Shown here in pieces: positions 1 to 64,000 of a stretch of 64,000 nucleotides of DNA. Source of the stretch: Candidatus Pantoea floridensis (lineage in GTDB: Bacteria; Pseudomonadota; Gammaproteobacteria; Enterobacterales; Enterobacteriaceae); contig NZ_OCMY01000001.1 of assembly GCF_900215435.1 (NCBI RefSeq), positions 3,348,001 through 3,412,000 of the forward strand, in the 5' to 3' direction. The notes below the pieces were generated by a model that had not been told where the DNA came from, searched no databases, and was given only the letters and a program-made list of their open reading frames with translations. The first letter of the stretch is position 1; every line of letters begins with the position of its first letter. Made by a program: the position numbers and the translations under genes.

Positions 1-488
1 GCCCCTTCGTTTACATCGAAGTGAATCACGTTTCGCCACAAAACTTCGGCTATTACTTCGGTCTGAACGTGGTGTTCTTATTCGTGATGACATTGATCAA
101 CAGCCGCGCGGTGCGCCGCTTTGGTCCGCTGAAAATGTTTCGCCTTGGGCTAGTGATTCAGTTCGCCATGGGCGTTTGGCTGCTTATCTCTAGCGCGCTG
201 GATTTAGGTTTCCTCTCGCTGGTGTTTGGTGTAGCGATGTTCATTGGCTGCGTATCGACGGTATCGTCGAATGCGATGGCGGTGATTCTTGATGAGTTCC
301 CGCATATGGCCGGCACCGCTTCATCACTGGCCGGTACGCTGCGCTTTGGCGTGGGCGCATTAGTCGGGGCACTGCTGTCGTTGGTGAGTATTAACAGCGC
401 CTGGCCAATGGTGGCTACCATCGCGCTGTGTGCCACCGTTTCAATTGTGCTGTTTACCTATGCATCACGCCCGCATCATTCGGTTTAA
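1..488 (+). CDS. bcr: Bcr/CflA-family drug efflux MFS transporter, C-terminal part
   Basis: This is the last ~162 residues of an inner-membrane major facilitator exporter. The reading frame is open from the window edge, and the product starts [20 protein letters not shown], closely matching the C-terminal half of E. coli Bcr, the bicyclomycin/sulfonamide exporter. The visible part holds about five hydrophobic segments and the Bcr-typical stretch [21 protein letters not shown]. The family extrudes drugs, and Bcr is also linked to cysteine export, using the proton gradient. The GTG at position 21 is internal, not a start. The order bcr-yejG-yejFEBA matches E. coli synteny. Confidence 0.95.
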
Positions 489-496
489 GTTATTGC

Positions 497-568
497 GGTC
501 GCCATGAATGGCGACCCTACATGCCTGAAATCCCAACCTTTTCCGTAGGGTCGTCATTTATGACGACC
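497..568. repeat. Pair of REP-like palindromes
   Basis: Two imperfect palindromes lie in opposite orientation. The first is GGTCGCCATGAATGGCGACC followed by CTAC (497-520). The second is GTAGGG followed by TCGTCATTTATGACGACC (545-568). The same unit recurs at seven other places in the host part of the window. It lies just past the bcr stop codon, where it could form a stem-loop at the mRNA end. Confidence 0.85.
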
Positions 569-878
569 TGGTATTTATTCAAATCTCATCTCACCGCTCG
601 CGAATCCCCATTCATTCGTTATGCTTAATGTTTCCGTAATGTGAAAATTTATAGATAAAAAAGTAACGACATTGCGTCTAAAATGATTGTTAACGGCGGC
701 TGAACAGGGTAAACATAGGCCTAAATGTGAGAAGCCTCGCAAATTATCTATTAGCTACACGCTTTGTGCTTAAAACAAGAAGGCAAACCAAGTCCGCATT
801 CTGAGCTAACCAGGTTGGGATTCACCGCGTTATGCCGTCGTCGTGAATAAAGTAAACGTCTCTGGGGGCCGTATAACT
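569..878. other. Intergenic region bcr-yejG, no gene recognised
   Basis: About 310 bp of AT-rich sequence. I see no convincing ORF, RNA gene or intrinsic terminator. It should hold the yejG promoter, but no clear -35/-10 pair can be assigned. Confidence 0.5.
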
Positions 879-1205
879 ATGCTGCAACTTTCTGTTGTGC
901 ATCGCTTGCCACAACATTATCGCTGGTCGGTTGATCATGTAGGTGAAATAGAGCGTCAGGAAACGGCGGATGGCGTGCATGCCGGGGATTTAGTGGTGCT
1001 GCGTCTGCTCAGCCACGATGGTCATCCGGCGTTGGAAATTCTGCACCAGCTGCAAGAAACGCTGGCGCAAATTCAGGTCGAGTGCAAAATCGCCGAGTGT
1101 GAAGGGCAGCCGTGTCTACTGATTCGGCGTGATGATGAAAGCGCGACCAATTGCTGCCTGAAAAATCAGGGCGTCGCCATTGCTGAAACCTTCGATGGTC
1201 ATTAA
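879..1205 (+). CDS. yejG: YejG family protein
   Basis: A 108-residue soluble protein, LQLSVVHRLPQHYRWS at the N-terminus and LKNQGVAIAETF at the C-terminus, collinear with E. coli YejG (~114 aa). The function is not firmly established; E. coli yejG has been linked to aminoglycoside sensitivity. I chose the ATG at 879 over the upstream GTG at 843, because the E. coli protein begins at the equivalent place and a G-rich ribosome site (CTGGGGGCC) precedes it. The last four bases overlap the end of convergent yejF. Confidence 0.85.
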   Translation: MLQLSVVHRLPQHYRWSVDHVGEIERQETADGVHAGDLVVLRLLSHDGHPALEILHQLQETLAQIQVECKIAECEGQPCLLIRRDDESATNCCLKNQGVAIAETFDGH

Positions 1206-2788
1206 TTGATGTCTTTACCCTGTGCGGAAGCCAATAGCTGGCGTGTGTATTCAGCCGTTGGTGCATTAAACAGCGTATCGCAGTCACCTTGTTCCACCAC
1301 CTCGCCCTGCCGCAGCACAATGAGCTGATGGCAGAGTGCGCGTACTACCTGCAAATCATGGCTAATAAACAGGTAAGCCAGCTGATGCTGCTGCTGTAAG
1401 CGGCGCAGCAAGGTCAGGATCTGTTTCTGCACGGAACGATCGAGTGAAGAAGTCGGTTCATCTAACACAATAAGCTGGGGTTCAAGAATCAGCGCCCGGG
1501 CGATGGCAATACGCTGACGCTGGCCACCCGAAAACTCGGCGGGATAGCGGTTACGGCTATCGGTATCCAGCCCGACCTCCTGCATCACCGCAATCACCTT
1601 TTCTTCTTGTGCGGCCGCGCTGAGTTCAGGACGATGCACCGCTAACCCTTCGGCAATCACTTGCTGCACCGTCATACGCGGATTGAGCGATGAATTAGGA
1701 TCCTGGAACACCACCTGGATGCGCTGGCGCAGCGGCAGCAATTGTTTCGGTGAGAGCTGATGCAGCGGCTGATCCTCAAACCAAATCTCTCCGCGTGCGG
1801 TAATCAAACGCAGCAGAGCCAGACCGGTGGTACTTTTGCCGGATCCCGATTCTCCTACCAGTCCAAGGCTTTCACCCCGGCGTAGCGTAAAGCTAAGATC
1901 TTGCAGCGCCATTTTTTCCGCTACGGTACGCCGCAGTAGGCCACGACGGATAGGGAAGCCAACCTGCAGGTTTTTCACCTGCAGCAGCGGTTGCGCATTG
2001 TTCAGCGGCACCGGTCTACCATCCGGTTCTGCGTCCAGGAGCTCGCGGGTGTAGGCCTGCTGCGGCTGACTTAACAGTAAATCGCAGCGGTTGTGTTCGA
2101 TGGTGCGCCCATTGCGCATCACCGTAACGCTATGCGCCAGCTGGCGCACAATGTTGAGGTTGTGCGTAATGAATAGCATGCCCATATTCAGTTCACGCTG
2201 CAGTTCGCGTAGCAGCTGCAAAATCTGAGCCTGAACCGTGACATCCAGCGCGGTGGTCGGTTCATCCGCAATCAGCAGCTTCGGCTGGGTAAGTAACGCC
2301 ATGGCGATCATCACACGCTGGCGCTCGCCGCCTGATAGCTGGTGCGGAAAATCCTGCAGGCGCGATGCCGCATTGTGGATGCCAACGCGATCGAGGCAGC
2401 TCAGCATCTCTCCGCGTGCCGCTTCGCGACGCATGCCACGATGCACAGAAAGCACTTCGTACAGCTGCTTTTCCACGTTGTGCAACGGATTGAGCGATAC
2501 CATGGGTTCTTGAAAGATCATCGCCATCTGGTTGCCACGCAGTCCACGCATCGTGCGCTCGCTGGCCTGCAAAATATCCTGCCCGTTGAACAGAATTTCA
2601 CCCTGCGGATAGTTGACCGGCGGCTGCGGCAATAAGCGCATGATCGACAGCGCAGTGACGCTTTTCCCTGAGCCGGATTCCCCCACTAGCGCCAACGTTT
2701 CGCCCGCATCGATACGCAGCGAGATATCGTCCACTACGCGGCGATCGCCAAATGCCACCGCCAGATGATTAACCGTTAACAGGCTCAT
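1202..2788 (-). CDS. yejF: Microcin C/peptide ABC transporter, duplicated ATPase YejF
   Basis: A 528-residue cytoplasmic protein with two fused ABC ATPase domains. Each has a Walker A motif (GESGSGKS near residues 36 and 316), a signature motif (LSGGERQR and FSGGQRQR) and a Walker B motif ending in DEP. It powers the YejABEF oligopeptide importer, which in E. coli also takes up microcin C and antimicrobial peptides. The start codon directly abuts the yejE stop (TAAATG), so translation is probably coupled. It is the last gene of the yejABEF operon. Confidence 0.95.
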   Translation of the reverse strand: MSLLTVNHLAVAFGDRRVVDDISLRIDAGETLALVGESGSGKSVTALSIMRLLPQPPVNYPQGEILFNGQDILQASERTMRGLRGNQMAMIFQEPMVSLNPLHNVEKQLYEVLSVHRGMRREAARGEMLSCLDRVGIHNAASRLQDFPHQLSGGERQRVMIAMALLTQPKLLIADEPTTALDVTVQAQILQLLRELQRELNMGMLFITHNLNIVRQLAHSVTVMRNGRTIEHNRCDLLLSQPQQAYTRELLDAEPDGRPVPLNNAQPLLQVKNLQVGFPIRRGLLRRTVAEKMALQDLSFTLRRGESLGLVGESGSGKSTTGLALLRLITARGEIWFEDQPLHQLSPKQLLPLRQRIQVVFQDPNSSLNPRMTVQQVIAEGLAVHRPELSAAAQEEKVIAVMQEVGLDTDSRNRYPAEFSGGQRQRIAIARALILEPQLIVLDEPTSSLDRSVQKQILTLLRRLQQQHQLAYLFISHDLQVVRALCHQLIVLRQGEVVEQGDCDTLFNAPTAEYTRQLLASAQGKDIN

Positions 2789-3811
2789 TTAGCGTCCTCG
2801 ACTCGGGTCAAAAGCATCGCGTACTGCTTCACCAATAAAAATCAGCAGCGACAGTAGCAGGGCGAGGGCAAAAAAGCCGGCAAGGCCTAACCACGGTGCC
2901 TGTAAATTATTTTTTCCCTGCAGCAGCAGCTCACCCAGTGACGGCGACCCGATCGGCAAACCAAAGCCGAGGAAATCCAGCGATGTCAGGGTGGTGATTG
3001 AAGCGCAGAGAATAAAGGGTAGAAACGTCAGCGTTGCCACCATGGCGTTGGGCAACATGTGACGCAGCATAATGCGGCTGTCGCTAACGCCAAGCGCACG
3101 TGCGGCACGAATATAATCATAATTACGCGTGCGCAGAAATTCGGCGCGCACCACACTTACCAGACTCATCCAGCCAAACACCACCGTGACCAGCAGTAGC
3201 CACCAGAAATTGGGCTGAATCACGCTGGATAGCAGAATCAGCAAGAACAGCGAAGGCATGCCGGACCACACTTCAATCAGGCGCTGGCCGATCAGATCAA
3301 TGAGTCCACCAAAATAGCCCTGTACTGCCCCCACCACGATGCCAATCACACTGGAAAACAGCGTTAACAGAATGCCAAACAGCAGTGAGATGCGCGTGCC
3401 ATACAGCAAACGCGCCAGCACATCACCGCCGTTGGCATCGGTACCCAGCCAGTTTTGCATGGAAGGCGGGGAAGGGAAGGGCACATCGGTGGCGAAATTG
3501 ATGGTGCTATCGCCAAAGCGAATCGGTGCCCAAATCGCCCAACCTTGCTGAGCAATACGCTGTTTCAGCCACGGATCCTGATAGTCAGCGGGGGTGGCGA
3601 AATCGCCGCCGTAATCACTTTCGCTGTAGTTGAACAACAGCGGCATATACCAGCGTTGCTGATAGTGCACCAGCAGCGGTTTGTCGTTGGCCAGCAACTC
3701 GGCACCCAATGACAGAACAAAAATGATCAGGAAAATCCACAGCGACCAGTAACCACGGCGGTTATGACGAAAACGCTGCCAGCGCTGCTGGTTTACAGGA
3801 GATAAACGCAT
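2789..3811 (-). CDS. yejE: Peptide ABC transporter permease YejE
   Basis: A 340-residue inner-membrane permease of the DppC/OppC family. One N-terminal membrane helix is followed by a long periplasmic stretch and five further hydrophobic segments. The EAA loop for contact with the ATPase is seen as RAARALGVSDSRIMLRHMLPNA. It pairs with YejB to form the channel. Its start overlaps the yejB stop by one base (TGATG), indicating coupled translation. Confidence 0.95.
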   Translation of the reverse strand: MRLSPVNQQRWQRFRHNRRGYWSLWIFLIIFVLSLGAELLANDKPLLVHYQQRWYMPLLFNYSESDYGGDFATPADYQDPWLKQRIAQQGWAIWAPIRFGDSTINFATDVPFPSPPSMQNWLGTDANGGDVLARLLYGTRISLLFGILLTLFSSVIGIVVGAVQGYFGGLIDLIGQRLIEVWSGMPSLFLLILLSSVIQPNFWWLLLVTVVFGWMSLVSVVRAEFLRTRNYDYIRAARALGVSDSRIMLRHMLPNAMVATLTFLPFILCASITTLTSLDFLGFGLPIGSPSLGELLLQGKNNLQAPWLGLAGFFALALLLSLLIFIGEAVRDAFDPSRGR

Positions 3812-4902
3812 CAGCGTCCCTCAAAATCAATGCGCGGATCGACCAGCGTGTAGGTGAGATCGCTGAGAATGTTCATGAGCAGACCAATTAGCGTGAAAAT
3901 ATACAGCGTGCCGAACATCACCGGATAATCGCGCTGAATGGTGGCGTCATAGCCGAGCAGGCCCATACCGTTGAGTGAGAACATCACCTCAATCAACACC
4001 GAACTGGTGAAAAACATGCTGATAAAGGTGGCGGGGAAGCCGGCAATCACCAGCAGCATGGCATTACGGAACACGTGACCGTACAGCACCCGCTTTTCAT
4101 CCAACCCTTTTGCACGCGCGGTAACCACATATTGTTTACGAATCTCATCGAGAAACGAGTTTTTGGTCAGCATGGTCAGCGTGGCGAAACCGCCAATCAC
4201 CGTGGCCAGCACCGGCAGCGTGATGTGCCAAAGATAATCGGTGATTTTGCTATACCAGGGCAGCGTATCAAATTGCGGAGAGGTCAGGCCGCGCAGTGGG
4301 AACCAGTCGAAATAGCTGCCGCCCGCGAACAGGACAATCAGCATGATGCCGAACAGAAATGCTGGAATAGAATTACCGATGATAATAAAGATGCTGCTCC
4401 AGATATCGAAGGGGCTGCCGTTGCGTACCGCCTTTTTAATGCCGAGCGGAATCGATACCAGATAAATAATTATCGTGCTCCACAAACCAAGACTTATCGA
4501 GACCGGCAAACTCTCTTTGATCAGCTGCAGCACCGAGGCGCTACGGAACAGACTGTCGCCAAAATCAAAGCGAATGTAGTTCCACAGCATTTCACCGTAA
4601 CGCTGCAAGAGCGGTTTATCGAAGCCGTAGCGATGTTTAATCTCTGCAATCACTTCCGGATCGAGGCCGCGCGCGCCGCGGTACTGGCTATCGCCGGGAT
4701 TATCGCGTAGCAAGGCCCCGCGCGTGCCGCTATCACTGCCGCCAGAGCCGGGAATGCCGGTGCTGTGACCAAACTGCACGTTGGCCAATGCCTGATCTAC
4801 CGGGCCGCCCGGTGCGATCTGCACAATAAAGAAGTTCAGGGTGATAATCGCCCATAAGGTGGGGATGATCAGCAGTAACCTGCGTAAAAAATAGGCTGCC
4901 AA
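3811..4902 (-). CDS. yejB: Peptide ABC transporter permease YejB
   Basis: A 363-residue DppB/OppB-type inner-membrane permease. It has the N-terminal helix [20 protein letters not shown], a Gly/Ser-rich insertion at about residues 45-75 that is typical of YejB, and the EAA loop [21 protein letters not shown]. It forms the transmembrane heterodimer with YejE. It lies 10 bp downstream of yejA in the same operon. Confidence 0.95.
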
Positions 4903-4912
4903 ACTGCGCTCC

Positions 4913-6721
4913 TCAGCGTCGATCGGCCGGCAATCGTCCGGCTTTGTTCACATCGTACCACCAGTTTTCCAGACCGGTAGCAAACGCAGGTTTAATCTCG
5001 GGATGGGAGAATTTGTCCCAGTAAGCCATACGATCTTCGGCGCTGTACCACATCGGAATCATATAGGCATTCCACAGCAGGATGCGATCCAGTGCCTGAC
5101 CAAGCGGCAGCAGCGCTTTCTCATCGCCCTGATGATCAACGATCTGCTGTACAAAGTGGTCAACGATGGGATCTTTCACCCGCGGTGTATTCCATGAAGA
5201 ATCAATGAACTCCGATTGCCAGATAGTCCGCAAGCTGGTCGAGGGCCACGGCATCGCGTAATAGAGTGACGGGATCATGTCGTAATCACCTTCACGTAAA
5301 CGCCGTAAATATTGCGAGCTGTCAATCTGGCGCAGCGAAACCTGAATGCCCAGCCGTTCGAGGCTGTGCTGGAAAGGCAGCGCCCAGTCATTTTGCGTGC
5401 CGCTGCGCATCAGCAATTCGAAGTGGAACGGCTGGCCCGTTTTGACGTTCACCAACTGCTGATTTTTAATCTGCCAGCCAGCCTCTTTCAGCAGGTTCAT
5501 GGCTTTGAGTAAGTTTCCACGATCGAACCCGCTGCCATCAGAGCGCGGCGGGGCATATTCATTGGTGAAGATTTGCGGCGGCAATTGCGTTTTGTACGGT
5601 GCCAGCAATATTAACGCTTCAGCTTTTGGATAACCTTTTGCCGCGTAGACGGTGTTCTGGAAATAGCTGTCAGTCCGTTTATAGGCGCCATAAAATAACG
5701 CTTTGTTCATCCACTCAAAATCGAACGCTAGCGTGATGGCTTCACGTACGCGGCGGTCGGCGAACAGCGGTTTTTCATTATTAAATGCCAGCCAGCGGGT
5801 ATCGGTAGAGACGGTGTTTGGGATCGTCGATTTAACGATAGCGTGACTGGCAAAATTGCGGCCGCGATATTGCGTGGCCCATTTTTTTGCCGAGCTCTCC
5901 TCGCGCAAATCATAAGCGCCAGCTTTGAAAGCCTCAAAGGCGACGTTGTCATCCAGATAATAGTCGTAGCGCAGCGTGTCGAAATTGAAACGCCCGCGGT
6001 TAACCGGCAGGTTGGCGGCCCAGTAATCCTTTACCCGGCTGTATTGGATAAATTGACCCGATTTGTAAGACGTCACGCGATAGGGGCCGCTGGCAAGCGG
6101 CGGATAGCCAATGGGTTCATTGAACTTTTTGTTTTGCCAGAACTTCTCCGGCAAGACCGGTAGCGTCAGCCAGCTCAACACCCGATCTTTATCCGCTTTG
6201 GGCATGTCGATGCGCACGGTAAGACGGTTCAGGGCTTTAACTTCTACGCCACGAAACGCCACGCGAAACTGCGGCACGCCTTCGGTCATAAACTTCTGAA
6301 ACGTAAACGCCACATCCTGCGCGGTGATGGGGGTGCCATCCTGAAATTGCGCATGGGGGTTAATCGACACTTCCATCCAGCGATAATCGCTTGGGTAGCG
6401 CGCTGATTCGGCAATCAGCGGATAGTAGCTGCCCGGTTCATCGTCAGAAGTGGTAAACAGACCGTCGTAGAGCGTATCGGTGCCAATGCCTGGATTACCA
6501 CGCGAGGCGAAACGGTTGAAGTTGTCGTAAGTACCGACCACGGCCAGCGTGATTTTGCCGCCCTTAGGCGCTGCGGGATTGGCGTAATCGTAATGAGTGA
6601 AATTCACCGCATATTTGGGGTCGCCCAGCTTAGCGAAGGCATAGCTTTCGTTGATGGTCGCGGCCTGCAGCGGCGCAATAGCACTACAAACCAACAACGC
6701 TGTGATAAGACGCAGCAGCAT
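4913..6721 (-). CDS. yejA: Peptide ABC transporter periplasmic substrate-binding protein YejA
   Basis: A 602-residue SBP_bac_5 (cluster C) binding protein. The signal peptide [20 protein letters not shown] is followed by the mature start ATINESYAF. Length and sequence match E. coli YejA (604 aa), including [16 protein letters not shown] and the C-terminal [12 protein letters not shown]. It captures peptides in the periplasm and delivers them to YejBEF. It is the first gene of the operon. Confidence 0.95.
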
Positions 6722-6786
6722 AAGTGAGGCGATCTCCTGTGGTAATCCGCACGTTATGGTAGCAGTTTCATGGGGTTCGCGTGATG

Positions 6787-8361
6787 TTAACTCAGCGCCC
6801 GCTGGCGTTGATAATAGCTGATGAGATTTTCCGGCCTTAACGGGCGGCTAAACAGGTAACCTTGCAAATGGGTTACGCCGCGATTCACCAGCCACGCCGC
6901 TTGATCGCCCGTCTCTACGCCTTCCGCCACGGTTTTCAGATTAAGCTTTTTTGCCAGCAGCAACACGGTATCCAAAACCGGAGAGGTGACGGTTTCAGTG
7001 CCAATGCTTTGCACAAAACCTCTGTCGATTTTTAGATAATCGAACGGGTATTTTTCCAGATAAATCAGCGCACTGTGACCGGTGCCAAAATCATCAATGG
7101 CGATCTTAACGTTGTTTGCGTGCAGCCAGGCGAAGATTTCTCCCGCGTTTTTTTCTCTCACCATGGTGCGTTCAGTGATTTCAAAAACATAGTTGAAATG
7201 CCCGGCGGGCATGGTGTTCATCCACTCCTCTACATCGCGGCGAAAACTTTCTGAGGCCAGGTGTAGCGGTGAAAGATTAAGGCTAAGACGTGTGCCCTGC
7301 GGTAGCTGTTGATGGAGAAACTGAGCATCGCGCGCGACCAGCGTAAAAAGGTGCTGAGTGAGCGGAATAATCAGATTCTGCGTCTCCGCATAACCGATAA
7401 AAACATCGGGTGGGATCATGCCTTCCGTCGGATGTGTCCAGCGGAGGAGGGCTTCAACGCCGTATGGCTGGCCGTCATGCGCGGTGACTAACGGCTGGTA
7501 CTCGACGTGGAACTGGCCCTGTTTAATGGCCAGCATGATCTCTTTGCCCGGCCGCTGATGTCTTGTTAGCAAGAGCCAACTCAATGCCGTGACGAATAAC
7601 GAGAACAGCAGACCGGTTAGCAGAGCAAGGAGATAATCGCGTGGCGCTAAGGTGGTGCCAAACAGTAAAAAATGCAGGGGGCTATTGTTAAAGGCGATCT
7701 CACGCAGCGGAACAGGTAAATCACTGCGGTTTACCACTTGATTGCTGTTGCTCAGCAGCGCCTTGTTGCCCATTACCAACGCCATTCCGGTGATTTCCGG
7801 ATGGTAGGAAGCCAGCAGCTGATAAGGCGTGAGCGTGATATTCATGGTAGCGAGAATGCCGGTCTCTTCCGCTCCGGGATTCTTCACCCATAACGCCAGC
7901 GCCGGTTTGGTCGGCTGCAACGGTGTACCTTCCAGCAAACGCATATCGCGATCGCGTTCCAGTTCAGATTCAGGAGAAATATCGTTGGCGGCCAGCAGGA
8001 AGGCACCGGTTGCCGAGGAGCAGTACGCGTAGCTGTCGCGAACCAGCAATATAGCGCGAATATTCCCAGCGAACGCAGCCCGTGATGTCAGCTCGCGACC
8101 AACGCTGTTGCAACTAAATTGTGTGTATTGCTGCAGGGGATAAAGCGTATCCGATAGCGTTGAGATGACCTGTTGTAAATCGTCCCGGCTTTGCGCTAAC
8201 AGTTGTTCATGTTGCTGGGTGCGCTTCTGCCAGGTCAAAGTTAACAGCACAGTAACGAATAGAAGAAAAAATACCGCGCCTACGATCGCGCTACTCCAGG
8301 CGATGCGGCGTGAATAGCTTGCATGACGTTTCAGCGTCCCCGACAGTGGCATGGAGTGCAT
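6787..8361 (-). CDS. pdeN: Cyclic-di-GMP phosphodiesterase with CSS-motif periplasmic sensor
   Basis: A 524-residue inner-membrane protein with two membrane helices (about residues 22-46 and 240-262). They bracket a periplasmic CSS-motif domain with cysteines in FSCNSVG and YCSSATG. The C-terminal half is an EAL domain with the catalytic signatures EALLRW, ITERTM and DDFGTG, so hydrolysis of c-di-GMP to pGpG is expected. Position next to mepS and the overall form match E. coli Rtn/PdeN. In this class, redox state of the periplasmic Cys pair controls activity. Confidence 0.9.
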   Translation of the reverse strand: MHSMPLSGTLKRHASYSRRIAWSSAIVGAVFFLLFVTVLLTLTWQKRTQQHEQLLAQSRDDLQQVISTLSDTLYPLQQYTQFSCNSVGRELTSRAAFAGNIRAILLVRDSYAYCSSATGAFLLAANDISPESELERDRDMRLLEGTPLQPTKPALALWVKNPGAEETGILATMNITLTPYQLLASYHPEITGMALVMGNKALLSNSNQVVNRSDLPVPLREIAFNNSPLHFLLFGTTLAPRDYLLALLTGLLFSLFVTALSWLLLTRHQRPGKEIMLAIKQGQFHVEYQPLVTAHDGQPYGVEALLRWTHPTEGMIPPDVFIGYAETQNLIIPLTQHLFTLVARDAQFLHQQLPQGTRLSLNLSPLHLASESFRRDVEEWMNTMPAGHFNYVFEITERTMVREKNAGEIFAWLHANNVKIAIDDFGTGHSALIYLEKYPFDYLKIDRGFVQSIGTETVTSPVLDTVLLLAKKLNLKTVAEGVETGDQAAWLVNRGVTHLQGYLFSRPLRPENLISYYQRQRALS

Positions 8362-8570
8362 TCCCCTTGTCTTGCCATTTTTATTATGTTTTTCGCTTTA
8401 GTCGCTACCCATTTTTCTTCTTGCGGCCGTGGTAAAAACGGCGTTTGCAGCGCGATGTTTGGGTATCAGGAAGTCAACGAGAATATAACGAGTCAGCAAA
8501 TAAAGTCTCGTTATATTTTTGATTCTCAATTACTTTTTATGCGTTGGATTTGAGTTAAAAAGCGTTAGGC

Positions 8571-8604
8571 AAAAAAAAACGCTGCCGGGGCAGCGTTTTC
8601 TGAT
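8571..8604 (-). terminator. Rho-independent terminator of mepS
   Basis: Read on the minus strand, the stem AAACGCTGCC / GGCAGCGTTT is followed by a long run of T. It lies about 35 bp past the mepS stop codon. Confidence 0.9.
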
Positions 8605-8636
8605 TCTCTGGCTGAGAGGATCTTCAAAGGTGTTCG

Positions 8637-9212
8637 TTAGCTCGGATTTTTAGCTAAAACCCGACGCGCTTCGCGGTAACGTGCTTTCCAATAACTGTCG
8701 TTTAAACTGGAAATCATGACGCCACTGCTGGTAGACGCGTGAACGAAATTATCGTTACCGAGATAGATGCCAACGTGACGACCGGTTGAACCCGCGCGGA
8801 ACAACACTAAGTCACCTGCACGCAACTTATTGCGTGAAATTTCTTTACCGGTGTCTTGCTGTTCTGACGTTGAACGTGGCAAATCTAAACCGAACTGCTC
8901 GCGAAAGGTGCGCTGAACAAAAGCAGAACAATCAATGCCGCGTTTGGTGTCGCCGCCTAAGCGATAACGTACACCTTTCCAGTCACTGTACTGTTCCATG
9001 ATGCGGGACTTAACGTCCACGTTCTGCACCATTTGTTCAAATTCGTCCTGAGACGCTTGAAGTAAAAAACCATTCTGGTTGTTAACTTCATGATTCTCGT
9101 TATTCGCGTTCTGACCGTTATGGGTACTGCTACATGCTGATAAAAGTGTTGCGAGTGCTACTGCGGGAATGATCCGCCTGAGGTATCTCAGTATTGGTTG
9201 AGACTTGACCAT
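8637..9212 (-). CDS. mepS: Murein DD-endopeptidase MepS (Spr), NlpC/P60 lipoprotein
   Basis: A 191-residue outer-membrane lipoprotein. Its signal peptide ends in the lipobox LLSAC, with Cys27 as the acylation site. The NlpC/P60 domain shows catalytic Cys95 (RGIDCSAF), His146 (GRHVGIY) and His158 (NFVHAS). It cleaves D-Ala-mDAP crosslinks so that new peptidoglycan strands can be inserted. In E. coli its level is controlled by NlpI-Prc proteolysis. A strong terminator follows. Confidence 0.95.
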
Positions 9213-9678
9213 TATAGGTGTTTTCCTTCGATTTCCTTACGACAGAATGTCGTCAGCCAGATGACAAAACGGATAGAGATTAATAAGTACAACCGTCTAA
9301 GACAATTCCTTAATTACTAAAATGTGTTAATGAACACATTTTTGTTGTTTTTGGCACCGCATTTTATGCTGTTGCTTACTAATCGGATTTGAGGTTAACC
9401 GATTACAGACCGCGTGGCGAGTGCTTTTATATAAATTTTTATAGCTTTTTTCGATGTGAAATCAATCTGTAACACAAAGGCTATTTTATCAGCAATTCGC
9501 AGCGATTTAATAGCCAAATAGCGGTGCAATCAGGGGGTAATTCTGGCGCTAAGGCCGATTTTGAGAGGAGTGGGGCTGGACAAACTCGGAAAAAGGCTAT
9601 TGTTACGCGTTTTTTATCATAATGTTTTCTTTTATCAGAATAAGGTTAGTTTGCTAATAATCTAATTAAGTTTTCATT
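9213..9678. other. Long intergenic region upstream of mepS
   Basis: AT-rich region between mepS and the lpxT 3' end, with no convincing gene. It must hold the mepS promoter and possibly a long 5' leader. I could not assign a promoter or a known small RNA. Confidence 0.4.
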
Positions 9679-9722
9679 AAGCGCGAGCGAGTGACTTTAT
9701 CTTTTATGATCGCTCGCGCTTA
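9679..9722. terminator. Strong inverted repeat just past the lpxT stop
   Basis: A perfect 12-bp stem AAGCGCGAGCGA / TCGCTCGCGCTT with a 20-nt loop, ending five bases from the lpxT stop codon. There is no clear U-tract on the minus strand, so it may be a transcript-stabilising 3' stem-loop rather than a classic terminator. Confidence 0.5.
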
Positions 9723-9726
9723 ACAA

Positions 9727-10449
9727 TTACGCGTGTGGCTTATATTTGCCCGGAAGTGAACGATTCAACCAATTCACTACCTTGTCGCTGAACGGTGTTA
9801 ATAAACACCAGCTCATGCCCACCAGAACCACGGATAATGAACCCACAGCGATATCGGTGAACCAATGCGCCCCGGCCATAACGCGCGGCAGAGCGAACAC
9901 AACGGTAATAATCAAACCCGCCAGGAAGGCGCGGAAGCCGAAATAGCGCCACATAAAGCAGGTAAAAATAATTAGCATCATGCCGTGATCGCCAGGGAAG
10001 CTATCTTTCGAAGCATCTTTCGCCGGAATTCCGGTTAATTCACTTACGCGATGCACGTTTTCAAAGAAGAGCGTTGGGCTGGAGTGTTGTACCGGCAGCA
10101 AATGGCCGAGCTGGTTAAGAATCACCGCGCTTAGCAGCATGGTGATGCCGATAGCCAGCATGCGACGGCGGCCTTGCGGTGTCTCACGACGCCAGAACCA
10201 CAGATAAAGCAAACCCATCGCCAGTAGTGAAACCACATCAAAACCGCGGAAGTTAGTGATAGCCACTAAGACAGCGAAGCCGTGATGGTCAACCATCTGA
10301 TTATTAAAGCCATAAAAAATGGCCTTATCGATACCAAACCAGAACCCGTGATCGGGTGGTAAGTACCATGAAAGGAACAGCATCACCCCCAATGCATTAA
10401 GCAGCAGAATGGTGATTAATCGAGAAGCGCGCATAAAAAATAGACTCAA
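9727..10449 (-). CDS. lpxT: Lipid A 1-diphosphate synthase (PAP2 phosphotransferase)
   Basis: A 240-residue inner-membrane PAP2-superfamily enzyme with about six hydrophobic segments. The phosphatase signatures are KDASKDSFPGDHG and RVMAGAHWFTD. E. coli LpxT (YeiU) moves a phosphate from undecaprenyl diphosphate to the 1-position of lipid A on the periplasmic face. The internal Met at residue 6 (MRASRLITI) aligns better with the E. coli start and may be the true initiator. Confidence 0.9.
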   Translation of the reverse strand: MSLFFMRASRLITILLLNALGVMLFLSWYLPPDHGFWFGIDKAIFYGFNNQMVDHHGFAVLVAITNFRGFDVVSLLAMGLLYLWFWRRETPQGRRRMLAIGITMLLSAVILNQLGHLLPVQHSSPTLFFENVHRVSELTGIPAKDASKDSFPGDHGMMLIIFTCFMWRYFGFRAFLAGLIITVVFALPRVMAGAHWFTDIAVGSLSVVLVGMSWCLLTPFSDKVVNWLNRSLPGKYKPHA

Positions 10450-10478
10450 AGTGAAAACAACGTGGCAACCTAACGCAT

Positions 10479-11453
10479 CTAATTTAAACGAATCTTCAAC
10501 AAGCCCGTCTGCAAAAGATTCCAGTCTGCTGGCTGATGATGGATCAATTCGATACGGCTATCCGGTGGTGTGGTGGGCCGGGTTTCAATAAAGAGGTCCT
10601 CACCCTGGCGGTTGATGTTAACCAAACCGTCCGGTGTACGTAACACGCCTTTCACCCGATCAACCGGTGCAAGCCTTGCCCACTCTAGCGCCTGGATCGT
10701 ATCGAACACCGTATCACCATCAAAAATCCAGCCACAAGAAGCATAGCCTTGGCCTTCATTTAACGCACGTCGCCAGCGCGCCTGACCATCCAGTTTTAAT
10801 GCCGCCAGCCCTTGTGGACGGGCAGAAGCATGATGATGCGCCGCATCAGGTACCGCACGATCCGCCAAAGCGGGTTGGGTAAGGAGCTCGGGCGCAATCT
10901 CTCCCCACGCCGCTTCCACTATTTGACGATCGCCTAAAAACTGCTGCTGCCAATCCTGTAAACGCTGGCGATCTTCATCGCTCCAGCGATCGCTTTTATT
11001 GGCGACAATAATATCTGCTGCCACCAGCTGGTCGCGAAAATTCTCGTTCGCCACCACACGTGGATCAGCCAGCTGGCGTGGATCGAGCAGCGTTAAAGTT
11101 GCATCAACCTGAATCCAGGGCTGATACACGGCAGCGCGCAGCATATTCAGCAGCTGCTTTGGATGACCAAGGCCGGTAGGTTCGATAATCAGGCGATCGG
11201 GTTTAGCCTGTTTCAGCAGCATGTTTAGCCCCACCTGCAACGGCAAGCCATTGACGCAGCACATGCAGCCACCGGGAATCTCTTTCAACGTTGCACCGCG
11301 ATCGGCCAGCAGCGCGCCATCGATACCAATCTCGCCAAATTCATTGACCAGAATCGCCCAGTTTTCATTGGCAGGTTTAGTGGCTAACAGGTGCAGCAGG
11401 GTGGTGGTTTTTCCGCTGCCGAGAAATCCAGTGATGAGGTTTACGCGCGTCAC
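10479..11453 (-). CDS. yeiR: COG0523 zinc-binding GTPase YeiR
   Basis: A 324-residue CobW/COG0523-family G3E GTPase. The P-loop GFLGSGKTTT is at residues 8-17. The metal-binding CXCC motif (GGCMCC, near residue 62), the NKSD guanine specificity motif and a His-rich stretch (HHHAS, near 207) are visible. E. coli YeiR binds Zn and hydrolyses GTP, and the family is viewed as metal chaperones or insertases. Downstream lpxT is only 29 bp away. Confidence 0.9.
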   Translation of the reverse strand: MTRVNLITGFLGSGKTTTLLHLLATKPANENWAILVNEFGEIGIDGALLADRGATLKEIPGGCMCCVNGLPLQVGLNMLLKQAKPDRLIIEPTGLGHPKQLLNMLRAAVYQPWIQVDATLTLLDPRQLADPRVVANENFRDQLVAADIIVANKSDRWSDEDRQRLQDWQQQFLGDRQIVEAAWGEIAPELLTQPALADRAVPDAAHHHASARPQGLAALKLDGQARWRRALNEGQGYASCGWIFDGDTVFDTIQALEWARLAPVDRVKGVLRTPDGLVNINRQGEDLFIETRPTTPPDSRIELIHHQPADWNLLQTGLLKIRLN

Positions 11454-11561
11454 AAAGGGGCTCCCAAAGAAAGAGATAATAGGCGCGCGGAAGTGGGGGA
11501 TCCGGCGCGCACGGCGTTGTTATACTATAACAATCACCGACGGCCGGAAGGAAGTACGATA

Positions 11562-12134
11562 TCAGTCAGCGCGGCCCATATAACGTCGTTCTGCAATATG
11601 AATGCGGATGCGTTCGCCGTTGCTGAGGTATTCAGGCACCTGAATAGACAAACCCGTACTCATAACAGCAGGTTTGGAGCGGGCACTGGCGGAGGCGCCT
11701 TTGATGCCCGGCGACGTATCGACAATTTCCATATCAACCGTTTGAGGTAATTCCAGTGCCAGAACCTGGCCGTCCATCGTCAGCACCTGAATGCCCGGAA
11801 TACCGCCTTCAGGAATAAACAGCAGCTCTTCTTCGATTTGGTCTTTCTTGAAGTTGTAAGGCGTGTAGTCTTCATCATCCATAAATACGTATTCATCACC
11901 GTCTATATAAGAGAAGGTGACGGCGCGGCGGCTGAGCGAAATGGCATCAATAATATCGTCGCCCTTAAAACGCTCTTCCACTTTCAAGCCGGTGCGGACA
12001 TCGGTAAAACGCATCTTATAGAGCGTAGCGGCACCGCGCGCACTGGGGCTTTGCACATCAATGTCTTTCACCAGCAACAGTTTGCCGTTCCAGGTGACTG
12101 CCATCCCTTTTTTTATCTCATTTGCCTTTGGCAT
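11562..12134 (-). CDS. efpL: Elongation factor P-like protein EfpL (YeiP)
   Basis: A 190-residue EF-P paralogue with the three beta-barrel domains of the family. The N-terminal loop [12 protein letters not shown] replaces the modified-lysine loop of EF-P and is the EfpL signature. The protein binds the ribosome between P and E sites and relieves stalling at polyproline and some other motifs. No modification enzyme is encoded nearby. Confidence 0.95.
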
Positions 12135-12283
12135 TGTGCTTTTCTCGCTGACTGAAGGTTAATGCGCGTCACGTTACTCGCGCGACGAAAAACTGGCAAG
12201 TGAGGCGGTGTAAAATTGTTGCGCGGGCATGGCATTCACTGCATCAGCCTGTTATTGTCGCGGCGAATTCTCTACAGGAGCGC

Positions 12284-12541
12284 ATGATGTTTTGTCGTGA
12301 CCAGTGCGGTGCCTGTTGCACAGCCCCCTCAATCTCTTCTCCCATTCCAGGGATGCCGCACGGCAAGCCAGCAAACACGCGCTGCGTACAGCTCGACGAA
12401 CAGCAGCGCTGCAAAATCTTTGGCTCGCCACTGCGCCCTGCGGTATGTGCCGGTTTACAGCCAAGCGCAGAAATGTGCGGCAACAGCCGCGATAGCGCCA
12501 TGACTTTCCTGCTCAAACTGGAAGCCGAAACGGCGCCATAA
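12284..12541 (+). CDS. yeiW: YeiW/YkgJ family cysteine-cluster protein (UPF0153)
   Basis: A protein of about 85 residues with conserved cysteines in [21 protein letters not shown] and the final CGNS. This is the pattern of the CxxCxxCC (UPF0153) family, presumed to bind Zn or an Fe-S cluster. The Shine-Dalgarno AGGAG precedes two adjacent ATGs (12284, 12287), and the second has better spacing. The function is unknown. It is divergent from efpL, as in E. coli. Confidence 0.85.
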
Positions 12542-12587
12542 ATGGCGGAATATCGCTCACTTAAGCAAAAAAAATGCCTTTTTATAC

Positions 12588-12656
12588 AGGTGCGCATGAA
12601 TGCGCACCCTACAAAAACCCGGCTTTATCCGCGTAGGGTCACCATTCATGGTGACC
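12588..12656. repeat. Pair of REP-like palindromes
   Basis: GGTGCGCATGAATGCGCACC followed by CTAC (12589-12612) and GTAGGG followed by TCACCATTCATGGTGACC (12633-12656), in opposite orientation. They lie between yeiW and the fru promoter region. Confidence 0.85.
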
Positions 12657-12868
12657 GATTCACACTTAACTGACGAGCATTACGCCATAAATGGCCAGCT
12701 GACGCAGTGCTGAACGATTTGCCTTAATGTGCCCAGCTGTTACAGCAAATGCATCAGCTTGCCTGACGGTAAAAATCTTAAATTCAGCATGAAGTGTGCG
12801 TAGCATCAAAAATCTGCTACTCAGATCGCGCATTTTCTTGCCTGAAGGACATTGCTGTACCATATTCC

Positions 12869-12882
12869 CTGAAACGTTTCAG
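12869..12882. promoter_or_regulatory. Cra (FruR) operator 1 of fruBKA
   Basis: The palindrome CTGAAACGTTTCAG matches the Cra consensus (TGAAWCGNTNNR). It lies 87 bp upstream of the fruB start. Cra represses fru genes and is released by fructose 1-phosphate. Confidence 0.85.
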
Positions 12883-12934
12883 CGTTGCGATAACGGCCAA
12901 GTCTGTGATGCGTGGCGCCTTTTTTTACCCGATA

Positions 12935-12949
12935 GCTGAAACGATTCAA
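12935..12949. promoter_or_regulatory. Cra (FruR) operator 2 of fruBKA
   Basis: GCTGAAACGATTCAA, a second Cra box ending 20 bp before fruB. The centres of the two boxes are about 66 bp apart, similar to the paired arrangement at the E. coli fru promoter. Confidence 0.8.
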
Positions 12950-12969
12950 TACAGCAAGCGAGGAGAGAT

Positions 12970-14100
12970 ATGTTCCAGCTCGAAGTTCAGGCTATTCATA
13001 CCGGTGCTAATGCACAGAATAAAGAAGAGGCCATTCGCCAGGTTGCCGCTGCGTTAACGGCTGCGGGAAATGTGGCCGAAGGCTACGTTAACGGCATGCT
13101 GGCGCGCGAACAGCAAACTACGACCTTCCTGGGTAATGGCATCGCCATTCCACACGGCACCACCGACACCCGCGATCTGGTACTGAAAACCGGCGTACAG
13201 GTTTATCAGTTTCCACAGGGCGTTGATTGGGGCGAAGGGCAAACGGCGTATGTGGCCATCGGTATTGCCGCGAAATCTGATGAACACCTCGCGCTGCTGC
13301 GCCAGCTTACCCATGTATTAAGCGATGACAGTATTGCTGAACAGCTGAAAAGCGCCTCGGCAGAAGAGCTGCGCGCGTTGCTAATGGGCGAAAATCAGGC
13401 GGCTGAGTTCAAATTCGATACCTCGCTGATAGCCATAGATGTTGCGGCCAGCGATTTAATTACCTTGCAGGCGCTGAACGCTGGTCGTCTGCAAGCGGCA
13501 GGCGCGGTGGATACGTCATTTATTGCCGATGTGGTTTCGCATACGCCGTTGAGTCTCGGGCAGGGCATTTGGCTCAGTGATAGCGCTCAGGGCAATCTCG
13601 GCAGCGCCGTGGCGGTAAGCCGTGCTGCTGCACCTTTCCAGCATCAGGGCGAAAATGTCGCGCTGCTACTCACCGTTGCGGCTAACGATCAGCGGCCGCT
13701 GGAAGTGTTGGGCTATCTCAGCAATCTGCTGCTGGCCAACAAAGCTGAACGGCTGCTGAAGGCGGATGCCGCCGGCATTTTGGCGTTGCTGACCAGCGAA
13801 GTGGATGAAGCCGCCGAGTCGCTGACCGCGGAATTCACTATCCGCAATGAGCACGGCCTGCATGCGCGTCCGGGTACCGCGTTGGTGAGCGTAATCAAAC
13901 AGTTCAATAGTGACATCACCGTGACAAACCTTGACGGTAGCGGCAAACCCGCCAACGGCCGTAGTCTGATGAAAGTGGTTGCGCTGGGCGTGAAAAAAGG
14001 CCATCGCCTGCGCTTTACCGCCAGCGGCGAAGACGCACAGCAGGCGCTGAACGCAATTGAAGAAGCCATTAATTCTGGTTTAGGCGAGGGGGTTGCATGA
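12970..14100 (+). CDS. fruB: Fructose PTS diphosphoryl transfer protein (EIIA-HPr), FruB
   Basis: A 376-residue cytoplasmic phosphocarrier. The N-terminal EIIA-fru domain has phospho-His62 in AIPHGT. A central linker domain follows, then a C-terminal HPr (FPr) domain with phospho-His298 in [11 protein letters not shown]. It passes phosphate from Enzyme I to FruA and bypasses general HPr. It is the first gene of fruBKA, with SD AGGAG upstream. The stop overlaps the fruK start (ATGA). Confidence 0.97.
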
Positions 14101-15035
14101 GCCGTCGTGTCGCAACAATTACATTAAATCCCGCTTACGATCTGGTCGGATACACGCCTGAGATTGAGCGCGGTGAAGTTAACCTGGTAAAAACCACCGG
14201 TCTGCATGCAGCGGGTAAAGGTATTAACGTTGCCAAGGTACTGAAGGATTTAGGCATCGATGTCACCGTCGGCGGTTTTCTCGGCAAAGAGAATCAGGAT
14301 GGTTTTCAGCAGCTGTTCAGCGAACTGGGCATTGCCAACCGCTTTCAGGTGGTGCAGGGCCGCACGCGCATTAACGTCAAGCTGACGGAAAAAGATGGCG
14401 ATGTGACCGATCTCAATTTCTCCGGATTTGAGGTTACGGCGCAGGATTGGGATCGTTTCACGGCGGACTCGTTAACCTGGCTCGGCCAGTTCGACATGGT
14501 ATGCGTCAGCGGCAGCTTGCCAGCGGGCGTTGCGCCAGAAGCATTTACCAAATGGATGAGCGATCTGCGCACGCTCTGTCCTTGCATCATCTTCGACAGC
14601 AGCCGTGAAGCGCTGGTCGCCGGTCTGAAAGCCGCGCCCTGGTTGGTTAAACCGAATCGTCGCGAGCTGGAAATTTGGGCCGGACGCAAGCTGCCTGCGC
14701 TGCAGGACGTGATTGATGCCGCGCATGAACTGCGCGAGCAGGGCATCGCGCACGTGGTGATTTCTCTCGGCGCAGAGGGCGCGCTATGGGTTAACGCTTC
14801 CGGCGAATGGATTGCCAAACCGCCCGCCTGTGAAGTGGTCAGCACCGTGGGTGCAGGCGACTCTATGGTCGGCGGCCTGATTTACGGCCTGCTGATGCGT
14901 GAATCCAGCGAGCACACGCTGCGTCTGGCAACGGCAGTGGCGGCGATGGCCGTCAGCCAAAGTAACGTTGGCGTTACCGATCGTACCCAGTTGGCCGCGA
15001 TGATGGCGCGCGTCGACTTACAACCCGTTAACTAA
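14097..15035 (+). CDS. fruK: 1-phosphofructokinase
   Basis: A 312-residue PfkB-family kinase that turns fructose 1-phosphate into fructose 1,6-bisphosphate. The PfkB signatures are present: [19 protein letters not shown] near the N-terminus and [12 protein letters not shown] (catalytic Asp, anion hole) near residue 253. Its substrate is also the inducer that removes Cra. Four-base overlap with fruB. Confidence 0.97.
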
Positions 15036-15051
15036 CAGCAGGAGAGCGATA

Positions 15052-16749
15052 ATGAAAACGCTGCTGATAAAAGATTCTTCACTGGGACTGGCATCAGGAC
15101 ATCTGGCGCTGGAACGCTTACGCGCCACTGCGGCGCAGGCCGGATTAACACTCACCGATAATGCCGCTGAAGCAGAGCTGGTGCTGGTTGCGGGCCATAA
15201 CGTGCCTGATGATGCGCAGTTGGCAGGCAAATCTGTGGCGCGGGTGGATGTGCAGCAGGCGCTGCGCGATCCGCTGGCGGCGATCAATCAAGCCAAAGCA
15301 AGCGCCAAAACCTGGCAACCTGCGACGTCGGCAGCTGCTGTACCGGTTGCAGCGCAGAGCAGTGGCCAGAAACGTATTGTCGCGGTGACCGCGTGCCCAA
15401 CCGGCGTGGCGCATACCTTTATGGCTGCCGAAGCCATTCAGGCCGAAGCAACCAGGCGTGGCTGGTGGGTGAAAGTAGAAACCCGTGGTTCAGTCGGCGC
15501 GGGCAACGCCATCACGCCAGAAGAAGTGGCCGCAGCCGATCTGGTGATCGTCGCGGCGGATATCGACGTGGATCTGGCGAAATTTGCCGGTAAGCCGATG
15601 TACCGCACCTCAACCAGCCTGGCATTGAAAAAGACGGCTCAAGAGCTGGATAAAGCGCAGGCTGAAGCGAAAACTTATCAGCCGAGCGGCAATCAGACGG
15701 CTAGCGCGCAGAGCGACAGCAAAGAGAAAGCCGGTGCGTACCGTCATCTGCTGACCGGCGTTTCCTATATGCTGCCGATGGTGGTGGCGGGTGGTTTGAG
15801 CATCGCGCTCTCTTTTGCCTTCGGTATTACCGCCTTTAAAGAGCAGGGCACCCTGGCCGCTGCACTGATGCAAATTGGCGGCGGCAGCGCCTTCGCCCTG
15901 ATGGTTCCGGTTCTGGCCGGCTTCATTGCCTTCTCGATTGCGGACCGTCCGGGTCTGACACCTGGTTTGATTGGCGGCATGATCGCCACCAGCATTAACG
16001 CCGGTTTCCTTGGCGGTATCATCGCCGGTTTCATTGCCGGTTATGCCGCTAAAATGCTCAGCAGCAAAGTGAAACTGCCGCAGAGTATGGAAGCGTTGAA
16101 GCCGATTCTGATCATTCCGCTGGTGGCGAGCTTAATTACCGGTCTGCTGATGATTTACGTGGTTGGTAAGCCAGTGGCTGGCATCATGAGCGGCCTGACT
16201 CACTGGTTGGCCAACATGGGGACGGCTAACGCGGTTCTGCTGGGGGCGATCCTTGGTGGCATGATGTGTACCGATATGGGCGGCCCGGTGAACAAAGTCG
16301 CCTATGCATTTGGCGTTGGCCTGCTGAGTTCGCAAACCTACGCGCCAATGGCGGCGATTATGGCGGCCGGTATGGTGCCACCGCTGGCGATGGGCCTGGC
16401 GACGATGGTTGCGCGTCGTAAGTTTAATAAAGGTCAGCAAGAGGGCGGCAAAGCGGCGCTGGTGCTCGGCTTATGCTTCATCTCTGAAGGTGCGATTCCA
16501 TTTGCTGCACGTGACCCAATGCGTGTGCTGCCATGCTGTATCGTGGGTGGCGCGGTAACAGGCGCAATTTCGATGGCGATTGGCGCCAAACTGATGGCAC
16601 CGCACGGTGGTCTGTTCGTGCTGCTGATCCCAGGCGCGATTACGCCAGTGCTGGGTTACCTGATGGCGATTGTGATCGGTACCGCAGTAGCGGGTCTCGG
16701 CTACGCGATTCTGAAACGTCCGGAAGAAGAGCTGGCGAAAGCAGCGTAA
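15052..16749 (+). CDS. fruA: Fructose-specific PTS EIIB'BC, FruA
   Basis: A 565-residue inner-membrane transporter. A degenerate IIB' domain at the N-terminus lacks the active Cys. A IIB domain carries phospho-Cys115 (TACPTGVAHT), and a IIC domain with about nine or ten helices follows from residue ~230, with the substrate-site motif SEGAIPFAARDP. It imports fructose as fructose 1-phosphate. SD AGGAG upstream and a strong terminator downstream close the operon. Confidence 0.97.
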   Translation: MKTLLIKDSSLGLASGHLALERLRATAAQAGLTLTDNAAEAELVLVAGHNVPDDAQLAGKSVARVDVQQALRDPLAAINQAKASAKTWQPATSAAAVPVAAQSSGQKRIVAVTACPTGVAHTFMAAEAIQAEATRRGWWVKVETRGSVGAGNAITPEEVAAADLVIVAADIDVDLAKFAGKPMYRTSTSLALKKTAQELDKAQAEAKTYQPSGNQTASAQSDSKEKAGAYRHLLTGVSYMLPMVVAGGLSIALSFAFGITAFKEQGTLAAALMQIGGGSAFALMVPVLAGFIAFSIADRPGLTPGLIGGMIATSINAGFLGGIIAGFIAGYAAKMLSSKVKLPQSMEALKPILIIPLVASLITGLLMIYVVGKPVAGIMSGLTHWLANMGTANAVLLGAILGGMMCTDMGGPVNKVAYAFGVGLLSSQTYAPMAAIMAAGMVPPLAMGLATMVARRKFNKGQQEGGKAALVLGLCFISEGAIPFAARDPMRVLPCCIVGGAVTGAISMAIGAKLMAPHGGLFVLLIPGAITPVLGYLMAIVIGTAVAGLGYAILKRPEEELAKAA

Positions 16750-16763
16750 CATTCGCCAGACGT

Positions 16764-16791
16764 GAAAAAGGGGGCCTCGGCTCCCTTTTTG
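16764..16791 (+). terminator. Rho-independent terminator of fruBKA
   Basis: The hairpin GGGGGCC / GGCTCCC is flanked by A5 and T5, 15 bp past the fruA stop. Confidence 0.9.
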
Positions 16792-16797
16792 TTTCCT

Positions 16798-16821
16798 GTA
16801 GGGGCGCCATTCATGGCGACC
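16798..16821. repeat. REP-like palindrome
   Basis: A single copy of the GTAGG-GGCGCCATTCATGGCG-ACC unit between the converging ends of fruA and nfo. Confidence 0.85.
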
Positions 16822-16832
16822 TGGTTATCACA

Positions 16833-17678
16833 TTATCCCTGTTGCTCAGCCTTCAACCACGCAATCTCATCCTTCCAGATATCCGGATTGATGGTTTCCA
16901 GAATCATCGGAATGCCGTCAAAACGTTTATTCTTCATCAGCCAGCTAAACGCCGTTTTGCCGATATTGCCTTCACCTAAGCTGTGATGGCGGTCAACGCG
17001 GCTGCCCAGCGTGCTTTTGGCATCATTCAGGTGCATGCCGCGCAGATACTGGAAACCAACGATGCGTTCAAATTCGCTAAAGGTCTCCACACAGGCTTCT
17101 TCGCTGCGCAGATCGTATCCACCGGCAAAGGCGTGGCAGGTATCAATACACACGCCAACGCGCGACTTATCTTCCACATGCTCAATAATGGTGGCGAGAT
17201 GTTCGAAGCGGAAACCAAGGTTGCTGCCCTGGCCGGCGGTGTTTTCGATGACAGCGACCACACTGCTGGTTTTATCCAGCGCGATGTTAATCGATTCGGC
17301 GATACGCTTCAGACAGGCTTCTTCTTCAATCTGCTTAAGATGGCTGCCTGGATGGAAATTCAGCAACGTTAAGCCCAGCTGTTCGGCACGTTGCATCTCG
17401 TCGAGAAACGCATCACGTGATTTTTCCAGCGCTTCCATCACCGGATGGCCGAGGTTAATCAGATAGCTATCGTGCGGCAGGATCTGCGCAGAGGTAAAAT
17501 TGTAGCGATCGCAGGCGGTCTTGAAGGCATCAATGACTTCACCCGAGAGCGGCGCCGCACGCCACTGGCGCTGGTTTTTAGTGAACAGCGCAAAGGCTGT
17601 GGCTTCAAGTTCGTGGGCACGGATCACTGCCTGGTCCACGCCGCCGGATGCACTGACGTGTGCGCCGATATATTTCAT
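16833..17678 (-). CDS. nfo: Endonuclease IV (AP endonuclease)
   Basis: A 281-residue TIM-barrel AP endonuclease with a trinuclear Zn site. The family signatures [29 protein letters not shown] and [16 protein letters not shown] are all present. It nicks DNA 5' to abasic sites and removes 3'-blocking groups in base excision repair. The start at 17678 ([13 protein letters not shown]) is chosen because of SD AGGAG seven bases upstream and because E. coli Nfo begins the same way. A 15-codon upstream extension is not likely. Confidence 0.95.
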
Positions 17679-17734
17679 GCCGCTCTCCTGATTGGGCGAT
17701 TGCTGCTGCAAAGCGCCCATCATAGCGGATGCCG

Positions 17735-18781
17735 TTAAGCCATGAAATGTTGCACCAGCATATTGAGTGCGCCGCCGCCCAGAATCAACCAGCCAAACAT
17801 CACCAGTCCGAGCAGCAGTGGTTTAAAGCCAGCCTGCTTTAATGCGCTAAAGCGGGTGGTCAAACCCAGCGCGGCCATCGCCATTGCCAGCAGCAAATTT
17901 GCCAGCTGATTGAGCGTGCCAACCACCTGGGCAGGCAGTAGATGCAGCGAGTTAAACAGCGCAACGACAATAAACAGCAGCGCAAACCACGGGAAGCTGG
18001 CGGATGTCGGCTGTGCAGCCTGCTGGCTACGCTGGCGCTTCAACCAGCTACCTAGAATCAGCAAGAACGGCGCCAGCATCATCACGCGCAGCATTTTAGC
18101 GATTACCGCGGTGTTTTCCGCCTCGGCGCCCATCGCGTGTCCGGCTGCGACGACCTGCGCCACTTCATGCAGCGTAGAACCGGTGAAGATGCCGAAATGG
18201 GCTGCGCTGACGTTAGGCAGCAGCGTCCATAGCAGCGGATAAATCACGATGCCTATCGTGCCAAACAGCACCACCGTCGCCACGGCCACCGCCACTTTTG
18301 ACGGTGGCGCTTTAACGATAGGCTCGCTCGCTAGCACCGCCGCTGCGCCGCAAATGCTGCTGCCCGCGCCAATTAGCCATACGGTTTCGCGATCCATCTT
18401 CAGCAGACGAATGCCGATTAAACAGGTCAGCAGGAACGTTGAGCTGAGCACTAGCGCATCAATCAGCACGCCGCTGATACCCACATCGGCAATCTGCTGC
18501 ACGGTAATACGAAAGCCATAAAGGATGATACCGAGGCGCAGCAAGCGCTGCTTCGCCAGCAGCACACCACTGTCGCAGTGTTCGGTGATGTGTGGATAAA
18601 GAGTATTGCCTAGCACGATGCCCAGGATTATCGCTAAGGTTAGCGCGCCGAATCCGGCACCCGCCAGCCACGGCTGATTGGCTAACCACGCCGCACCACC
18701 GGCAATGGCCGCGGTCAGCAGTAAACCCGGCAGCCAGTGATGTAGATGAAACGGGGGTTTATTGACGCTTAGCTCAGCCAT
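17735..18781 (-). CDS. yeiH: YeiH family putative sulfate exporter (UPF0324)
   Basis: A 348-residue integral membrane protein with about ten hydrophobic segments, including [28 protein letters not shown] and [17 protein letters not shown]. It matches UPF0324 family member YeiH; the substrate is not established. The start at 18781 (MAELSVNKP) is preceded by SD GAGGAG. It is divergent from the LysR gene yeiE, as in E. coli. Confidence 0.9.
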
Positions 18782-18793
18782 ATTTTTCTCCTC

Positions 18794-18887
18794 GTAGGGG
18801 CGGCATTCATGCGGATGAAAACCAAAATTAGAAAACGCACATTCCGTAGCGGCGCAATTCATTGCGCGATAAATCGCGCCGCTACAG
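18794..18887. repeat. Two variant REP-like palindromes
   Basis: A unit near 18794-18815 (GTAGGGGCGGCATTCATGCGG) and a longer one at 18845-18887. The longer one is built from AGCGGCGC / GCGCCGCT arms with an inner GCGC hairpin. They lie in the yeiH-yeiE divergent promoter region. Confidence 0.7.
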
Positions 18888-19020
18888 GATCTGCGATGAT
18901 TTATGCCGTGAGTTTGTCTAACGTTTTTCCTATGCCTAAATCCTGCGCTGCGCTGGTTTAAAAGTAAAATTGATAATATATTTATAATTAATCGGAATAA
19001 GTAATAGATGAGGAGGGCGC

Positions 19021-19887
19021 ATGCACATCACGCTGCGTCAAATTGAAGTGTTTACCGAGGTGCTGAAAAGCGGTTCAACCACGCAGGCATCACAGGTGCT
19101 GGCGCTGTCGCAGTCGGCGGTCAGTGCGGCGCTGGCGGATTTGGAGAATCAACTTGGCGTGCAGCTGTTTGATCGGGTCGGCAAGCGTTTGGTGGTCAAT
19201 GAGCATGGACGTTTGCTCTATCCGCGCGCCGTTGGCTTGATGGAGCAGGCGGGTGAGATTGAGCAACTATTTAAAGAAGATAACGGGGCGATTCGCCTGT
19301 TTGCCAGCAGCACCATCGGCAACTATTTGTTACCGGGCATGATCGCCGCCTATCGCCGTGACTTCCCCACGCTGCCGCTGGAGCTCAGCGTCGGCAATAG
19401 CCAGGATGCGATTAATGCCGTGGCGGATTTCCGCGTGGATATTGGCCTGATTGAAGGTCCGTGTCACGAGCTGGATATTATCAGCGAACCGTGGCTGGAG
19501 GATGAGCTGGTGGTATTTGCCGCGCCCGATGCCGCAATCCTGCAGCAGCCGATTACGCTGGCAGCGCTCGCCGCCGCACCGTGGATTCTGCGCGAGCGCG
19601 GGTCGGGTACGCGTGAAATCGTTGATTATCTGCTGCTGTCGCACTTGCCACAGTTTCAGCTCGGCATGGAATTAGGCAATTCGGAAGCGATTAAACACGC
19701 GGTGCGTCATGGCATGGGCATTAGCTGTTTATCGCGGCGCGTGATTGCCGATCTGCTTGAGGCGGGCACGCTGGTGGAAGTTGTTGTTCCGCTGCCGCGC
19801 CTGACGCGTACGCTCTATCGCATCCACCATCGTCAGAAGCATGTGTCGAAAGCGTTAAGTCGCTTTTTATCGTATTGCCGTGAATAA
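19021..19887 (+). CDS. yeiE: LysR-family regulator YeiE
   Basis: A 288-residue LysR-type regulator. The N-terminal winged helix-turn-helix ([27 protein letters not shown]) is at residues 20-46, and the effector domain follows. It matches E. coli YeiE, reported to respond to sulfite and to affect lysP/iron genes. Position between yeiH and lysP supports the assignment. SD GAGGAGG lies directly upstream of the ATG. Confidence 0.9.
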
Positions 19888-20023
19888 TTGCGGCTTTTAT
19901 TACGCTGCGGCTAATAATTCCCGGCCGATCATGAAGGTAACTAATAACCCGACGTGAATGCTATACAGCTTGGGTCTTGGTGCTACAATCGCGCCTTATT
20001 TTTATCCAGCATAGCGTTTACAC

Positions 20024-21490
20024 ATGCATAATGACTCAAAAACAACACAACAACCTGGATTGCGCCGTGAATTAAAAGCGCGTCATCTCACTATGATCGC
20101 CATTGGCGGTTCCATCGGTACCGGCCTGTTTGTCGCCTCGGGTGCCACCATCTCTCAGGCAGGACCGGGCGGTGCGCTACTTTCTTATGCGCTGATTGGC
20201 CTGATGGTTTACTTCCTGATGACCAGCCTTGGCGAACTCGCGGCTTTTATGCCGGTTTCGGGCTCCTTCGCCACCTACGGCGCCAAATATGTCGAAGAAG
20301 GTTTCGGCTTCGCACTGGGCTGGAACTACTGGTACAACTGGGCGGTGACCATCGCCGTTGACCTCGTCGCCTCGCAGCTCGTCATGAATTACTGGTTTCC
20401 GGATACGCCCGGCTGGATCTGGAGCGCGCTGTTCCTCGGCCTGATGTTCCTGCTCAACTACATCTCAGTTAAAGGCTTTGGCGAAGCGGAATACTGGTTC
20501 TCGCTGATCAAAGTGACCACCGTCATCATCTTTATTGCGGTTGGCGTGTTGATGATTACTGGCATCATGCGCGGCGCTGAAAATGCCGGCTGGCATAACT
20601 GGACGGTCGGCGAAGCACCGTTTGCCGGTGGTTTTGCTGCGATGATAGGCGTGGCGATGATCGTCGGCTTCTCCTTCCAGGGCACCGAATTGATCGGCAT
20701 CGCCGCCGGTGAATCACAGGATCCGGCGAAGAACATCCCGCGTGCGGTCCGTCAGGTATTCTGGCGTATTCTGCTGTTCTATATCTTCGCGATTCTGATT
20801 ATCAGCCTGATTCTGCCGTACACCGATCCTAAATTGCTGCATAACGATGTCACTGACATCGCCGTAAGCCCGTTCACGCTGGTGTTCCAGAACGCCGGTC
20901 TGCTGTCTGCGGCGGCGGTGATGAATGCCGTTATTCTGACGGCGGTATTATCTGCAGGTAACTCGGGCATGTACGCCTCAACGCGTATGCTGTTTAACCT
21001 GGCTCGCGAAGGCAAAGCGCCACGTATTTTCGGCAAGCTGTCGAAGGGCGGCGTGCCGCGCAACGCGCTGATCGCCACTACCGTGGTGGCGGGATTGTGC
21101 TTCCTGAGTTCGAAGTTTGGTAACCAGGAAGTGTATCTGTGGTTGCTGAACACTTCAGGCATGACGGGCTTTATTGCCTGGTTGGGCATCGCCATCAGCC
21201 ATTACCGCTTCCGTCGTGGCTATGTGGCGCAGGGGCATAGCCTGGCCGATCTGCCGTACCGCTCCGGCTTCTTCCCGCTGGGACCGATTTTTGCCTTTAT
21301 TCTGTGTCTGATCATTACGCTGGGGCAGAACTATCAGGCCTTCCTTGCCGATCGTATTGATTGGTACGGCGTAGCCGCAACCTATATCGGCATCCCGCTG
21401 TTCCTGATTATTTGGTTGGGTTATAAGCTGGCACGCGGCTCTCGCTTCGTGAAGTACAGCGAGATGGAGTTCCCAACATTTAAAGAGTGA
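20024..21490 (+). CDS. lysP: Lysine-specific permease LysP
   Basis: A 488-residue APC-family amino acid/proton symporter with twelve membrane helices. The N-terminal signature RHLTMIAIGGSIGTGLFVAS is typical. It matches E. coli LysP, which imports lysine and restrains the acid sensor CadC. A terminator and a REP-like palindrome follow. No lysine riboswitch was seen upstream. Confidence 0.93.
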   Translation: MHNDSKTTQQPGLRRELKARHLTMIAIGGSIGTGLFVASGATISQAGPGGALLSYALIGLMVYFLMTSLGELAAFMPVSGSFATYGAKYVEEGFGFALGWNYWYNWAVTIAVDLVASQLVMNYWFPDTPGWIWSALFLGLMFLLNYISVKGFGEAEYWFSLIKVTTVIIFIAVGVLMITGIMRGAENAGWHNWTVGEAPFAGGFAAMIGVAMIVGFSFQGTELIGIAAGESQDPAKNIPRAVRQVFWRILLFYIFAILIISLILPYTDPKLLHNDVTDIAVSPFTLVFQNAGLLSAAAVMNAVILTAVLSAGNSGMYASTRMLFNLAREGKAPRIFGKLSKGGVPRNALIATTVVAGLCFLSSKFGNQEVYLWLLNTSGMTGFIAWLGIAISHYRFRRGYVAQGHSLADLPYRSGFFPLGPIFAFILCLIITLGQNYQAFLADRIDWYGVAATYIGIPLFLIIWLGYKLARGSRFVKYSEMEFPTFKE

Positions 21491-21513
21491 ATCGCCATGA
21501 ATGGCGACCCTAC
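21491..21513. repeat. REP-like palindrome
   Basis: ATCGCCATGAATGGCGACC followed by CTAC, starting at the base after the lysP stop codon. Confidence 0.8.
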
Positions 21514-21520
21514 GACACAG

Positions 21521-21545
21521 AGCGCGCATGATGCGCGCTTTTTTT
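21521..21545 (+). terminator. Rho-independent terminator of lysP
   Basis: The hairpin AGCGCGC-ATGAT-GCGCGCT is followed by a T7 run. Confidence 0.9.
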
Positions 21546-21568
21546 AACATTTGTTACCTGGATATAAT

Positions 21569-21583
21569 TGATAATTATTATCA
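21569..21583. promoter_or_regulatory. Fur box upstream of the FecCD permease
   Basis: TGATAATTATTATCA, a perfect 7-1-7 Fur palindrome, 51 bp before the permease start. It predicts iron-repressed expression of the following two genes. Confidence 0.85.
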
Positions 21584-21634
21584 CCTGCACTATTGTGGCT
21601 GCCGTTATGATTTCGACAAGAAACAGGTAGAACA

Positions 21635-22714
21635 ATGCGTACCACGGACGCCACGCTGGTGGCGGAAAACGGCCATCAAGCCGACACCATGACACGTTAT
21701 CGCCAGGTACTGCGTCAGCGACTGTTGTTGATTGGCGTGTTGGTGCTGGCGATACTGGCATCGGTGATGCTGGATTTCACTCTCGGCCCGGCTGGGCTCT
21801 CCCTCGACACTTTGTGGCAAACGCTGACGCATCCCGATGCGGTTGATGCGGGCACGCGCGTGATTGTATGGGACATTCGCTTGCCCTACGCGCTGATGGC
21901 AGTGGTGGTGGGGTTTTCGCTTGGTCTCGCCGGTGCAGAGATGCAAACCATCCTGAATAACCCGCTCGCCAGCCCGTTTACGCTTGGCGTTTCGTCGGCG
22001 GCGGCCTTTGGCGCCGCGCTGGCCATCATCCTCGGTATCGGTATTCCCGGCATTCCCGATCAGTGGTTTATTTCCGCTAATGCCTTCGTGTTTGCGCTGT
22101 TTGCCGCGCTGATGCTGGATGGCGTAACGCGCTGGACTAAAGTTTCGACCTCTGGCGTGGTGCTGTTTGGTATCGCGCTGGTGTTCACCTTCAACGCGCT
22201 GGTCTCGATGATGCAGTTCATCGCCAGCGAAGATACGCTGCAAGGCTTAGTGTTCTGGACCATGGGCAGCCTGGCGCGTGCCTCGTGGGAGAAGCTCGGT
22301 GTATTAACCGCCGCGTTTGCCATCCTGATCCCGTTCTCCATGCTCAGCAGCTGGAAACTGACCGCGCTGCGCCTCGGCGAAGATCGTGCCGTGAGCTTTG
22401 GCATTGATGTGCGCCGTCTGCGTCTGGCGACGCTGCTGCGCATCAGCATTCTCTCCGCGCTGGCGGTGGCCTTTGTTGGGCCGATTGGTTTTATCGGTCT
22501 GGTCGCGCCGCACATTGCCCGCATGATGTTTGGTGAAGATCACCGTTATTATCTGCCCGCCAGTGCGCTGGTTGGTGCGCTGGTACTGTCGCTGGCGTCG
22601 GTAGCCTCGAAAAACCTGATTCCTGGCGTAATCATTCCGGTGGGGATTGTGACGTCGCTGGTCGGCGTGCCGTTCTTCCTCAGTATTATTCTGCGTCATC
22701 GGGGGACGGTGTAA
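21635..22714 (+). CDS. FecCD-family siderophore ABC transporter permease
   Basis: A 359-residue inner-membrane permease of the BtuC/FecCD family with about ten helices. Family stretches are GAEMQTILNNPLASPFTLGVSS and GFIGLVAPHIARMMFGEDHR, the latter being the cytoplasmic loop that meets the ATPase. In this family it moves ferric siderophores or haem from the periplasmic binding protein into the cytoplasm. It is followed at once by its ATPase (TAATG overlap). No binding protein or receptor gene is nearby, so the substrate cannot be named. Confidence 0.88.
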   Translation: MRTTDATLVAENGHQADTMTRYRQVLRQRLLLIGVLVLAILASVMLDFTLGPAGLSLDTLWQTLTHPDAVDAGTRVIVWDIRLPYALMAVVVGFSLGLAGAEMQTILNNPLASPFTLGVSSAAAFGAALAIILGIGIPGIPDQWFISANAFVFALFAALMLDGVTRWTKVSTSGVVLFGIALVFTFNALVSMMQFIASEDTLQGLVFWTMGSLARASWEKLGVLTAAFAILIPFSMLSSWKLTALRLGEDRAVSFGIDVRRLRLATLLRISILSALAVAFVGPIGFIGLVAPHIARMMFGEDHRYYLPASALVGALVLSLASVASKNLIPGVIIPVGIVTSLVGVPFFLSIILRHRGTV

Positions 22715-23499
22715 TGGAACAGGGATTACGTCTTAGCCATTTCTACGCCGGTTATCCAAAGCGCAAGGTGATTGAAGACCTCAACGTACCCGCGCTGCCG
22801 CGCGGAAAAATCACCGTGCTGCTGGGACCGAACGGCTGTGGCAAATCAACGCTGCTGCGCGCGCTGGCCGGTTTGAGCAAAGGGCAGGGTGAGCTGTGGC
22901 TCAATGGTGAAGAGCTAATGGGCCAGCCGTTTGCCCGGCGGGCGCAGCGCGTGGTGTATCTGCCGCAAAGCTTGCCAGCGGGCGTGCATTTGCACGTGCT
23001 GGAATCAATTATTGTGGCGCAGCGCGCGTCAGGTGGCTTGCACAGCGCCTCGAGCGAAGCGGAGATCATGCATCTGCTGGATCAGCTCGGCATCGCGCAT
23101 TTAGCCATGCGTTATCTCGATCAGCTTTCTGGCGGGCAAAAACAGTTAGTTGGCCTGGCGCAATCGCTGATCCGCCGTCCGGAGCTGCTGCTGCTGGATG
23201 AACCGCTGAGCGCGCTCGATCTTAACTACCAGTTCCACGTGATGGATTTGGTGCGCCGTGAAACCCGTCTGCGCAACATTGTCACGGTGGTGGTGGTGCA
23301 TGATATCAACATTGCGCTACGTCATGCTGACCATGCCCTGATGCTCAAAGAGGGTAATCTGTTGGCTGACGGCGAACCATCAAAGGTAATAACGCCAGAG
23401 ACGTTGGCGCAGGTGTATGGCGTGCGGGGGCGTATCGAACACTGCTCGCGCGGCATGCCGCAGGTGATGATCGATGGATTGGCGGAGACGCTGGTTTAA
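22714..23499 (+). CDS. Siderophore ABC transporter ATPase (FecE-like)
   Basis: A 261-residue ABC ATPase. Walker A is GPNGCGKSTLLRAL near residue 38, the signature is LSGGQKQL, and Walker B LLLLDEPLSALD is followed by a switch His in VVVVHD. It is translationally coupled to the FecCD permease and shares its Fur-controlled promoter. Confidence 0.9.
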   Translation: MEQGLRLSHFYAGYPKRKVIEDLNVPALPRGKITVLLGPNGCGKSTLLRALAGLSKGQGELWLNGEELMGQPFARRAQRVVYLPQSLPAGVHLHVLESIIVAQRASGGLHSASSEAEIMHLLDQLGIAHLAMRYLDQLSGGQKQLVGLAQSLIRRPELLLLDEPLSALDLNYQFHVMDLVRRETRLRNIVTVVVVHDINIALRHADHALMLKEGNLLADGEPSKVITPETLAQVYGVRGRIEHCSRGMPQVMIDGLAETLV

Positions 23500-23502
23500 A
23501 TA

Positions 23503-23550
23503 AGGTGCGCATGAATGCGCACCCTTCTTAGGGTCGCCATTTCTGGCGAC
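23503..23550. repeat. Pair of REP-like palindromes
   Basis: GGTGCGCATGAATGCGCACC (23504-23523) and AGGGTCGCCATTTCTGGCGAC (23530-23550), between the ATPase gene and the convergent fghA. Confidence 0.8.
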
Positions 23551-23554
23551 TTCG

Positions 23555-24397
23555 TTACACCAACAAATGCTTCGCGTGAAAACGCAGATGATCCTCAACG
23601 AAGCTGGCGATAAAGAAGTAGCTGTGGTCATATCCCGGCTGAATGCGTAACTCCAGCGGGAAACCTTGCTCACGCGCCACCGCTTCCAGCCGTTCCGGAC
23701 GCAGCTGATCGGCGAGGAACTGATCGCTATCACCTTGATCGATCAGAATCGGCAAACGCTGCTCGACTTGCTTCATCAATAGACAGCTATCCCATTCGCG
23801 CCACGTCTGACGATCCTCTCCCAAATAGGCGGCAAAGGCTTTCTGCCCCCACGGCACTTCAGTGGGATTGACGATGGGCGCAAATGCGGAAGCTGAAGCA
23901 AAACGTCCGCCAAGACGCAGCGCCAGCACCAGCGCGCCGTGTCCGCCCATCGAATGACCCATTACCGATTGACGATCGCTCAGCTTAAAGTTATCCGCTA
24001 CCAGCTCCGGTAACTCTTCGCTGAGGTAGTCGAACATGCGGAAGTTCGCTGCCCACGGGTGCTGCGTCGCATTGAGGTAGAAACCTGCGCCCTGACCGAG
24101 ATCGTAGCCGCTGTCGTTGGCCACATCGTCACCGCGCGGGCTGGTGTCAGGCATGATCAGCACCAACCCCAGCTCCGCCGCCACGCGCTGCGCACCGGCT
24201 TTGGTGGTGAAGTTCTCATCGCTGCAGGTTAATCCCGCGAGGAACCACACCACTGGCGGTGGCGCATCGCTCTGCGGCGGCGGCAGAAAAATGCTGAAGG
24301 TCATTGGGCAGTTCAGCACCTCCGACTGATGGCGCCAGCGCTGCTGCCAGCCACCAAAAATGCGATGCTCTTCTAATAGCTCCAAAGTGGATGCCAT
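23555..24397 (-). CDS. fghA: S-formylglutathione hydrolase
   Basis: A 280-residue esterase-D family alpha/beta hydrolase. The nucleophile elbow [10 protein letters not shown] (near residue 147), [11 protein letters not shown] and a C-terminal GYDHSYFF (catalytic His) are visible. It hydrolyses S-formylglutathione to formate and glutathione, the second step of formaldehyde detoxification. It lies 12 bp downstream of frmA. E. coli has the paralogues FrmB and YeiG, and genome position resembles yeiG. Confidence 0.93.
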
Positions 24398-24409
24398 AAC
24401 GTCTCCTGA

Positions 24410-26514
<2,105 letters not shown>

Positions 26515-26614
26515 ATTCTCTTCTCGTAAACAACTTCGTTAGTATTATTCACTTTTCGTGAGTTTAAACGTCATGCATGCTAGTGACAAGTGATAAAAAC
26601 ATCCTGAGGTCGGT

Positions 26615-27745
26615 ATGGCGTTTCGCGTCGCGCTCAGCGCGTTCTTAAGTTTAGTGGTTGCGATGGGGATTGGGCGGTTTGCTTTTACTCCCCAGGTTCC
26701 ATTGATGATTCATGATGGTCAGTTGACGCTTACCAGCGCCAGTTTGGTGGCGGCACTCAACTATCTGGGCTATCTGTTTGGATCTTTTGATGCCATGCGC
26801 GCGCGTAAACGCGTTGAGTGGCGTCTGCAGGTGGGCGTTTGGGGCGCAGTCATATTGACGCTGCTTTCAGCGTGCGTCAGCGGGCCATGGTTACACGGCG
26901 TGATTCGTTTCCTGATTGGCTGGGCCAGCGGTTGGGCAATGGTGTTGCTGGCCGCCTGGGCCAGCGAGCAGCTGCACTTGCATGGACGTTCGGGTTTATT
27001 GGCCGCGGTGTTTGCCGGTCCTGGCACCGGGATTTTTCTCAGCGGCATGCTGGCTGTGCTGCTGCATGCCAGCGGCGTCAGTGCGGCGTTTGCCTGGGCG
27101 GCGTATGGTGTGCTGGCGCTGTTGCTCATTGCTGCCATTGCGCGTTTCCTCCCGCGCACGGGGCAACTGCATCGGCCCGATCAAGCCGCCGATCCGCTGG
27201 TGCTGAATGGCGATCTCAAGCGATTAGTGTTGAGCTACAGTCTTGCCGGGTTCGGCTACATTCTGCCCGCCACGTTTATGTCGCAAATGGCGGCAGCGCG
27301 TTTCCCTGATAGCGCATTCGCCCAGTTTGTCTGGCCGGTATTCGGCGGCGCTGCGGTGATCGGCATTGTGCTAGGGATCATCACGCGGCATTGGGGCAGC
27401 AGCCATCTCCGTCTCGCTATCGTGCTGTGGGCGCAGGCACTGGGCGTGATTGCGGCGATTGTGATGCCCGGTCTGAACGGCCTGATGCTCGGTGCGCTGC
27501 TGATTGGTGGCGGCTTCCTGTGCGTAGTGCAGCTGGCATTGCAATATGGCCGCGAGCTGGTGCCGCAGCATACGCGTTATTTAGCCGGATTGTTGACCAC
27601 CGGTTATGCGGTAGGGCAGTTGGGCGGTCCGCTGCTGTCGTGGATTTCCAGCGTGCTGTCGCATCGACTGGAACCCGCGCTGTGGGTCGCCGGCCTTAGC
27701 TTAATCCTTGCAGGTATACTGGTTTTACGCCGCCGTACAGCATGA
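26615..27745 (+). CDS. YbfB/YjiJ-family MFS transporter
   Basis: A 376-residue MFS-like protein with about twelve hydrophobic segments. It opens [20 protein letters not shown] and contains a GIGRFAFTP motif typical of the YbfB/YjiJ family (DUF1228-like). The substrate is unknown. The divergent LysR gene is 100 bp away and is the probable regulator. It is not part of the equivalent E. coli region, so it may be a lineage-specific insertion between frmA and folE. Confidence 0.75.
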
Positions 27746-27869
27746 AAAGCTTTCATCTTCTATCAGATTGATTACTGGATTACAGGCGCGGAGTGTTTCA
27801 CAATACGCGCTCAGAATTTCCCCCGTGGGCGAAGACCCGCGGGCGCATCACCTGCCGGAGAAGAGTAAG

Positions 27870-28535
27870 ATGAGCACCTTAAGTCAGGAAGCCGCCCTGG
27901 TTCACGAAGCGCTGTTGGCGCGTGGTCTGGAAACGCCATTACGCGCGCCGATACGTGATATGGATGATGCCGCGCGCAAGCGTGAAATCGCCGGTCACAT
28001 GACCCAAATTATGCAGCTGCTGAATCTGGATCTGGAAGATGACAGCCTGATGGAGACGCCCAACCGCATCGCCAAAATGTATGTGGATGAAATTTTTTCG
28101 GGTCTCGATTACGCCAACTTCCCGAAGATCACCGTCATCGAAAACAAGATGAAGGTTGATGAGATGGTGACCGTGCGTGATATCACGCTGACCAGCACCT
28201 GCGAGCATCATTTTGTGATCATCGACGGCAAAGCCACCGTGGCCTACATCCCGAAAGATAAAGTGATTGGCCTGTCGAAAATTAACCGCATTGTGCAGTT
28301 CTTCGCCCAGCGTCCGCAGGTGCAAGAGCGCCTGACGCAACAAGTGTTGGTCGCCCTGCAAACGCTGCTCGGCACCAATAACGTTGCCGTGTCGATTGAT
28401 GCCGTGCACTACTGCGTGAAAGCGCGTGGCGTGAAGGATGCGACCAGCGCGACAACCACTACCTCGCTGGGTGGCTTGTTTAAATCCAGCCAGAACACGC
28501 GTCAGGAATTCCTGCGCGCGGTTCGCCACAGCTAA
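27870..28535 (+). CDS. folE: GTP cyclohydrolase I
   Basis: A 221-residue enzyme forming 7,8-dihydroneopterin triphosphate, the first step of folate synthesis. Zn ligands lie in TSTCEHHF and HYCVKARGV, and a conserved tail runs [13 protein letters not shown]. The start at 27870 ([12 protein letters not shown]) follows GGAGAAGAG; the in-frame extension upstream overlaps the MFS gene and is unlikely. Followed 52 bp later by yeiB, as in E. coli. Confidence 0.96.
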
Positions 28536-28587
28536 TCTTTGGGGCGGCGGTTTGTCGCCCGATTTCCTGTCTCCGTCAAGGCACTCG

Positions 28588-29748
28588 ATGCAACGCTATC
28601 TCGCGCTGGATTTCATTCGTGGCTGCGCCATTCTCGGCATCTTGCTGTTGAATATCGTCGGTTTTGCGCTGCCCGCGGCAGCCTATCTAAATCCGGCGTG
28701 GCAAGGGCAGGCTTCCACATCTGACGCCTGGACCTGGGCAGTCATGGATGGTCTGGCGCAGCTCAAGTTTCTTACGCTGTTTGCTTTGCTGTTTGGCGCC
28801 GGGCTTTATTTGCAAGCGCCGCGCGGCAGCCGCTGGATGTCAGCGCGCCTGACGTTGCTGGTGTTCATCGGCTTTATTCACGCACTATTTTTCTGGGAAG
28901 GCGACATTCTGCTGGATTACGGCCTGATCGGGCTGATTATCTGGCGCATGCTGCGCGACGTGCCGTCTGACCGCGCTCTGCTACAAACTGGCGCGCTGCT
29001 TTATCTCGTTGGCTGCGGCGTTTTGCTGGTATTTGGTGCCATTTCGAGCCCGAATCCCACGCGCTCCTGGCTGCCTGGCGCGGCCGATCTGGAATATGAA
29101 AGCTATTGGAAAATGCTTGGTGGTTGGGAAGCGGTGCAGAACCGGCTTGACCACTTGTCATCGGGGTTGATGGCGCTGGCCTCCCAATATGGCTGGCAGC
29201 TGGCGGGGCTGATGCTGATTGGCGCTGCCCTGATGCGTAGCGGCTGGCTTAGCGGGCAATTTAGCGTGCAGCACTATCGACGCTCTGCAGCATTACTGCT
29301 GACGATTGGCTGGCTGATTGCGATTCCAGGCATTGCAGCGCAGTGGATGATAGGCTGGGAGTTCCGCTGGACCGGCTTTTTTCTGCAAATACCGCGCGAC
29401 CTCGCCAGCCCGTTCATCAGCCTTGGCTATGCCGCACTTTGCCTCGGCTTCTGGCCACAAATTGCTTCAACGCGATTAAGCTATGCCATTCAATGCGTTG
29501 GCCGCATGGCATTGAGCAATTATCTGTTACAGACGCTCATTTGCACCACGCTCTTCTATCGTTTCAATCTCTTCCTCAAGTTTGATCGCCTGCATCTGCT
29601 GGCCTTTGTCCCGGCAATCTGGCTGATTAACATCTTGTTTTCTGTGCTATGGCTGCGATTTTTCCCACAGGGGCCGCTGGAGTGGCTGTGGCGTAAATTG
29701 ACGCGTCTTGCCGCCGGAAAAACCACACCTTCTTCCTCCACCAGATAA
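28588..29748 (+). CDS. yeiB: DUF418 membrane protein YeiB
   Basis: A 386-residue inner-membrane protein with about nine or ten hydrophobic segments. The N-terminal RYLALDFIRGCAILGILLLN is the heparan-alpha-glucosaminide acetyltransferase-like/DUF418 opening, and GRMALSNYLLQT is the conserved C-terminal motif. The function is unknown. The start at 28588 matches the E. coli start; an upstream in-frame extension overlaps folE. Confidence 0.88.
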   Translation: MQRYLALDFIRGCAILGILLLNIVGFALPAAAYLNPAWQGQASTSDAWTWAVMDGLAQLKFLTLFALLFGAGLYLQAPRGSRWMSARLTLLVFIGFIHALFFWEGDILLDYGLIGLIIWRMLRDVPSDRALLQTGALLYLVGCGVLLVFGAISSPNPTRSWLPGAADLEYESYWKMLGGWEAVQNRLDHLSSGLMALASQYGWQLAGLMLIGAALMRSGWLSGQFSVQHYRRSAALLLTIGWLIAIPGIAAQWMIGWEFRWTGFFLQIPRDLASPFISLGYAALCLGFWPQIASTRLSYAIQCVGRMALSNYLLQTLICTTLFYRFNLFLKFDRLHLLAFVPAIWLINILFSVLWLRFFPQGPLEWLWRKLTRLAAGKTTPSSSTR

Positions 29749-29780
29749 TGATATTCATCACAAAGGTTGCAGAATTGTAT

Positions 29781-29813
29781 GTAACCGCTTTCATTGGTGT
29801 GACGTAATTCACG
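29781..29813. promoter_or_regulatory. Putative gal operator and CRP site upstream of galS
   Basis: GTAACCGCTTTC (29781-29792) resembles a GalR/GalS half-palindrome. TGTGACGTAATTCACG (29798-29813) is a near-perfect CRP site. Both lie within 110 bp of the galS start, consistent with autoregulation and catabolite control. Confidence 0.65.
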
Positions 29814-29890
29814 TAGTCGTTCCCTGTGCCCTGCCAGAATAGCGCCGTTACGCGCTTGTCGCGCATTTTCAGCCCCTGTGGAACAGCTGC

Positions 29891-30931
29891 ATGATAACGA
29901 TTCGTGATGTCGCTCGTCAGGCCGGTGTGTCAGTTGCCACCGTGTCACGTGTGCTCAATAACAGCAGTGCAGTCACCGCCGATACCCGAGAAGCCGTGTT
30001 GGCCGCGGTTGATGCACTCGACTATCGCCCTAACGCCAATGCGCAAGCCTTAGCAACGCAAGTCAGCGATACCATTGGTGTGGTGGTGATGGACGTCTCC
30101 GACCCCTTCTTCGGCGCATTAGTTAAAGCGGTGGATACCGTGGCGCAGCGCGTACATAAACACGTGCTCATCAGCAACTCATGGCACTTGGAAGAAAAAG
30201 AACGCCACGCGATTGAGGTGCTGATACGTCAACGCTGCAATGCATTAGTGGTGCACGCGAAAACGCTTTCAGACGCAGAGCTGATGCAATTTATGGATCA
30301 CGTTCCTGGCATGGTACTGATTAATCGCACAATTCCTGGTTATGAACATCGCTGTGTGTGCCTTGATAACGTTACAGGCGCACAGGTTGCCACGCGCATG
30401 CTGTTACAGCAGGGCCATCAACGCATTGGTTTTCTCAGCTCGAGTCACCCAATTGAAGATGTGACGCAGCGGCGTGATGGCTGGCTGCAAGCCCTGGCAG
30501 AGCAGGGTATTCGCCCGCAGGAGGCGTGGATTGCGCATGCCGAGCCCGATATGCAAGGGGGGGAAGCGGCGATGGTGGAACTGCTTGGGCGCAATTTACA
30601 TTTAACCGCCGTGTTTTCCTACAATGACGGCATGGCGGCGGGGGCATTGACGGCGCTTAAGGACAACGGCATCCAGGTTCCACAGCATTTTTCAGTCATT
30701 GGTTTTGATGATATTCCCATCTCAAGATACACCGATCCGCAATTAACTACCGTCCGCTATCCTATTGTTTCCATGGCTAAACTTGCTACAGAGCTGGCGC
30801 TGAAGGGGGCTGCAGGCGAACTGGATCAACATGCCACACACTGCTTTATGCCGACGCTAGTGCGTCGTCATTCGGTGGCGCAGCGGCAAATTGTGGAGTC
30901 GGTCACTAATTCAGGCGATAGCCCTGTGTAA
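29891..30931 (+). CDS. galS: LacI-family regulator GalS (mgl repressor)
   Basis: A 346-residue LacI/GalR repressor. The N-terminal [23 protein letters not shown] and hinge [10 protein letters not shown] are followed by a periplasmic-binding-like sugar domain. Position directly upstream of mglBAC identifies it as GalS, the galactose isorepressor. Operator-like sequences flank it on both sides. Confidence 0.9.
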
Positions 30932-30959
30932 CCGTTTCCAATCTGTGATTGTATTCACA
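30926..30959. promoter_or_regulatory. mgl promoter region: gal operator and CRP site
   Basis: GTGTAACCGTTTCCAAT (30926-30942) is an operator-like GalS/GalR site overlapping the end of galS. TGTGATTGTATTCACA (30944-30959) is a perfect-arm CRP site. They predict galactose induction and cAMP-CRP activation of mglBAC. Confidence 0.85.
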
Positions 30960-31083
30960 GTTAATTAACATGCCGCTCACTATGATGGCAGCGTCTTACC
31001 GGACTGAAACATCATGTAACGCTGGGTAATCCTTCTCTCAGCAGGTTTCAGTAGCCGATTGAAATAGTTCACAACACTCTTCA

Positions 31084-31097
31084 GGAAGCGTTTACGT
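31084..31097. promoter_or_regulatory. Second gal operator-like site upstream of mglB
   Basis: GGAAGCGTTTACGT fits the GalR/GalS half-sites around a central CG. It lies about 140 bp downstream of the CRP site, so DNA looping between operators is possible. Confidence 0.55.
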
Positions 31098-31236
31098 ACA
31101 GGGAAGTCAGGATTGCGATGGTGGCCCGGCTTTGCGTTACGCGTCCGCCCCATGGATTCAAATTAAAACCGACGGCGCTGTCTGCCCGCAGGCATTACGG
31201 CGCAATGAAATGCCCTACATAAAAACCGGAGATACC

Positions 31237-32232
31237 ATGAATAAGAAGGTTTTCACGCTCACAGCACTGGTTGCCAGCATGATGTTTGGTGCAACTGCGC
31301 ACGCCGCCGATACTCGCATTGGCGTGACCATTTACAAATACGACGATAACTTCATGTCGATGGTGCGTAAGGACATTGAGAAAGAAGCCAAAACCGTCGG
31401 TGGCATCCAGCTGCTGATGAATGACTCGCAGAACGACCAATCCAAGCAAAATGACCAGATCGACGTGTTGATGGCGAAAGGCGTGAAAGCGCTGGCGATC
31501 AACCTGGTGGATCCGGCTGCTGCGGCAGTGGTGATCGATAAAGCGAAAGCCAACGATGTGCCAGTGGTGTTCTTCAACAAAGAACCAAACGCCAAAGTGC
31601 TGGCAAGCTATCCGAAGGCTTATTACGTTGGTACCGATTCTAAAGAGTCAGGCATTATCCAGGGTCAGCTGATTGAGAAGCACTGGAAGGCGACGCCAGC
31701 CTGGGATCTGAACAAAGATGGTCAAATTCAGTTCGCGCTGCTGAAAGGCGAGCCGGGCCATCCGGACGCTGAAGCGCGTACTAAATACGTGATTGATACC
31801 CTGAACAAAGACGGCCTGAAAACGCAGCAGCTGATGATGGATACAGCGATGTGGGATACCGCACAGGCAAAAGACAAAGTGGATGCCTGGCTGTCTGGCC
31901 CGAACGCTGACAAAATTGAAGTGATCATCGCCAACAACGATGCGATGGCGATGGGTGCGGTTGAAGCGCTGAAAGCCCACAACAAAACCAATATTCCGGT
32001 GTTTGGCGTGGATGCACTGCCAGAAGCGCTGGCGCTGGTGAAATCTGGTGCGCTGGCGGGTACCGTGCTGAATGATGCGGAAAACCAGGCAAAAGCCACA
32101 TTGGATATTGCCAATAACCTGGCCAATGGCAAAGAAGCCACCGCAGGCACTAACTTCAAGATGGAAAATAAAATCGTACGTGTTCCTTACGTACCAGTAG
32201 ATAAAGAAAATCTGTCGCAGTTTGTGAAGTAA
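31237..32232 (+). CDS. mglB: D-galactose/methyl-galactoside periplasmic binding protein
   Basis: A 331-residue periplasmic protein whose signal peptide is cleaved after ATAHA. The EF-hand-like Ca site DLNKDGQIQ and sugar-binding residues in [13 protein letters not shown] match E. coli MglB. It delivers galactose or glucose to MglAC and to the Trg chemoreceptor. The start at 31237 follows CGGAG; the longer in-frame opening adds 35 unlikely residues. Confidence 0.97.
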
Positions 32233-32302
32233 TTCATCCTGGGCGCGGCACTTCGCCGCGCCTTATTGCATCTGACCAACGCTTTATTTAGCCAGGTAAA
32301 TT

Positions 32303-33823
32303 ATGGCCAGTGAGAATCCGACCACACAGCGTGAATATCTGCTGGAGATGACGAATGTCTCGAAATCATTTCCAGGGGTTAAAGCCTTAGATAATGTGAA
32401 TTTAAAAGTGCGGCCGCACTCCGTTCATGCATTAATGGGAGAAAACGGTGCCGGGAAATCTACATTATTAAAATGTCTGTTTGGGATTTATAAAAAGGAT
32501 ACGGGGAGCATCCTGTTTCAGGGTGAGGAAATTGATTACAAAAGCTCCAAAGAGGCGCTGGAAAATGGCGTGTCGATGGTGCATCAGGAATTAAACCTGG
32601 TTTTGCAACGCAACGTAATGGATAACATGTGGCTTGGTCGTTATCCGCGTAAAGGTGTGTTTGTCGATCAGGATAAAATGTATCGCGATACCAAAGCGAT
32701 CTTTGATGAATTAGATATTGATATCGATCCGCGCGATAAAGTCGCCACCTTATCTGTTTCGCAAATGCAGATGATTGAGATCGCCAAAGCTTTCTCGTAT
32801 AACGCCAAAATCGTTATTATGGATGAGCCGACCTCGTCGCTGACCGAAAAAGAAGTAAACCATCTGTTCACCATCATCCGTAAGCTAAAAGACCGTGGCT
32901 GCGGCATCGTGTATATCTCACACAAGATGGAAGAGATCTTCCAGCTGTGCGATGAGATCACCATTTTGCGTGATGGTCAGTGGATTGCTACCCAGCCGCT
33001 GGAAGGGTTGGATATGGACAAAATCATCTCAATGATGGTTGGCCGTTCATTGAACCAGCGTTTCCCAGACAAATCGAACGTACCGGGTGAAGTCATTCTA
33101 GAGGTGCGCCACTTAACCTCGTTGCGTCAGCCTTCCATTCGCGACATCTCATTTGATCTGCATAAAGGGGAGATTCTCGGCATTGCAGGTTTGGTGGGGG
33201 CGAAGCGAACTGACATCGTCGAAACCCTGTTTGGTATTCGCGAAAAGTCGGGTGGCACCATTAAGCTGCACGGGAAAAGTATTAATAACCACAGCGCCAA
33301 TGAAGCGATTAATCACGGTTTTGCGCTGGTGACGGAAGAGCGTCGTTCCACCGGTATTTATGCTTATCTGGATATTGGCTTTAACTCGCTTATCTCCAAT
33401 ATTAAAAAGTATAAATCCAGCATGGGATTGCTCGATAATAAACGCATGAAGAGTGATACCCAATGGGTAATTGATTCAATGCGCGTGAAAACGCCGGGTC
33501 ATCATACGCAAATTGGCTCGCTTTCCGGTGGTAACCAACAAAAAGTGATTATTGGTCGCTGGTTATTAACGCAGCCGGAAATATTGATGCTTGATGAGCC
33601 AACGCGTGGCATTGACGTGGGTGCAAAATTCGAAATTTACCAACTGATTGCTGAGTTGGCGAAGAAAGAGAAGGGCATCATTATTATCTCTTCTGAAATG
33701 CCAGAACTGTTGGGTATTACCGATCGTATTTTAGTGATGAGTAATGGCCAGGTAGCGGGCATTGTTGATACCAAAACGACCTCGCAGAATGAAATCCTGC
33801 GTTTAGCGTCATTACACCTTTAA
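32303..33823 (+). CDS. mglA: Galactose/methyl-galactoside ABC transporter ATPase
   Basis: A 506-residue protein with two ABC domains. The first has Walker [15 protein letters not shown] and signature [13 protein letters not shown]. The second has a degenerate P-loop (GLVGAKRTD) and signature [15 protein letters not shown], as in all MglA/RbsA/AraG proteins. It energises sugar import with MglC. Confidence 0.97.
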
Positions 33824-33841
33824 TGAAGCAAGGGCTTTAAC

Positions 33842-34852
33842 ATGAAAGCGACTACTAAAAAGAATGCGCTAACCTGGTTAAAAGAGGGTGGCATTTATGT
33901 TGTCCTGTTTGTACTGCTGGCAATTATTATTTTCCAGGATCCCACTTTTTTAAGTTTAATGAACCTGAGTAATATCCTGACCCAATCCTCTGTGCGTATC
34001 ATTATCGCGCTGGGTGTTGCCGGCTTGATTGTTACGCAAGGTACCGATCTTTCGGCAGGACGTCAGGTGGGCTTAGCGGCGGTGGTTGCTGCCACATTGC
34101 TGCAGGCCATGGATAACGCCAACAAAGTGTTCCCGCATCTGGATACCGTGCCAATCCCGTTAGTTATTCTGACTGTTTGCATCATCGGCGGTGTAATTGG
34201 TTTGGTGAACGGTGTGATTATTGCTTACCTCAAGGTAACGCCATTTATCACCACCCTGGGTACCATGATCATTGTTTACGGTATCAACTCACTCTATTAC
34301 GACTTTGTGGGTGCCTCGCCGATTGCCGGTTTCGATCCGGGCTTCTCCAAATTTGCCCAGGGCTTCCTGCGTTTCGGTGATTTTAAACTGTCGTTTATCA
34401 CCTTCTACGCCGTCATTGCCATCGTCTTTGTTTGGGTGCTGTGGAATAAAACCCGCTTCGGTCGCAACATCTTCGCCATCGGCGGTAACCCGGAAGCCGC
34501 AAAAGTGTCAGGCGTAAACGTTCCATTCAACCTGATTCTGATTTATGCCTTGTCGGGTGTGTTCTACGCGTTCGGTGGGATGCTGGAAGCGGGCCGTATC
34601 GGCAGCGCCACCAACAACCTCGGCTTTATGTATGAGCTGGATGCGATTGCGGCGTGTGTCGTCGGCGGCGTGTCGTTTGCCGGGGGTGTGGGTTCAGTGG
34701 CGGGTGTGGTAACCGGTGTAATCATCTTTACCGTCATCAACTACGGTTTGACCTACATCGGCGTGAACCCTTACTGGCAGTACATTATTAAGGGCGGCAT
34801 CATCATCTTCGCCGTGGCGCTGGATTCGTTGAAATACGCGCGTAAGAAGTAA
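33842..34852 (+). CDS. mglC: Galactose/methyl-galactoside ABC transporter permease
   Basis: A 336-residue inner-membrane permease of the BPD_transp_2 family with about ten hydrophobic segments. Conserved stretches are VTQGTDLSAGRQVGLAA, GNPEAAKVSGVNV and GRIGSATNNLG. It is the last gene of mglBAC, closed by a bidirectional terminator. Confidence 0.97.
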   Translation: MKATTKKNALTWLKEGGIYVVLFVLLAIIIFQDPTFLSLMNLSNILTQSSVRIIIALGVAGLIVTQGTDLSAGRQVGLAAVVAATLLQAMDNANKVFPHLDTVPIPLVILTVCIIGGVIGLVNGVIIAYLKVTPFITTLGTMIIVYGINSLYYDFVGASPIAGFDPGFSKFAQGFLRFGDFKLSFITFYAVIAIVFVWVLWNKTRFGRNIFAIGGNPEAAKVSGVNVPFNLILIYALSGVFYAFGGMLEAGRIGSATNNLGFMYELDAIAACVVGGVSFAGGVGSVAGVVTGVIIFTVINYGLTYIGVNPYWQYIIKGGIIIFAVALDSLKYARKK

Positions 34853-34863
34853 CAAACGTCATC

Positions 34864-35655
<792 letters not shown>

Positions 35656-35683
35656 CTACTTGAGGCGGACGGGGGAAGCAAGT

Positions 35684-35709
35684 AAACGCCAGTTGGCCGG
35701 CGTTTTTTT
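35684..35709 (+). terminator. Orphan + strand intrinsic terminator
   Basis: AAACGCC / GGCGTTT is followed by T7, pointing along the + strand. No + strand gene is recognised between 34.9 and 42 kb, so either an unannotated short transcript ends here or it acts only structurally. Confidence 0.55.
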
Positions 35710-35712
35710 AAA

Positions 35713-35741
35713 CACGATCGGACCTGCAAAGTCCGATCGTG
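35713..35741 (-). terminator. 3' stem-loop of maeA
   Basis: A perfect 11-bp stem CACGATCGGAC / GTCCGATCGTG, 8 bp past the maeA stop. On the minus strand it is followed by a short T-run, then A. Confidence 0.65.
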
Positions 35742-35748
35742 CTGCGAC

Positions 35749-37446
35749 TTAAATCGAGGTACGGCGATAGTGACGATACTGCGGCAGCCAGAAGTTGTTG
35801 CTCACGGCTTTCGACAAGACATCTTCTGAAGTGACAACCGCCACACCAGCCAGCTGCGCCGCTTTACCTACTTCGATGGCAATCAGCTTCGAAACGCCCT
35901 GAATATCTTTGATTTCCGGCAGAACCGGTCCTTCACCATCATTCGCCAGCGGTGAACAGTCAGCCAAAGCGCGGCTGGCGGTCATCAGCATCGAATCCGT
36001 CACGCGGCTGGCGCCAGAAGCGATTACGCCCAAACCAATTCCAGGGAAGATATAGGAGTTATTGCACTGGGCGATTGGAAAGGTTTTCCCTTTCCACGTC
36101 ACCGGCGAGAATGGGCTGCCGGTGGCAACCAGCGCTGCACCGTCGGTCCAGGCGATGATGTCGGCTGGCGTTGCTTCCACGCGTGACGTCGGGTTCGACA
36201 ACGGCATAACGATCGGCCGCTTCGTGTGTTTGTGCATCTCGCGGATAATCTCTTCGGTGAACAGGCCAGGCTGGCCAGACACGCCGATCAGAATATCTGG
36301 TTTGGCATTGCGCACCACGTCCAGCAGAGAAATTGAGTCGCTGCTGGTGTCCCACTCTTTCAAGCTGTCGCTCTTCTGCACCAGCTTGCTCTGGAAATTA
36401 AGCAGATTAGGCAGCTTGTCGGTCAGCAGACCAAAACGGTCCACCATCATCACCCGGCTGCGGGCTTCATCATCACTTAAGCCTTCAGACTTCATCTGCG
36501 CGATAATCTGCTCGGCGATACCACAACCGGCAGAACCGGCACCCAGGAATACCACTTTCTGCTCACACAGGCGGCTGCCGGCAGCGCGGCTGGCAGCGAT
36601 TAGGGTGCCAACGGTAACGGCGGCGGTGCCCTGAATGTCGTCGTTAAAGCAGCAGATCTCATCACGATAGCGTTCCAGCAGCGGCATGGCGTTTTTCTGT
36701 GCAAAGTCTTCAAACTGCAACAGCACATTTGGCCAGCGGCGATTAACCGCCTGAATGAATTCGTTAACGAATTCTTCGTATTCTTCACCAGTGATACGCG
36801 GATGGCGCCAGCCCATGTAGAGCGGGTCGTTCAGCAGCTGCTGGTTATTGGTACCCACGTCCAGCACAACCGGCAAGGTATAAGCCGGGCTGATGCCACC
36901 GCACGCGGTATACAGCGACAGCTTACCGATTGGGATGCCCATGCCGCCAATACCCAGATCGCCGAGGCCAAGAATACGCTCGCCATCGGTCACCACAATC
37001 ACCTTCACATTCTGCTTGGTGGCGTTTTGCAGCATGTCTTCAATGCGATCGCGGTTGTTATAAGAGATGAATACACCACGTGCGCGGCGGTAGATTTCTG
37101 AGAAGTGCTCACAGGCGGCGCCGACGGTTGGGGTGTAGATAATCGGCATCATCTCTTCCAGATGATTATCGAGCAGTCGGTAGAAGAGGGTTTCGTTGGT
37201 GTCTTGGATGTTGCGCAGGTAAACATGCTTGTCGTTATTGTTTTTGAAATCCAGAAACTGGCGCCAGGCTCGTTCTGCCTGCTCTTCGATGGATTCCACT
37301 GCCTCAGGCAGCAGACCGTTTAGGTTAAATTCGTTACGTTCTTCAAGGCTGAAGGCGCTGCCTTTGTTCAACAGCGGAAATTCCAGCAGGATCGGACCCG
37401 CGTAAGGAATATACAGCGGACGTTTACTTTCGTAGTCGAGTTCCAT
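35749..37446 (-). CDS. maeA: NAD-dependent malic enzyme
   Basis: A 565-residue enzyme that decarboxylates malate to pyruvate with NAD. Signatures are [23 protein letters not shown], the substrate/metal site [15 protein letters not shown] and the NAD-binding [13 protein letters not shown]. Length and sequence match E. coli MaeA (SfcA). Single-gene unit with its own 3' stem-loop. Confidence 0.96.
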
Positions 37447-37606
37447 GCAGTGCTTGCTCCGGTTGCAGTGTTTTCTGACGTATCGCCGAGAAAAGGTAAC
37501 GCCAGTCCATCTGGATGTGAAGAGGGTCTGGCGCCCGATCCTATGAAAATTCCTGCAGATGTACAGCTTTTGTTAACAAAAGGTCACAAAAGCGGTAAAA
37601 GGATCA

Positions 37607-38503
37607 CTAAACTGATGTTTTCGAAACTAAAGTAAGTGAGAAATCTTCACATCCCAGGGCTGCCAGCGTCGCGCGCGTGGCATCCGACTGACTTAGCGTG
37701 CTGCCCTGAGATTCGGCCAGCACGGCCTGCTGAATAGTATCGAGCGCTTCATTGCTCATGTTCATTAAAATCAGCGCGGCCTGTAATGGTGGCAAGCTTG
37801 GGTTAAAAGCGGCATTTTCCGCATAGCGGCCCGTAAAGGTTGTACCACTCTGGCTGCGAAGTGCTACGCCGCTGTAGCTCTGGCTGTAAGGTGCGTGACT
37901 GTGATTTGCGGCCTCAATGGCCGCTTGTTGCAATGCATCACCCTTTACGGCAAAACCATGATTGACCGGCGTTAACAAACGTTCGGTGATGTTCAAATCA
38001 GCGGGGCCAAACGCATCCGGCAGATAATCACCGAGCGTGCTCACGGCGCGTCCCGGCAAGCTAATGCGAATTGCGGTGCCGCTATTAAGCTCATTCATGA
38101 ACTGGCGGCAATGGCCGCACGGCGTGTAGTTGACGGTAATTGCCGCTAATTTCTCTTCACCGCGTAGCCAGGCATGGGTAATCGCACTTTGCTCGGCATG
38201 TACCGTCTGCTGCAGCGGCGCGTGCAGGAACTCCATATTGGCCCCGAAATACCAATGGCCGCTAACGCCGCGAGAAATGGCGCCGACGTTGAAATTCGAA
38301 ACGGTAGCCACAGCGCAACTTGCTGCCAGCGGCAACAGTGCCAGCGCCAGCGCATCATCATCCAGACCGGTAAGCTGTTTCAATTGCGCGATATCCTGAG
38401 GACGCAATACGCCATGGAAATCAGCCGCATCCAGCAGCGGCTGGATCGCCGTTTGTAGCGCTGCGGGCAGGGCAGAAAAAGCAGTAGAGAATCGTGGATG
38501 CAT
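37607..38503 (-). CDS. cdd: Cytidine deaminase
   Basis: A 298-residue enterobacterial-type Cdd with a catalytic N-terminal domain and a degenerate C-terminal repeat. The Zn site is seen as HAEQSAI and [13 protein letters not shown]. It deaminates cytidine and deoxycytidine in pyrimidine salvage. Gene order cdd-yohK-yohJ (read along the minus strand in reverse) matches E. coli. Confidence 0.96.
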
Positions 38504-38627
38504 GATGTGATGACCTCAGTTTCGCGTTAGCGGCAATGCGCCGCCTGACGTTTTATATGTGATCCAAGTCGCTCTGACAATGCAAGCTGATTGGGTTGTT
38601 TCAACTTTGCGAGATCTCTCGCAAGTT

Positions 38628-39320
38628 TTAGCCAAACCAATGCATTAACAGGGGAAAAAGAAAGGGTGCCAGTAATGACGTAATGATGCCGCAGATCACC
38701 AGCGCTAAAGAGCTGAATGCGCCTTCCTGATAATCGATCTCTGCAGCACGCGCCGTACCTAACGCATGCGAAGCGTTACCAATCGCCAAACCTCGCGAGG
38801 ATTTGCTCTTCACCTTAAACAGATTCAGCAACATATGACCAAATACCGCGCCCAGCACCCCGGCGATCAGCACGCAGATCGCACTAATAGCGGGAATACC
38901 GTGTAATGAAGCAGACACAGCCATCGCAATCGGCGTGGTAACCGATTTTGGCATGATAGTGGCGGCGATTTCTGGCGTCGCGCCCATCCATAAGGCAATG
39001 GCAGTGCCTGACACCATCGCTGTAATGCTGCCAATGAAACACACGCTGATAATGGTTTTCCAGCGCGCGCGAATTTGATGCATCTGCTCGTACAGCGGCA
39101 GGGCCAGCGCGACCACGGCGGGTTGCAGTAGCTGATTCAGCAGGCTGCTGCCAGCAAAATAGCGGGCATAGGGCATGTGGGTGATCAATAGGAGCGGAAT
39201 GACAATCGCCATCGCGACCAGCAAGGGATTGACGATGGAAATATTGATTTTCGCCGCCAGCTTGCGCGCCAGCAGATAGGCGATCACGGTCAGCGGTAGC
39301 GACCACCAGGCATCAGTCAT
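38628..39320 (-). CDS. yohK: LrgB-family protein YohK
   Basis: A 230-residue membrane protein of the LrgB/CidB family with about seven hydrophobic segments. [17 protein letters not shown] and [12 protein letters not shown] (conserved C-terminal motif) are visible. With YohJ it is proposed to work in holin-like or 2,3-dihydroxypropane-sulfonate/metabolite export; the role in E. coli is unclear. The start overlaps the yohJ end by eight bases. Confidence 0.9.
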
Positions 39321-39696
39321 GGTTTTTCTCCTGCGGACGCTGCATTCGTTCTGCGCTCAGGCCGACAATTAGCAAAACCAGGAAAGTGCTGACCATGCAC
39401 GACACCACAATCGGCCCAAACTGGGCGGTGAGAATGTCGGTATAACCCATTACGCCTACGCTAATGGGAACAAACAGCAGTGCCATGTAGCGAATCAGCA
39501 AATGACAGCCGGGTTTGACCCAGTCAACCGGCAGAATTTGCAGCGCCAGCAGTAGGAACAGCAGCAGCATGCCGATAATGCTACCGGGAATAGTGATTGG
39601 GAGCAGGGCAGATATCCCCATTCCGGCGTAAAGCGCCGCATAAATAATGATGAAGGCGCGCAGATAGCGCCAGCAGGCAGATAGCACGGAGGGCAT
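39313..39696 (-). CDS. yohJ: LrgA-family protein YohJ (UPF0299)
   Basis: A 127-residue membrane protein with four hydrophobic segments and the LrgA motif [17 protein letters not shown] followed by [10 protein letters not shown]. It is the partner of YohK and is translated in the same operon with overlapping genes. Confidence 0.9.
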
Positions 39697-39774
39697 GTCA
39701 GGCTCCTGTTTTCATGGCGCTTCATCATACGCATTAAGCGCTTAGCGTGCTAGCGATCACAAGAATGTCTGTCC

Positions 39775-39799
39775 CGGTCGCCATGAATGGCGACCCTAC
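39775..39799. repeat. REP-like palindrome
   Basis: GGTCGCCATGAATGGCGACC followed by CTAC, between yohJ and the metG terminator. Confidence 0.85.
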
Positions 39800-39828
39800 T
39801 ACGCGCAGGCTAAGGGGATAGACAGCGA

Positions 39829-39853
39829 CAAAAAAGCCGCCCTAAGGCGGCTT
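39829..39853 (-). terminator. Rho-independent terminator of metG
   Basis: On the minus strand AGCCGCC-TTAG-GGCGGCT is followed by T6; it ends a few bases past the metG stop. Confidence 0.9.
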
Positions 39854-39859
39854 ATTAGC

Positions 39860-41893
39860 TTACTTAACCGGCATTCCCGGTACTGCGCCGCTATCGACCG
39901 ACAGCACGAACAGGTCTTTTCCGCCCGGACCGGCTGACAGCACCATGCCTTCTGAAATACCGAAGCGCATTTTACGCGGCGCGAGGTTGGCGACGATGAT
40001 GGTCATTTTGCCAACCAGCACGGAAGGATCCGGATACGCCGCGCGAATACCAGAGAAGATCTGACGCTTCTCGCCGCCCACATCCAGCTCCAGACGCAGC
40101 AGCTTGTCAGAACCGTCTACCAGCTCGGCTTTCTCAATCAGCGCCACACGCATATCGACCTTGGCGAAATCATCAATGGTGATGGTGTCACCAATTGGCG
40201 CATCGGCCAGCGGCCCGGTTGCTGCAGGCTTATTTGTCGCCGCCGCATCCTCTTTTGAGGCTTCAACCAGCGCCTCAACTTTGCTCATCTCGATACGGCC
40301 ATACAGCGCTTTGAACGGTGCTACGTCGTGATCGAGCAGCGGTTGCGCAATCGCATCCCAGCTCAGTTCGCTCTGCAGGAAGGCTTCAGTACGCTCACTC
40401 AATGATGGCAGCACCGGCTTCAGCCAGGTCATCAGCACGCGGAACAGGTTGATGCCCATTGAGCAGATGGCTTGCAGATCGGCATCACGACCTTCTTGTT
40501 TCGCCACCACCCATGGCGCCTGCTCATCGACATAGCGGTTAGCCAGATCGGCCAGCGCCATGATTTCACGAATCGCACGGTTAAATTCGCGGCTGGCCCA
40601 GGCTTCGCCAATCCTTTCAGAGGCATCAACAAAGGTCTGATACAGCGCCGGATCGGCCAGCTCGCTCGCCAGTTTGCCGCCAAAGCGTTTGGTCAGGAAG
40701 CCCGCGTTACGCGATGCCAGGTTAACCACTTTGTTCACCACATCCGCATTCACGCGCTGCACGAAATCTTCCAGATTCAGGTCGATATCGTCGATGCGTG
40801 AGGAGAGCTTGGCCGCGTAGTAATAACGCAGGCTGTCGGCATCCAGATGCTGCAGCCAGGTGCTGGCTTTAATAAAGGTGCCGCGCGATTTCGACATCTT
40901 CGCGCCGTTTACCGTTACATAACCATGCACGAACAGGTTGGTTGGCTTGCGGAAGTTGCTGCCTTCCAGCATTGCCGGCCAGAACAGGCTGTGGAAATAG
41001 ACGATATCTTTACCGATAAAGTGATACAGCTCGGTGGTCGAATCTTTCTTCCAGAACTCGTCGAAATCGATATTGCCGCGCTTATCGCACAGGTTTTTAA
41101 ATGAACCCATGTAGCCGATTGGCGCATCCAGCCAGACATAGAAGTATTTGCCCGGCGCGCCAGGAATTTCAAAGCCGAAATAGGGCGCATCGCGGGAGAT
41201 ATCCCACTGTTGCAGACCCGATTCAAACCACTCCTGCATCTTGTTAGCAACCTGCTCTTGCAGCGCGCCTGAGCGCGTCCACGCCTGCAGCATGGCGCTG
41301 AAGGACGGCAGATCGAAGAAGAAGTGTTCGGAATCACGCAGCACCGGCGTAGCGCCAGAAACCACCGATTTCGGGTCGATCAGCTCGGTTGGGCTGTAGG
41401 TCGCGCTGCACACTTCGCAGTTGTCGCCATATTGATCCGGTGATTTACATTTCGGGCAGGTGCCCTTGACGAAACGGTCCGGCAGGAACATGCCTTTCTC
41501 CGGATCGTACAGCTGCGAAATGGTACGGTTCTTAATAAAACCATTCTCTTTCAGACGACCATAAATCAGCTCGGACAGCTGACGGTTCTCATCGCTGTGC
41601 GTCGAGTGATAGTTGTCGTAGCCGATGTTGAAGCCGGCGAAATCGGTCTCGTGCTCTTGCTTCATTTCGGCAATCATCTGCTCTGGTGCCACACCCAACT
41701 GCTGCGCTTTCAGCATGATTGGCGTGCCATGGGCGTCGTCAGCACAGATGAAGTGAACCTGGTTGCCACGCATTCGCTGGTAACGGACCCAAATGTCAGC
41801 CTGAATGTGTTCAAGCATGTGACCGAGATGGATTGAACCGTTTGCGTACGGCAGTGCGCACGTTACCAGAATTTTTTTAGCGACTTGAGTCAT
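39860..41893 (-). CDS. metG: Methionyl-tRNA synthetase
   Basis: A 677-residue class I synthetase. The HIGH-type motif is HLGHM, the KMSKS loop is KMSKSRG, and the Zn knuckle runs CPKC through NCEVC. A C-terminal tRNA-binding dimerisation domain begins at about residue 575 ([16 protein letters not shown]). The start at 41893 ([19 protein letters not shown]) matches E. coli. Divergent from apbC, as in E. coli. Confidence 0.97.
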
Positions 41894-42054
41894 GTTTGCG
41901 TAGCGTTCCGTTGAAGAAAAATCGGATTTAGATGTTAACCGAAGCACTCTCTGGCGTAAACACGACAGGACATCCGCGTCACTTTTAGCGCCTATCTGAT
42001 ATTATTGAACAGACACCGCCGCAATCTGGCGAGATGAAAAAACAAGGAGTAGGG

Positions 42055-43167
42055 ATGACTTCACAATCCCAGCAACATCATTCACCTGAAGCGCTGCGGG
42101 CCCTGGTCAGCGGCGTGCTGAGTGACTTTGAACATCCGACGCTGCAACACAACCTCACCACGCTGAAAGCTTTGCGCCACGTGGCGCTGCTGGATGACAA
42201 GCTGCATATCGAGCTGGTGATGCCGTTTGCGTGGGCCAGCGCCTTTGAAGTTTTGAAAGCGCAAACCAGTGCAGAATTGCTGCGCTTAACCGATGCCAGC
42301 GCCATCGACTGGCGGCTGCGCCACGATATTGCCACGCTGAAGCGCGTGAAAAACCATCCAGGTGCGACCGGTGTGAAAAATATCATCGCGGTGAGCTCTG
42401 GCAAAGGTGGCGTAGGCAAATCCAGCACCGCCGTGAATATGGCGCTGGCGTTGATTGCGGAAGGCGCGCGCGTGGGGATTCTTGATGCGGATATTTACGG
42501 CCCGTCGATTCCTAACATGCTCGGCACCGAAAATCAGCGTCCCACTTCACCGGATGGCACGCACATGGCGCCGATTATGGCGCACGGCCTGGCAACCAAC
42601 TCCATCGGCTATCTGGTAACCGACGATAACGCCATGGTGTGGCGCGGCCCGATGGCCAGCAAAGCCCTGATGCAGCTGCTGAACGAAACCATGTGGCCGG
42701 ATCTCGACTATTTGATTCTCGATATGCCGCCAGGCACCGGCGATATTCAGCTTACGCTGGCGCAGAACGTGCCGGTGACCGGCGCGTTAGTGGTGACGAC
42801 GCCGCAGGACATCGCGTTAATCGATGCACGTAAAGGCATGGTGATGTTTGAGAAAGTGAGCGTACCGGTACTGGGCGTGGTCGAGAACATGAGCATGCAC
42901 ATCTGTAGCCAATGTGGCCACCACGAACCGATTTTCGGCACCGGCGGCGCGCAGAAGCTGGTGGAGGATTACCACACCCGCCTGCTGGCACAGCTGCCGC
43001 TGCACATTACGCTGCGTGAAGATCTGGATGATGGTGAACCAACCGTGGTGCGCCGTCCTGACAGTGATTTTACCGCGCTGTACCGCCAGCTGGCAGGACG
43101 CGTCGCGGCGCAGCTCTATTGGCAGGGTGAAATCATCCCGGGCGATATTGCTTTCCGCGCGGTTTAA
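42055..43167 (+). CDS. apbC: Iron-sulfur cluster carrier ATPase ApbC (Mrp)
   Basis: A 370-residue Mrp/NBP35 P-loop ATPase. An N-terminal MIP18-like domain is followed by the deviant Walker A SSGKGGVGKSSTA and the cluster-binding CSQCGHH. It carries Fe-S clusters to target proteins in the cytosol. The start at 42055 follows AAGGAG; an in-frame ATG at 42034 lacks a ribosome site. Its end overlaps the convergent GNAT gene by four bases. Confidence 0.95.
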   Translation: MTSQSQQHHSPEALRALVSGVLSDFEHPTLQHNLTTLKALRHVALLDDKLHIELVMPFAWASAFEVLKAQTSAELLRLTDASAIDWRLRHDIATLKRVKNHPGATGVKNIIAVSSGKGGVGKSSTAVNMALALIAEGARVGILDADIYGPSIPNMLGTENQRPTSPDGTHMAPIMAHGLATNSIGYLVTDDNAMVWRGPMASKALMQLLNETMWPDLDYLILDMPPGTGDIQLTLAQNVPVTGALVVTTPQDIALIDARKGMVMFEKVSVPVLGVVENMSMHICSQCGHHEPIFGTGGAQKLVEDYHTRLLAQLPLHITLREDLDDGEPTVVRRPDSDFTALYRQLAGRVAAQLYWQGEIIPGDIAFRAV

Positions 43168-43616
43168 CGGCGTCCACTTTCGCTGGCGCGAGCCGCCAGC
43201 GGAAAATGCATCAGCACATATTTTCCCTGCTCACTTTCGCCAACCGCTTCACGCCGCCAGCCGTGTTTCAGATAAAAATCCATCGCCGCCTGATTCTTTT
43301 GCAAGCATTTCAATGCGCCGGTGGAGGTGAAACGTTCTTGAACCTTTTCCAGCAGCGCGCTGCCAACGCCTTGCCCTTGCGCATCCGGATCGACATACAG
43401 GCTATGCAGGAAGTTGTCGTTATCCAGCACCGCCGCAAACCCCACGCGATGCCCGTCCAGTTCGGCTACCAGCACGGTTTCACCCAAAATCACCGCATCG
43501 AAATCTTCTAATTGCCAATCATCGCCAGCCAGCCACGTCCAGTTATGGCGACGCGCGGCCAGATACAGCGTGCGCAGAAAAGGGCGATCGGTTTCTTCAA
43601 AAGAACGTATTTGCAC
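43164..43616 (-). CDS. GNAT-family N-acetyltransferase
   Basis: A 150-residue GNAT-fold protein. Motif A for acetyl-CoA is VDPDAQGQGVGSALL, and NQAAMDFYLKHGWRR is the usual C-terminal motif. The substrate cannot be told. It ends convergently with apbC and starts just before a pair of REP-like repeats. Confidence 0.85.
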   Translation of the reverse strand: MQIRSFEETDRPFLRTLYLAARRHNWTWLAGDDWQLEDFDAVILGETVLVAELDGHRVGFAAVLDNDNFLHSLYVDPDAQGQGVGSALLEKVQERFTSTGALKCLQKNQAAMDFYLKHGWRREAVGESEQGKYVLMHFPLAARASESGRR

Positions 43617-43642
43617 TCAACAACTCCATTCTCGTGATTTGC

Positions 43643-43711
43643 AGGTGCGCATAAATGCGCACCCTACGAAATCCTCACGGGTCAAATGTAGGGGCGCCAT
43701 TCATGGCGACC
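43643..43711. repeat. Pair of REP-like palindromes
   Basis: GGTGCGCATAAATGCGCACC plus CTAC (43644-43667) and GTAGG-GGCGCCATTCATGGCG-ACC (43688-43711). The remaining 220 bp up to ahpC should hold its promoter and an OxyR site, which I could not place confidently. Confidence 0.8.
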
Positions 43712-43930
43712 AGTTAATGATTAAGCCATCAGTCAAAAGTAGCAGTTTCACCCTGAAAAGATAAAGCCTGTCAGAACAACAGCTTTTTTGTGTAGAATGC
43801 CCGCGCGAGCCGCATGAAATCTGGCGTCGGCGCTTTGATAGCTTTTGGTTATCTGATTGATAACGTCTGCATATTAGAAGTTGGCCCGAAAATTCTGTAA
43901 CTTGCATCACATCTTTTAACGGAGGTCACC

Positions 43931-44494
43931 ATGTCCATCATTAATACCAAGATCAAACCATTTAAAAACGCAGCGTTCAAAAACGGCGAATTCATCGAAG
44001 TCACCGAGAAAGACGTTGAAGGTAAATGGAGTGTTTTCTTCTTCTACCCGGCTGACTTCACCTTCGTATGCCCAACCGAACTGGGTGACGTTGCAGACCA
44101 TCATGAAGAGTTCCAGAAACTGGGCGTAGATATCTACTCTGTTTCTACCGACACGCACTTTACCCACAAAGCCTGGCACGGTTCTTCTGACACCATCGCA
44201 AAAATCAAATACGCGATGATCGGTGACCCAACTGGCGCGCTGACCCGTAACTTCGAAATCATGCGTGAAGACGAAGGCCTGGCAGACCGTGGTACCTTCA
44301 TCGTTGACCCGGAAGGCATCATCCAGGCGATCGAAATCACCGCAGAAGGCATTGGCCGTGACGCATCAGACCTGATCCGCAAAGTGAAAGCAGCACAGTA
44401 CGTGGCTTCTCACCCAGGCGAAGTTTGCCCGGCAAAATGGAAAGAAGGCGAAGCAACGCTGGCTCCATCACTGGACCTGGTTGGCAAAATCTAA
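43931..44494 (+). CDS. ahpC: Alkyl hydroperoxide reductase AhpC (typical 2-Cys peroxiredoxin)
   Basis: A 187-residue peroxiredoxin. The peroxidatic Cys is in [12 protein letters not shown] (near residue 47), and the resolving Cys is in [10 protein letters not shown] (near residue 166). It reduces H2O2 and organic peroxides and is recycled by AhpF. A strong ribosome site (ACGGAGGT) and biased codon use fit high expression. Confidence 0.97.
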
Positions 44495-44523
44495 GCCAAC
44501 ATCACGCCATTCGATCTTTCTCT

Positions 44524-44549
44524 ATCGGGTGCTACGGCACCCGATTTTC
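44524..44549 (+). terminator. Attenuator-like hairpin between ahpC and ahpF
   Basis: The stem ATCGGGTGC-TACG-GCACCCGAT is followed by only four T. The weak U-tract suggests partial termination, giving more ahpC than ahpF transcript. Confidence 0.75.
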
Positions 44550-44565
44550 ATGACAGGAACTCACT

Positions 44566-46134
44566 ATGCTCGACACCAATTTAAAAACCCAACTCAAGGC
44601 TTACCTTGAGAAACTAACGAAACCAGTTGAGTTGATTGCCACATTGGATGATGGCGCTAAATCGGCAGAGATCCGTACTCTGCTGGTCGATATCGCGAGC
44701 TTGTCAGATAAAGTCAGCTTCCGTGAAGAGAACGATCGTCCGGTGCGTAAACCCTCTTTCCTGATTACTAACCCAGGCAGCCAGAGCGGTCCGCGCTTTG
44801 CCGGTTCGCCAATGGGCCATGAATTCACTTCACTGGTTTTAGCCCTGCTGCAAACCGGTGGACACCCATCGAAAGAAGCGCAGAGCCTGCTGGATCAAGT
44901 GGTAGCGCTGGAAGGTGACTTCCATTTCGAAACCTATTATTCACTGTCGTGCCACAACTGTCCTGACGTGGTACAGGCGCTGAACCTGATGGCGGTACTG
45001 AATCCGCGCATCAGCCATACCGCGATTGATGGCGGTATGTTCCAGAACGAAATCACCGAACGCAACGTGATGGGCGTGCCAGCGGTATTTCTGAATGGCA
45101 AAGAGTTCGGTCAGGGCCGTCTGAGCCTGGCGGAAATCGTCGGTAAAGTGGACACCAACTCCGATAAACGCGCGGCGGAAGAGCTGAACAAACGTGATGC
45201 CTATGAAGTGTTGATCGTCGGCAGCGGCCCAGCGGGCGCAGCAGCGGCCATTTACTCGGCGCGTAAAGGCATCCGTACTGGCCTGATGGGCGAACGCTTT
45301 GGTGGCCAGGTGCTGGACACCGTCGACATTGAAAACTACATCTCCGTGCCGAAAACCGAAGGCGCCAAGCTGGCTGGTTCATTGCGCGCTCACGTTGATG
45401 ATTACGATGTGGATGTGATTGATACCCAGAGCGCCATTAAGCTGATTCCTGCGGCGAAAGAGGGCGGTCTGCACGCGATTGAAACCGCATCCGGCGCGGT
45501 ACTGAAATCTCGCAGCATTATCATTGCCACCGGGGCGCGCTGGCGCAACATGGGCGTACCGGGCGAAGAACAGTATCGCACCAAGGGCGTCACCTATTGC
45601 CCGCACTGCGACGGTCCGCTGTTCAAAGGTAAACGCACGGCGGTGATCGGTGGCGGTAACTCAGGCGTTGAAGCGGCGATCGATCTGGCCGGCATTGTTG
45701 AGCACGTCACGCTGCTGGAATTTGCCAGCGAAATGCGCGCCGATAAAGTGCTGCAGGACAAACTGCGCAGTCTGAAAAACGTCGACGTGATTCTGAATGC
45801 GCAGACCACGGAAGTGAAAGGTGACGGTAGTAAGGTTACCAGCCTGACCTACATCGATCGTAATAACCAAACCAGCCATGAAATCGCGCTGAGCGGTATC
45901 TTCGTGCAAATTGGCCTGCTGCCAAACACCACCTGGCTGGAAGGAGCGGTTGAGCGCACTAAAATGGGCGAAATCATTATTGATGCCAAGTGCGAAACCA
46001 GCCTGAAAGGCGTATTCGCCGCCGGCGACTGCACCACGGTGCCATATAAGCAGATCATCATCGCCAGCGGTGAAGGTGCGAAAGCCTCACTCAGCGCCTT
46101 TGATTATCTGATTCGTACTAAACCGGCTGAATAA
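44566..46134 (+). CDS. ahpF: Alkyl hydroperoxide reductase subunit F
   Basis: A 522-residue flavoprotein. An N-terminal double-thioredoxin domain carries a redox pair in SCHNCPDV, and a thioredoxin-reductase-like domain has FAD-binding [17 protein letters not shown] and redox pair YCPHCDG. It passes electrons from NADH through FAD and the two Cys pairs to AhpC. Confidence 0.97.
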
Positions 46135-46154
46135 TTTTTGCGATAGCCACGCAA

Positions 46155-46187
46155 TAGCCCCGTAACCTGTGTTGCGGGGCTTTTTTT
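46155..46187 (+). terminator. Rho-independent terminator of ahpCF
   Basis: The stem AGCCCCG / CGGGGCT followed by T7, 20 bp past the ahpF stop. Confidence 0.9.
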
Positions 46188-46201
46188 ATCTTTATACGTC
46201 C

Positions 46202-46405
46202 TTAGCCTAACCAGCGTTTTGCTTCGGCATCGCTGATATCGCGGTAATAGACTTTATGCAGTCGTTCACCGCAGCTTTTGCATTGTGCTTCTACATGAGT
46301 AGAAAAATAGTGGCGACCCGCTGGCGAAATTGCGCCTTTACGGGATATTTGGACGTTGCGCCATCGATGTGCATGCGGAATAAAGCTGAAGAATTTTAAT
46401 TTCAT
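46202..46405 (-). CDS. Small hypothetical protein with one CXXC pair
   Basis: A 67-residue basic protein containing RKGAISPAGRHYFSTHVEAQ followed by CKSCGE and ending EAKRWLG. The single CXXC could contribute to a metal site in a dimer. I prefer the ATG at 46405 (MKLKFFSFIPH); an in-frame upstream ATG at 46498 adds 31 residues. I do not recognise the family. It is the last host gene before the element. Confidence 0.6.
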   Translation of the reverse strand: MKLKFFSFIPHAHRWRNVQISRKGAISPAGRHYFSTHVEAQCKSCGERLHKVYYRDISDAEAKRWLG

Positions 46406-46585
46406 TATCGCTACCGGATTGGGGTGGGCGGTGTCTGTCTTTAAATCCGGGATGCCATTAGGCCGATTTTCACGCGAGATGGGCTTGATATTTATCAAGC
46501 GTTATTCAGACAGGTCTCGATTTTAAGGTGGTGTGGCGTGGAACGTCCTCGTTTGGTCAGGATGAATGAACGAGGCATCCACTGA

Positions 46586-46614
46586 TTTACAAGCTCCGAT
46601 GCTCCCATTATCCT
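46586..46614 (+). promoter_or_regulatory. Original host thi promoter (now facing the integrase)
   Basis: TTTACA and TATCCT are separated by exactly 17 bp, placing the transcript start near 46621, just before the hairpin and aptamer. This is where the thiM promoter would be in an uninterrupted locus. Confidence 0.6.
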
Positions 46615-46643
46615 GTCTGCGGCATGAAGCAATACATTCATGC

Positions 46644-46718
46644 TATGACTCGGGGTGCCCCTGTAACACAGGGCTGAGATACACCCGCTGACCTGATCTG
46701 GATAATGCCAGCGTAGGG
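46644..46718 (+). repeat. attL: TPP riboswitch aptamer core, left copy
   Basis: Contains all thi-box elements: ACTCGGGGTGCCC, CTGAGATACACCC, and CCTGATCTGGATAATGCCAG then CGTAGGG. It is 75 bp long and identical to the right copy apart from one extra base in the P3 loop (46667); the last 51 bp are identical. Beyond GGG the sequence is GGCTACTTT, which cannot pair with the 5' TGACT strand, so P1 appears absent here. A hairpin GCATGAA/TTCATGC lies just upstream. Confidence 0.9.
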
Positions 46719-46737
46719 GGCTACTTTCCCTTTCCCT

Positions 46738-46763
46738 TCATATAGATAAAGATATTTCCATCT
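46738..46763. repeat. Left arm of an imperfect inverted repeat flanking the att core
   Basis: The reverse complement of 46738-46763 reads AGATGGAA...ATCTATATGA and matches 63781-63805 (AGATGGAA...ATCTATATGA) at about 22 of 26 positions. In the circular element these arms would flank the core symmetrically, as integrase binding sites do. It also contains AGATAAAG, found again at the right end. Confidence 0.55.
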
Positions 46764-48076
46764 TGTTTTCATTCACTACTGATACAAGATTAGGAACAGC
46801 TTTGTTATCTAAACGTATTCGTTACACCTTCAAACGCAGCTCAATCTACTACGTTCAATTCTCTCTCCCGGAAGGAAAGATGTTTAGGAGATCTCTGGAC
46901 ACTGATAGCCACAGGGAAGCTAGCGCATTGATGATAGCTTTAATGCCTCAGCTCCTAATGGTTAAGGGGGGCTTGTCTTCCTCTGAAGAGTTCAACATTG
47001 CCATCAGTTCGTTGATTAAAAATAGGATGGTCAAGAGGGCAGACAGAGCGCTTCCTCCTCCAGTGGCTAAGCCAGCTCCCATTATTGTTGAACCTCCAGC
47101 GTTCACGCTTGGTGCTGCATGGAATCAATACAAAGCCCAGCGAGGGAGCAATTGGACAATAGCCATAGCTTCAGCTAATGACCGGTACATTGAGCCATTA
47201 CTGGCTGTATTAGGTGATGGGAGCGATGTAGAGAGGATTAGTAAACGGGATATAAATAACGTGATGGAAGCAGTGGAGGGGCTGCCTAAACGAGTTGTAC
47301 AGCCTTACAGGGCCATGACTATTCAGCAGCTATTAGCCTGTGACGATGTAGCACAGGAGGATCTGATAGGCACTGAAGCAATACACAAACATCTCAAGCT
47401 GTATAAATCTCTGTTCAAAACGTTCCTGACAGATGAGAAGGGGATATTAACAAAATCTCCCACTGACGGTGTAACAGCTCCTCCATCCTCTAAAAGATTT
47501 GGTGCCTATTCAGTTGGAGAGATGCGCTCGTTTGTCTCTTACGCAATCAATCATGCTGATGGATGGCTCAAGTGGATCATCTTATTGCTGGCATACACTG
47601 GCGCTAGACGTGGAGAGATTGCAACGCTCACTAAATCTCAGGTTTGTTTTGATGATGATAGCATTCGACATTATCTTCTCATTACTGACGGTAAGACTGA
47701 TAACGCAGCTAGGCAAGTTCCCATACATCAACATCTTATTGAGCTTGGTTTCCTTGAGTTTGTCGAAAGGCGCGACCACCATTTATTCCTTGAAGTGTCA
47801 GGCTCGAACATGAATAAGATTAGTAAGGAGATGGCGGTGCTTAGGGAGAGGCTGAACATTCCATACAGGGACATACACAATCAGCGCCGCATAGTGCACA
47901 GCTTCAGACATAGTGTTGTCACTGCTGCCTCTGGATGGGTGAATAACATTGCTCATTTACAACAGGTAATAGGGCACGAGAAGACGGGGACAGGCATCAC
48001 AGCTAGATACATGCATACCTTCCCATTGAACACCGTAAGCCATGTCATTGATAAACTTAACTGGATGATCATGTGA
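46763..48076 (+). CDS. Tyrosine recombinase/integrase of the element
   Basis: A 437-residue phage-type integrase. Catalytic residues are Arg282 (TGARRGEI), a beta-hairpin Lys (TDGKTDN), His379-x-x-Arg382 (HSFRHS), a GHEKTG box and nucleophile Tyr416 (ARYMHTF). The N-terminal part (TFKRSSIYYVQFSLPEG) resembles DUF6538-type DNA-binding regions of such integrases. The TTG at 46763 has no good ribosome site, so the true start is uncertain. It lies 45 bp from the left aptamer and is on the same strand as the thi promoter. Confidence 0.9.
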   Translation: MFSFTTDTRLGTALLSKRIRYTFKRSSIYYVQFSLPEGKMFRRSLDTDSHREASALMIALMPQLLMVKGGLSSSEEFNIAISSLIKNRMVKRADRALPPPVAKPAPIIVEPPAFTLGAAWNQYKAQRGSNWTIAIASANDRYIEPLLAVLGDGSDVERISKRDINNVMEAVEGLPKRVVQPYRAMTIQQLLACDDVAQEDLIGTEAIHKHLKLYKSLFKTFLTDEKGILTKSPTDGVTAPPSSKRFGAYSVGEMRSFVSYAINHADGWLKWIILLLAYTGARRGEIATLTKSQVCFDDDSIRHYLLITDGKTDNAARQVPIHQHLIELGFLEFVERRDHHLFLEVSGSNMNKISKEMAVLRERLNIPYRDIHNQRRIVHSFRHSVVTAASGWVNNIAHLQQVIGHEKTGTGITARYMHTFPLNTVSHVIDKLNWMIM

Positions 48077-48240
48077 TTTGATTAAGCTCACGTTTGAAGT
48101 AGATAGTGATAGTTGATTAGAAAATAATCTTGCAAAGCATCTCTAAATGTTAGGTAATGTTAATTGTTGTTTGGGATGTTTGTTCATGGAAGATCGTCAT
48201 TTAATGCTTAAAGAAAGTTACTTTTAGAAGGAATTAAGAA

Positions 48241-48447
48241 ATGCCAAGTGACCATGAGTTAGTTAACTTTTCTCAAGACTACGAATTAAATTATGTATTA
48301 AATAAAGTAGGAAAGCGCCAGACAGAGACTAATCGTGCCGCCCTTCGTAAGCTCGGTGCTGAGCTCAAAAATCAATTAGGTAGGGCCACCCTCACCCATA
48401 GCCAATTATATCAGCATGTGAAAAACAGACTTGCTCTTTTAGAGTGA
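48241..48447 (+). CDS. Small protein, faint DUF3606-like pattern
   Basis: A 68-residue acidic-basic helical protein containing NFSQDYELNYVLNKVGKRQ. The order YEL-Y-K-G recalls DUF3606, but this is weak. A ribosome site AAGGA precedes the ATG by nine bases. It is followed 39 bp later by the 220-aa gene and may be cotranscribed. No function can be given. Confidence 0.55.
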   Translation: MPSDHELVNFSQDYELNYVLNKVGKRQTETNRAALRKLGAELKNQLGRATLTHSQLYQHVKNRLALLE

Positions 48448-48472
48448 TTTGAAAAGGGAAAGGATTCCCACT

Positions 48473-48487
48473 TATTGAGACTCAATA
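48473..48487. promoter_or_regulatory. Perfect 15-bp palindrome at the start of the 220-aa gene
   Basis: TATTGAG-A-CTCAATA is a perfect 7-1-7 palindrome that ends on the A of the ATG at 48487 and covers the ribosome site. The form fits a dimeric repressor operator. Confidence 0.5.
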
Positions 48488-49149
48488 TGTCTAAAGATCT
48501 TGAAGTACCTAAAGAGACTGGCAAAGACTACGTCCACACAGCATTCAAAACAGCTTTAGGTGAGGTGCCTTTAGCTGGAGGCGCTTTAGTTGAAATTTTC
48601 TCAGCAGTTATAGAGTCCCCATTTCAGAAAAGAAAAATAGAATGGATGCATAGAGTTGTAGATGCAATTGAAGAGCTTCAAGAAAAAGGGCTTAAAGTAG
48701 ATGAGTTAAGAGAAAACGAACAGTTTATCTCCGCTGTATTCTACGCATCTCATCTCGCTATGAAGACCCATCAAGAAGAAAAGTTGCAAGCTCTCAAAAA
48801 TGCTATCATGAATATAGCGCAAGGGTTTGAAATAGATGAGTCAATACAGCAGATTTATTTAAATTACATCGACCAGTTTACTGTTCTTCATGTGAAAATC
48901 CTTCGCTTTGCTTTAAGTAGGAAAGTTTCACCAAATATTATGATGGGATCGTTAAAGCCTATTCTTATATCAACATATCCTGAACTTGATAGAAAGGAAG
49001 GGTTAGTGAATCAAATATGGAAAGAACTTTATAATTCTGGTTTGATATCTGTCGATTCTCTTCAAGGTGGGCTCTCGTCGCAAGGGTTAGGGCAAAAATT
49101 TACCACTCAATTGGGTGACAATTTCCTTAGATTTATTGAAGAGCGTTAA
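48487..49149 (+). CDS. Hypothetical protein with glycine-rich N-terminal segment
   Basis: A 220-residue, largely helical protein. An N-terminal segment GEVPLAGGALVEIFSAVIE is followed by SPFQKRKIEWMHRVVDAIEE, a layout seen in widely distributed uncharacterised proteins. The C-terminal half looks like a winged helix (PELDRKEGLVNQIWKELYNSGLIS). The ATG at 48487 is preferred over a TTG at 48475. Position beside the integrase is typical of accessory or defence cargo, but that is inference only. Confidence 0.6.
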   Translation: MSKDLEVPKETGKDYVHTAFKTALGEVPLAGGALVEIFSAVIESPFQKRKIEWMHRVVDAIEELQEKGLKVDELRENEQFISAVFYASHLAMKTHQEEKLQALKNAIMNIAQGFEIDESIQQIYLNYIDQFTVLHVKILRFALSRKVSPNIMMGSLKPILISTYPELDRKEGLVNQIWKELYNSGLISVDSLQGGLSSQGLGQKFTTQLGDNFLRFIEER

Positions 49150-49248
49150 TGCTATAGAGCGTGCAGCAAAAGCTGCGTTCGCTGTTAAAATGACTCCCGT
49201 TCACTCCTGTGAACAAGTGTGTTGGAGTCAGTGTATAGCATCATTAAC
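49145..49248. other. Cluster of nested palindromes (structured region)
   Basis: Outer arms GTTAATGCTATA (49145-49156) and TATAGCA-TCA-TTAAC (49234-49248) enclose two hairpins. The first is GCAGC-AAAA-GCTGC (49163-49176). The second is TGACTCC / GGAGTCA (49191-49230), itself holding GTTCAC-TCCT-GTGAAC (49199-49214). The layout is a three-way junction. There is no U-tract. It may be a structured RNA, a replication site or a regulatory site. Confidence 0.5.
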
Positions 49249-49511
49249 ACTCTGCTATACGTAAGTGAATATGTACGCATGTACAGAGAAGTGAACAATA
49301 GTATGAACGAGGGGGTATTTAAAAGTATATAAATTCAGGGGGGGATTTGAATGGTCTATGAAGGGTGCATGAATGGAAAGGTGCACGGGAGGGCGCTGGC
49401 GTTTATCGCTTTGACTAACCTAATAATGCTATCATAGGACACGCAGCAGAGTTGCATATGCGCCAAGGCTCTCTCACAGCTAGGGCTGTTCGTTCCCTAT
49501 GCATAAATTAA

Positions 49512-49619
49512 AACCTAATTCGCTATTTACTTATACTACCTGATTCGTTAATTCTCAAACTGCCCCTTATCCTGACTAACGCTAGTATCTGTGTATATAC
49601 TAATTCGTTAATTAATCAG
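49512..49619. repeat. Left cluster of TTAACGAATTAGGTA repeats
   Basis: Three copies in the reverse orientation (CCTAATTCGC at 49514-49523, CTACCTGATTCGTTAATT near 49537-49554, ACTAATTCGTTAATTAAT near 49599-49616). They lie just past the 3' end of the resolvase gene. Confidence 0.65.
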
Positions 49620-50158
49620 CTCAATACCTTGTGCACAGTGGTGCGTGAGATAGAGAGCTGCTTACTAATGGCTAGTTTGTTCATTCCTTCAGCGTATAAC
49701 TTACGGATAGAGGCGTGAAGCTGTTCATCAGGTTTAGGGCCAAAGGTAACCCCACGTTCCATTGCTGCTCTCTTACCTTCGTTAGTACGCTCTAGAATAC
49801 GCTTACGTTCAAATTCACCAACAGCAGCAATTACAGTGTAGATAACACGGCCTATATCAGAATTAATATCTGTCTGGCCCAAGTCCATACACACTAAGCC
49901 AACACCCTTAGCCTTCAGCTCATCAGCAATAGACAGTGCATCACGTGTATTACGCGCTAAGCGGTCTAGCTTCATCACAATCACTGTATCCCCTGCTTGT
50001 ACATCAGCAAGCATACGCATTAGCTCAGGCCTCTCAGCATTCTTACCTGAGATGTTCTCTTGAAATACGCGCTCACAGCCAAGCTCAGTCAATGCGGCTA
50101 CCTGTAACCCTGTATTCTGTTCCTGCGTACTTACGCGGGCGTATCCGTATTTCATCAC
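49616..50158 (-). CDS. Small serine recombinase (resolvase/invertase family)
   Basis: A 180-residue serine recombinase. The catalytic domain begins YGYARVSTQEQN with nucleophile Ser10 and includes VIVMKLDRLARNTRDAL and GEFERKRILERT. A C-terminal helix-turn-helix reads MNKLAISKQLSISRTTVHKVL. This subgroup resolves multimers or inverts DNA. Repeats of a 15-16 bp motif lie at both its ends and could be its binding sites. Confidence 0.93.
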   Translation of the reverse strand: MMKYGYARVSTQEQNTGLQVAALTELGCERVFQENISGKNAERPELMRMLADVQAGDTVIVMKLDRLARNTRDALSIADELKAKGVGLVCMDLGQTDINSDIGRVIYTVIAAVGEFERKRILERTNEGKRAAMERGVTFGPKPDEQLHASIRKLYAEGMNKLAISKQLSISRTTVHKVLS

Positions 50159-50185
50159 TAATACCTAATTCGTTAATTAAGTATT
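50159..50185. repeat. TTAACGAATTAGGTA repeat in the resolvase promoter region
   Basis: TACCTAATTCGTTAATTAA lies directly upstream of the resolvase start, enclosed by AATAC/GTATT arms. A weaker copy (CTACCTGCTTCGTTGG) is near 50298-50313. The rest of 50186-50463 holds no recognisable gene; a stem at 50326-50361 followed by ATTTTT is a weak + strand terminator candidate. Confidence 0.65.
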
Positions 50186-50463
50186 CATTGTGATTTAGTG
50201 TTCACTTTTTCACAAGACTGTGTGCACAAATTAAATTGCTTGACGTAGGGTGGCAATATTGATCTACTAAAAGATTGCCCCTCCCTTTGAAATTATCCTA
50301 CCTGCTTCGTTGGTGGCTATAAGGGGGGGCTACGGTGGGTGCTGACTACTTGCATAGCCCCTCATTTTTAGCTCACATAAATTGGACATAATCCAAGAGA
50401 CTTGCTCTCTATGTCCGTGACGGGAGTATGCTAAGCCTTACATCCGAAGTGGATTTTTATTAT

Positions 50464-50679
50464 TCAGGGCGGATGCTCTAGAGATTCGATTGCCATTCTC
50501 ATGGCAAGATGCTCTTCACCGGTTAACGCTTTGTATCTCGTAGCTAGCCTACTTATCTCCTCCACCAATAAGCTCCGGCTAGTTTCTTCACCTCTCGCAG
50601 CTTTCTGGATAGCAACCTGTCCAACTATCTGACATGCATCATCAAAATTCTGTTCAAGTTGCTTACTCAAAATCGACAC
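50464..50679 (-). CDS. Small helical protein, possibly YmgB/AriR-like
   Basis: A 71-residue helical protein (QLEQNFDDACQIVGQVAIQK, then SRSLLVEEISRL). Its size and the G-Q-hydrophobic-R-x-x-L pattern faintly recall the YmgB/AriR family of small enterobacterial regulators. I choose the GTG at 50679 because GAGG sits five bases upstream; an in-frame GTG at 50787 would add 36 residues including a hydrophobic segment. Confidence 0.45.
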   Translation of the reverse strand: MSILSKQLEQNFDDACQIVGQVAIQKAARGEETSRSLLVEEISRLATRYKALTGEEHLAMRMAIESLEHPP

Positions 50680-50847
50680 ATTCACCTCACGCTTAACATA
50701 ATCAAGTCCAGGATGAGATAGAGAGTGAAGCATTAGGTGCAGGATTCCAATAAGAATAATTGAAAAATTTATGAAATTATTTGGCACTCTTATTCTGTTT
50801 GACTAAAATGATGGTGTTACAAAAGCCATTCCTTACTGATTGTTCCC

Positions 50848-50880
50848 CTCGCCATCCTCTGACGAGGGTTTTTTTATATT
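50848..50880 (+). terminator. + strand intrinsic terminator opposing the minus operon
   Basis: CCCTCG / CGAGGG stem with an 11-nt loop, followed by T7 on the + strand only. It lies at the 3' end of the 55-aa gene but points the other way. No + strand gene precedes it. Confidence 0.55.
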
Positions 50881-51041
50881 TTATTTTCGGGCTTAAATGA
50901 AGAGCTCTTCAATATTTTGAGAAGCCTTCCTTCCCGGTTCCTCTTCCTCCTGCTGTAATACCATTGAAGCAATAATTTCAAGGGCGCTATACCCACAAGG
51001 GCTAATAACGCATCTAAAGCCGTAACCGTCGGAGACGACAT
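50874..51041 (-). CDS. 55-aa small protein with hydrophobic N-terminal half
   Basis: MSSPTVTALDALLALVGIAP is followed by LKLLLQWYYSRRKRNREG and a basic tail. One hydrophobic helix followed by a positively charged end suggests a small inner-membrane protein with the tail inside. The ribosome site AGGAGG lies four bases before the ATG, one of the best in the element, which supports a real gene. It starts 12 bp after the stop of the head-fibre-like gene. No family recognised; a lysis or holin-like role is only a guess. Confidence 0.6.
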   Translation of the reverse strand: MSSPTVTALDALLALVGIAPLKLLLQWYYSRRKRNREGRLLKILKSSSFKPENKI

Positions 51042-51053
51042 ACGCCTCCTGAT

Positions 51054-51269
51054 TTAGCCTGCTTTAGATTCCAGTGCAACAATGCGAGCAATCAGGGCCG
51101 CCAGAGTAATACCGTTAACCGTGACTGATGCAGGAACTGAAGAGAGGGCTTGGAACGTGGCTGTTCCATTACCGTTAGCTATTAAGAATTGACCAGCGGT
51201 TGCAGAAGCAGCCCCTTTGCATTCATGCAAATCTACTCCTGTTAAAGATGAATGTTGTATATCTGCCAT
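51054..51269 (-). CDS. Phage head-fibre/decoration-like small protein
   Basis: A 71-residue protein starting MADIQHSSLTGVDLHECKG, then ATAGQFLIANGNGTATFQAL and a helical tail. The opening HSSLTG-LHE-KG followed by a Gly/Asn/Thr-rich turn is typical of small phage structural (head fibre or decoration) proteins. SD AAAGGAG upstream. It follows the 611-aa virion protein. Confidence 0.6.
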   Translation of the reverse strand: MADIQHSSLTGVDLHECKGAASATAGQFLIANGNGTATFQALSSVPASVTVNGITLAALIARIVALESKAG

Positions 51270-51417
51270 TTTTATAAGGCTCCTTTGATTATTGTTATAT
51301 ATTATGCAATATATCGATTAAAAGGCCCCCAGACGATCTGTGAGCCACTATTACGCCTTTAGTGGGGCAGATGCATTAGAAGAACCTAAGGTGGTTTATA
51401 GATCGTTAGGGAACGAT

Positions 51418-53253
51418 TTAGCGCCCATTTGCCTCTGCGCCATTATTTGTGGTGGTGGGGTTGCTATTCGATTCACCAAAGAAATCTGATTCGTAGCGTT
51501 TAAACTGTTTATCAAAATCTTCATTCCCTTCCAGATGCGCAGCAGCACGAACGGTCTTGTTAACCAGAGGAGATATTTTCTGATTTAAATCGCTCGCTTT
51601 CGCAATTACAGCCGGGTTTCCCTCATACCCCTTTTTAGGGCGGAATGTGAGAGAGCCATTGCGGAAGGTATATTCTAATGCGCCATCGGCTGCGCTCTGC
51701 TGTTGCTCCACATTAGCAAAGCCTACGTTGTATTGAGATTTTTTAGCCGTATCCACTGTGAAGCCAGTAGTTACCTGTGCATCTTTCCAAGCCTGTTGAA
51801 TAACAGGAGAGAGCTTATCCGTGTAGTTGGTTCCAATGACATTCTCAATGTTAGCCGATACACTTTCATCCACAGTGCCGCCCAGCTGCTTATATTTCAA
51901 AAATTGAGGGGAGGCTAAGAAATCCATTACATTGTTGAGCTGATTAGGCGTCTTTTGTGAAGATGCGAAATCTACAGTGCCAGACAGAATAGCATTTACA
52001 TGCTGATGGAGTTCGCTCTGGGTTCCCTTAACATCATCCACAATAGGGGATTTGCTGGAGAGGGCGTCAATAGTGGATTTAAGAATGTCAGTATGGGTTT
52101 TAGTATCAGCCTTATCTGCCGCACTGTTAGAGGTGGGATTATAATTGTACCCCTTCATGATTTCATCGTACTTATCCATTAGCTGCGGAGTTACACGGTT
52201 AATCACACTGGCCCCAGCTGGGCCAAGCGTCTTAGCAAGCGCTAAAGGAGTGGCATACTTAGGGTCGGCAGCAAAAGGAAGGAGGGCTTTAGCCTGAGCG
52301 CTGTCAATCTGGTGCTGATATACATCCGCTGAGATCTTGCCTGACGCTAAGTCAGAGCTGGCCTTATACAGGTCCCCGAATGGCTTTGTTAATCCATCTA
52401 CATAATCACTTCCCGCAATACCGCGATATTGCATGAGCTGGCTTTGAAACTGCTGCTGTAGCTCTGTGATGGCATTAACTTTCTGCTCTGGAGTCATTAC
52501 CGCGTTTTGCTGGATAGATGTAATTTGTGCCCTCTGTCGGTCATATTCAGACTGTACAGCGCTATTAAGGCCATTACGCACTTGCAACTGGTTAGTCTTC
52601 ATCTTTGCTTCCATCACAGCATTGGCACGCTGTGCATTAGCATTAGCAATGTTAGCTGTCTTCTCTTGTAGGGAAAGTTTCTGGTTCTGTATGGATAGTT
52701 GCTTCCCATAGAAATCCATCTGCTGTGCGGCATGTTCCTGTTGCCGCATCCCATCTACTTGCTGCTGTTGCTGCTCAGCGGTCATGCCTGCATGAATCCA
52801 ACCAGAAGCGGTAGCTTTCTTAAGGTCTGCTTGATATTGCTGCTCAACTGCGGTGCCCTGCGCCAATGTATCGCCCAAGCCAGCGCTCTTAGCTAAGCCG
52901 CTATTAAGCTGAATAAGATCTTCTGTCATTTCCGGATGATTGGCGATGAGCTGATTAAACTTGGCACGCTGTAAACGTTGTGCATCAGTTTGCTTGAGAG
53001 AGCCTTGGTCTACAGCGGCATTAAGTTGGGTGATGTAAGAAGCAAACCCTGCGGTGGCTTGGTTCTTCTGCTTAACCGCTTCCTGTTTCTGGTTGTTAAC
53101 GTACATACCCAAGCCAGTTGAAAGTAGCTGGGTTAGTCCCTGTCCTACTGCTGCCACTGTACCCGCATTACTAACTGGTGCTACTGCCTGTTGTGGAGAG
53201 GCGTTGAATTGTGGAGCGCCTACATCCTGTGTCTCGAAGATGCCTTGAGCCAT
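51418..53253 (-). CDS. Internal virion (DNA ejection) protein-like, 611 aa
   Basis: A 611-residue, Gln/Ala-rich, mostly helical protein. Residues ~160-300 (MTAEQQQQQVDGMRQQEHAA onwards) look like long coiled helices. The N-terminus carries GTVAAVGQGLTQLLSTGLG. Composition and place before the 1592-aa protein's relatives fit the mid-sized internal virion protein of T7-like podoviruses, which forms part of the tunnel for DNA entry. SD AGGGG upstream. Identification is by character, not by a catalytic motif. Confidence 0.6.
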   Translation of the reverse strand: MAQGIFETQDVGAPQFNASPQQAVAPVSNAGTVAAVGQGLTQLLSTGLGMYVNNQKQEAVKQKNQATAGFASYITQLNAAVDQGSLKQTDAQRLQRAKFNQLIANHPEMTEDLIQLNSGLAKSAGLGDTLAQGTAVEQQYQADLKKATASGWIHAGMTAEQQQQQVDGMRQQEHAAQQMDFYGKQLSIQNQKLSLQEKTANIANANAQRANAVMEAKMKTNQLQVRNGLNSAVQSEYDRQRAQITSIQQNAVMTPEQKVNAITELQQQFQSQLMQYRGIAGSDYVDGLTKPFGDLYKASSDLASGKISADVYQHQIDSAQAKALLPFAADPKYATPLALAKTLGPAGASVINRVTPQLMDKYDEIMKGYNYNPTSNSAADKADTKTHTDILKSTIDALSSKSPIVDDVKGTQSELHQHVNAILSGTVDFASSQKTPNQLNNVMDFLASPQFLKYKQLGGTVDESVSANIENVIGTNYTDKLSPVIQQAWKDAQVTTGFTVDTAKKSQYNVGFANVEQQQSAADGALEYTFRNGSLTFRPKKGYEGNPAVIAKASDLNQKISPLVNKTVRAAAHLEGNEDFDKQFKRYESDFFGESNSNPTTTNNGAEANGR

Positions 53254-53264
53254 AATAATTCCCC

Positions 53265-53483
53265 TTAGTGCAGATTAATTTTGGTAGAGGTGGTGAGATA
53301 GCTTATATTGCTGAGCAGTTCGTTATGTTTCTTATCCCACATAGCCAGAGCCTCACGGCATACATTCAGCATTGGCACATCTGAAATATCTGTAGCACGG
53401 AGAATGGAGCACCAGCGGCTAATCTCGTATTCAGCCTCTGTCAAAGCTGCTGAGGTATCTTTCAATAATTGTTTTGTGTTCAT
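53265..53483 (-). CDS. 72-aa hypothetical protein
   Basis: A helical protein starting MNTKQLLKDTSAALTEAEYE. It has a good ribosome site (AAGGGAAAA) and ends 11 bp before the 611-aa gene. No family recognised; it may be a small virion or regulatory protein. Confidence 0.6.
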   Translation of the reverse strand: MNTKQLLKDTSAALTEAEYEISRWCSILRATDISDVPMLNVCREALAMWDKKHNELLSNISYLTTSTKINLH

Positions 53484-53582
53484 CGTTCTGTTTTCCCTTG
53501 AATAGATTTTTTATTGTTTTTATAGATATATGGGGGAGGAGGAGATTTAAGATAACGAGCAGAAAATAGGACAGTTCCATCA

Positions 53583-54056
53583 CTAGCGCATAACCTCATC
53601 TGAGGCTGTAACCAGCTCATCCCTTGGTGTGTTAAAGCCACAATACTTACAATGTGACAGGGGATGATTCTCGTCCCGATGGTCTTCAAAGCTTTTATCG
53701 TACAGGCATGTAACCTTACAGCGCTGGCACGTCCAGTTGATATGGGCTGCTCTCACTTCAGCTAGTCGCTCTGGCTTAGCTGTCTCAAGCATGTAATCAA
53801 TAGCGCGGGCGAGCATAGGGCCATCATTCCACATTCCCTGCACCTTGGATGTATCACAGCCACTAATCATTATCTGCTTATCTATAGTGTATTCGTTGCC
53901 AGACTTGCGGAGAATAATTCCCTTGTATGAGAAATTAATTACATTTTGAGAGGGAAGATAAATCCCCTCGGCGTTCTCTCGCCTCTTCTCCGCTCTCAGC
54001 CGCTGCTGCCTGTTATGCCGCTGTTGGCTAGCCCCTAAGCTCCAATTCTTATTCAT
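53583..54056 (-). CDS. Zinc-ribbon-like hypothetical protein
   Basis: A 157-residue protein. The C-terminal third has paired cysteines CQRC and CKYC around a His-containing stretch (DHRDENHPLSH), consistent with a zinc finger. The N-terminus is very basic (QRHNRQQRLRAEKRRENAE). It could bind nucleic acid. The family is unknown. Confidence 0.6.
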   Translation of the reverse strand: MNKNWSLGASQQRHNRQQRLRAEKRRENAEGIYLPSQNVINFSYKGIILRKSGNEYTIDKQIMISGCDTSKVQGMWNDGPMLARAIDYMLETAKPERLAEVRAAHINWTCQRCKVTCLYDKSFEDHRDENHPLSHCKYCGFNTPRDELVTASDEVMR

Positions 54057-54092
54057 CTCTGCGACTCCTTAACTACCTACTTCCGAATTAAA

Positions 54093-54524
54093 TCACTCTT
54101 GTTCTTTACGAGAGCGGAAGAAATCAATAGCAGCCTGTGTACTGTGCATTGGCCCCTGCGCCTTAGAACGGTCACGCATACGCTGAGCAAATTGTTTCTG
54201 AGCTTCAATAGTGCGGAGTTCTGAGTTATGTTCCTCCCGCATACGCTTGTCCATAGTTCTTGCTTCTGTACCCTCACGAATACGGCGCATATACTCCGCA
54301 CGCTGTGCTTCTGTTTCCAGTTTGGAATAGGGGACATCGGGGAGGGCGCTGGCTTTCTTCTTAGCTGCCAATTGGCGAAGAATTGCAGCCCCTGCTTCCT
54401 CAGCATTACAGCCTGTCTGAGCCATTAATTGCTGCATGATTTCCTGAATATTAACATCCGTGCTGTGTTCTGAAGGTGAAGGGGTGTTAGCTGATTGGCT
54501 GTTGTCAAATAGTGATGTAGACAT
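54093..54524 (-). CDS. 143-aa hypothetical coiled-coil protein
   Basis: A charged helical protein. A Ser-rich N-terminus is followed by EIMQQLMAQTGCNAEEAGAA and a long Arg/Glu-rich helix (RAEYMRRIREGTEARTMDKR). Ribosome site AAGGAAAAAGA. Such proteins occur as scaffolding or DNA-packaging accessories in phages, but nothing specific is recognised. Confidence 0.55.
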   Translation of the reverse strand: MSTSLFDNSQSANTPSPSEHSTDVNIQEIMQQLMAQTGCNAEEAGAAILRQLAAKKKASALPDVPYSKLETEAQRAEYMRRIREGTEARTMDKRMREEHNSELRTIEAQKQFAQRMRDRSKAQGPMHSTQAAIDFFRSRKEQE

Positions 54525-54542
54525 TCTTCTTTTTCCTTTTTA

Positions 54543-54698
54543 TTATTTATAATTACGGCGGTAAGCGCCATGTAAAATTGTTTGTGTCCATGAGAAAGTA
54601 TAACGGAATGAGTATTCCAGCTCTTGCAGCCAATAGGCATTATGTCGCGCTCTCTCTGCCTTAAACGCCTCTACAGCCTTTTTTGAATAGCGAGCCAT
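54543..54698 (-). CDS. 51-aa small basic protein
   Basis: MARYSKKAVEAFKAERARHN, then AYWLQELEYSFRYTFSWTQT and a tail LHGAYRRNYK. GGGGGA precedes the ATG by five bases, and the gene fills the gap between the HTH protein (stop at 54712) and the 143-aa protein. It is basic and aromatic-rich; no family recognised. Confidence 0.6.
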   Translation of the reverse strand: MARYSKKAVEAFKAERARHNAYWLQELEYSFRYTFSWTQTILHGAYRRNYK

Positions 54699-54711
54699 AC
54701 ATTCCCCCGGA

Positions 54712-54927
54712 TTATTTAAATAAACGCGCTAAGAGCGCTACAACGCTTGCTGTTGTGTATTCTTTACCAGTGACAGTAACATGACCTTTAGTATTTAGAG
54801 CATTAGCCAAGGCTGCACTCCCTAAGCCATAATCTAATAGGTCTTCTACCACTGGCTTAATCTTTTCATCATATTTACGGGTACGGTTAGCCCGAGCCTC
54901 AGCAAATGAAGTTCCTGTATGTCGCAT
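54712..54927 (-). CDS. Recombinase-like helix-turn-helix protein
   Basis: A 71-residue protein whose core (LLDYGLGSAALANALNTKGH, then TTASVVALLARL) follows the pattern of the 'Recombinase' DNA-binding domain of large serine recombinases, here as a free-standing domain without a catalytic part. It may bind DNA as a regulator. Confidence 0.6.
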   Translation of the reverse strand: MRHTGTSFAEARANRTRKYDEKIKPVVEDLLDYGLGSAALANALNTKGHVTVTGKEYTTASVVALLARLFK

Positions 54928-55008
54928 AGTATTTTTCTCGATGTTTTTATTATTTTTTAGAGGGGAGGAGAACAGGGCAGCCCTAGAAACTGCCCATATT
55001 CTTTTTTA

Positions 55009-58000
55009 TTATTTAAATTTATTAATGTCTTTAACTTCTTCTTCTGAGAAGCTCCATTTAGCAATAGATAGGAGAGCTTCACGCTGTTCAGGCTTTAGAG
55101 TAGCTTGGTTAATCCAGCCAATAACATCTCCGCGTGTAGCCCATCCAGAAGCACTCATGATGGCATCGAATAAGCGGCGGTCCCCACCTTCGATTTGCTT
55201 CATCATATTAGCCATCCAACGCTTATGAGCTGCTACATTGTTAGGGAAAGCGGACATCCCATATTGTGACATACGGATGAGGTAGTCTTGTTGCTCAGCT
55301 GTAAGCCCCTCAGCTACTAAACGCCGTGACACATCTCCGAAATATTGGTCAATGTCTGCGTTGTATTTGTCATGCTCCGCCTTAATGTCATCCATCACCG
55401 CAAAGCTACGTGCCTGAGCAAGGCTCTGGAAGCCTAAGAGCTTGGCAAATGCTTCTGGTGTTGTAACGTTGTCTCGGGTCATGGCTCCTGTTGCTGAATA
55501 TTCGCGCTGGTACTTGAGCATCAGCCAGGCTTTGTAGCCGTTAGAGAATCCAGAGGAGAGATTTCCTACATCCATCATCACTGTGTGCCATTTGTCTACG
55601 CTGGTATCAGATGACGGGTCTGTCACTAAACCAGAAGCATAGCCAAAGTCACGGATAAGATTGGTGATGCGTGGATTGCTCCCCATCATCAGAGAGCCTA
55701 CAGGGCTATTAGCAATAGCCTCCCCTGTACCGTCGCTAAAGATGTGCTTCACCATGTCAACCACCCCTTGAGGATCATAAGGGTTTACACCGCCACCCCA
55801 ATCAACTTGAGATTTCTGGCCCCATACAGCCTCAATCATTCCATTGGTTAGGACGTTAGATAAGCCACCTACAATCAATTCGCGTTGTGTTTCATCTTCT
55901 GGCAAGTGTTCAGAAAGCATTTGTGCAAGCCAATCTGGGGCCCCAAACATGCCTACAGCAAACGTTGCCATGCCTACTCGTGCTTTAGCAGGGATAGCCC
56001 GATTGAACAACACGCCAATCATTTTCAAAGGAACTTGTCCATACTGCCCAATAACAGACAGCTCATTATGGTTAAGCGCAACCTGCCCAGAGCGGGAGAA
56101 GTTACCAGTGAATTGACGGGCATCAGAGGCTACTTGTTTCAGCAGGTCAGCGGGGAGGGTTGTCCCTTTACCGGCCTTAACACTTGCCTTCAATGCTGCG
56201 TCATAGTGAGCGAAGTAGGAAGAAGCCTGTACGAAATACTCACCGGCGCTAAAGCCAATCTTACGAGGAGCAGAAAGTGTGGTTTTCGTTCCCTTTGTAA
56301 TAGCATTAGCGGCCCGGCTGGCATACCCTACAGATAAATCCGTATTCGTCCTCAACATCCCAGCAATCATTTCATGCCGGTTAATCCCCTTCGTAATCCC
56401 CGATTTCTCCATGGCATCCTTCATGGCCTTGAATTCTGCCTTACTCCTGCCAAACATTCGGTAGTAAGCATCAGGGGCGTTAGGGTTAAACTTGTCAATC
56501 ATCAAGAGCGTTGCATCATCGAACAGATGAGCAATGTATGTTGGATGGCGTCCTAGTGACATAGACGCTTGGGCAAACTGAACAGCTAATTGTCGTAAGG
56601 GATTGAGGGCAATCATTGTGTAGAATGAAAGGGAGCGAAGGAAGCCAGTAGGAGAGAATGTTTCCCCGGCCCTTACTGCTCTTTCCCCTAATGCCAGCGC
56701 CTTACTGTCGAACTTAACAGCCGCCCCGCCTAACCAATCAGCAGATTGTGAGAAGATTTTCTTTGTAACATCGTCAATAGCGTTGACATAACCATTCTCC
56801 ATTGCCCTGATATGCTCGTACATAGCACGGGCTGCTGCTCTCTGTTTACCGCTTCCTGTAATCTCAGAGATATTAGAAGGATAGTCAGGGCGACCATTTC
56901 GTTTAGGCATCACATCGCTGTAAGTGGAAAGCAGGCGCTGCTTGCTCGTCTCAATCCAGTCACGATAGGCCACACGAGAAGAGACACTCTCAATGCTGCT
57001 GTTCATTGCCTGAATAGGAGATTGGATATGAGCGCCATCAAGCTCTGTGTTAGAGCCAATAGCATCCTCAAGGCGCTTACCACGTACACGTTGAGCTGAT
57101 AAGCCACCTGCGCTCATTGCCTGAGTGTTCGCCTTGTCGTAGTCTCCCCCTTTTAAATCTCCCCTTACACGATATTCAGAGGGGCGTGTTCGTTGATAAC
57201 GCTCTATGGCTTTAGCAGCAGATAAGCTGTCAGGGGCTGTTGCAAATGCCTGCCAGATGTCTTGCCCATGCTCATCCCTTACAGGAACACCATCAGCATC
57301 TACGAGCTTACGCTCAATGAAATGGGGATTAGCATAGCGAACTGAGTAATAGCCTTTACGGTAGGACATGACTGTATCGTCATCAGACAGAGCACGGAGG
57401 TATGTCCCACGAGCGTCATTATCATTGAGCACATGGAGGATGTTACGACCATCAATCTCAATTGGATGAGCAAGCTCTGCCACTCCTGCATTACGAGAAC
57501 TTAAAGCTGCACGCTCCTCTGGTGTGAGGATGCGCACTATGTCCTTTGCTGCGTCATATACAGAAGTGTTATTGCGTACACTATTGAGAGAGACAGGGCG
57601 TGCTACAACATCTAAGCCAGCATCCTTATACACCATACGACCAAAGCCGAGGGTCTTGTAGCTTCTCACCATATCTGCGTTAGTAAGGTGCCAGAGGGTG
57701 TCTTGTGTCTTCTTGAATTGTTCGAAGGTGCGAATTTCGGCATCATTAAAACCACGACCGGCTAAGTCGGAATAGTTGTAGCTAATCCCCTTAACGTTGG
57801 CTTCTTTGATGGCGTCAATGATAGCATTCTTGCGCTCCATAGCCATTGGCTGTAGGGAGTCAGTGAAGCCTTTGGCTACCTCTACAAGCTTCTCGCTTAA
57901 CACATCCTTTTTCAAATCAGAGAGCACAGCGCCCTTCATGTATTCGGGGTGGAACATGGCCTCTGGCGCTACGAAGGTAGAAGTAAGAGAGCCGCGCCCT

Positions 58001-59787
58001 GATGTGCCATAGCCTACGTCCGAATAGTTAAGCAGATTACGCTTCACATCAAACAGCTGAAATTGGCTGTCGTCTAAATCTCCGGCGCTGTATTTGTAGT
58101 TTTGCTTAATCTGCAACAGGTAGTCACCACCTAAATCCCCCTCAGCGTTCTTAACCTGAGAATAGGGAACCGGGTGATATGTGTCCCCATCACGTACAAG
58201 GATGTTGATGTCCTTCTCATCAATGCCGTATTTACGTAAAGCAAATTGAGCCTGCTCTGCTGCATCCTTAACACTTGTCCAGCCATTGTCAGAGGGCCCA
58301 TACACTGCTGCAATGTCTAAGCCTGTGCCATCGTCTGCTGCACCAACCGTTGTCATTTCCTTGCGGGTGACTAAGCCTGTTGCATTCTGGAAATCGTGGG
58401 TGACATTAGCATCAAGGCGGCGCTTCTCAACAGTGGAGAGGTTTGGATAAGCAGCTGAGCGCACTAAATCCAGCGTGTCATTGTCTGGCATGTACTGGAA
58501 GTCGTCATAGCGTGAAGGGTCATACACTTTACTCTGTACTGTTCCATCAGCCACTTTAGGCTGTGCAGCCATGTAACCTGCAAAAGCATTGTCTTTCCCT
58601 GTACCTGTCATCGCTAAAGCGAATTCATCTGTTTCATCCTGAGCAATACCAGCCACAACACGGCGTGCTTTATCTGGGTTTGCATCCTTAAGAATATCCA
58701 TAGGGGCGGAGGGCTGTTGTTGTGCCATAAGCTGGCGTTGCTGAATAGATCTCTCCGCGTCTGTAAGGCCCTCTGAGGCACGCGCGGCGCTAGCTGCTGC
58801 ATCTGCTTCTCTTACAGTTTTTCCCACGCCCAATGCTCTCCCAAGCGCTCGGAATGGCAGAGCTAAGCCCGACATATCCAGTAGGCCGCCTAAGTTATCA
58901 ATCACTTCATCTGTAACTGTGTAAGCACCTGACTGTGTAACAGCTTGCAGAGCGTGGAGGTTGGCGTTGTCTTTCTCTGAGGGGAGGAGAATAGTGCGGC
59001 CTTCACTGTTAATCGTTGTAGCAATTCCATCCATCACAGCCATACGCTGGTCAAGGGGGAGCGTATTGAATTTATCAGCAAGTGCTGCCTTAGAGGAGCC
59101 TTGCAGGAAGAAGGAGGCAATCACGCCTTTAGTATCATTACTAAGGCTAGAGTAGAGCTGGCTAGATTTAATTGAGGACACGCCCGGAATGATATTCTCA
59201 GCCATTCCTGTTGCTGTGGCTGTTAGCCCATTCTCTTCCTGTGCCATTGCTGTAGCGTTATAAATGGCCTGCTGCTGTCGTTTAAACTGAATAGCCTTAT
59301 CCATGCCAGCAGCAAACAAATCGCGGCTTACAGTGGCTTCTGCGGTCTCGTTAGAATTGGTTTCACCGGCTTCCTGTGTACCCAGCATTCCCTGAGCTGT
59401 TAATAGGTTGCTCTGAGCAATACGGCCTTCCTGATGGTTCTGGAGAATAGCCTGCTTGGTCATGTCCGGTACTTGTGGGTCAGCAAGAGATTCATACATA
59501 GCCTGCTGGAAAGCTGAGGCTTCCTGTGTTTTACGCGCATCTAATATCTGATTCTGTGTGGGGCTGTAGCCCATCTGAGAATGTTCAGAGGAGATAGCAT
59601 CGTAGGTTGGAACTACCTGATTTGGGTCAGTTGGTGCATTCAGAAGGGCGGTAGTGGCTGCGCTGTTCCTCACTGATGGACTCGACACGACAGCCTGAGC
59701 TGGTGCCGGTGTGCCTGTGGTGGTGTCTGAGAAATCGTTGAGAGAAGCAGGTGTGTTATCTAAGAAGTCGTCTAAGGTATATGCCAT
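55009..59787 (-). CDS. Giant internal virion (DNA ejection) protein-like, 1592 aa
   Basis: The largest gene in the window. The N-terminal ~120 residues are Thr/Pro/Ala/Gln-rich and look flexible, the middle is mixed, and the C-terminal third has two strongly hydrophobic stretches near residues ~1045-1065 and ~1280. Length, layout and position fit the largest ejection protein of podoviruses (T7 gp16-type), which spans the periplasm during DNA entry. I see no lysozyme signature. A leader AATAATAATAAGGAAAA precedes the ATG. It is intact and free of frameshifts, arguing against decay. Confidence 0.65.
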   Translation of the reverse strand: MAYTLDDFLDNTPASLNDFSDTTTGTPAPAQAVVSSPSVRNSAATTALLNAPTDPNQVVPTYDAISSEHSQMGYSPTQNQILDARKTQEASAFQQAMYESLADPQVPDMTKQAILQNHQEGRIAQSNLLTAQGMLGTQEAGETNSNETAEATVSRDLFAAGMDKAIQFKRQQQAIYNATAMAQEENGLTATATGMAENIIPGVSSIKSSQLYSSLSNDTKGVIASFFLQGSSKAALADKFNTLPLDQRMAVMDGIATTINSEGRTILLPSEKDNANLHALQAVTQSGAYTVTDEVIDNLGGLLDMSGLALPFRALGRALGVGKTVREADAAASAARASEGLTDAERSIQQRQLMAQQQPSAPMDILKDANPDKARRVVAGIAQDETDEFALAMTGTGKDNAFAGYMAAQPKVADGTVQSKVYDPSRYDDFQYMPDNDTLDLVRSAAYPNLSTVEKRRLDANVTHDFQNATGLVTRKEMTTVGAADDGTGLDIAAVYGPSDNGWTSVKDAAEQAQFALRKYGIDEKDINILVRDGDTYHPVPYSQVKNAEGDLGGDYLLQIKQNYKYSAGDLDDSQFQLFDVKRNLLNYSDVGYGTSGRGSLTSTFVAPEAMFHPEYMKGAVLSDLKKDVLSEKLVEVAKGFTDSLQPMAMERKNAIIDAIKEANVKGISYNYSDLAGRGFNDAEIRTFEQFKKTQDTLWHLTNADMVRSYKTLGFGRMVYKDAGLDVVARPVSLNSVRNNTSVYDAAKDIVRILTPEERAALSSRNAGVAELAHPIEIDGRNILHVLNDNDARGTYLRALSDDDTVMSYRKGYYSVRYANPHFIERKLVDADGVPVRDEHGQDIWQAFATAPDSLSAAKAIERYQRTRPSEYRVRGDLKGGDYDKANTQAMSAGGLSAQRVRGKRLEDAIGSNTELDGAHIQSPIQAMNSSIESVSSRVAYRDWIETSKQRLLSTYSDVMPKRNGRPDYPSNISEITGSGKQRAAARAMYEHIRAMENGYVNAIDDVTKKIFSQSADWLGGAAVKFDSKALALGERAVRAGETFSPTGFLRSLSFYTMIALNPLRQLAVQFAQASMSLGRHPTYIAHLFDDATLLMIDKFNPNAPDAYYRMFGRSKAEFKAMKDAMEKSGITKGINRHEMIAGMLRTNTDLSVGYASRAANAITKGTKTTLSAPRKIGFSAGEYFVQASSYFAHYDAALKASVKAGKGTTLPADLLKQVASDARQFTGNFSRSGQVALNHNELSVIGQYGQVPLKMIGVLFNRAIPAKARVGMATFAVGMFGAPDWLAQMLSEHLPEDETQRELIVGGLSNVLTNGMIEAVWGQKSQVDWGGGVNPYDPQGVVDMVKHIFSDGTGEAIANSPVGSLMMGSNPRITNLIRDFGYASGLVTDPSSDTSVDKWHTVMMDVGNLSSGFSNGYKAWLMLKYQREYSATGAMTRDNVTTPEAFAKLLGFQSLAQARSFAVMDDIKAEHDKYNADIDQYFGDVSRRLVAEGLTAEQQDYLIRMSQYGMSAFPNNVAAHKRWMANMMKQIEGGDRRLFDAIMSASGWATRGDVIGWINQATLKPEQREALLSIAKWSFSEEEVKDINKFK

Positions 59788-59817
59788 GTTATTCTGTTTT
59801 CCTTATTATTATTTTTA

Positions 59818-59973
59818 TTAAGCGCTGTGCATCGCTAGCTTTAATAGTCCCAGCACAAAGAAGAACATAAGCCAGTGCCACACTTGAGGCTCCCCAAAAT
59901 CCTTAGTGTGTTGCTCTAATGCCCCTTTAAGGGTTTTAAGCTTGCTGTGAAGGCGAGTTAATATGTTCTTCAA
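59818..59973 (-). CDS. 51-aa small membrane protein (TTG start)
   Basis: MKNILTRLHSKLKTLKGALE, then QHTKDFGEPQVWHWLMFFFV and LGLLKLAMHSA. A basic amphipathic N-terminus precedes one C-terminal membrane helix. The TTG start has GGAG seven bases upstream, inside the preceding RHH gene, which it overlaps by 38 bp in another frame. The stop is 31 bp before the giant gene. This resembles phage lysis/holin-type small membrane proteins in form only. Confidence 0.5.
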   Translation of the reverse strand: MKNILTRLHSKLKTLKGALEQHTKDFGEPQVWHWLMFFFVLGLLKLAMHSA

Positions 59974-60127
59974 TGATAAGCTCCAGCTCGTAATCAAGTC
60001 TCATGTCTTTAATCAGACGGGCAAGCCAAGCCTGACGGCTTTTCTTTCCTCTCACTTTGTCTAACCAAGCAATTGTCTCAGGGGTAAAATGTGTAGCCAC
60101 AACAGCGGAGGGTTTCTTATTGTTCAT
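59936..60127 (-). CDS. Ribbon-helix-helix-like protein 2
   Basis: A 63-residue protein, MNNKKPSAVVATHFTPETIA at the N-terminus, with the strand-helix-helix rhythm of Arc/CopG regulators. The ATG at 60127 overlaps the end of the preceding RHH gene by 11 bp; a longer in-frame start at 60163 exists but lies deeper in that gene. Likely a dimeric DNA-binding regulator or copy-control protein. Confidence 0.55.
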   Translation of the reverse strand: MNNKKPSAVVATHFTPETIAWLDKVRGKKSRQAWLARLIKDMRLDYELELIIEEHINSPSQQA

Positions 60128-60314
60128 TTGCTTTGTTCCCCGCTGGTTTAATATGACCGCCATCTACCAGATTTAAATAATGGGAGACTATCCGAACCAT
60201 ATAAGCGTTTCGGCTGATGTCCCCTTTAATTGCATCCACACGTCTAGCCAGCTCAACAGGGAGCAGGCAACCTTGTGGCTTCTTCAAATATTCTTTACCA
60301 TTTTTATTTACCAT
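60117..60314 (-). CDS. Ribbon-helix-helix-like protein 1
   Basis: A 65-residue protein with CLLPVELARRVDAIKGDISR then NAYMVRIVSHYL, the pattern of CopG/Arc-type dimers. Its start overlaps the end of the 324-aa gene by seven bases, so translation is coupled. A role in replication or operon control is inferred. Confidence 0.55.
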   Translation of the reverse strand: MVNKNGKEYLKKPQGCLLPVELARRVDAIKGDISRNAYMVRIVSHYLNLVDGGHIKPAGNKANEQ

Positions 60315-61282
60315 GGCTCTCCCGCCTCATTTGTGTAAGTGCCTACCTGTACGGGAATATTCCACCAATCAGGTTCAGCATCAGAATGTTTTTCTTTCTT
60401 GTTAACTACTGAATCAATCCACGCATCATCGGCATCTTGGAATACTTCCTCTTGCTCGTAAGGAGAGAATGGGAATTCGTTATCTATTGCCTCTAGCACT
60501 TCGCATTCAGCAGGAAGTTTGATTGCTTCAATGCGTTCCAGCATACGGCCCGATTGCTCCTTCACTTGATTAACATAAGCCTGTGCTTCAACATCTTTAT
60601 GAGCTAAAGCTAATCCGCGTAATACTTCCTTATCGCCTTCTGTGAATTCCACAGGACACATCACAGCGTTAGAGAGGCCATCAGAGATCTTGTAAGCCCC
60701 GCTGTCAGCTTCAAAGCAAAAAGCCATACCAGAATCAAATTTAATTATATCTGCGTTCTCTGGCTGTTGTAGGCGGTTAATTACGCTCTCGGCTGCTTTG
60801 TTAACAATCTGCGCATAGCGTTCCTCAACAGTCTGCCCAACATAAAACGCTCTACGCTTGTTCAGGTTTTCCATAGTACGCTTTGTGGTAATCTCATCGC
60901 TTTTAAGGATAAACATTAACTGAGCTACAGGAATACGCGTAGAGGTTGTGGTCGCATTAGCCGCTGAATAGAGCAGGTCACCCATCTTGGCGCCTAATGA
61001 ACACTCATTTGTATCTTCGTTATATGCCGCATTAGCAAAAATTGACGCGTAAGGATTGTGGATAGCTTTGCTGGGGCGACCACGTTTGGTCTTTGGTGCT
61101 TCCTGATTAAACGAATTAGGTAGTATTACCCCTTCATTGCCCATATCTCCATATAGTGCCAAGTCAACTGCTGAAGAAACATCATACGCATCAGGAAGGC
61201 AGGGCAGGGAATGATTAACAATTTCTCCCGTCTCTGTATCAACAGCGTTCATCTGTCCATCAATCATCATCATCTTAATCAT
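60308..61282 (-). CDS. 324-aa hypothetical protein with AT-hook-like motif
   Basis: A soluble protein with an AT-hook-like KTKRGRPSKA near residue 65, a helical middle (RIPVAQLMFILKSDEITTKR) and an acidic C-terminus. No catalytic motif is visible. Copies of the TTAACGAATTAGGTA motif lie 22-66 bp upstream of its start and once inside the gene, so it or a neighbour may bind them. It could be a replication initiator or accessory. Ribosome site AAGG six bases before the ATG. Confidence 0.55.
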   Translation of the reverse strand: MIKMMMIDGQMNAVDTETGEIVNHSLPCLPDAYDVSSAVDLALYGDMGNEGVILPNSFNQEAPKTKRGRPSKAIHNPYASIFANAAYNEDTNECSLGAKMGDLLYSAANATTTSTRIPVAQLMFILKSDEITTKRTMENLNKRRAFYVGQTVEERYAQIVNKAAESVINRLQQPENADIIKFDSGMAFCFEADSGAYKISDGLSNAVMCPVEFTEGDKEVLRGLALAHKDVEAQAYVNQVKEQSGRMLERIEAIKLPAECEVLEAIDNEFPFSPYEQEEVFQDADDAWIDSVVNKKEKHSDAEPDWWNIPVQVGTYTNEAGEPW

Positions 61283-61348
61283 ATGAAACCTTATTATTAT
61301 TTTGAATTAACGAATTAGGTATTGTAAGGATTAAACGAATTGGTGTAG
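61105..61348. repeat. Right cluster of TTAACGAATTAGGTA repeats
   Basis: Three forward copies: near 61105-61122 (inside the 324-aa gene, AAACGAATTAGGTAG), 61304-61324 (AATTAACGAATTAGGTATTG) and 61329-61348 (ATTAAACGAATTGGTGTAG). The last two lie in the promoter or leader of the 324-aa gene. Confidence 0.65.
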
Positions 61349-61405
61349 TTAAGGCCAAAAAGTGAAAGTGTACGCAGCAATAAGATAGAGCAAGAATACA
61401 TCCAT
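61349..61405 (-). CDS. Possible 18-aa hydrophobic peptide
   Basis: MDVFLLYLIAAYTFTFWP. Its ATG overlaps the stop of the winged-helix gene (TAATG), with GGAGGT six bases upstream. The coupling and ribosome site are good, but the peptide is very short and could be chance. It may act as a leader peptide for the 324-aa gene. Confidence 0.35.
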   Translation of the reverse strand: MDVFLLYLIAAYTFTFWP

Positions 61406-61740
61406 TAAACCACCTCCAGAGCTGGGGTGTTTACAATGTAAAAACTTCTGCTCCCATCTTCGTACTTATTCACTATTCCCATCTGCATAAACTTTTGAAT
61501 GATGAATTGAGAATTGTTAAATAGGTCTGTGCCCAGCCCTAACATTTCGTCTATGCGTTGATAACTCAGGTACACTCTGCCAAACCTATTCTGAAGATTA
61601 GCAATATGAGAAAACACTAATTTCATATCTCCGCTAAAGCGGCATACTTCTGTGCTATGTGTGAAGTGTCTTACTGCGTGAAAGTGGTATGGATTTATTC
61701 TTGATTCGAATGCGGATGCATTCTTAGATGCGTTAGCCAT
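61405..61740 (-). CDS. Winged-helix-like protein, possible replication initiator/regulator
   Basis: A 111-residue protein. Residues ~40-100 (GRVYLSYQRIDEMLGLGTDL, then NSQFIIQKFMQMGIVNKYED) read like a winged helix with a beta wing. I choose the ATG at 61740 (AGGAA upstream); an in-frame ATG at 61860 lacks a ribosome site. It is the first gene of the minus operon, fitting a regulator or initiator. Confidence 0.5.
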   Translation of the reverse strand: MANASKNASAFESRINPYHFHAVRHFTHSTEVCRFSGDMKLVFSHIANLQNRFGRVYLSYQRIDEMLGLGTDLFNNSQFIIQKFMQMGIVNKYEDGSRSFYIVNTPALEVV

Positions 61741-62065
61741 AGTTTCAAGTTCCTGTGAAGGATTAAGTAACCTGTACGCCAGATGAGGTGTATCAGGAAA
61801 GGCCCTTAATATTGCCTGTTGTAGGAGTGAGCATCCATGCTCTAACAGAACAACGTACATTACGTAATGGAAGGGGCCATTACGCAGTAATTAGAAAGAG
61901 CTGAGGATAAAGGAGTTACCCAGCTCTTGAGGGGCATATTCGACTATGCGAGTAGTCTTGTTTTCTTGTCGAAGGAAACTCAGCAGATTGTTGAGCTTCA
62001 TCCCATATGCCAGAGGAGGAAGAAAGGGAAGTAATGCGTTCTACTTTTTCATTACCCTATAATTA

Positions 62066-62190
62066 TTATTGAGGGGTCTAACTTTAGTTATGTGACAAAA
62101 TTAATTAGTCTGTATGAACTGCCCATGAATTTTTTATGTTCCTACTAACATTGAGGGGTTTTTCAGACTTTTGTGACAAATTATTTTTAG
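62066..62190. repeat. Two ATTGAGGGGT...TGTGACAAA direct repeats
   Basis: Copy 1 at 62066-62108 and copy 2 at 62148-62190. Both share ATTGAGGGGT, then about 14-17 bases later TGTGACAAA, then an AT-rich tail ending TTAG. They are 82-83 bp apart. Likely protein-binding sites. Confidence 0.6.
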
Positions 62191-62338
62191 GCCAGAAGTC
62201 TTATGCTTGAAAAATAAGGAAATTTATTTTTCACTTTTTTCTACTTTCCTCAATTTCTCTGTCACGTTTTTACATGAAATGTTTATGGGGCATGGTTCCG
62301 ATTTCCTAACGCGTCAACGAAGTGATGGCTGTCGCGAT

Positions 62339-62370
62339 GTGTCCCCTTTCACGCTCTGCTGAAGGGGCAC
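62339..62370. other. GC-rich inverted repeat
   Basis: GTGTCCCCTTTC / GAAGGGGCAC with a 10-nt loop and one bulge or mismatch pair. There is no U-tract. It may be a structured RNA element or a binding site. Confidence 0.4.
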
Positions 62371-62628
62371 GAGCAAGACAGACGAACGAAGTAGCGGGAG
62401 GAATTGTCCTTGTGAGTGAGCTGGCGAGCGAATGCTTTTAGTTTTTTTTTAATTGGGGAGAAATCTTACATATCACTTTCTTAATTCTATTATGATTATG
62501 ATAGCATTCGTAGAATGGCCTCAGGCTTCACAGGAAGCGTTCTGCTGAGTTTAAATGCAAAAGGTAACGGAATATATTGGGAGAAGGTGAAAGCGCTCAG
62601 GATTGATTCTAGAGCGCTACAGAGGGTA

Positions 62629-62976
62629 TCACTGAATATTTAATTTCAAGCTAGTTGATTGTTGCCTCAATACCCTCAGACGTACAAGATTAACAATAGC
62701 CTTGCTCAGTACAGAATTCAACAAAACGCATATCACCATTGTTGAGAAGAACACCCCTAAGAATGCAATCCCGCTTAGAACAGGCCCCAAGAAGCTTGGA
62801 GTAATTGAGTGATACATCTGGTTGAAACTAAGCCACAGAATGAAGCACAGCAAATGAGAAATGAATTCTCCAATACAAGCTTGCTTCCCGTAGTTGAATG
62901 AGCACTCACCCCAATCACCGTAGTACGATACAACATTTCCCGTTATAACTTCACCGCACCTTGGAATTAAGCTCAT
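62629..62976 (-). CDS. 115-aa membrane protein
   Basis: A protein with two hydrophobic segments (HLLCFILWLSF and GPVLSGIAFLGVFFSTMVICVLL) and a basic C-terminus. Ribosome site GGGAA before the ATG. Starts 45 bp after the lipoprotein gene on the same strand, so the two may work together. No family recognised. Confidence 0.55.
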   Translation of the reverse strand: MSLIPRCGEVITGNVVSYYGDWGECSFNYGKQACIGEFISHLLCFILWLSFNQMYHSITPSFLGPVLSGIAFLGVFFSTMVICVLLNSVLSKAIVNLVRLRVLRQQSTSLKLNIQ

Positions 62977-63021
62977 TTTGTTTCCCTATAGAATGATGTA
63001 GCCAAATAGTTTTTAAGACAA

Positions 63022-63531
63022 TCAATATAGCTGGGAAACGTAATTATTGATGGGTTCAGCAAGAAGATCTTGCGGATGGTCTCCGCCCCAAGTTACTAAC
63101 TTACTCTCGCCATTGAGAATGGTTGAATTGATTAAAGTTAAATTGGAAGCTTTATAAACCGAAATTTTAACTTCAAGCTTATCTCTTTTCATAGACCATT
63201 CTGTAGCTCTATCTTCCCAATGCAATATTTGAGGGACAACTAAATAGCCTTCTGTTGTAGTTGCCTTAGATAAGCATTCAACATCTCCGCAGTTGTTAGA
63301 GATCCTCACCTTTTCAGAGTAACGTACAAATGCAGCTTGTAGAACGCTAGCCGTTTCCTGTCCTGAGCCATGGTAAAAAGTTGTGCCATAGAAACCATCT
63401 TTAGGAACAGCGATAGAAACAGGCATATCCTGTTTTAATTTCTCTGTGCTGGTCTTCACATCAGTGCTTTTATAATGTGCTGAGCATCCTGTGAGAGCTA
63501 ACGCCCCCATTATTAATAAAACTCCCTTCAT
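63022..63531 (-). CDS. DUF4823-type lipoprotein
   Basis: A 169-residue lipoprotein with signal peptide MKGVLLIMGALALTGC (lipobox LTGC, Cys16). Conserved stretches AVPKDGFYGTTFYHGSG, VVPQILHWEDRATEWS and TWGGDHPQDLLAEP match the DUF4823 family as I remember it. The function is unknown. Likely cargo that changes the host envelope. Confidence 0.75.
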   Translation of the reverse strand: MKGVLLIMGALALTGCSAHYKSTDVKTSTEKLKQDMPVSIAVPKDGFYGTTFYHGSGQETASVLQAAFVRYSEKVRISNNCGDVECLSKATTTEGYLVVPQILHWEDRATEWSMKRDKLEVKISVYKASNLTLINSTILNGESKLVTWGGDHPQDLLAEPINNYVSQLY

Positions 63532-63717
63532 CCCTTTCCCCAGATAGTTAAATAAATGTTGCTTAAACCTTCCTAAGAATGTTCCTAATTATTGCTCTGC
63601 CGCTTCTCTTATAGCAAGCGGATTATTAACCACCCTGTATAGATGAAGAGAGGACAGGTGAGATAAAGGGTGTGATAAAGCTGGTATAAAACTGTGATAA
63701 ATCTCCAACGCGTAAAA
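63532..63717. promoter_or_regulatory. Right-end region with TGTGATAAA repeats and a possible extended -10
   Basis: TGAGATAAA (63659-63667), TGTGATAAA (63671-63679) and TGTGATAAA (63693-63701) are in direct orientation; the last two are 22 bp (two helical turns) apart, as arm-type integrase or excisionase sites often are. TGG-TATAAA at 63682-63690 is an extended -10 pointing toward thiM. The leftmost part should hold the lipoprotein promoter. Confidence 0.45.
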
Positions 63718-63772
63718 GAATGCGGTCAGGCATCTGAGCCCGGCTTGTGCCAACAAGTCACTTCCCGTAAGC

Positions 63773-63805
63773 TGCTATATAGATGGAAGTAATACATCTA
63801 TATGA
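63773..63805 (+). promoter_or_regulatory. Element-side 5' flank of the thiM aptamer: extended -10 and hairpin
   Basis: TGC-TATATA (63773-63781) is a possible extended -10. ATATAGATG / CATCTATAT (63777-63803) forms a 9-bp hairpin directly before the aptamer, corresponding in place to the GCATGAA/TTCATGC hairpin before the left copy. The stretch 63781-63805 is also the right arm of the inverted repeat with 46738-46763. Confidence 0.5.
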
Positions 63806-63880
63806 CTCGGGGTGCCCCTGTAAACAGGGCTGAGATACACCCGCTGACCTGATCTGGATAATGCCAGCGTAGGGAAGTCA
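63801..63880 (+). promoter_or_regulatory. attR: complete TPP riboswitch aptamer upstream of thiM
   Basis: Carries the thi-box (CTGAGATACACCC, CCTGATCTGGATAATGCCAG, CGTAGGGAAGTCA). P1 is formed by TGACT (63803-63807) and AGTCA (63876-63880), and P3 by GCCCCTG / CAGGGC. GTCAG-ATGC-CTGAC just downstream is a hairpin that competes with P1 and is a likely expression platform. Direct-repeat part 63801-63874. It should lower thiM expression when TPP is plentiful. Confidence 0.9.
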
Positions 63881-63925
63881 GATGCCTGACCGCATTCGCC
63901 TTCTTGATCGCCGGTTGGGAGCTTT

Positions 63926-64000
63926 ATGACACAGCCTAACCTTCTCTCCACTGCGCAACTCGCGCAATCCTTGCTCCTCCTGCGACAGCAAGCGCCACTG
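63926..64000 (+). CDS. thiM: Hydroxyethylthiazole kinase, N-terminal part
   Basis: The first 25 residues, MTQPNLLSTAQLAQSLLLLR then QQAPL, cut by the window end. They fit the N-terminus of ThiM, which phosphorylates hydroxyethylthiazole in thiamine salvage. Position under a TPP riboswitch with SD GGGAG seven bases before the ATG agrees with thiM in other Enterobacterales. Confidence 0.85.
   Translation, partial: MTQPNLLSTAQLAQSLLLLRQQAPL

What the first reader, a model, noticed from the sequence alone, without database searches (positions are those of the whole stretch)
46644..63874. A mobile element uses the TPP riboswitch aptamer of thiM as its attachment site
Seen: a 75/74-bp direct repeat at 46644-46718 and 63801-63874 (last 51 bp identical) bounds a 17.2-kb AT-rich block that starts with an integrase gene. 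The repeat is the TPP aptamer core. The left flank carries a thi-like promoter and the right flank carries thiM. Known: integrases usually target tRNA, tmRNA or coding ends. A riboswitch is equally conserved and structured, so it is a logical target, but I know of no described class that uses one.
Basis: partly seen in the sequence, partly recalled or inferred. Interest (0 to 1): 0.95.

Follow-up and report, generated by a model that had tools for sequence, protein, structure and literature searches.

The report
Mobile elements that target a riboswitch
A family of mobile DNA elements in Pantoea, E. coli and related bacteria sits inside the thiamine-sensing RNA switch in front of the gene thiM, where their own integrase likely put them, and each carries a replacement for the part of the switch it cuts off, which would keep the gene under thiamine control while the element brings in predicted phage-defence or virus-derived genes.

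Summary
Two TPP aptamers (Rfam; 60.1 and 74.7 bits) bound a 17.2-kb low-GC block that starts with an intact tyrosine integrase gene; thiM and thiD follow. It is one of a family: a scan seeded with five such integrases found 25 loci in 24 genomes of 14 Enterobacterales genera. All 25 (21 without the seeds) have a TPP aptamer 85-107 bp upstream of the integrase. In 20 of 24 genomes a second aptamer follows on the same contig and strand; in four the contig ends first. Empty single-aptamer sites exist: E. coli ETEC1732 matches K-12 in 400/400 bases on each outer side. 174 of 5,426 complete E. coli genomes carry aptamer plus integrase. In Rahnella woolbedingensis the crossover is confined to 12 bp, ATGCCAGCGTAG. 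The element supplies the aptamer's 5' part: the thiM-side copy regains stem P1 (4-5 of 5 pairs in 27 of 27), the integrase-side copy mostly does not (1-4 of 5 in 28). One printed precedent turned up: a Vibrio cholerae island in the cobalamin riboswitch of btuB. Continued thiM regulation and TPP control of the integrase are untested.

The parts
44566..46134 (+). Host gene left of the element (522-aa pyridine-nucleotide-disulphide oxidoreductase with thioredoxin domain, ahpF-like); also left of the empty thiM site in six relatives
   Evidence: Pfam; synteny; the gene name ahpF is recalled
46641..46735 (+). attL: TPP aptamer, host 5' part and element 3' side; stem P1 lost (2 of 5 pairs)
   Evidence: Rfam 60.1 bits; pair count
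46705..46716 (+). 12-bp core ATGCCAGCGTAG within which crossover is placed (left copy)
46802..48076 (+). Tyrosine integrase, 424 aa from a TTG start, no internal stop; ARRGEI, HxxR, GHEK and RYMHTF motifs present (reading them as catalytic motifs is recalled)
   Evidence: PF00589, PHROG integrase; tree
48475..49149 (+). 224-aa protein of unknown function (weak phrog_11520 match)
49616..50158 (-). Serine recombinase, resolvase/invertase type; 12 distinct relatives in the 30 held stretches of other elements (13 stretches, two of which show the same gene)
   Evidence: PF00239, phrog_125
51418..53253 (-). 611-aa homologue of the protein encoded next to the giant virion protein in Erwinia phage Pecta (Zobellviridae), 36% identity
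53583..54056 (-). 157-aa cargo protein with relatives in the alder81, Trabulsiella, A4 and R. ecdela elements
54093..54524 (-). 143-aa cargo protein with relatives in the alder81 and A4 elements
55009..59787 (-). 1592-aa protein, homologue of the 1580-aa protein of phage Pecta (36.7%); a Klebsiella phage relative is annotated IVP-D-like protein
   Evidence: phrog_18427
60308..61282 (-). 324-aa protein of unknown function, with relatives in the Pantoea alder81 and Rahnella ecdela elements
61405..61860 (-). 151-aa protein of unknown function, with a relative in the alder81 element
63022..63531 (-). 169-aa protein of unknown function, 95% identical in the alder81 element; its N-terminus looks like a lipoprotein signal (my reading)
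63671..63704 (+). Two direct copies of TGTGATAAA(G/T)CT near the right end, candidate integrase arm sites
   Evidence: the arm-site role is inferred
63718..63737 (+). 20-nt exact reverse complement of the host thiM leader (63878-63897), carried inside the element's right end
63744..63773 (+). Promoter-like stretch (TTGTGC-17-TAAGCT) in the element's right end, position conserved among related elements; score not above shuffles
63798..63892 (+). attR: complete TPP aptamer in front of thiM, element 5' part plus host 3' part; P1 5 of 5 pairs
   Evidence: Rfam 74.7 bits
63861..63872 (+). 12-bp core ATGCCAGCGTAG (right copy)
63926..64000 (+). Start of thiM (runs on beyond the window to position 64711, then thiD)

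Best explanation
The 17.2-kb block is a mobile element that sits inside the TPP riboswitch aptamer of thiM, where its own tyrosine integrase likely inserted it by recombination within a 12-bp core (ATGCCAGCGTAG) shared by element and host, and the element carries a copy of the aptamer's 5' part, so that thiM would stay under TPP control. Shown by sequence: the two aptamers, the integrase tied to this site in 25 of 25 loci (four of them seeds), single-aptamer empty sites, junctions inside the aptamer, and the thiM-side aptamer regaining stem P1 while the integrase-side aptamer mostly lacks it. Inferred: that this integrase performs the reaction; that attP is [element right end, aptamer 5' part, core, integrase leader]; that excision restores the empty site; that thiM is then transcribed from a promoter in the element's right end and remains TPP-responsive. 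The strategy is that of tRNA-targeting islands moved to another RNA: a conserved, structured RNA-coding stretch serves as target, and attP restores what is cut off. Here the 5' side is restored, because the gene lies downstream.
For: 25 of 25 integrase loci in 24 genomes of 14 genera have the aptamer 85-107 bp upstream of the integrase start; four loci are the seeds themselves, chosen for their two aptamers, so the independent count is 21 of 21. 20 of 24 genomes have the second aptamer on the same contig and strand, 3.4-17.4 kb away; the other four integrases lie at contig ends, each with a thiM-side aptamer on another contig. A thiM homologue lies downstream of attR in 27 of 28 elements; the 28th abuts a second element. 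E. coli ETEC1732 against the K-12 empty site: 400/400 bases left of and including the attL core and 400/400 right of attR, against 129/400 and 91/400 on the inner sides. Crossover confined to 12 bp in R. woolbedingensis: attL has the Rahnella-type loop ATTAT, as in 11 of 11 other Rahnella loci fetched (two further genomes not fetched); attR has ATAAT. P1 pairs: attR 5 of 5 in 23 and 4 of 5 in 4 of 27; attL 1-4 of 5 in 28. attR 71.2-78.4 bits, attL 46.5-62.8 in the window and the 24 genomes. In the tree 28 site integrases are separated from 11 relatives without a nearby aptamer by a 100/100 branch. E. typographi has two elements in tandem between three aptamers.
Against: No excision, circle or integration was observed; no experiment exists here. 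The attR promoter-like hexamers do not beat shuffles (0 of 28 at p<0.1). Pantoea G020 and G007 keep two aptamers without an integrase ORF of 90 aa or more, and the GD03673 integrase is in pieces; I read these as decayed copies. One attL (Mangrovibacter) still has 4 of 5 P1 pairs. In three class-2 elements and both E. coli cases the bases between P3 and the core are host-like on both sides although P3 at attR is foreign, which a single exchange in the 12 bp does not explain unless attP had already adapted or gene conversion occurred. ThiM downstream of the Winslowiella element aligns over only 120 aa. No member was found in viral contigs or phage records, so how it moves between cells is unknown.
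Confidence: 0.94

Rival explanations
1. The duplicated aptamer is an ordinary regulatory duplication: two thi-regulated transcription units separated by unrelated acquired DNA, with no role in integration.
For: TPP aptamers are naturally repeated in these genomes; 4-6 matches per genome, the att copies included.
Against: The left copy precedes an integrase in every family member found (25 of 25) and keeps at most 3 of 5 P1 pairs in 27 of 28; empty sites have one copy; E. coli flanks match the empty site base for base up to the aptamer.
Confidence: 0.02
2. The integrase simply recognises a 12- to 26-bp DNA sequence in the thiM leader; that it lies in a riboswitch is incidental, and preservation of regulation is not selected.
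For: Only the thiM-type aptamer is used, not TPP aptamers in general: 2 of 6 in this genome hold the core. Recognition must be of DNA.
Against: Elements of three integrase classes carry a 5' aptamer part that re-forms P1 with the host's 3' strand in 27 of 27 attR junctions facing thiM, while attL mostly does not keep P1. This one-sided upkeep fits selection for a working thiM switch.
Confidence: 0.2
3. The block is a decayed prophage or several insertions that happened to land here, not a single integrase-borne element.
For: It carries relatives of two phage Pecta virion-region genes, but no terminase, portal or capsid gene was identified among the proteins scanned.
Against: The Pantoea alder81 element (17.4 kb) has largely the same gene order, with intact 79-80% identical large genes and a 93% identical integrase; the Trabulsiella element has relatives of the two large proteins.
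Confidence: 0.1

Closest known systems
Classical Vibrio cholerae genomic island GI-23 in the cobalamin riboswitch of btuB (PMC12409358; section 13 read whole, other parts in passages)
   Same: A defence-carrying island inserted in a riboswitch upstream of a vitamin-related gene.
   Different: Different riboswitch and host; one sentence on a single island; in what I read, no integrase family, crossover mapping or regeneration of the aptamer. I did not test whether its integrase is related.
tRNA/tmRNA-targeting genomic islands and prophages (TIGER/Islander, PMC12424338; passages)
   Same: Tyrosine integrase, direct repeat at both ends, a structured RNA-coding target, attP restoring the target; tandem insertion at one site (general features recalled, apart from the passages).
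   Different: Target is a cis-regulatory riboswitch; the 5' side plus presumed promoter is restored; no tRNA present. The survey counts 33.8% tRNA/tmRNA, 43.4% coding, 22.8% intergenic; the word riboswitch is absent from its main text, so such sites may sit among 'intergenic'.
KplE1 prophage and others whose attL overlaps the integrase promoter (PMC2951348; passages)
   Same: int lies next to attL and reads inward, so expression depends on what recombination puts in front of it.
   Different: There the target is argW tRNA; here a TPP aptamer that mostly lacks P1, and the host thi upstream region, end up in front of int.
SXT/R391 elements at the 5' end of prfC (recalled, from no call)
   Same: Integration at the front of a gene, with the element supplying a new upstream part.
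   Different: prfC coding sequence is replaced; here a non-coding aptamer is rebuilt.
Gram-negative PICIs and helper-embedded satellites (PMC10111431; passages)
   Same: Small integrase-led islands of Enterobacterales with phage-derived genes.
   Different: Their alpA and pri genes were not looked for here; the virion-protein relatives come from Zobellviridae, and the site is thiM.

Membership tests
Tyrosine recombinase / phage integrase family | Catalytic-domain profile match | tested here: met
   PF00589 38.4 bits over the 27.1 cut-off; phrog_1 E 4e-26
Tyrosine recombinase / phage integrase family | Arg, His-x-x-Arg, His/Trp, Tyr catalytic motifs in an intact frame | tested here: met
   ARRGEI 268, HSFRHS 366, GHEK 391, RYMHTF 402 and no stop; conserved in A1. 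Motif identity recalled
Integrative element inserted site-specifically | Direct repeat at both ends, one copy in the empty site | tested here: met
Integrative element inserted site-specifically | Excised circle and empty site in the same strain | not testable with these tools
   needs PCR or reads
tRNA/tmRNA-targeting genomic island | Target is a tRNA or tmRNA gene | tested here: not met
   ARAGORN finds none in the window; target is RF00059
TPP riboswitch (RF00059) | Covariance-model match over the gathering score at both ends | tested here: met
   60.1 and 74.7 against 54.3; in relatives some attL copies fall below it (46.5-53.4 bits)
TPP riboswitch (RF00059) | Ligand binding and gene control | not testable with these tools
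   not measured for attL or attR
Phage satellite | Dependence on a helper phage for packaging | not testable with these tools
   only virion-protein relatives seen
Complete prophage | Terminase, portal and major capsid genes | tested here: not met
   none of the ten window proteins scanned per library matched such families (other small ORFs not scanned); tblastn to the fetched 32 kb of Pecta, which holds those genes, matched only two window proteins

The most novel reading that the evidence does not exclude
The element's attP is itself a TPP riboswitch module, so recombination swaps promoters: after insertion the host thi promoter and aptamer read into the integrase gene, while an element-borne promoter and rebuilt aptamer read into thiM. 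Thiamine status would then gate integrase expression and hence mobility, and the inverted copy of the thiM leader in the element's right end would act as an antisense tuner of thiM. With the cobalamin-riboswitch island of V. cholerae, this would make vitamin riboswitches a general class of attachment sites for defence islands.
Probability: 0.2. Interest if true: 0.93.

Novelty: new variant of a known kind. Interest (0 to 1): 0.82.

Why it matters
It adds riboswitches to the RNA features that integrases use as landing sites, for a whole integrase family found in 14 genera and, as aptamer plus integrase, in 174 of 5,426 complete E. coli genomes. It shows that an element can cut a metabolite sensor in two and rebuild it with a 5' part of another species' type, as in P. 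piersonii, P. ananatis, Winslowiella and Rahnella. It makes testable whether such hybrids still sense TPP. It also marks thiM as a place to look for anti-phage genes, since proteins matching PD-Lambda-2, TIR and OLD/AriA models were found there. Surveys that file such sites as intergenic would miss the class.

Tried and rejected
Rejected: a tRNA or tmRNA target (none). A plain gene duplication (empty sites). A known phage: two integrase queries have only matches under 30% identity in 50,697 phage records (3 records, 1), and no relative was confirmed in viral contigs; plasmid records give two matches of 40-43% at E 1e-20 or better.

Led nowhere or weakened: the promoter-like hexamers in element ends do not exceed shuffles (0 of 28 at p<0.1; on the attL side 6 of 28); only their conserved position speaks for them. 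Folding of the integrase leader gives no uniform switch: the core pairs with the integrase leader in most class-3 elements but stays in the aptamer in many others, so TPP control of int is left open. The inverted leader copy at the right end is significant in 22 of 28 (at most 1 of 100 shuffles as good), but the control, the attL-side upstream region, also reaches that level in 8 of 28; five of those eight look like old element ends, three do not. Its match to its own host's leader ranks 0-3 of 26 in the six class-1 elements but anywhere from 0 to 26 over all 27 tested. A survey of cobalamin riboswitches in 148 genomes gave same-strand pairs in some genomes that I did not resolve into duplications or separate operons; its list was cut.

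Not followed: supplementary tables of island databases (not available); structure prediction (not needed for the claim).
Full report
OBSERVATION. The window lies at G000:C1:3348001-3412000 of a 5.45-Mb genome. Rfam finds TPP aptamers at 46641-46735 and 63798-63892. The repeat is identical over its last 51 bp. Between them lies a 17.2-kb block of lower GC (0.40-0.49 against 0.54) that opens with an intact tyrosine integrase gene. thiM and thiD follow the right copy. The 12-mer ATGCCAGCGTAG occurs only twice in the genome, once in each copy.

EMPTY AND OCCUPIED SITES. A DNA search of 99 relatives with the left aptamer and its flank showed seven of 59 same-genus genomes with two close aptamers on one contig and strand. 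I read all seven, plus six single-aptamer loci. In the single-aptamer loci the ahpF-like gene, one aptamer, thiM and thiD stand together. In the occupied ones the aptamers are 1.3-17.4 kb apart; an integrase gene follows the left one in five of seven (one of them in pieces), and two (1.3 and 3.4 kb) have no integrase ORF of 90 aa or more.

FAMILY. Five integrases, the window's and four from these loci (54-93% identical to the window's), were used to scan one genome for each of 84,980 species. 63 stretches matched the peptide patterns, 25 encoded a relative, in 24 genomes: Pantoea, Trabulsiella, Rahnella, Cedecea, Enterobacter, Pseudenterobacter, Silvania, Klebsiella, Winslowiella, Atlantibacter, Erwinia, Franconibacter, Mangrovibacter and Citrobacter. 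The scan used the protein, not the site. 25 of 25 have the TPP core upstream, ending 85-107 bp before the integrase start. Four of the 25 are the seeds, which I had chosen for their two aptamers, so the independent count is 21 of 21 (one of these, Pantoea GD03673, was also already known to me). A second aptamer follows on the same contig and strand in 20 of 24 genomes; in the other four the integrase contig ends and a thiM-side aptamer is on another contig. Erwinia typographi has three aptamers with two elements in tandem. In all I compared 28 elements in 27 genomes.

A separate search of 394 genomes of the order found 17 with an integrase match at E 1e-30 or better; three have the aptamer (full-length members) and 14 more distant or partial ones do not, within the stretches fetched. 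In the tree, 28 site members (two from E. coli; the broken GD03673 copy left out, several others only as open pieces) stand apart from 11 outgroup integrases with 100/100 support; long outgroup branches make the outgroup order unsure. I call the main branches class 1 (the window, alder81, A4, Trabulsiella, R. ecdela, E. typographi 2), class 2 (8 rows, e.g. Citrobacter) and class 3 (13 rows, e.g. E. asburiae); P. piersonii stands alone beside classes 2 and 3.

E. COLI. The Citrobacter integrase with its aptamer is covered to 80% or more in 174 of 5,426 complete E. coli genomes (again 174 with an E. coli query); 57 of the 60 rows listed carry a riboswitch annotation under the match. A class-3 integrase is covered in 25 of 5,426 (27 with another class-3 query that included the aptamer). 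In ETEC1732 the order is rcnR, TPP riboswitch, integrase, cargo, TPP riboswitch, thiM, thiD. K-12 BW25113 has rcnR, one TPP riboswitch, thiM. The outer flanks match K-12 in 400/400 bases on each side, the inner flanks in 129 and 91 of 400. SCU-316 gives 391/400 on both outer sides.

WHERE THE EXCHANGE FALLS. Comparing attL and attR gives the stretch in which exchange must lie. The shortest is 12 bp in Rahnella woolbedingensis: attL keeps the Rahnella-type loop ATTAT, seen in 11 of 11 other Rahnella loci fetched (ten ATTATG, one ATTATA; two of 13 other genomes not fetched), while attR has ATAATG, and the sequences part again right after GTAG. Pantoea G007 gives 18 bp but its attL is decayed; Winslowiella gives 19 bp; Cedecea, P. 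ananatis, P. piersonii and E. asburiae 26 bp (plus 2 downstream in P. piersonii). This is the 3' strand of P5 and P4 in the Rfam alignment. The CTGG-ATAATG-CCAG stem-loop P5 overlaps it, and some class-3 element ends add an inverted repeat around it (GGATAATGCCAG CGTAGTC CTGGCGATTATCC, seen). That such symmetry is what the integrase binds is inference by analogy with tRNA stems. A complication: in three class-2 elements and both E. coli cases, bases between P3 and the core are host-like at both ends although P3 at attR is foreign. Adapted attP or gene conversion would explain it.

WHAT IS REBUILT. At attR the element's 5' strand TGACT meets the host's AGTCA or AGTCT: P1 has 5 of 5 pairs in 23 and 4 of 5 in 4 of the 27 elements that face thiM. 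At attL it has 1-4 of 5 in 28 elements, at most 3 in 27 of them. Rfam scores agree: attR 71.2-78.4 bits, attL 46.5-62.8 (window and 24 genomes). In P. piersonii, P. ananatis, Winslowiella and R. woolbedingensis the rebuilt thiM aptamer has a 5' part of another species' type. A ThiM homologue of at least 230 aligned residues follows in 26 of 27; in Winslowiella only 120 align. So the upkeep is one-sided, on the thiM side. That thiM is still TPP-controlled is inferred. A promoter for thiM must then lie in the element; TTG-17-TAAGCT or CATTAT-like pairs sit at class-specific places, but none beats shuffles.

AN UNEXPLAINED PIECE. The element's right end holds a partial inverted copy of the thiM leader: 20 nt exact in the window, 25 in Trabulsiella, 17 in Pantoea A4 where a host change is mirrored. 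Over aptamer and leader together 22 of 28 elements match at a level reached by at most 1 of 100 shuffles; the attL-side control does so in 8 of 28, five of which resemble old element ends. It could be a relic of an inverted site, a source of antisense RNA, or part of recombination. I cannot decide.

CARGO. The window's element and the alder81 element largely share gene order and carry relatives of two proteins that are adjacent in phage Pecta (Zobellviridae; 36-37% identity to the window's); Trabulsiella has both too. Terminase, portal and capsid genes were not seen among the proteins scanned, so a satellite or reduced prophage is likely. Others carry genes that match defence models: PD-Lambda-2 in P. 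ananatis, a TIR protein (PDC-S60) in ETEC1732, OLD/AriA-like proteins in SCU-316 and Pantoea GD03673; five window proteins sent to the same library matched nothing. Nine of 28 attL-side upstream regions resemble an element right end, which with the Erwinia tandem points to repeated insertion at one site.

LITERATURE. I judged by listings (one search listed 20 of 56) and by passages of ten papers; the library lacks most subscription journals. One precedent for the idea: V. [quoted passage not shown] The paper that reported that island's Nezha and Gabija genes gives other flanks and its main text lacks the word riboswitch (PMC11559045, passages).

VERDICT. The finding is real and wider than reported: a family of integrative elements with the thiM TPP aptamer as attachment site. 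It works like tRNA-targeting islands but is not one of them. Shown: site, junctions, spread, P1 rebuilding. Inferred: reaction by this integrase, promoter supply, preserved TPP response. Untested: TPP control of int.

Noticed in passing
63718-63737 against 63878-63897: A 20-nt exact inverted copy of the thiM leader in the element's right end; similar pieces in other elements, ranking 0-3 of 26 for their own host in class 1. Purpose unknown.
   Followed up: partly
51418-59787: Relatives of two proteins adjacent in phage Pecta (Zobellviridae), 1592 and 611 aa, in an element without identified capsid or packaging genes; possibly a satellite of such phages.
   Followed up: partly
49616-50158: A serine recombinase of resolvase/invertase type with 12 distinct relatives in 30 held stretches of other elements; its role is unknown.
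   Followed up: no
L046:7190-9548, L100:18383-20998, L101:17628-19076, L048:5013-6464: Genes matching anti-phage models as cargo at thiM: PD-Lambda-2, TIR/PDC-S60, OLD/AriA-like.
   Followed up: partly
L074, L076 (Erwinia typographi): Two elements of different integrase classes in tandem between three aptamers; 9 of 28 attL-side flanks look like old element ends.
   Followed up: partly
L101:19395-27594 (E. coli SCU-316): A thiM-site element annotated with a major capsid protein and a tape measure protein besides an ATP-dependent nuclease.
   Followed up: no
L087 (Winslowiella iniecta): ThiM downstream of the element aligns over only 120 aa, so thiM may be damaged there.
   Followed up: no
L045:12144-14901: A flagellin-like ORF (13393-14901) and a TnpB-like ORF (12144-13268), both named from their sequence only, lie inside the P. 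piersonii element.
   Followed up: no
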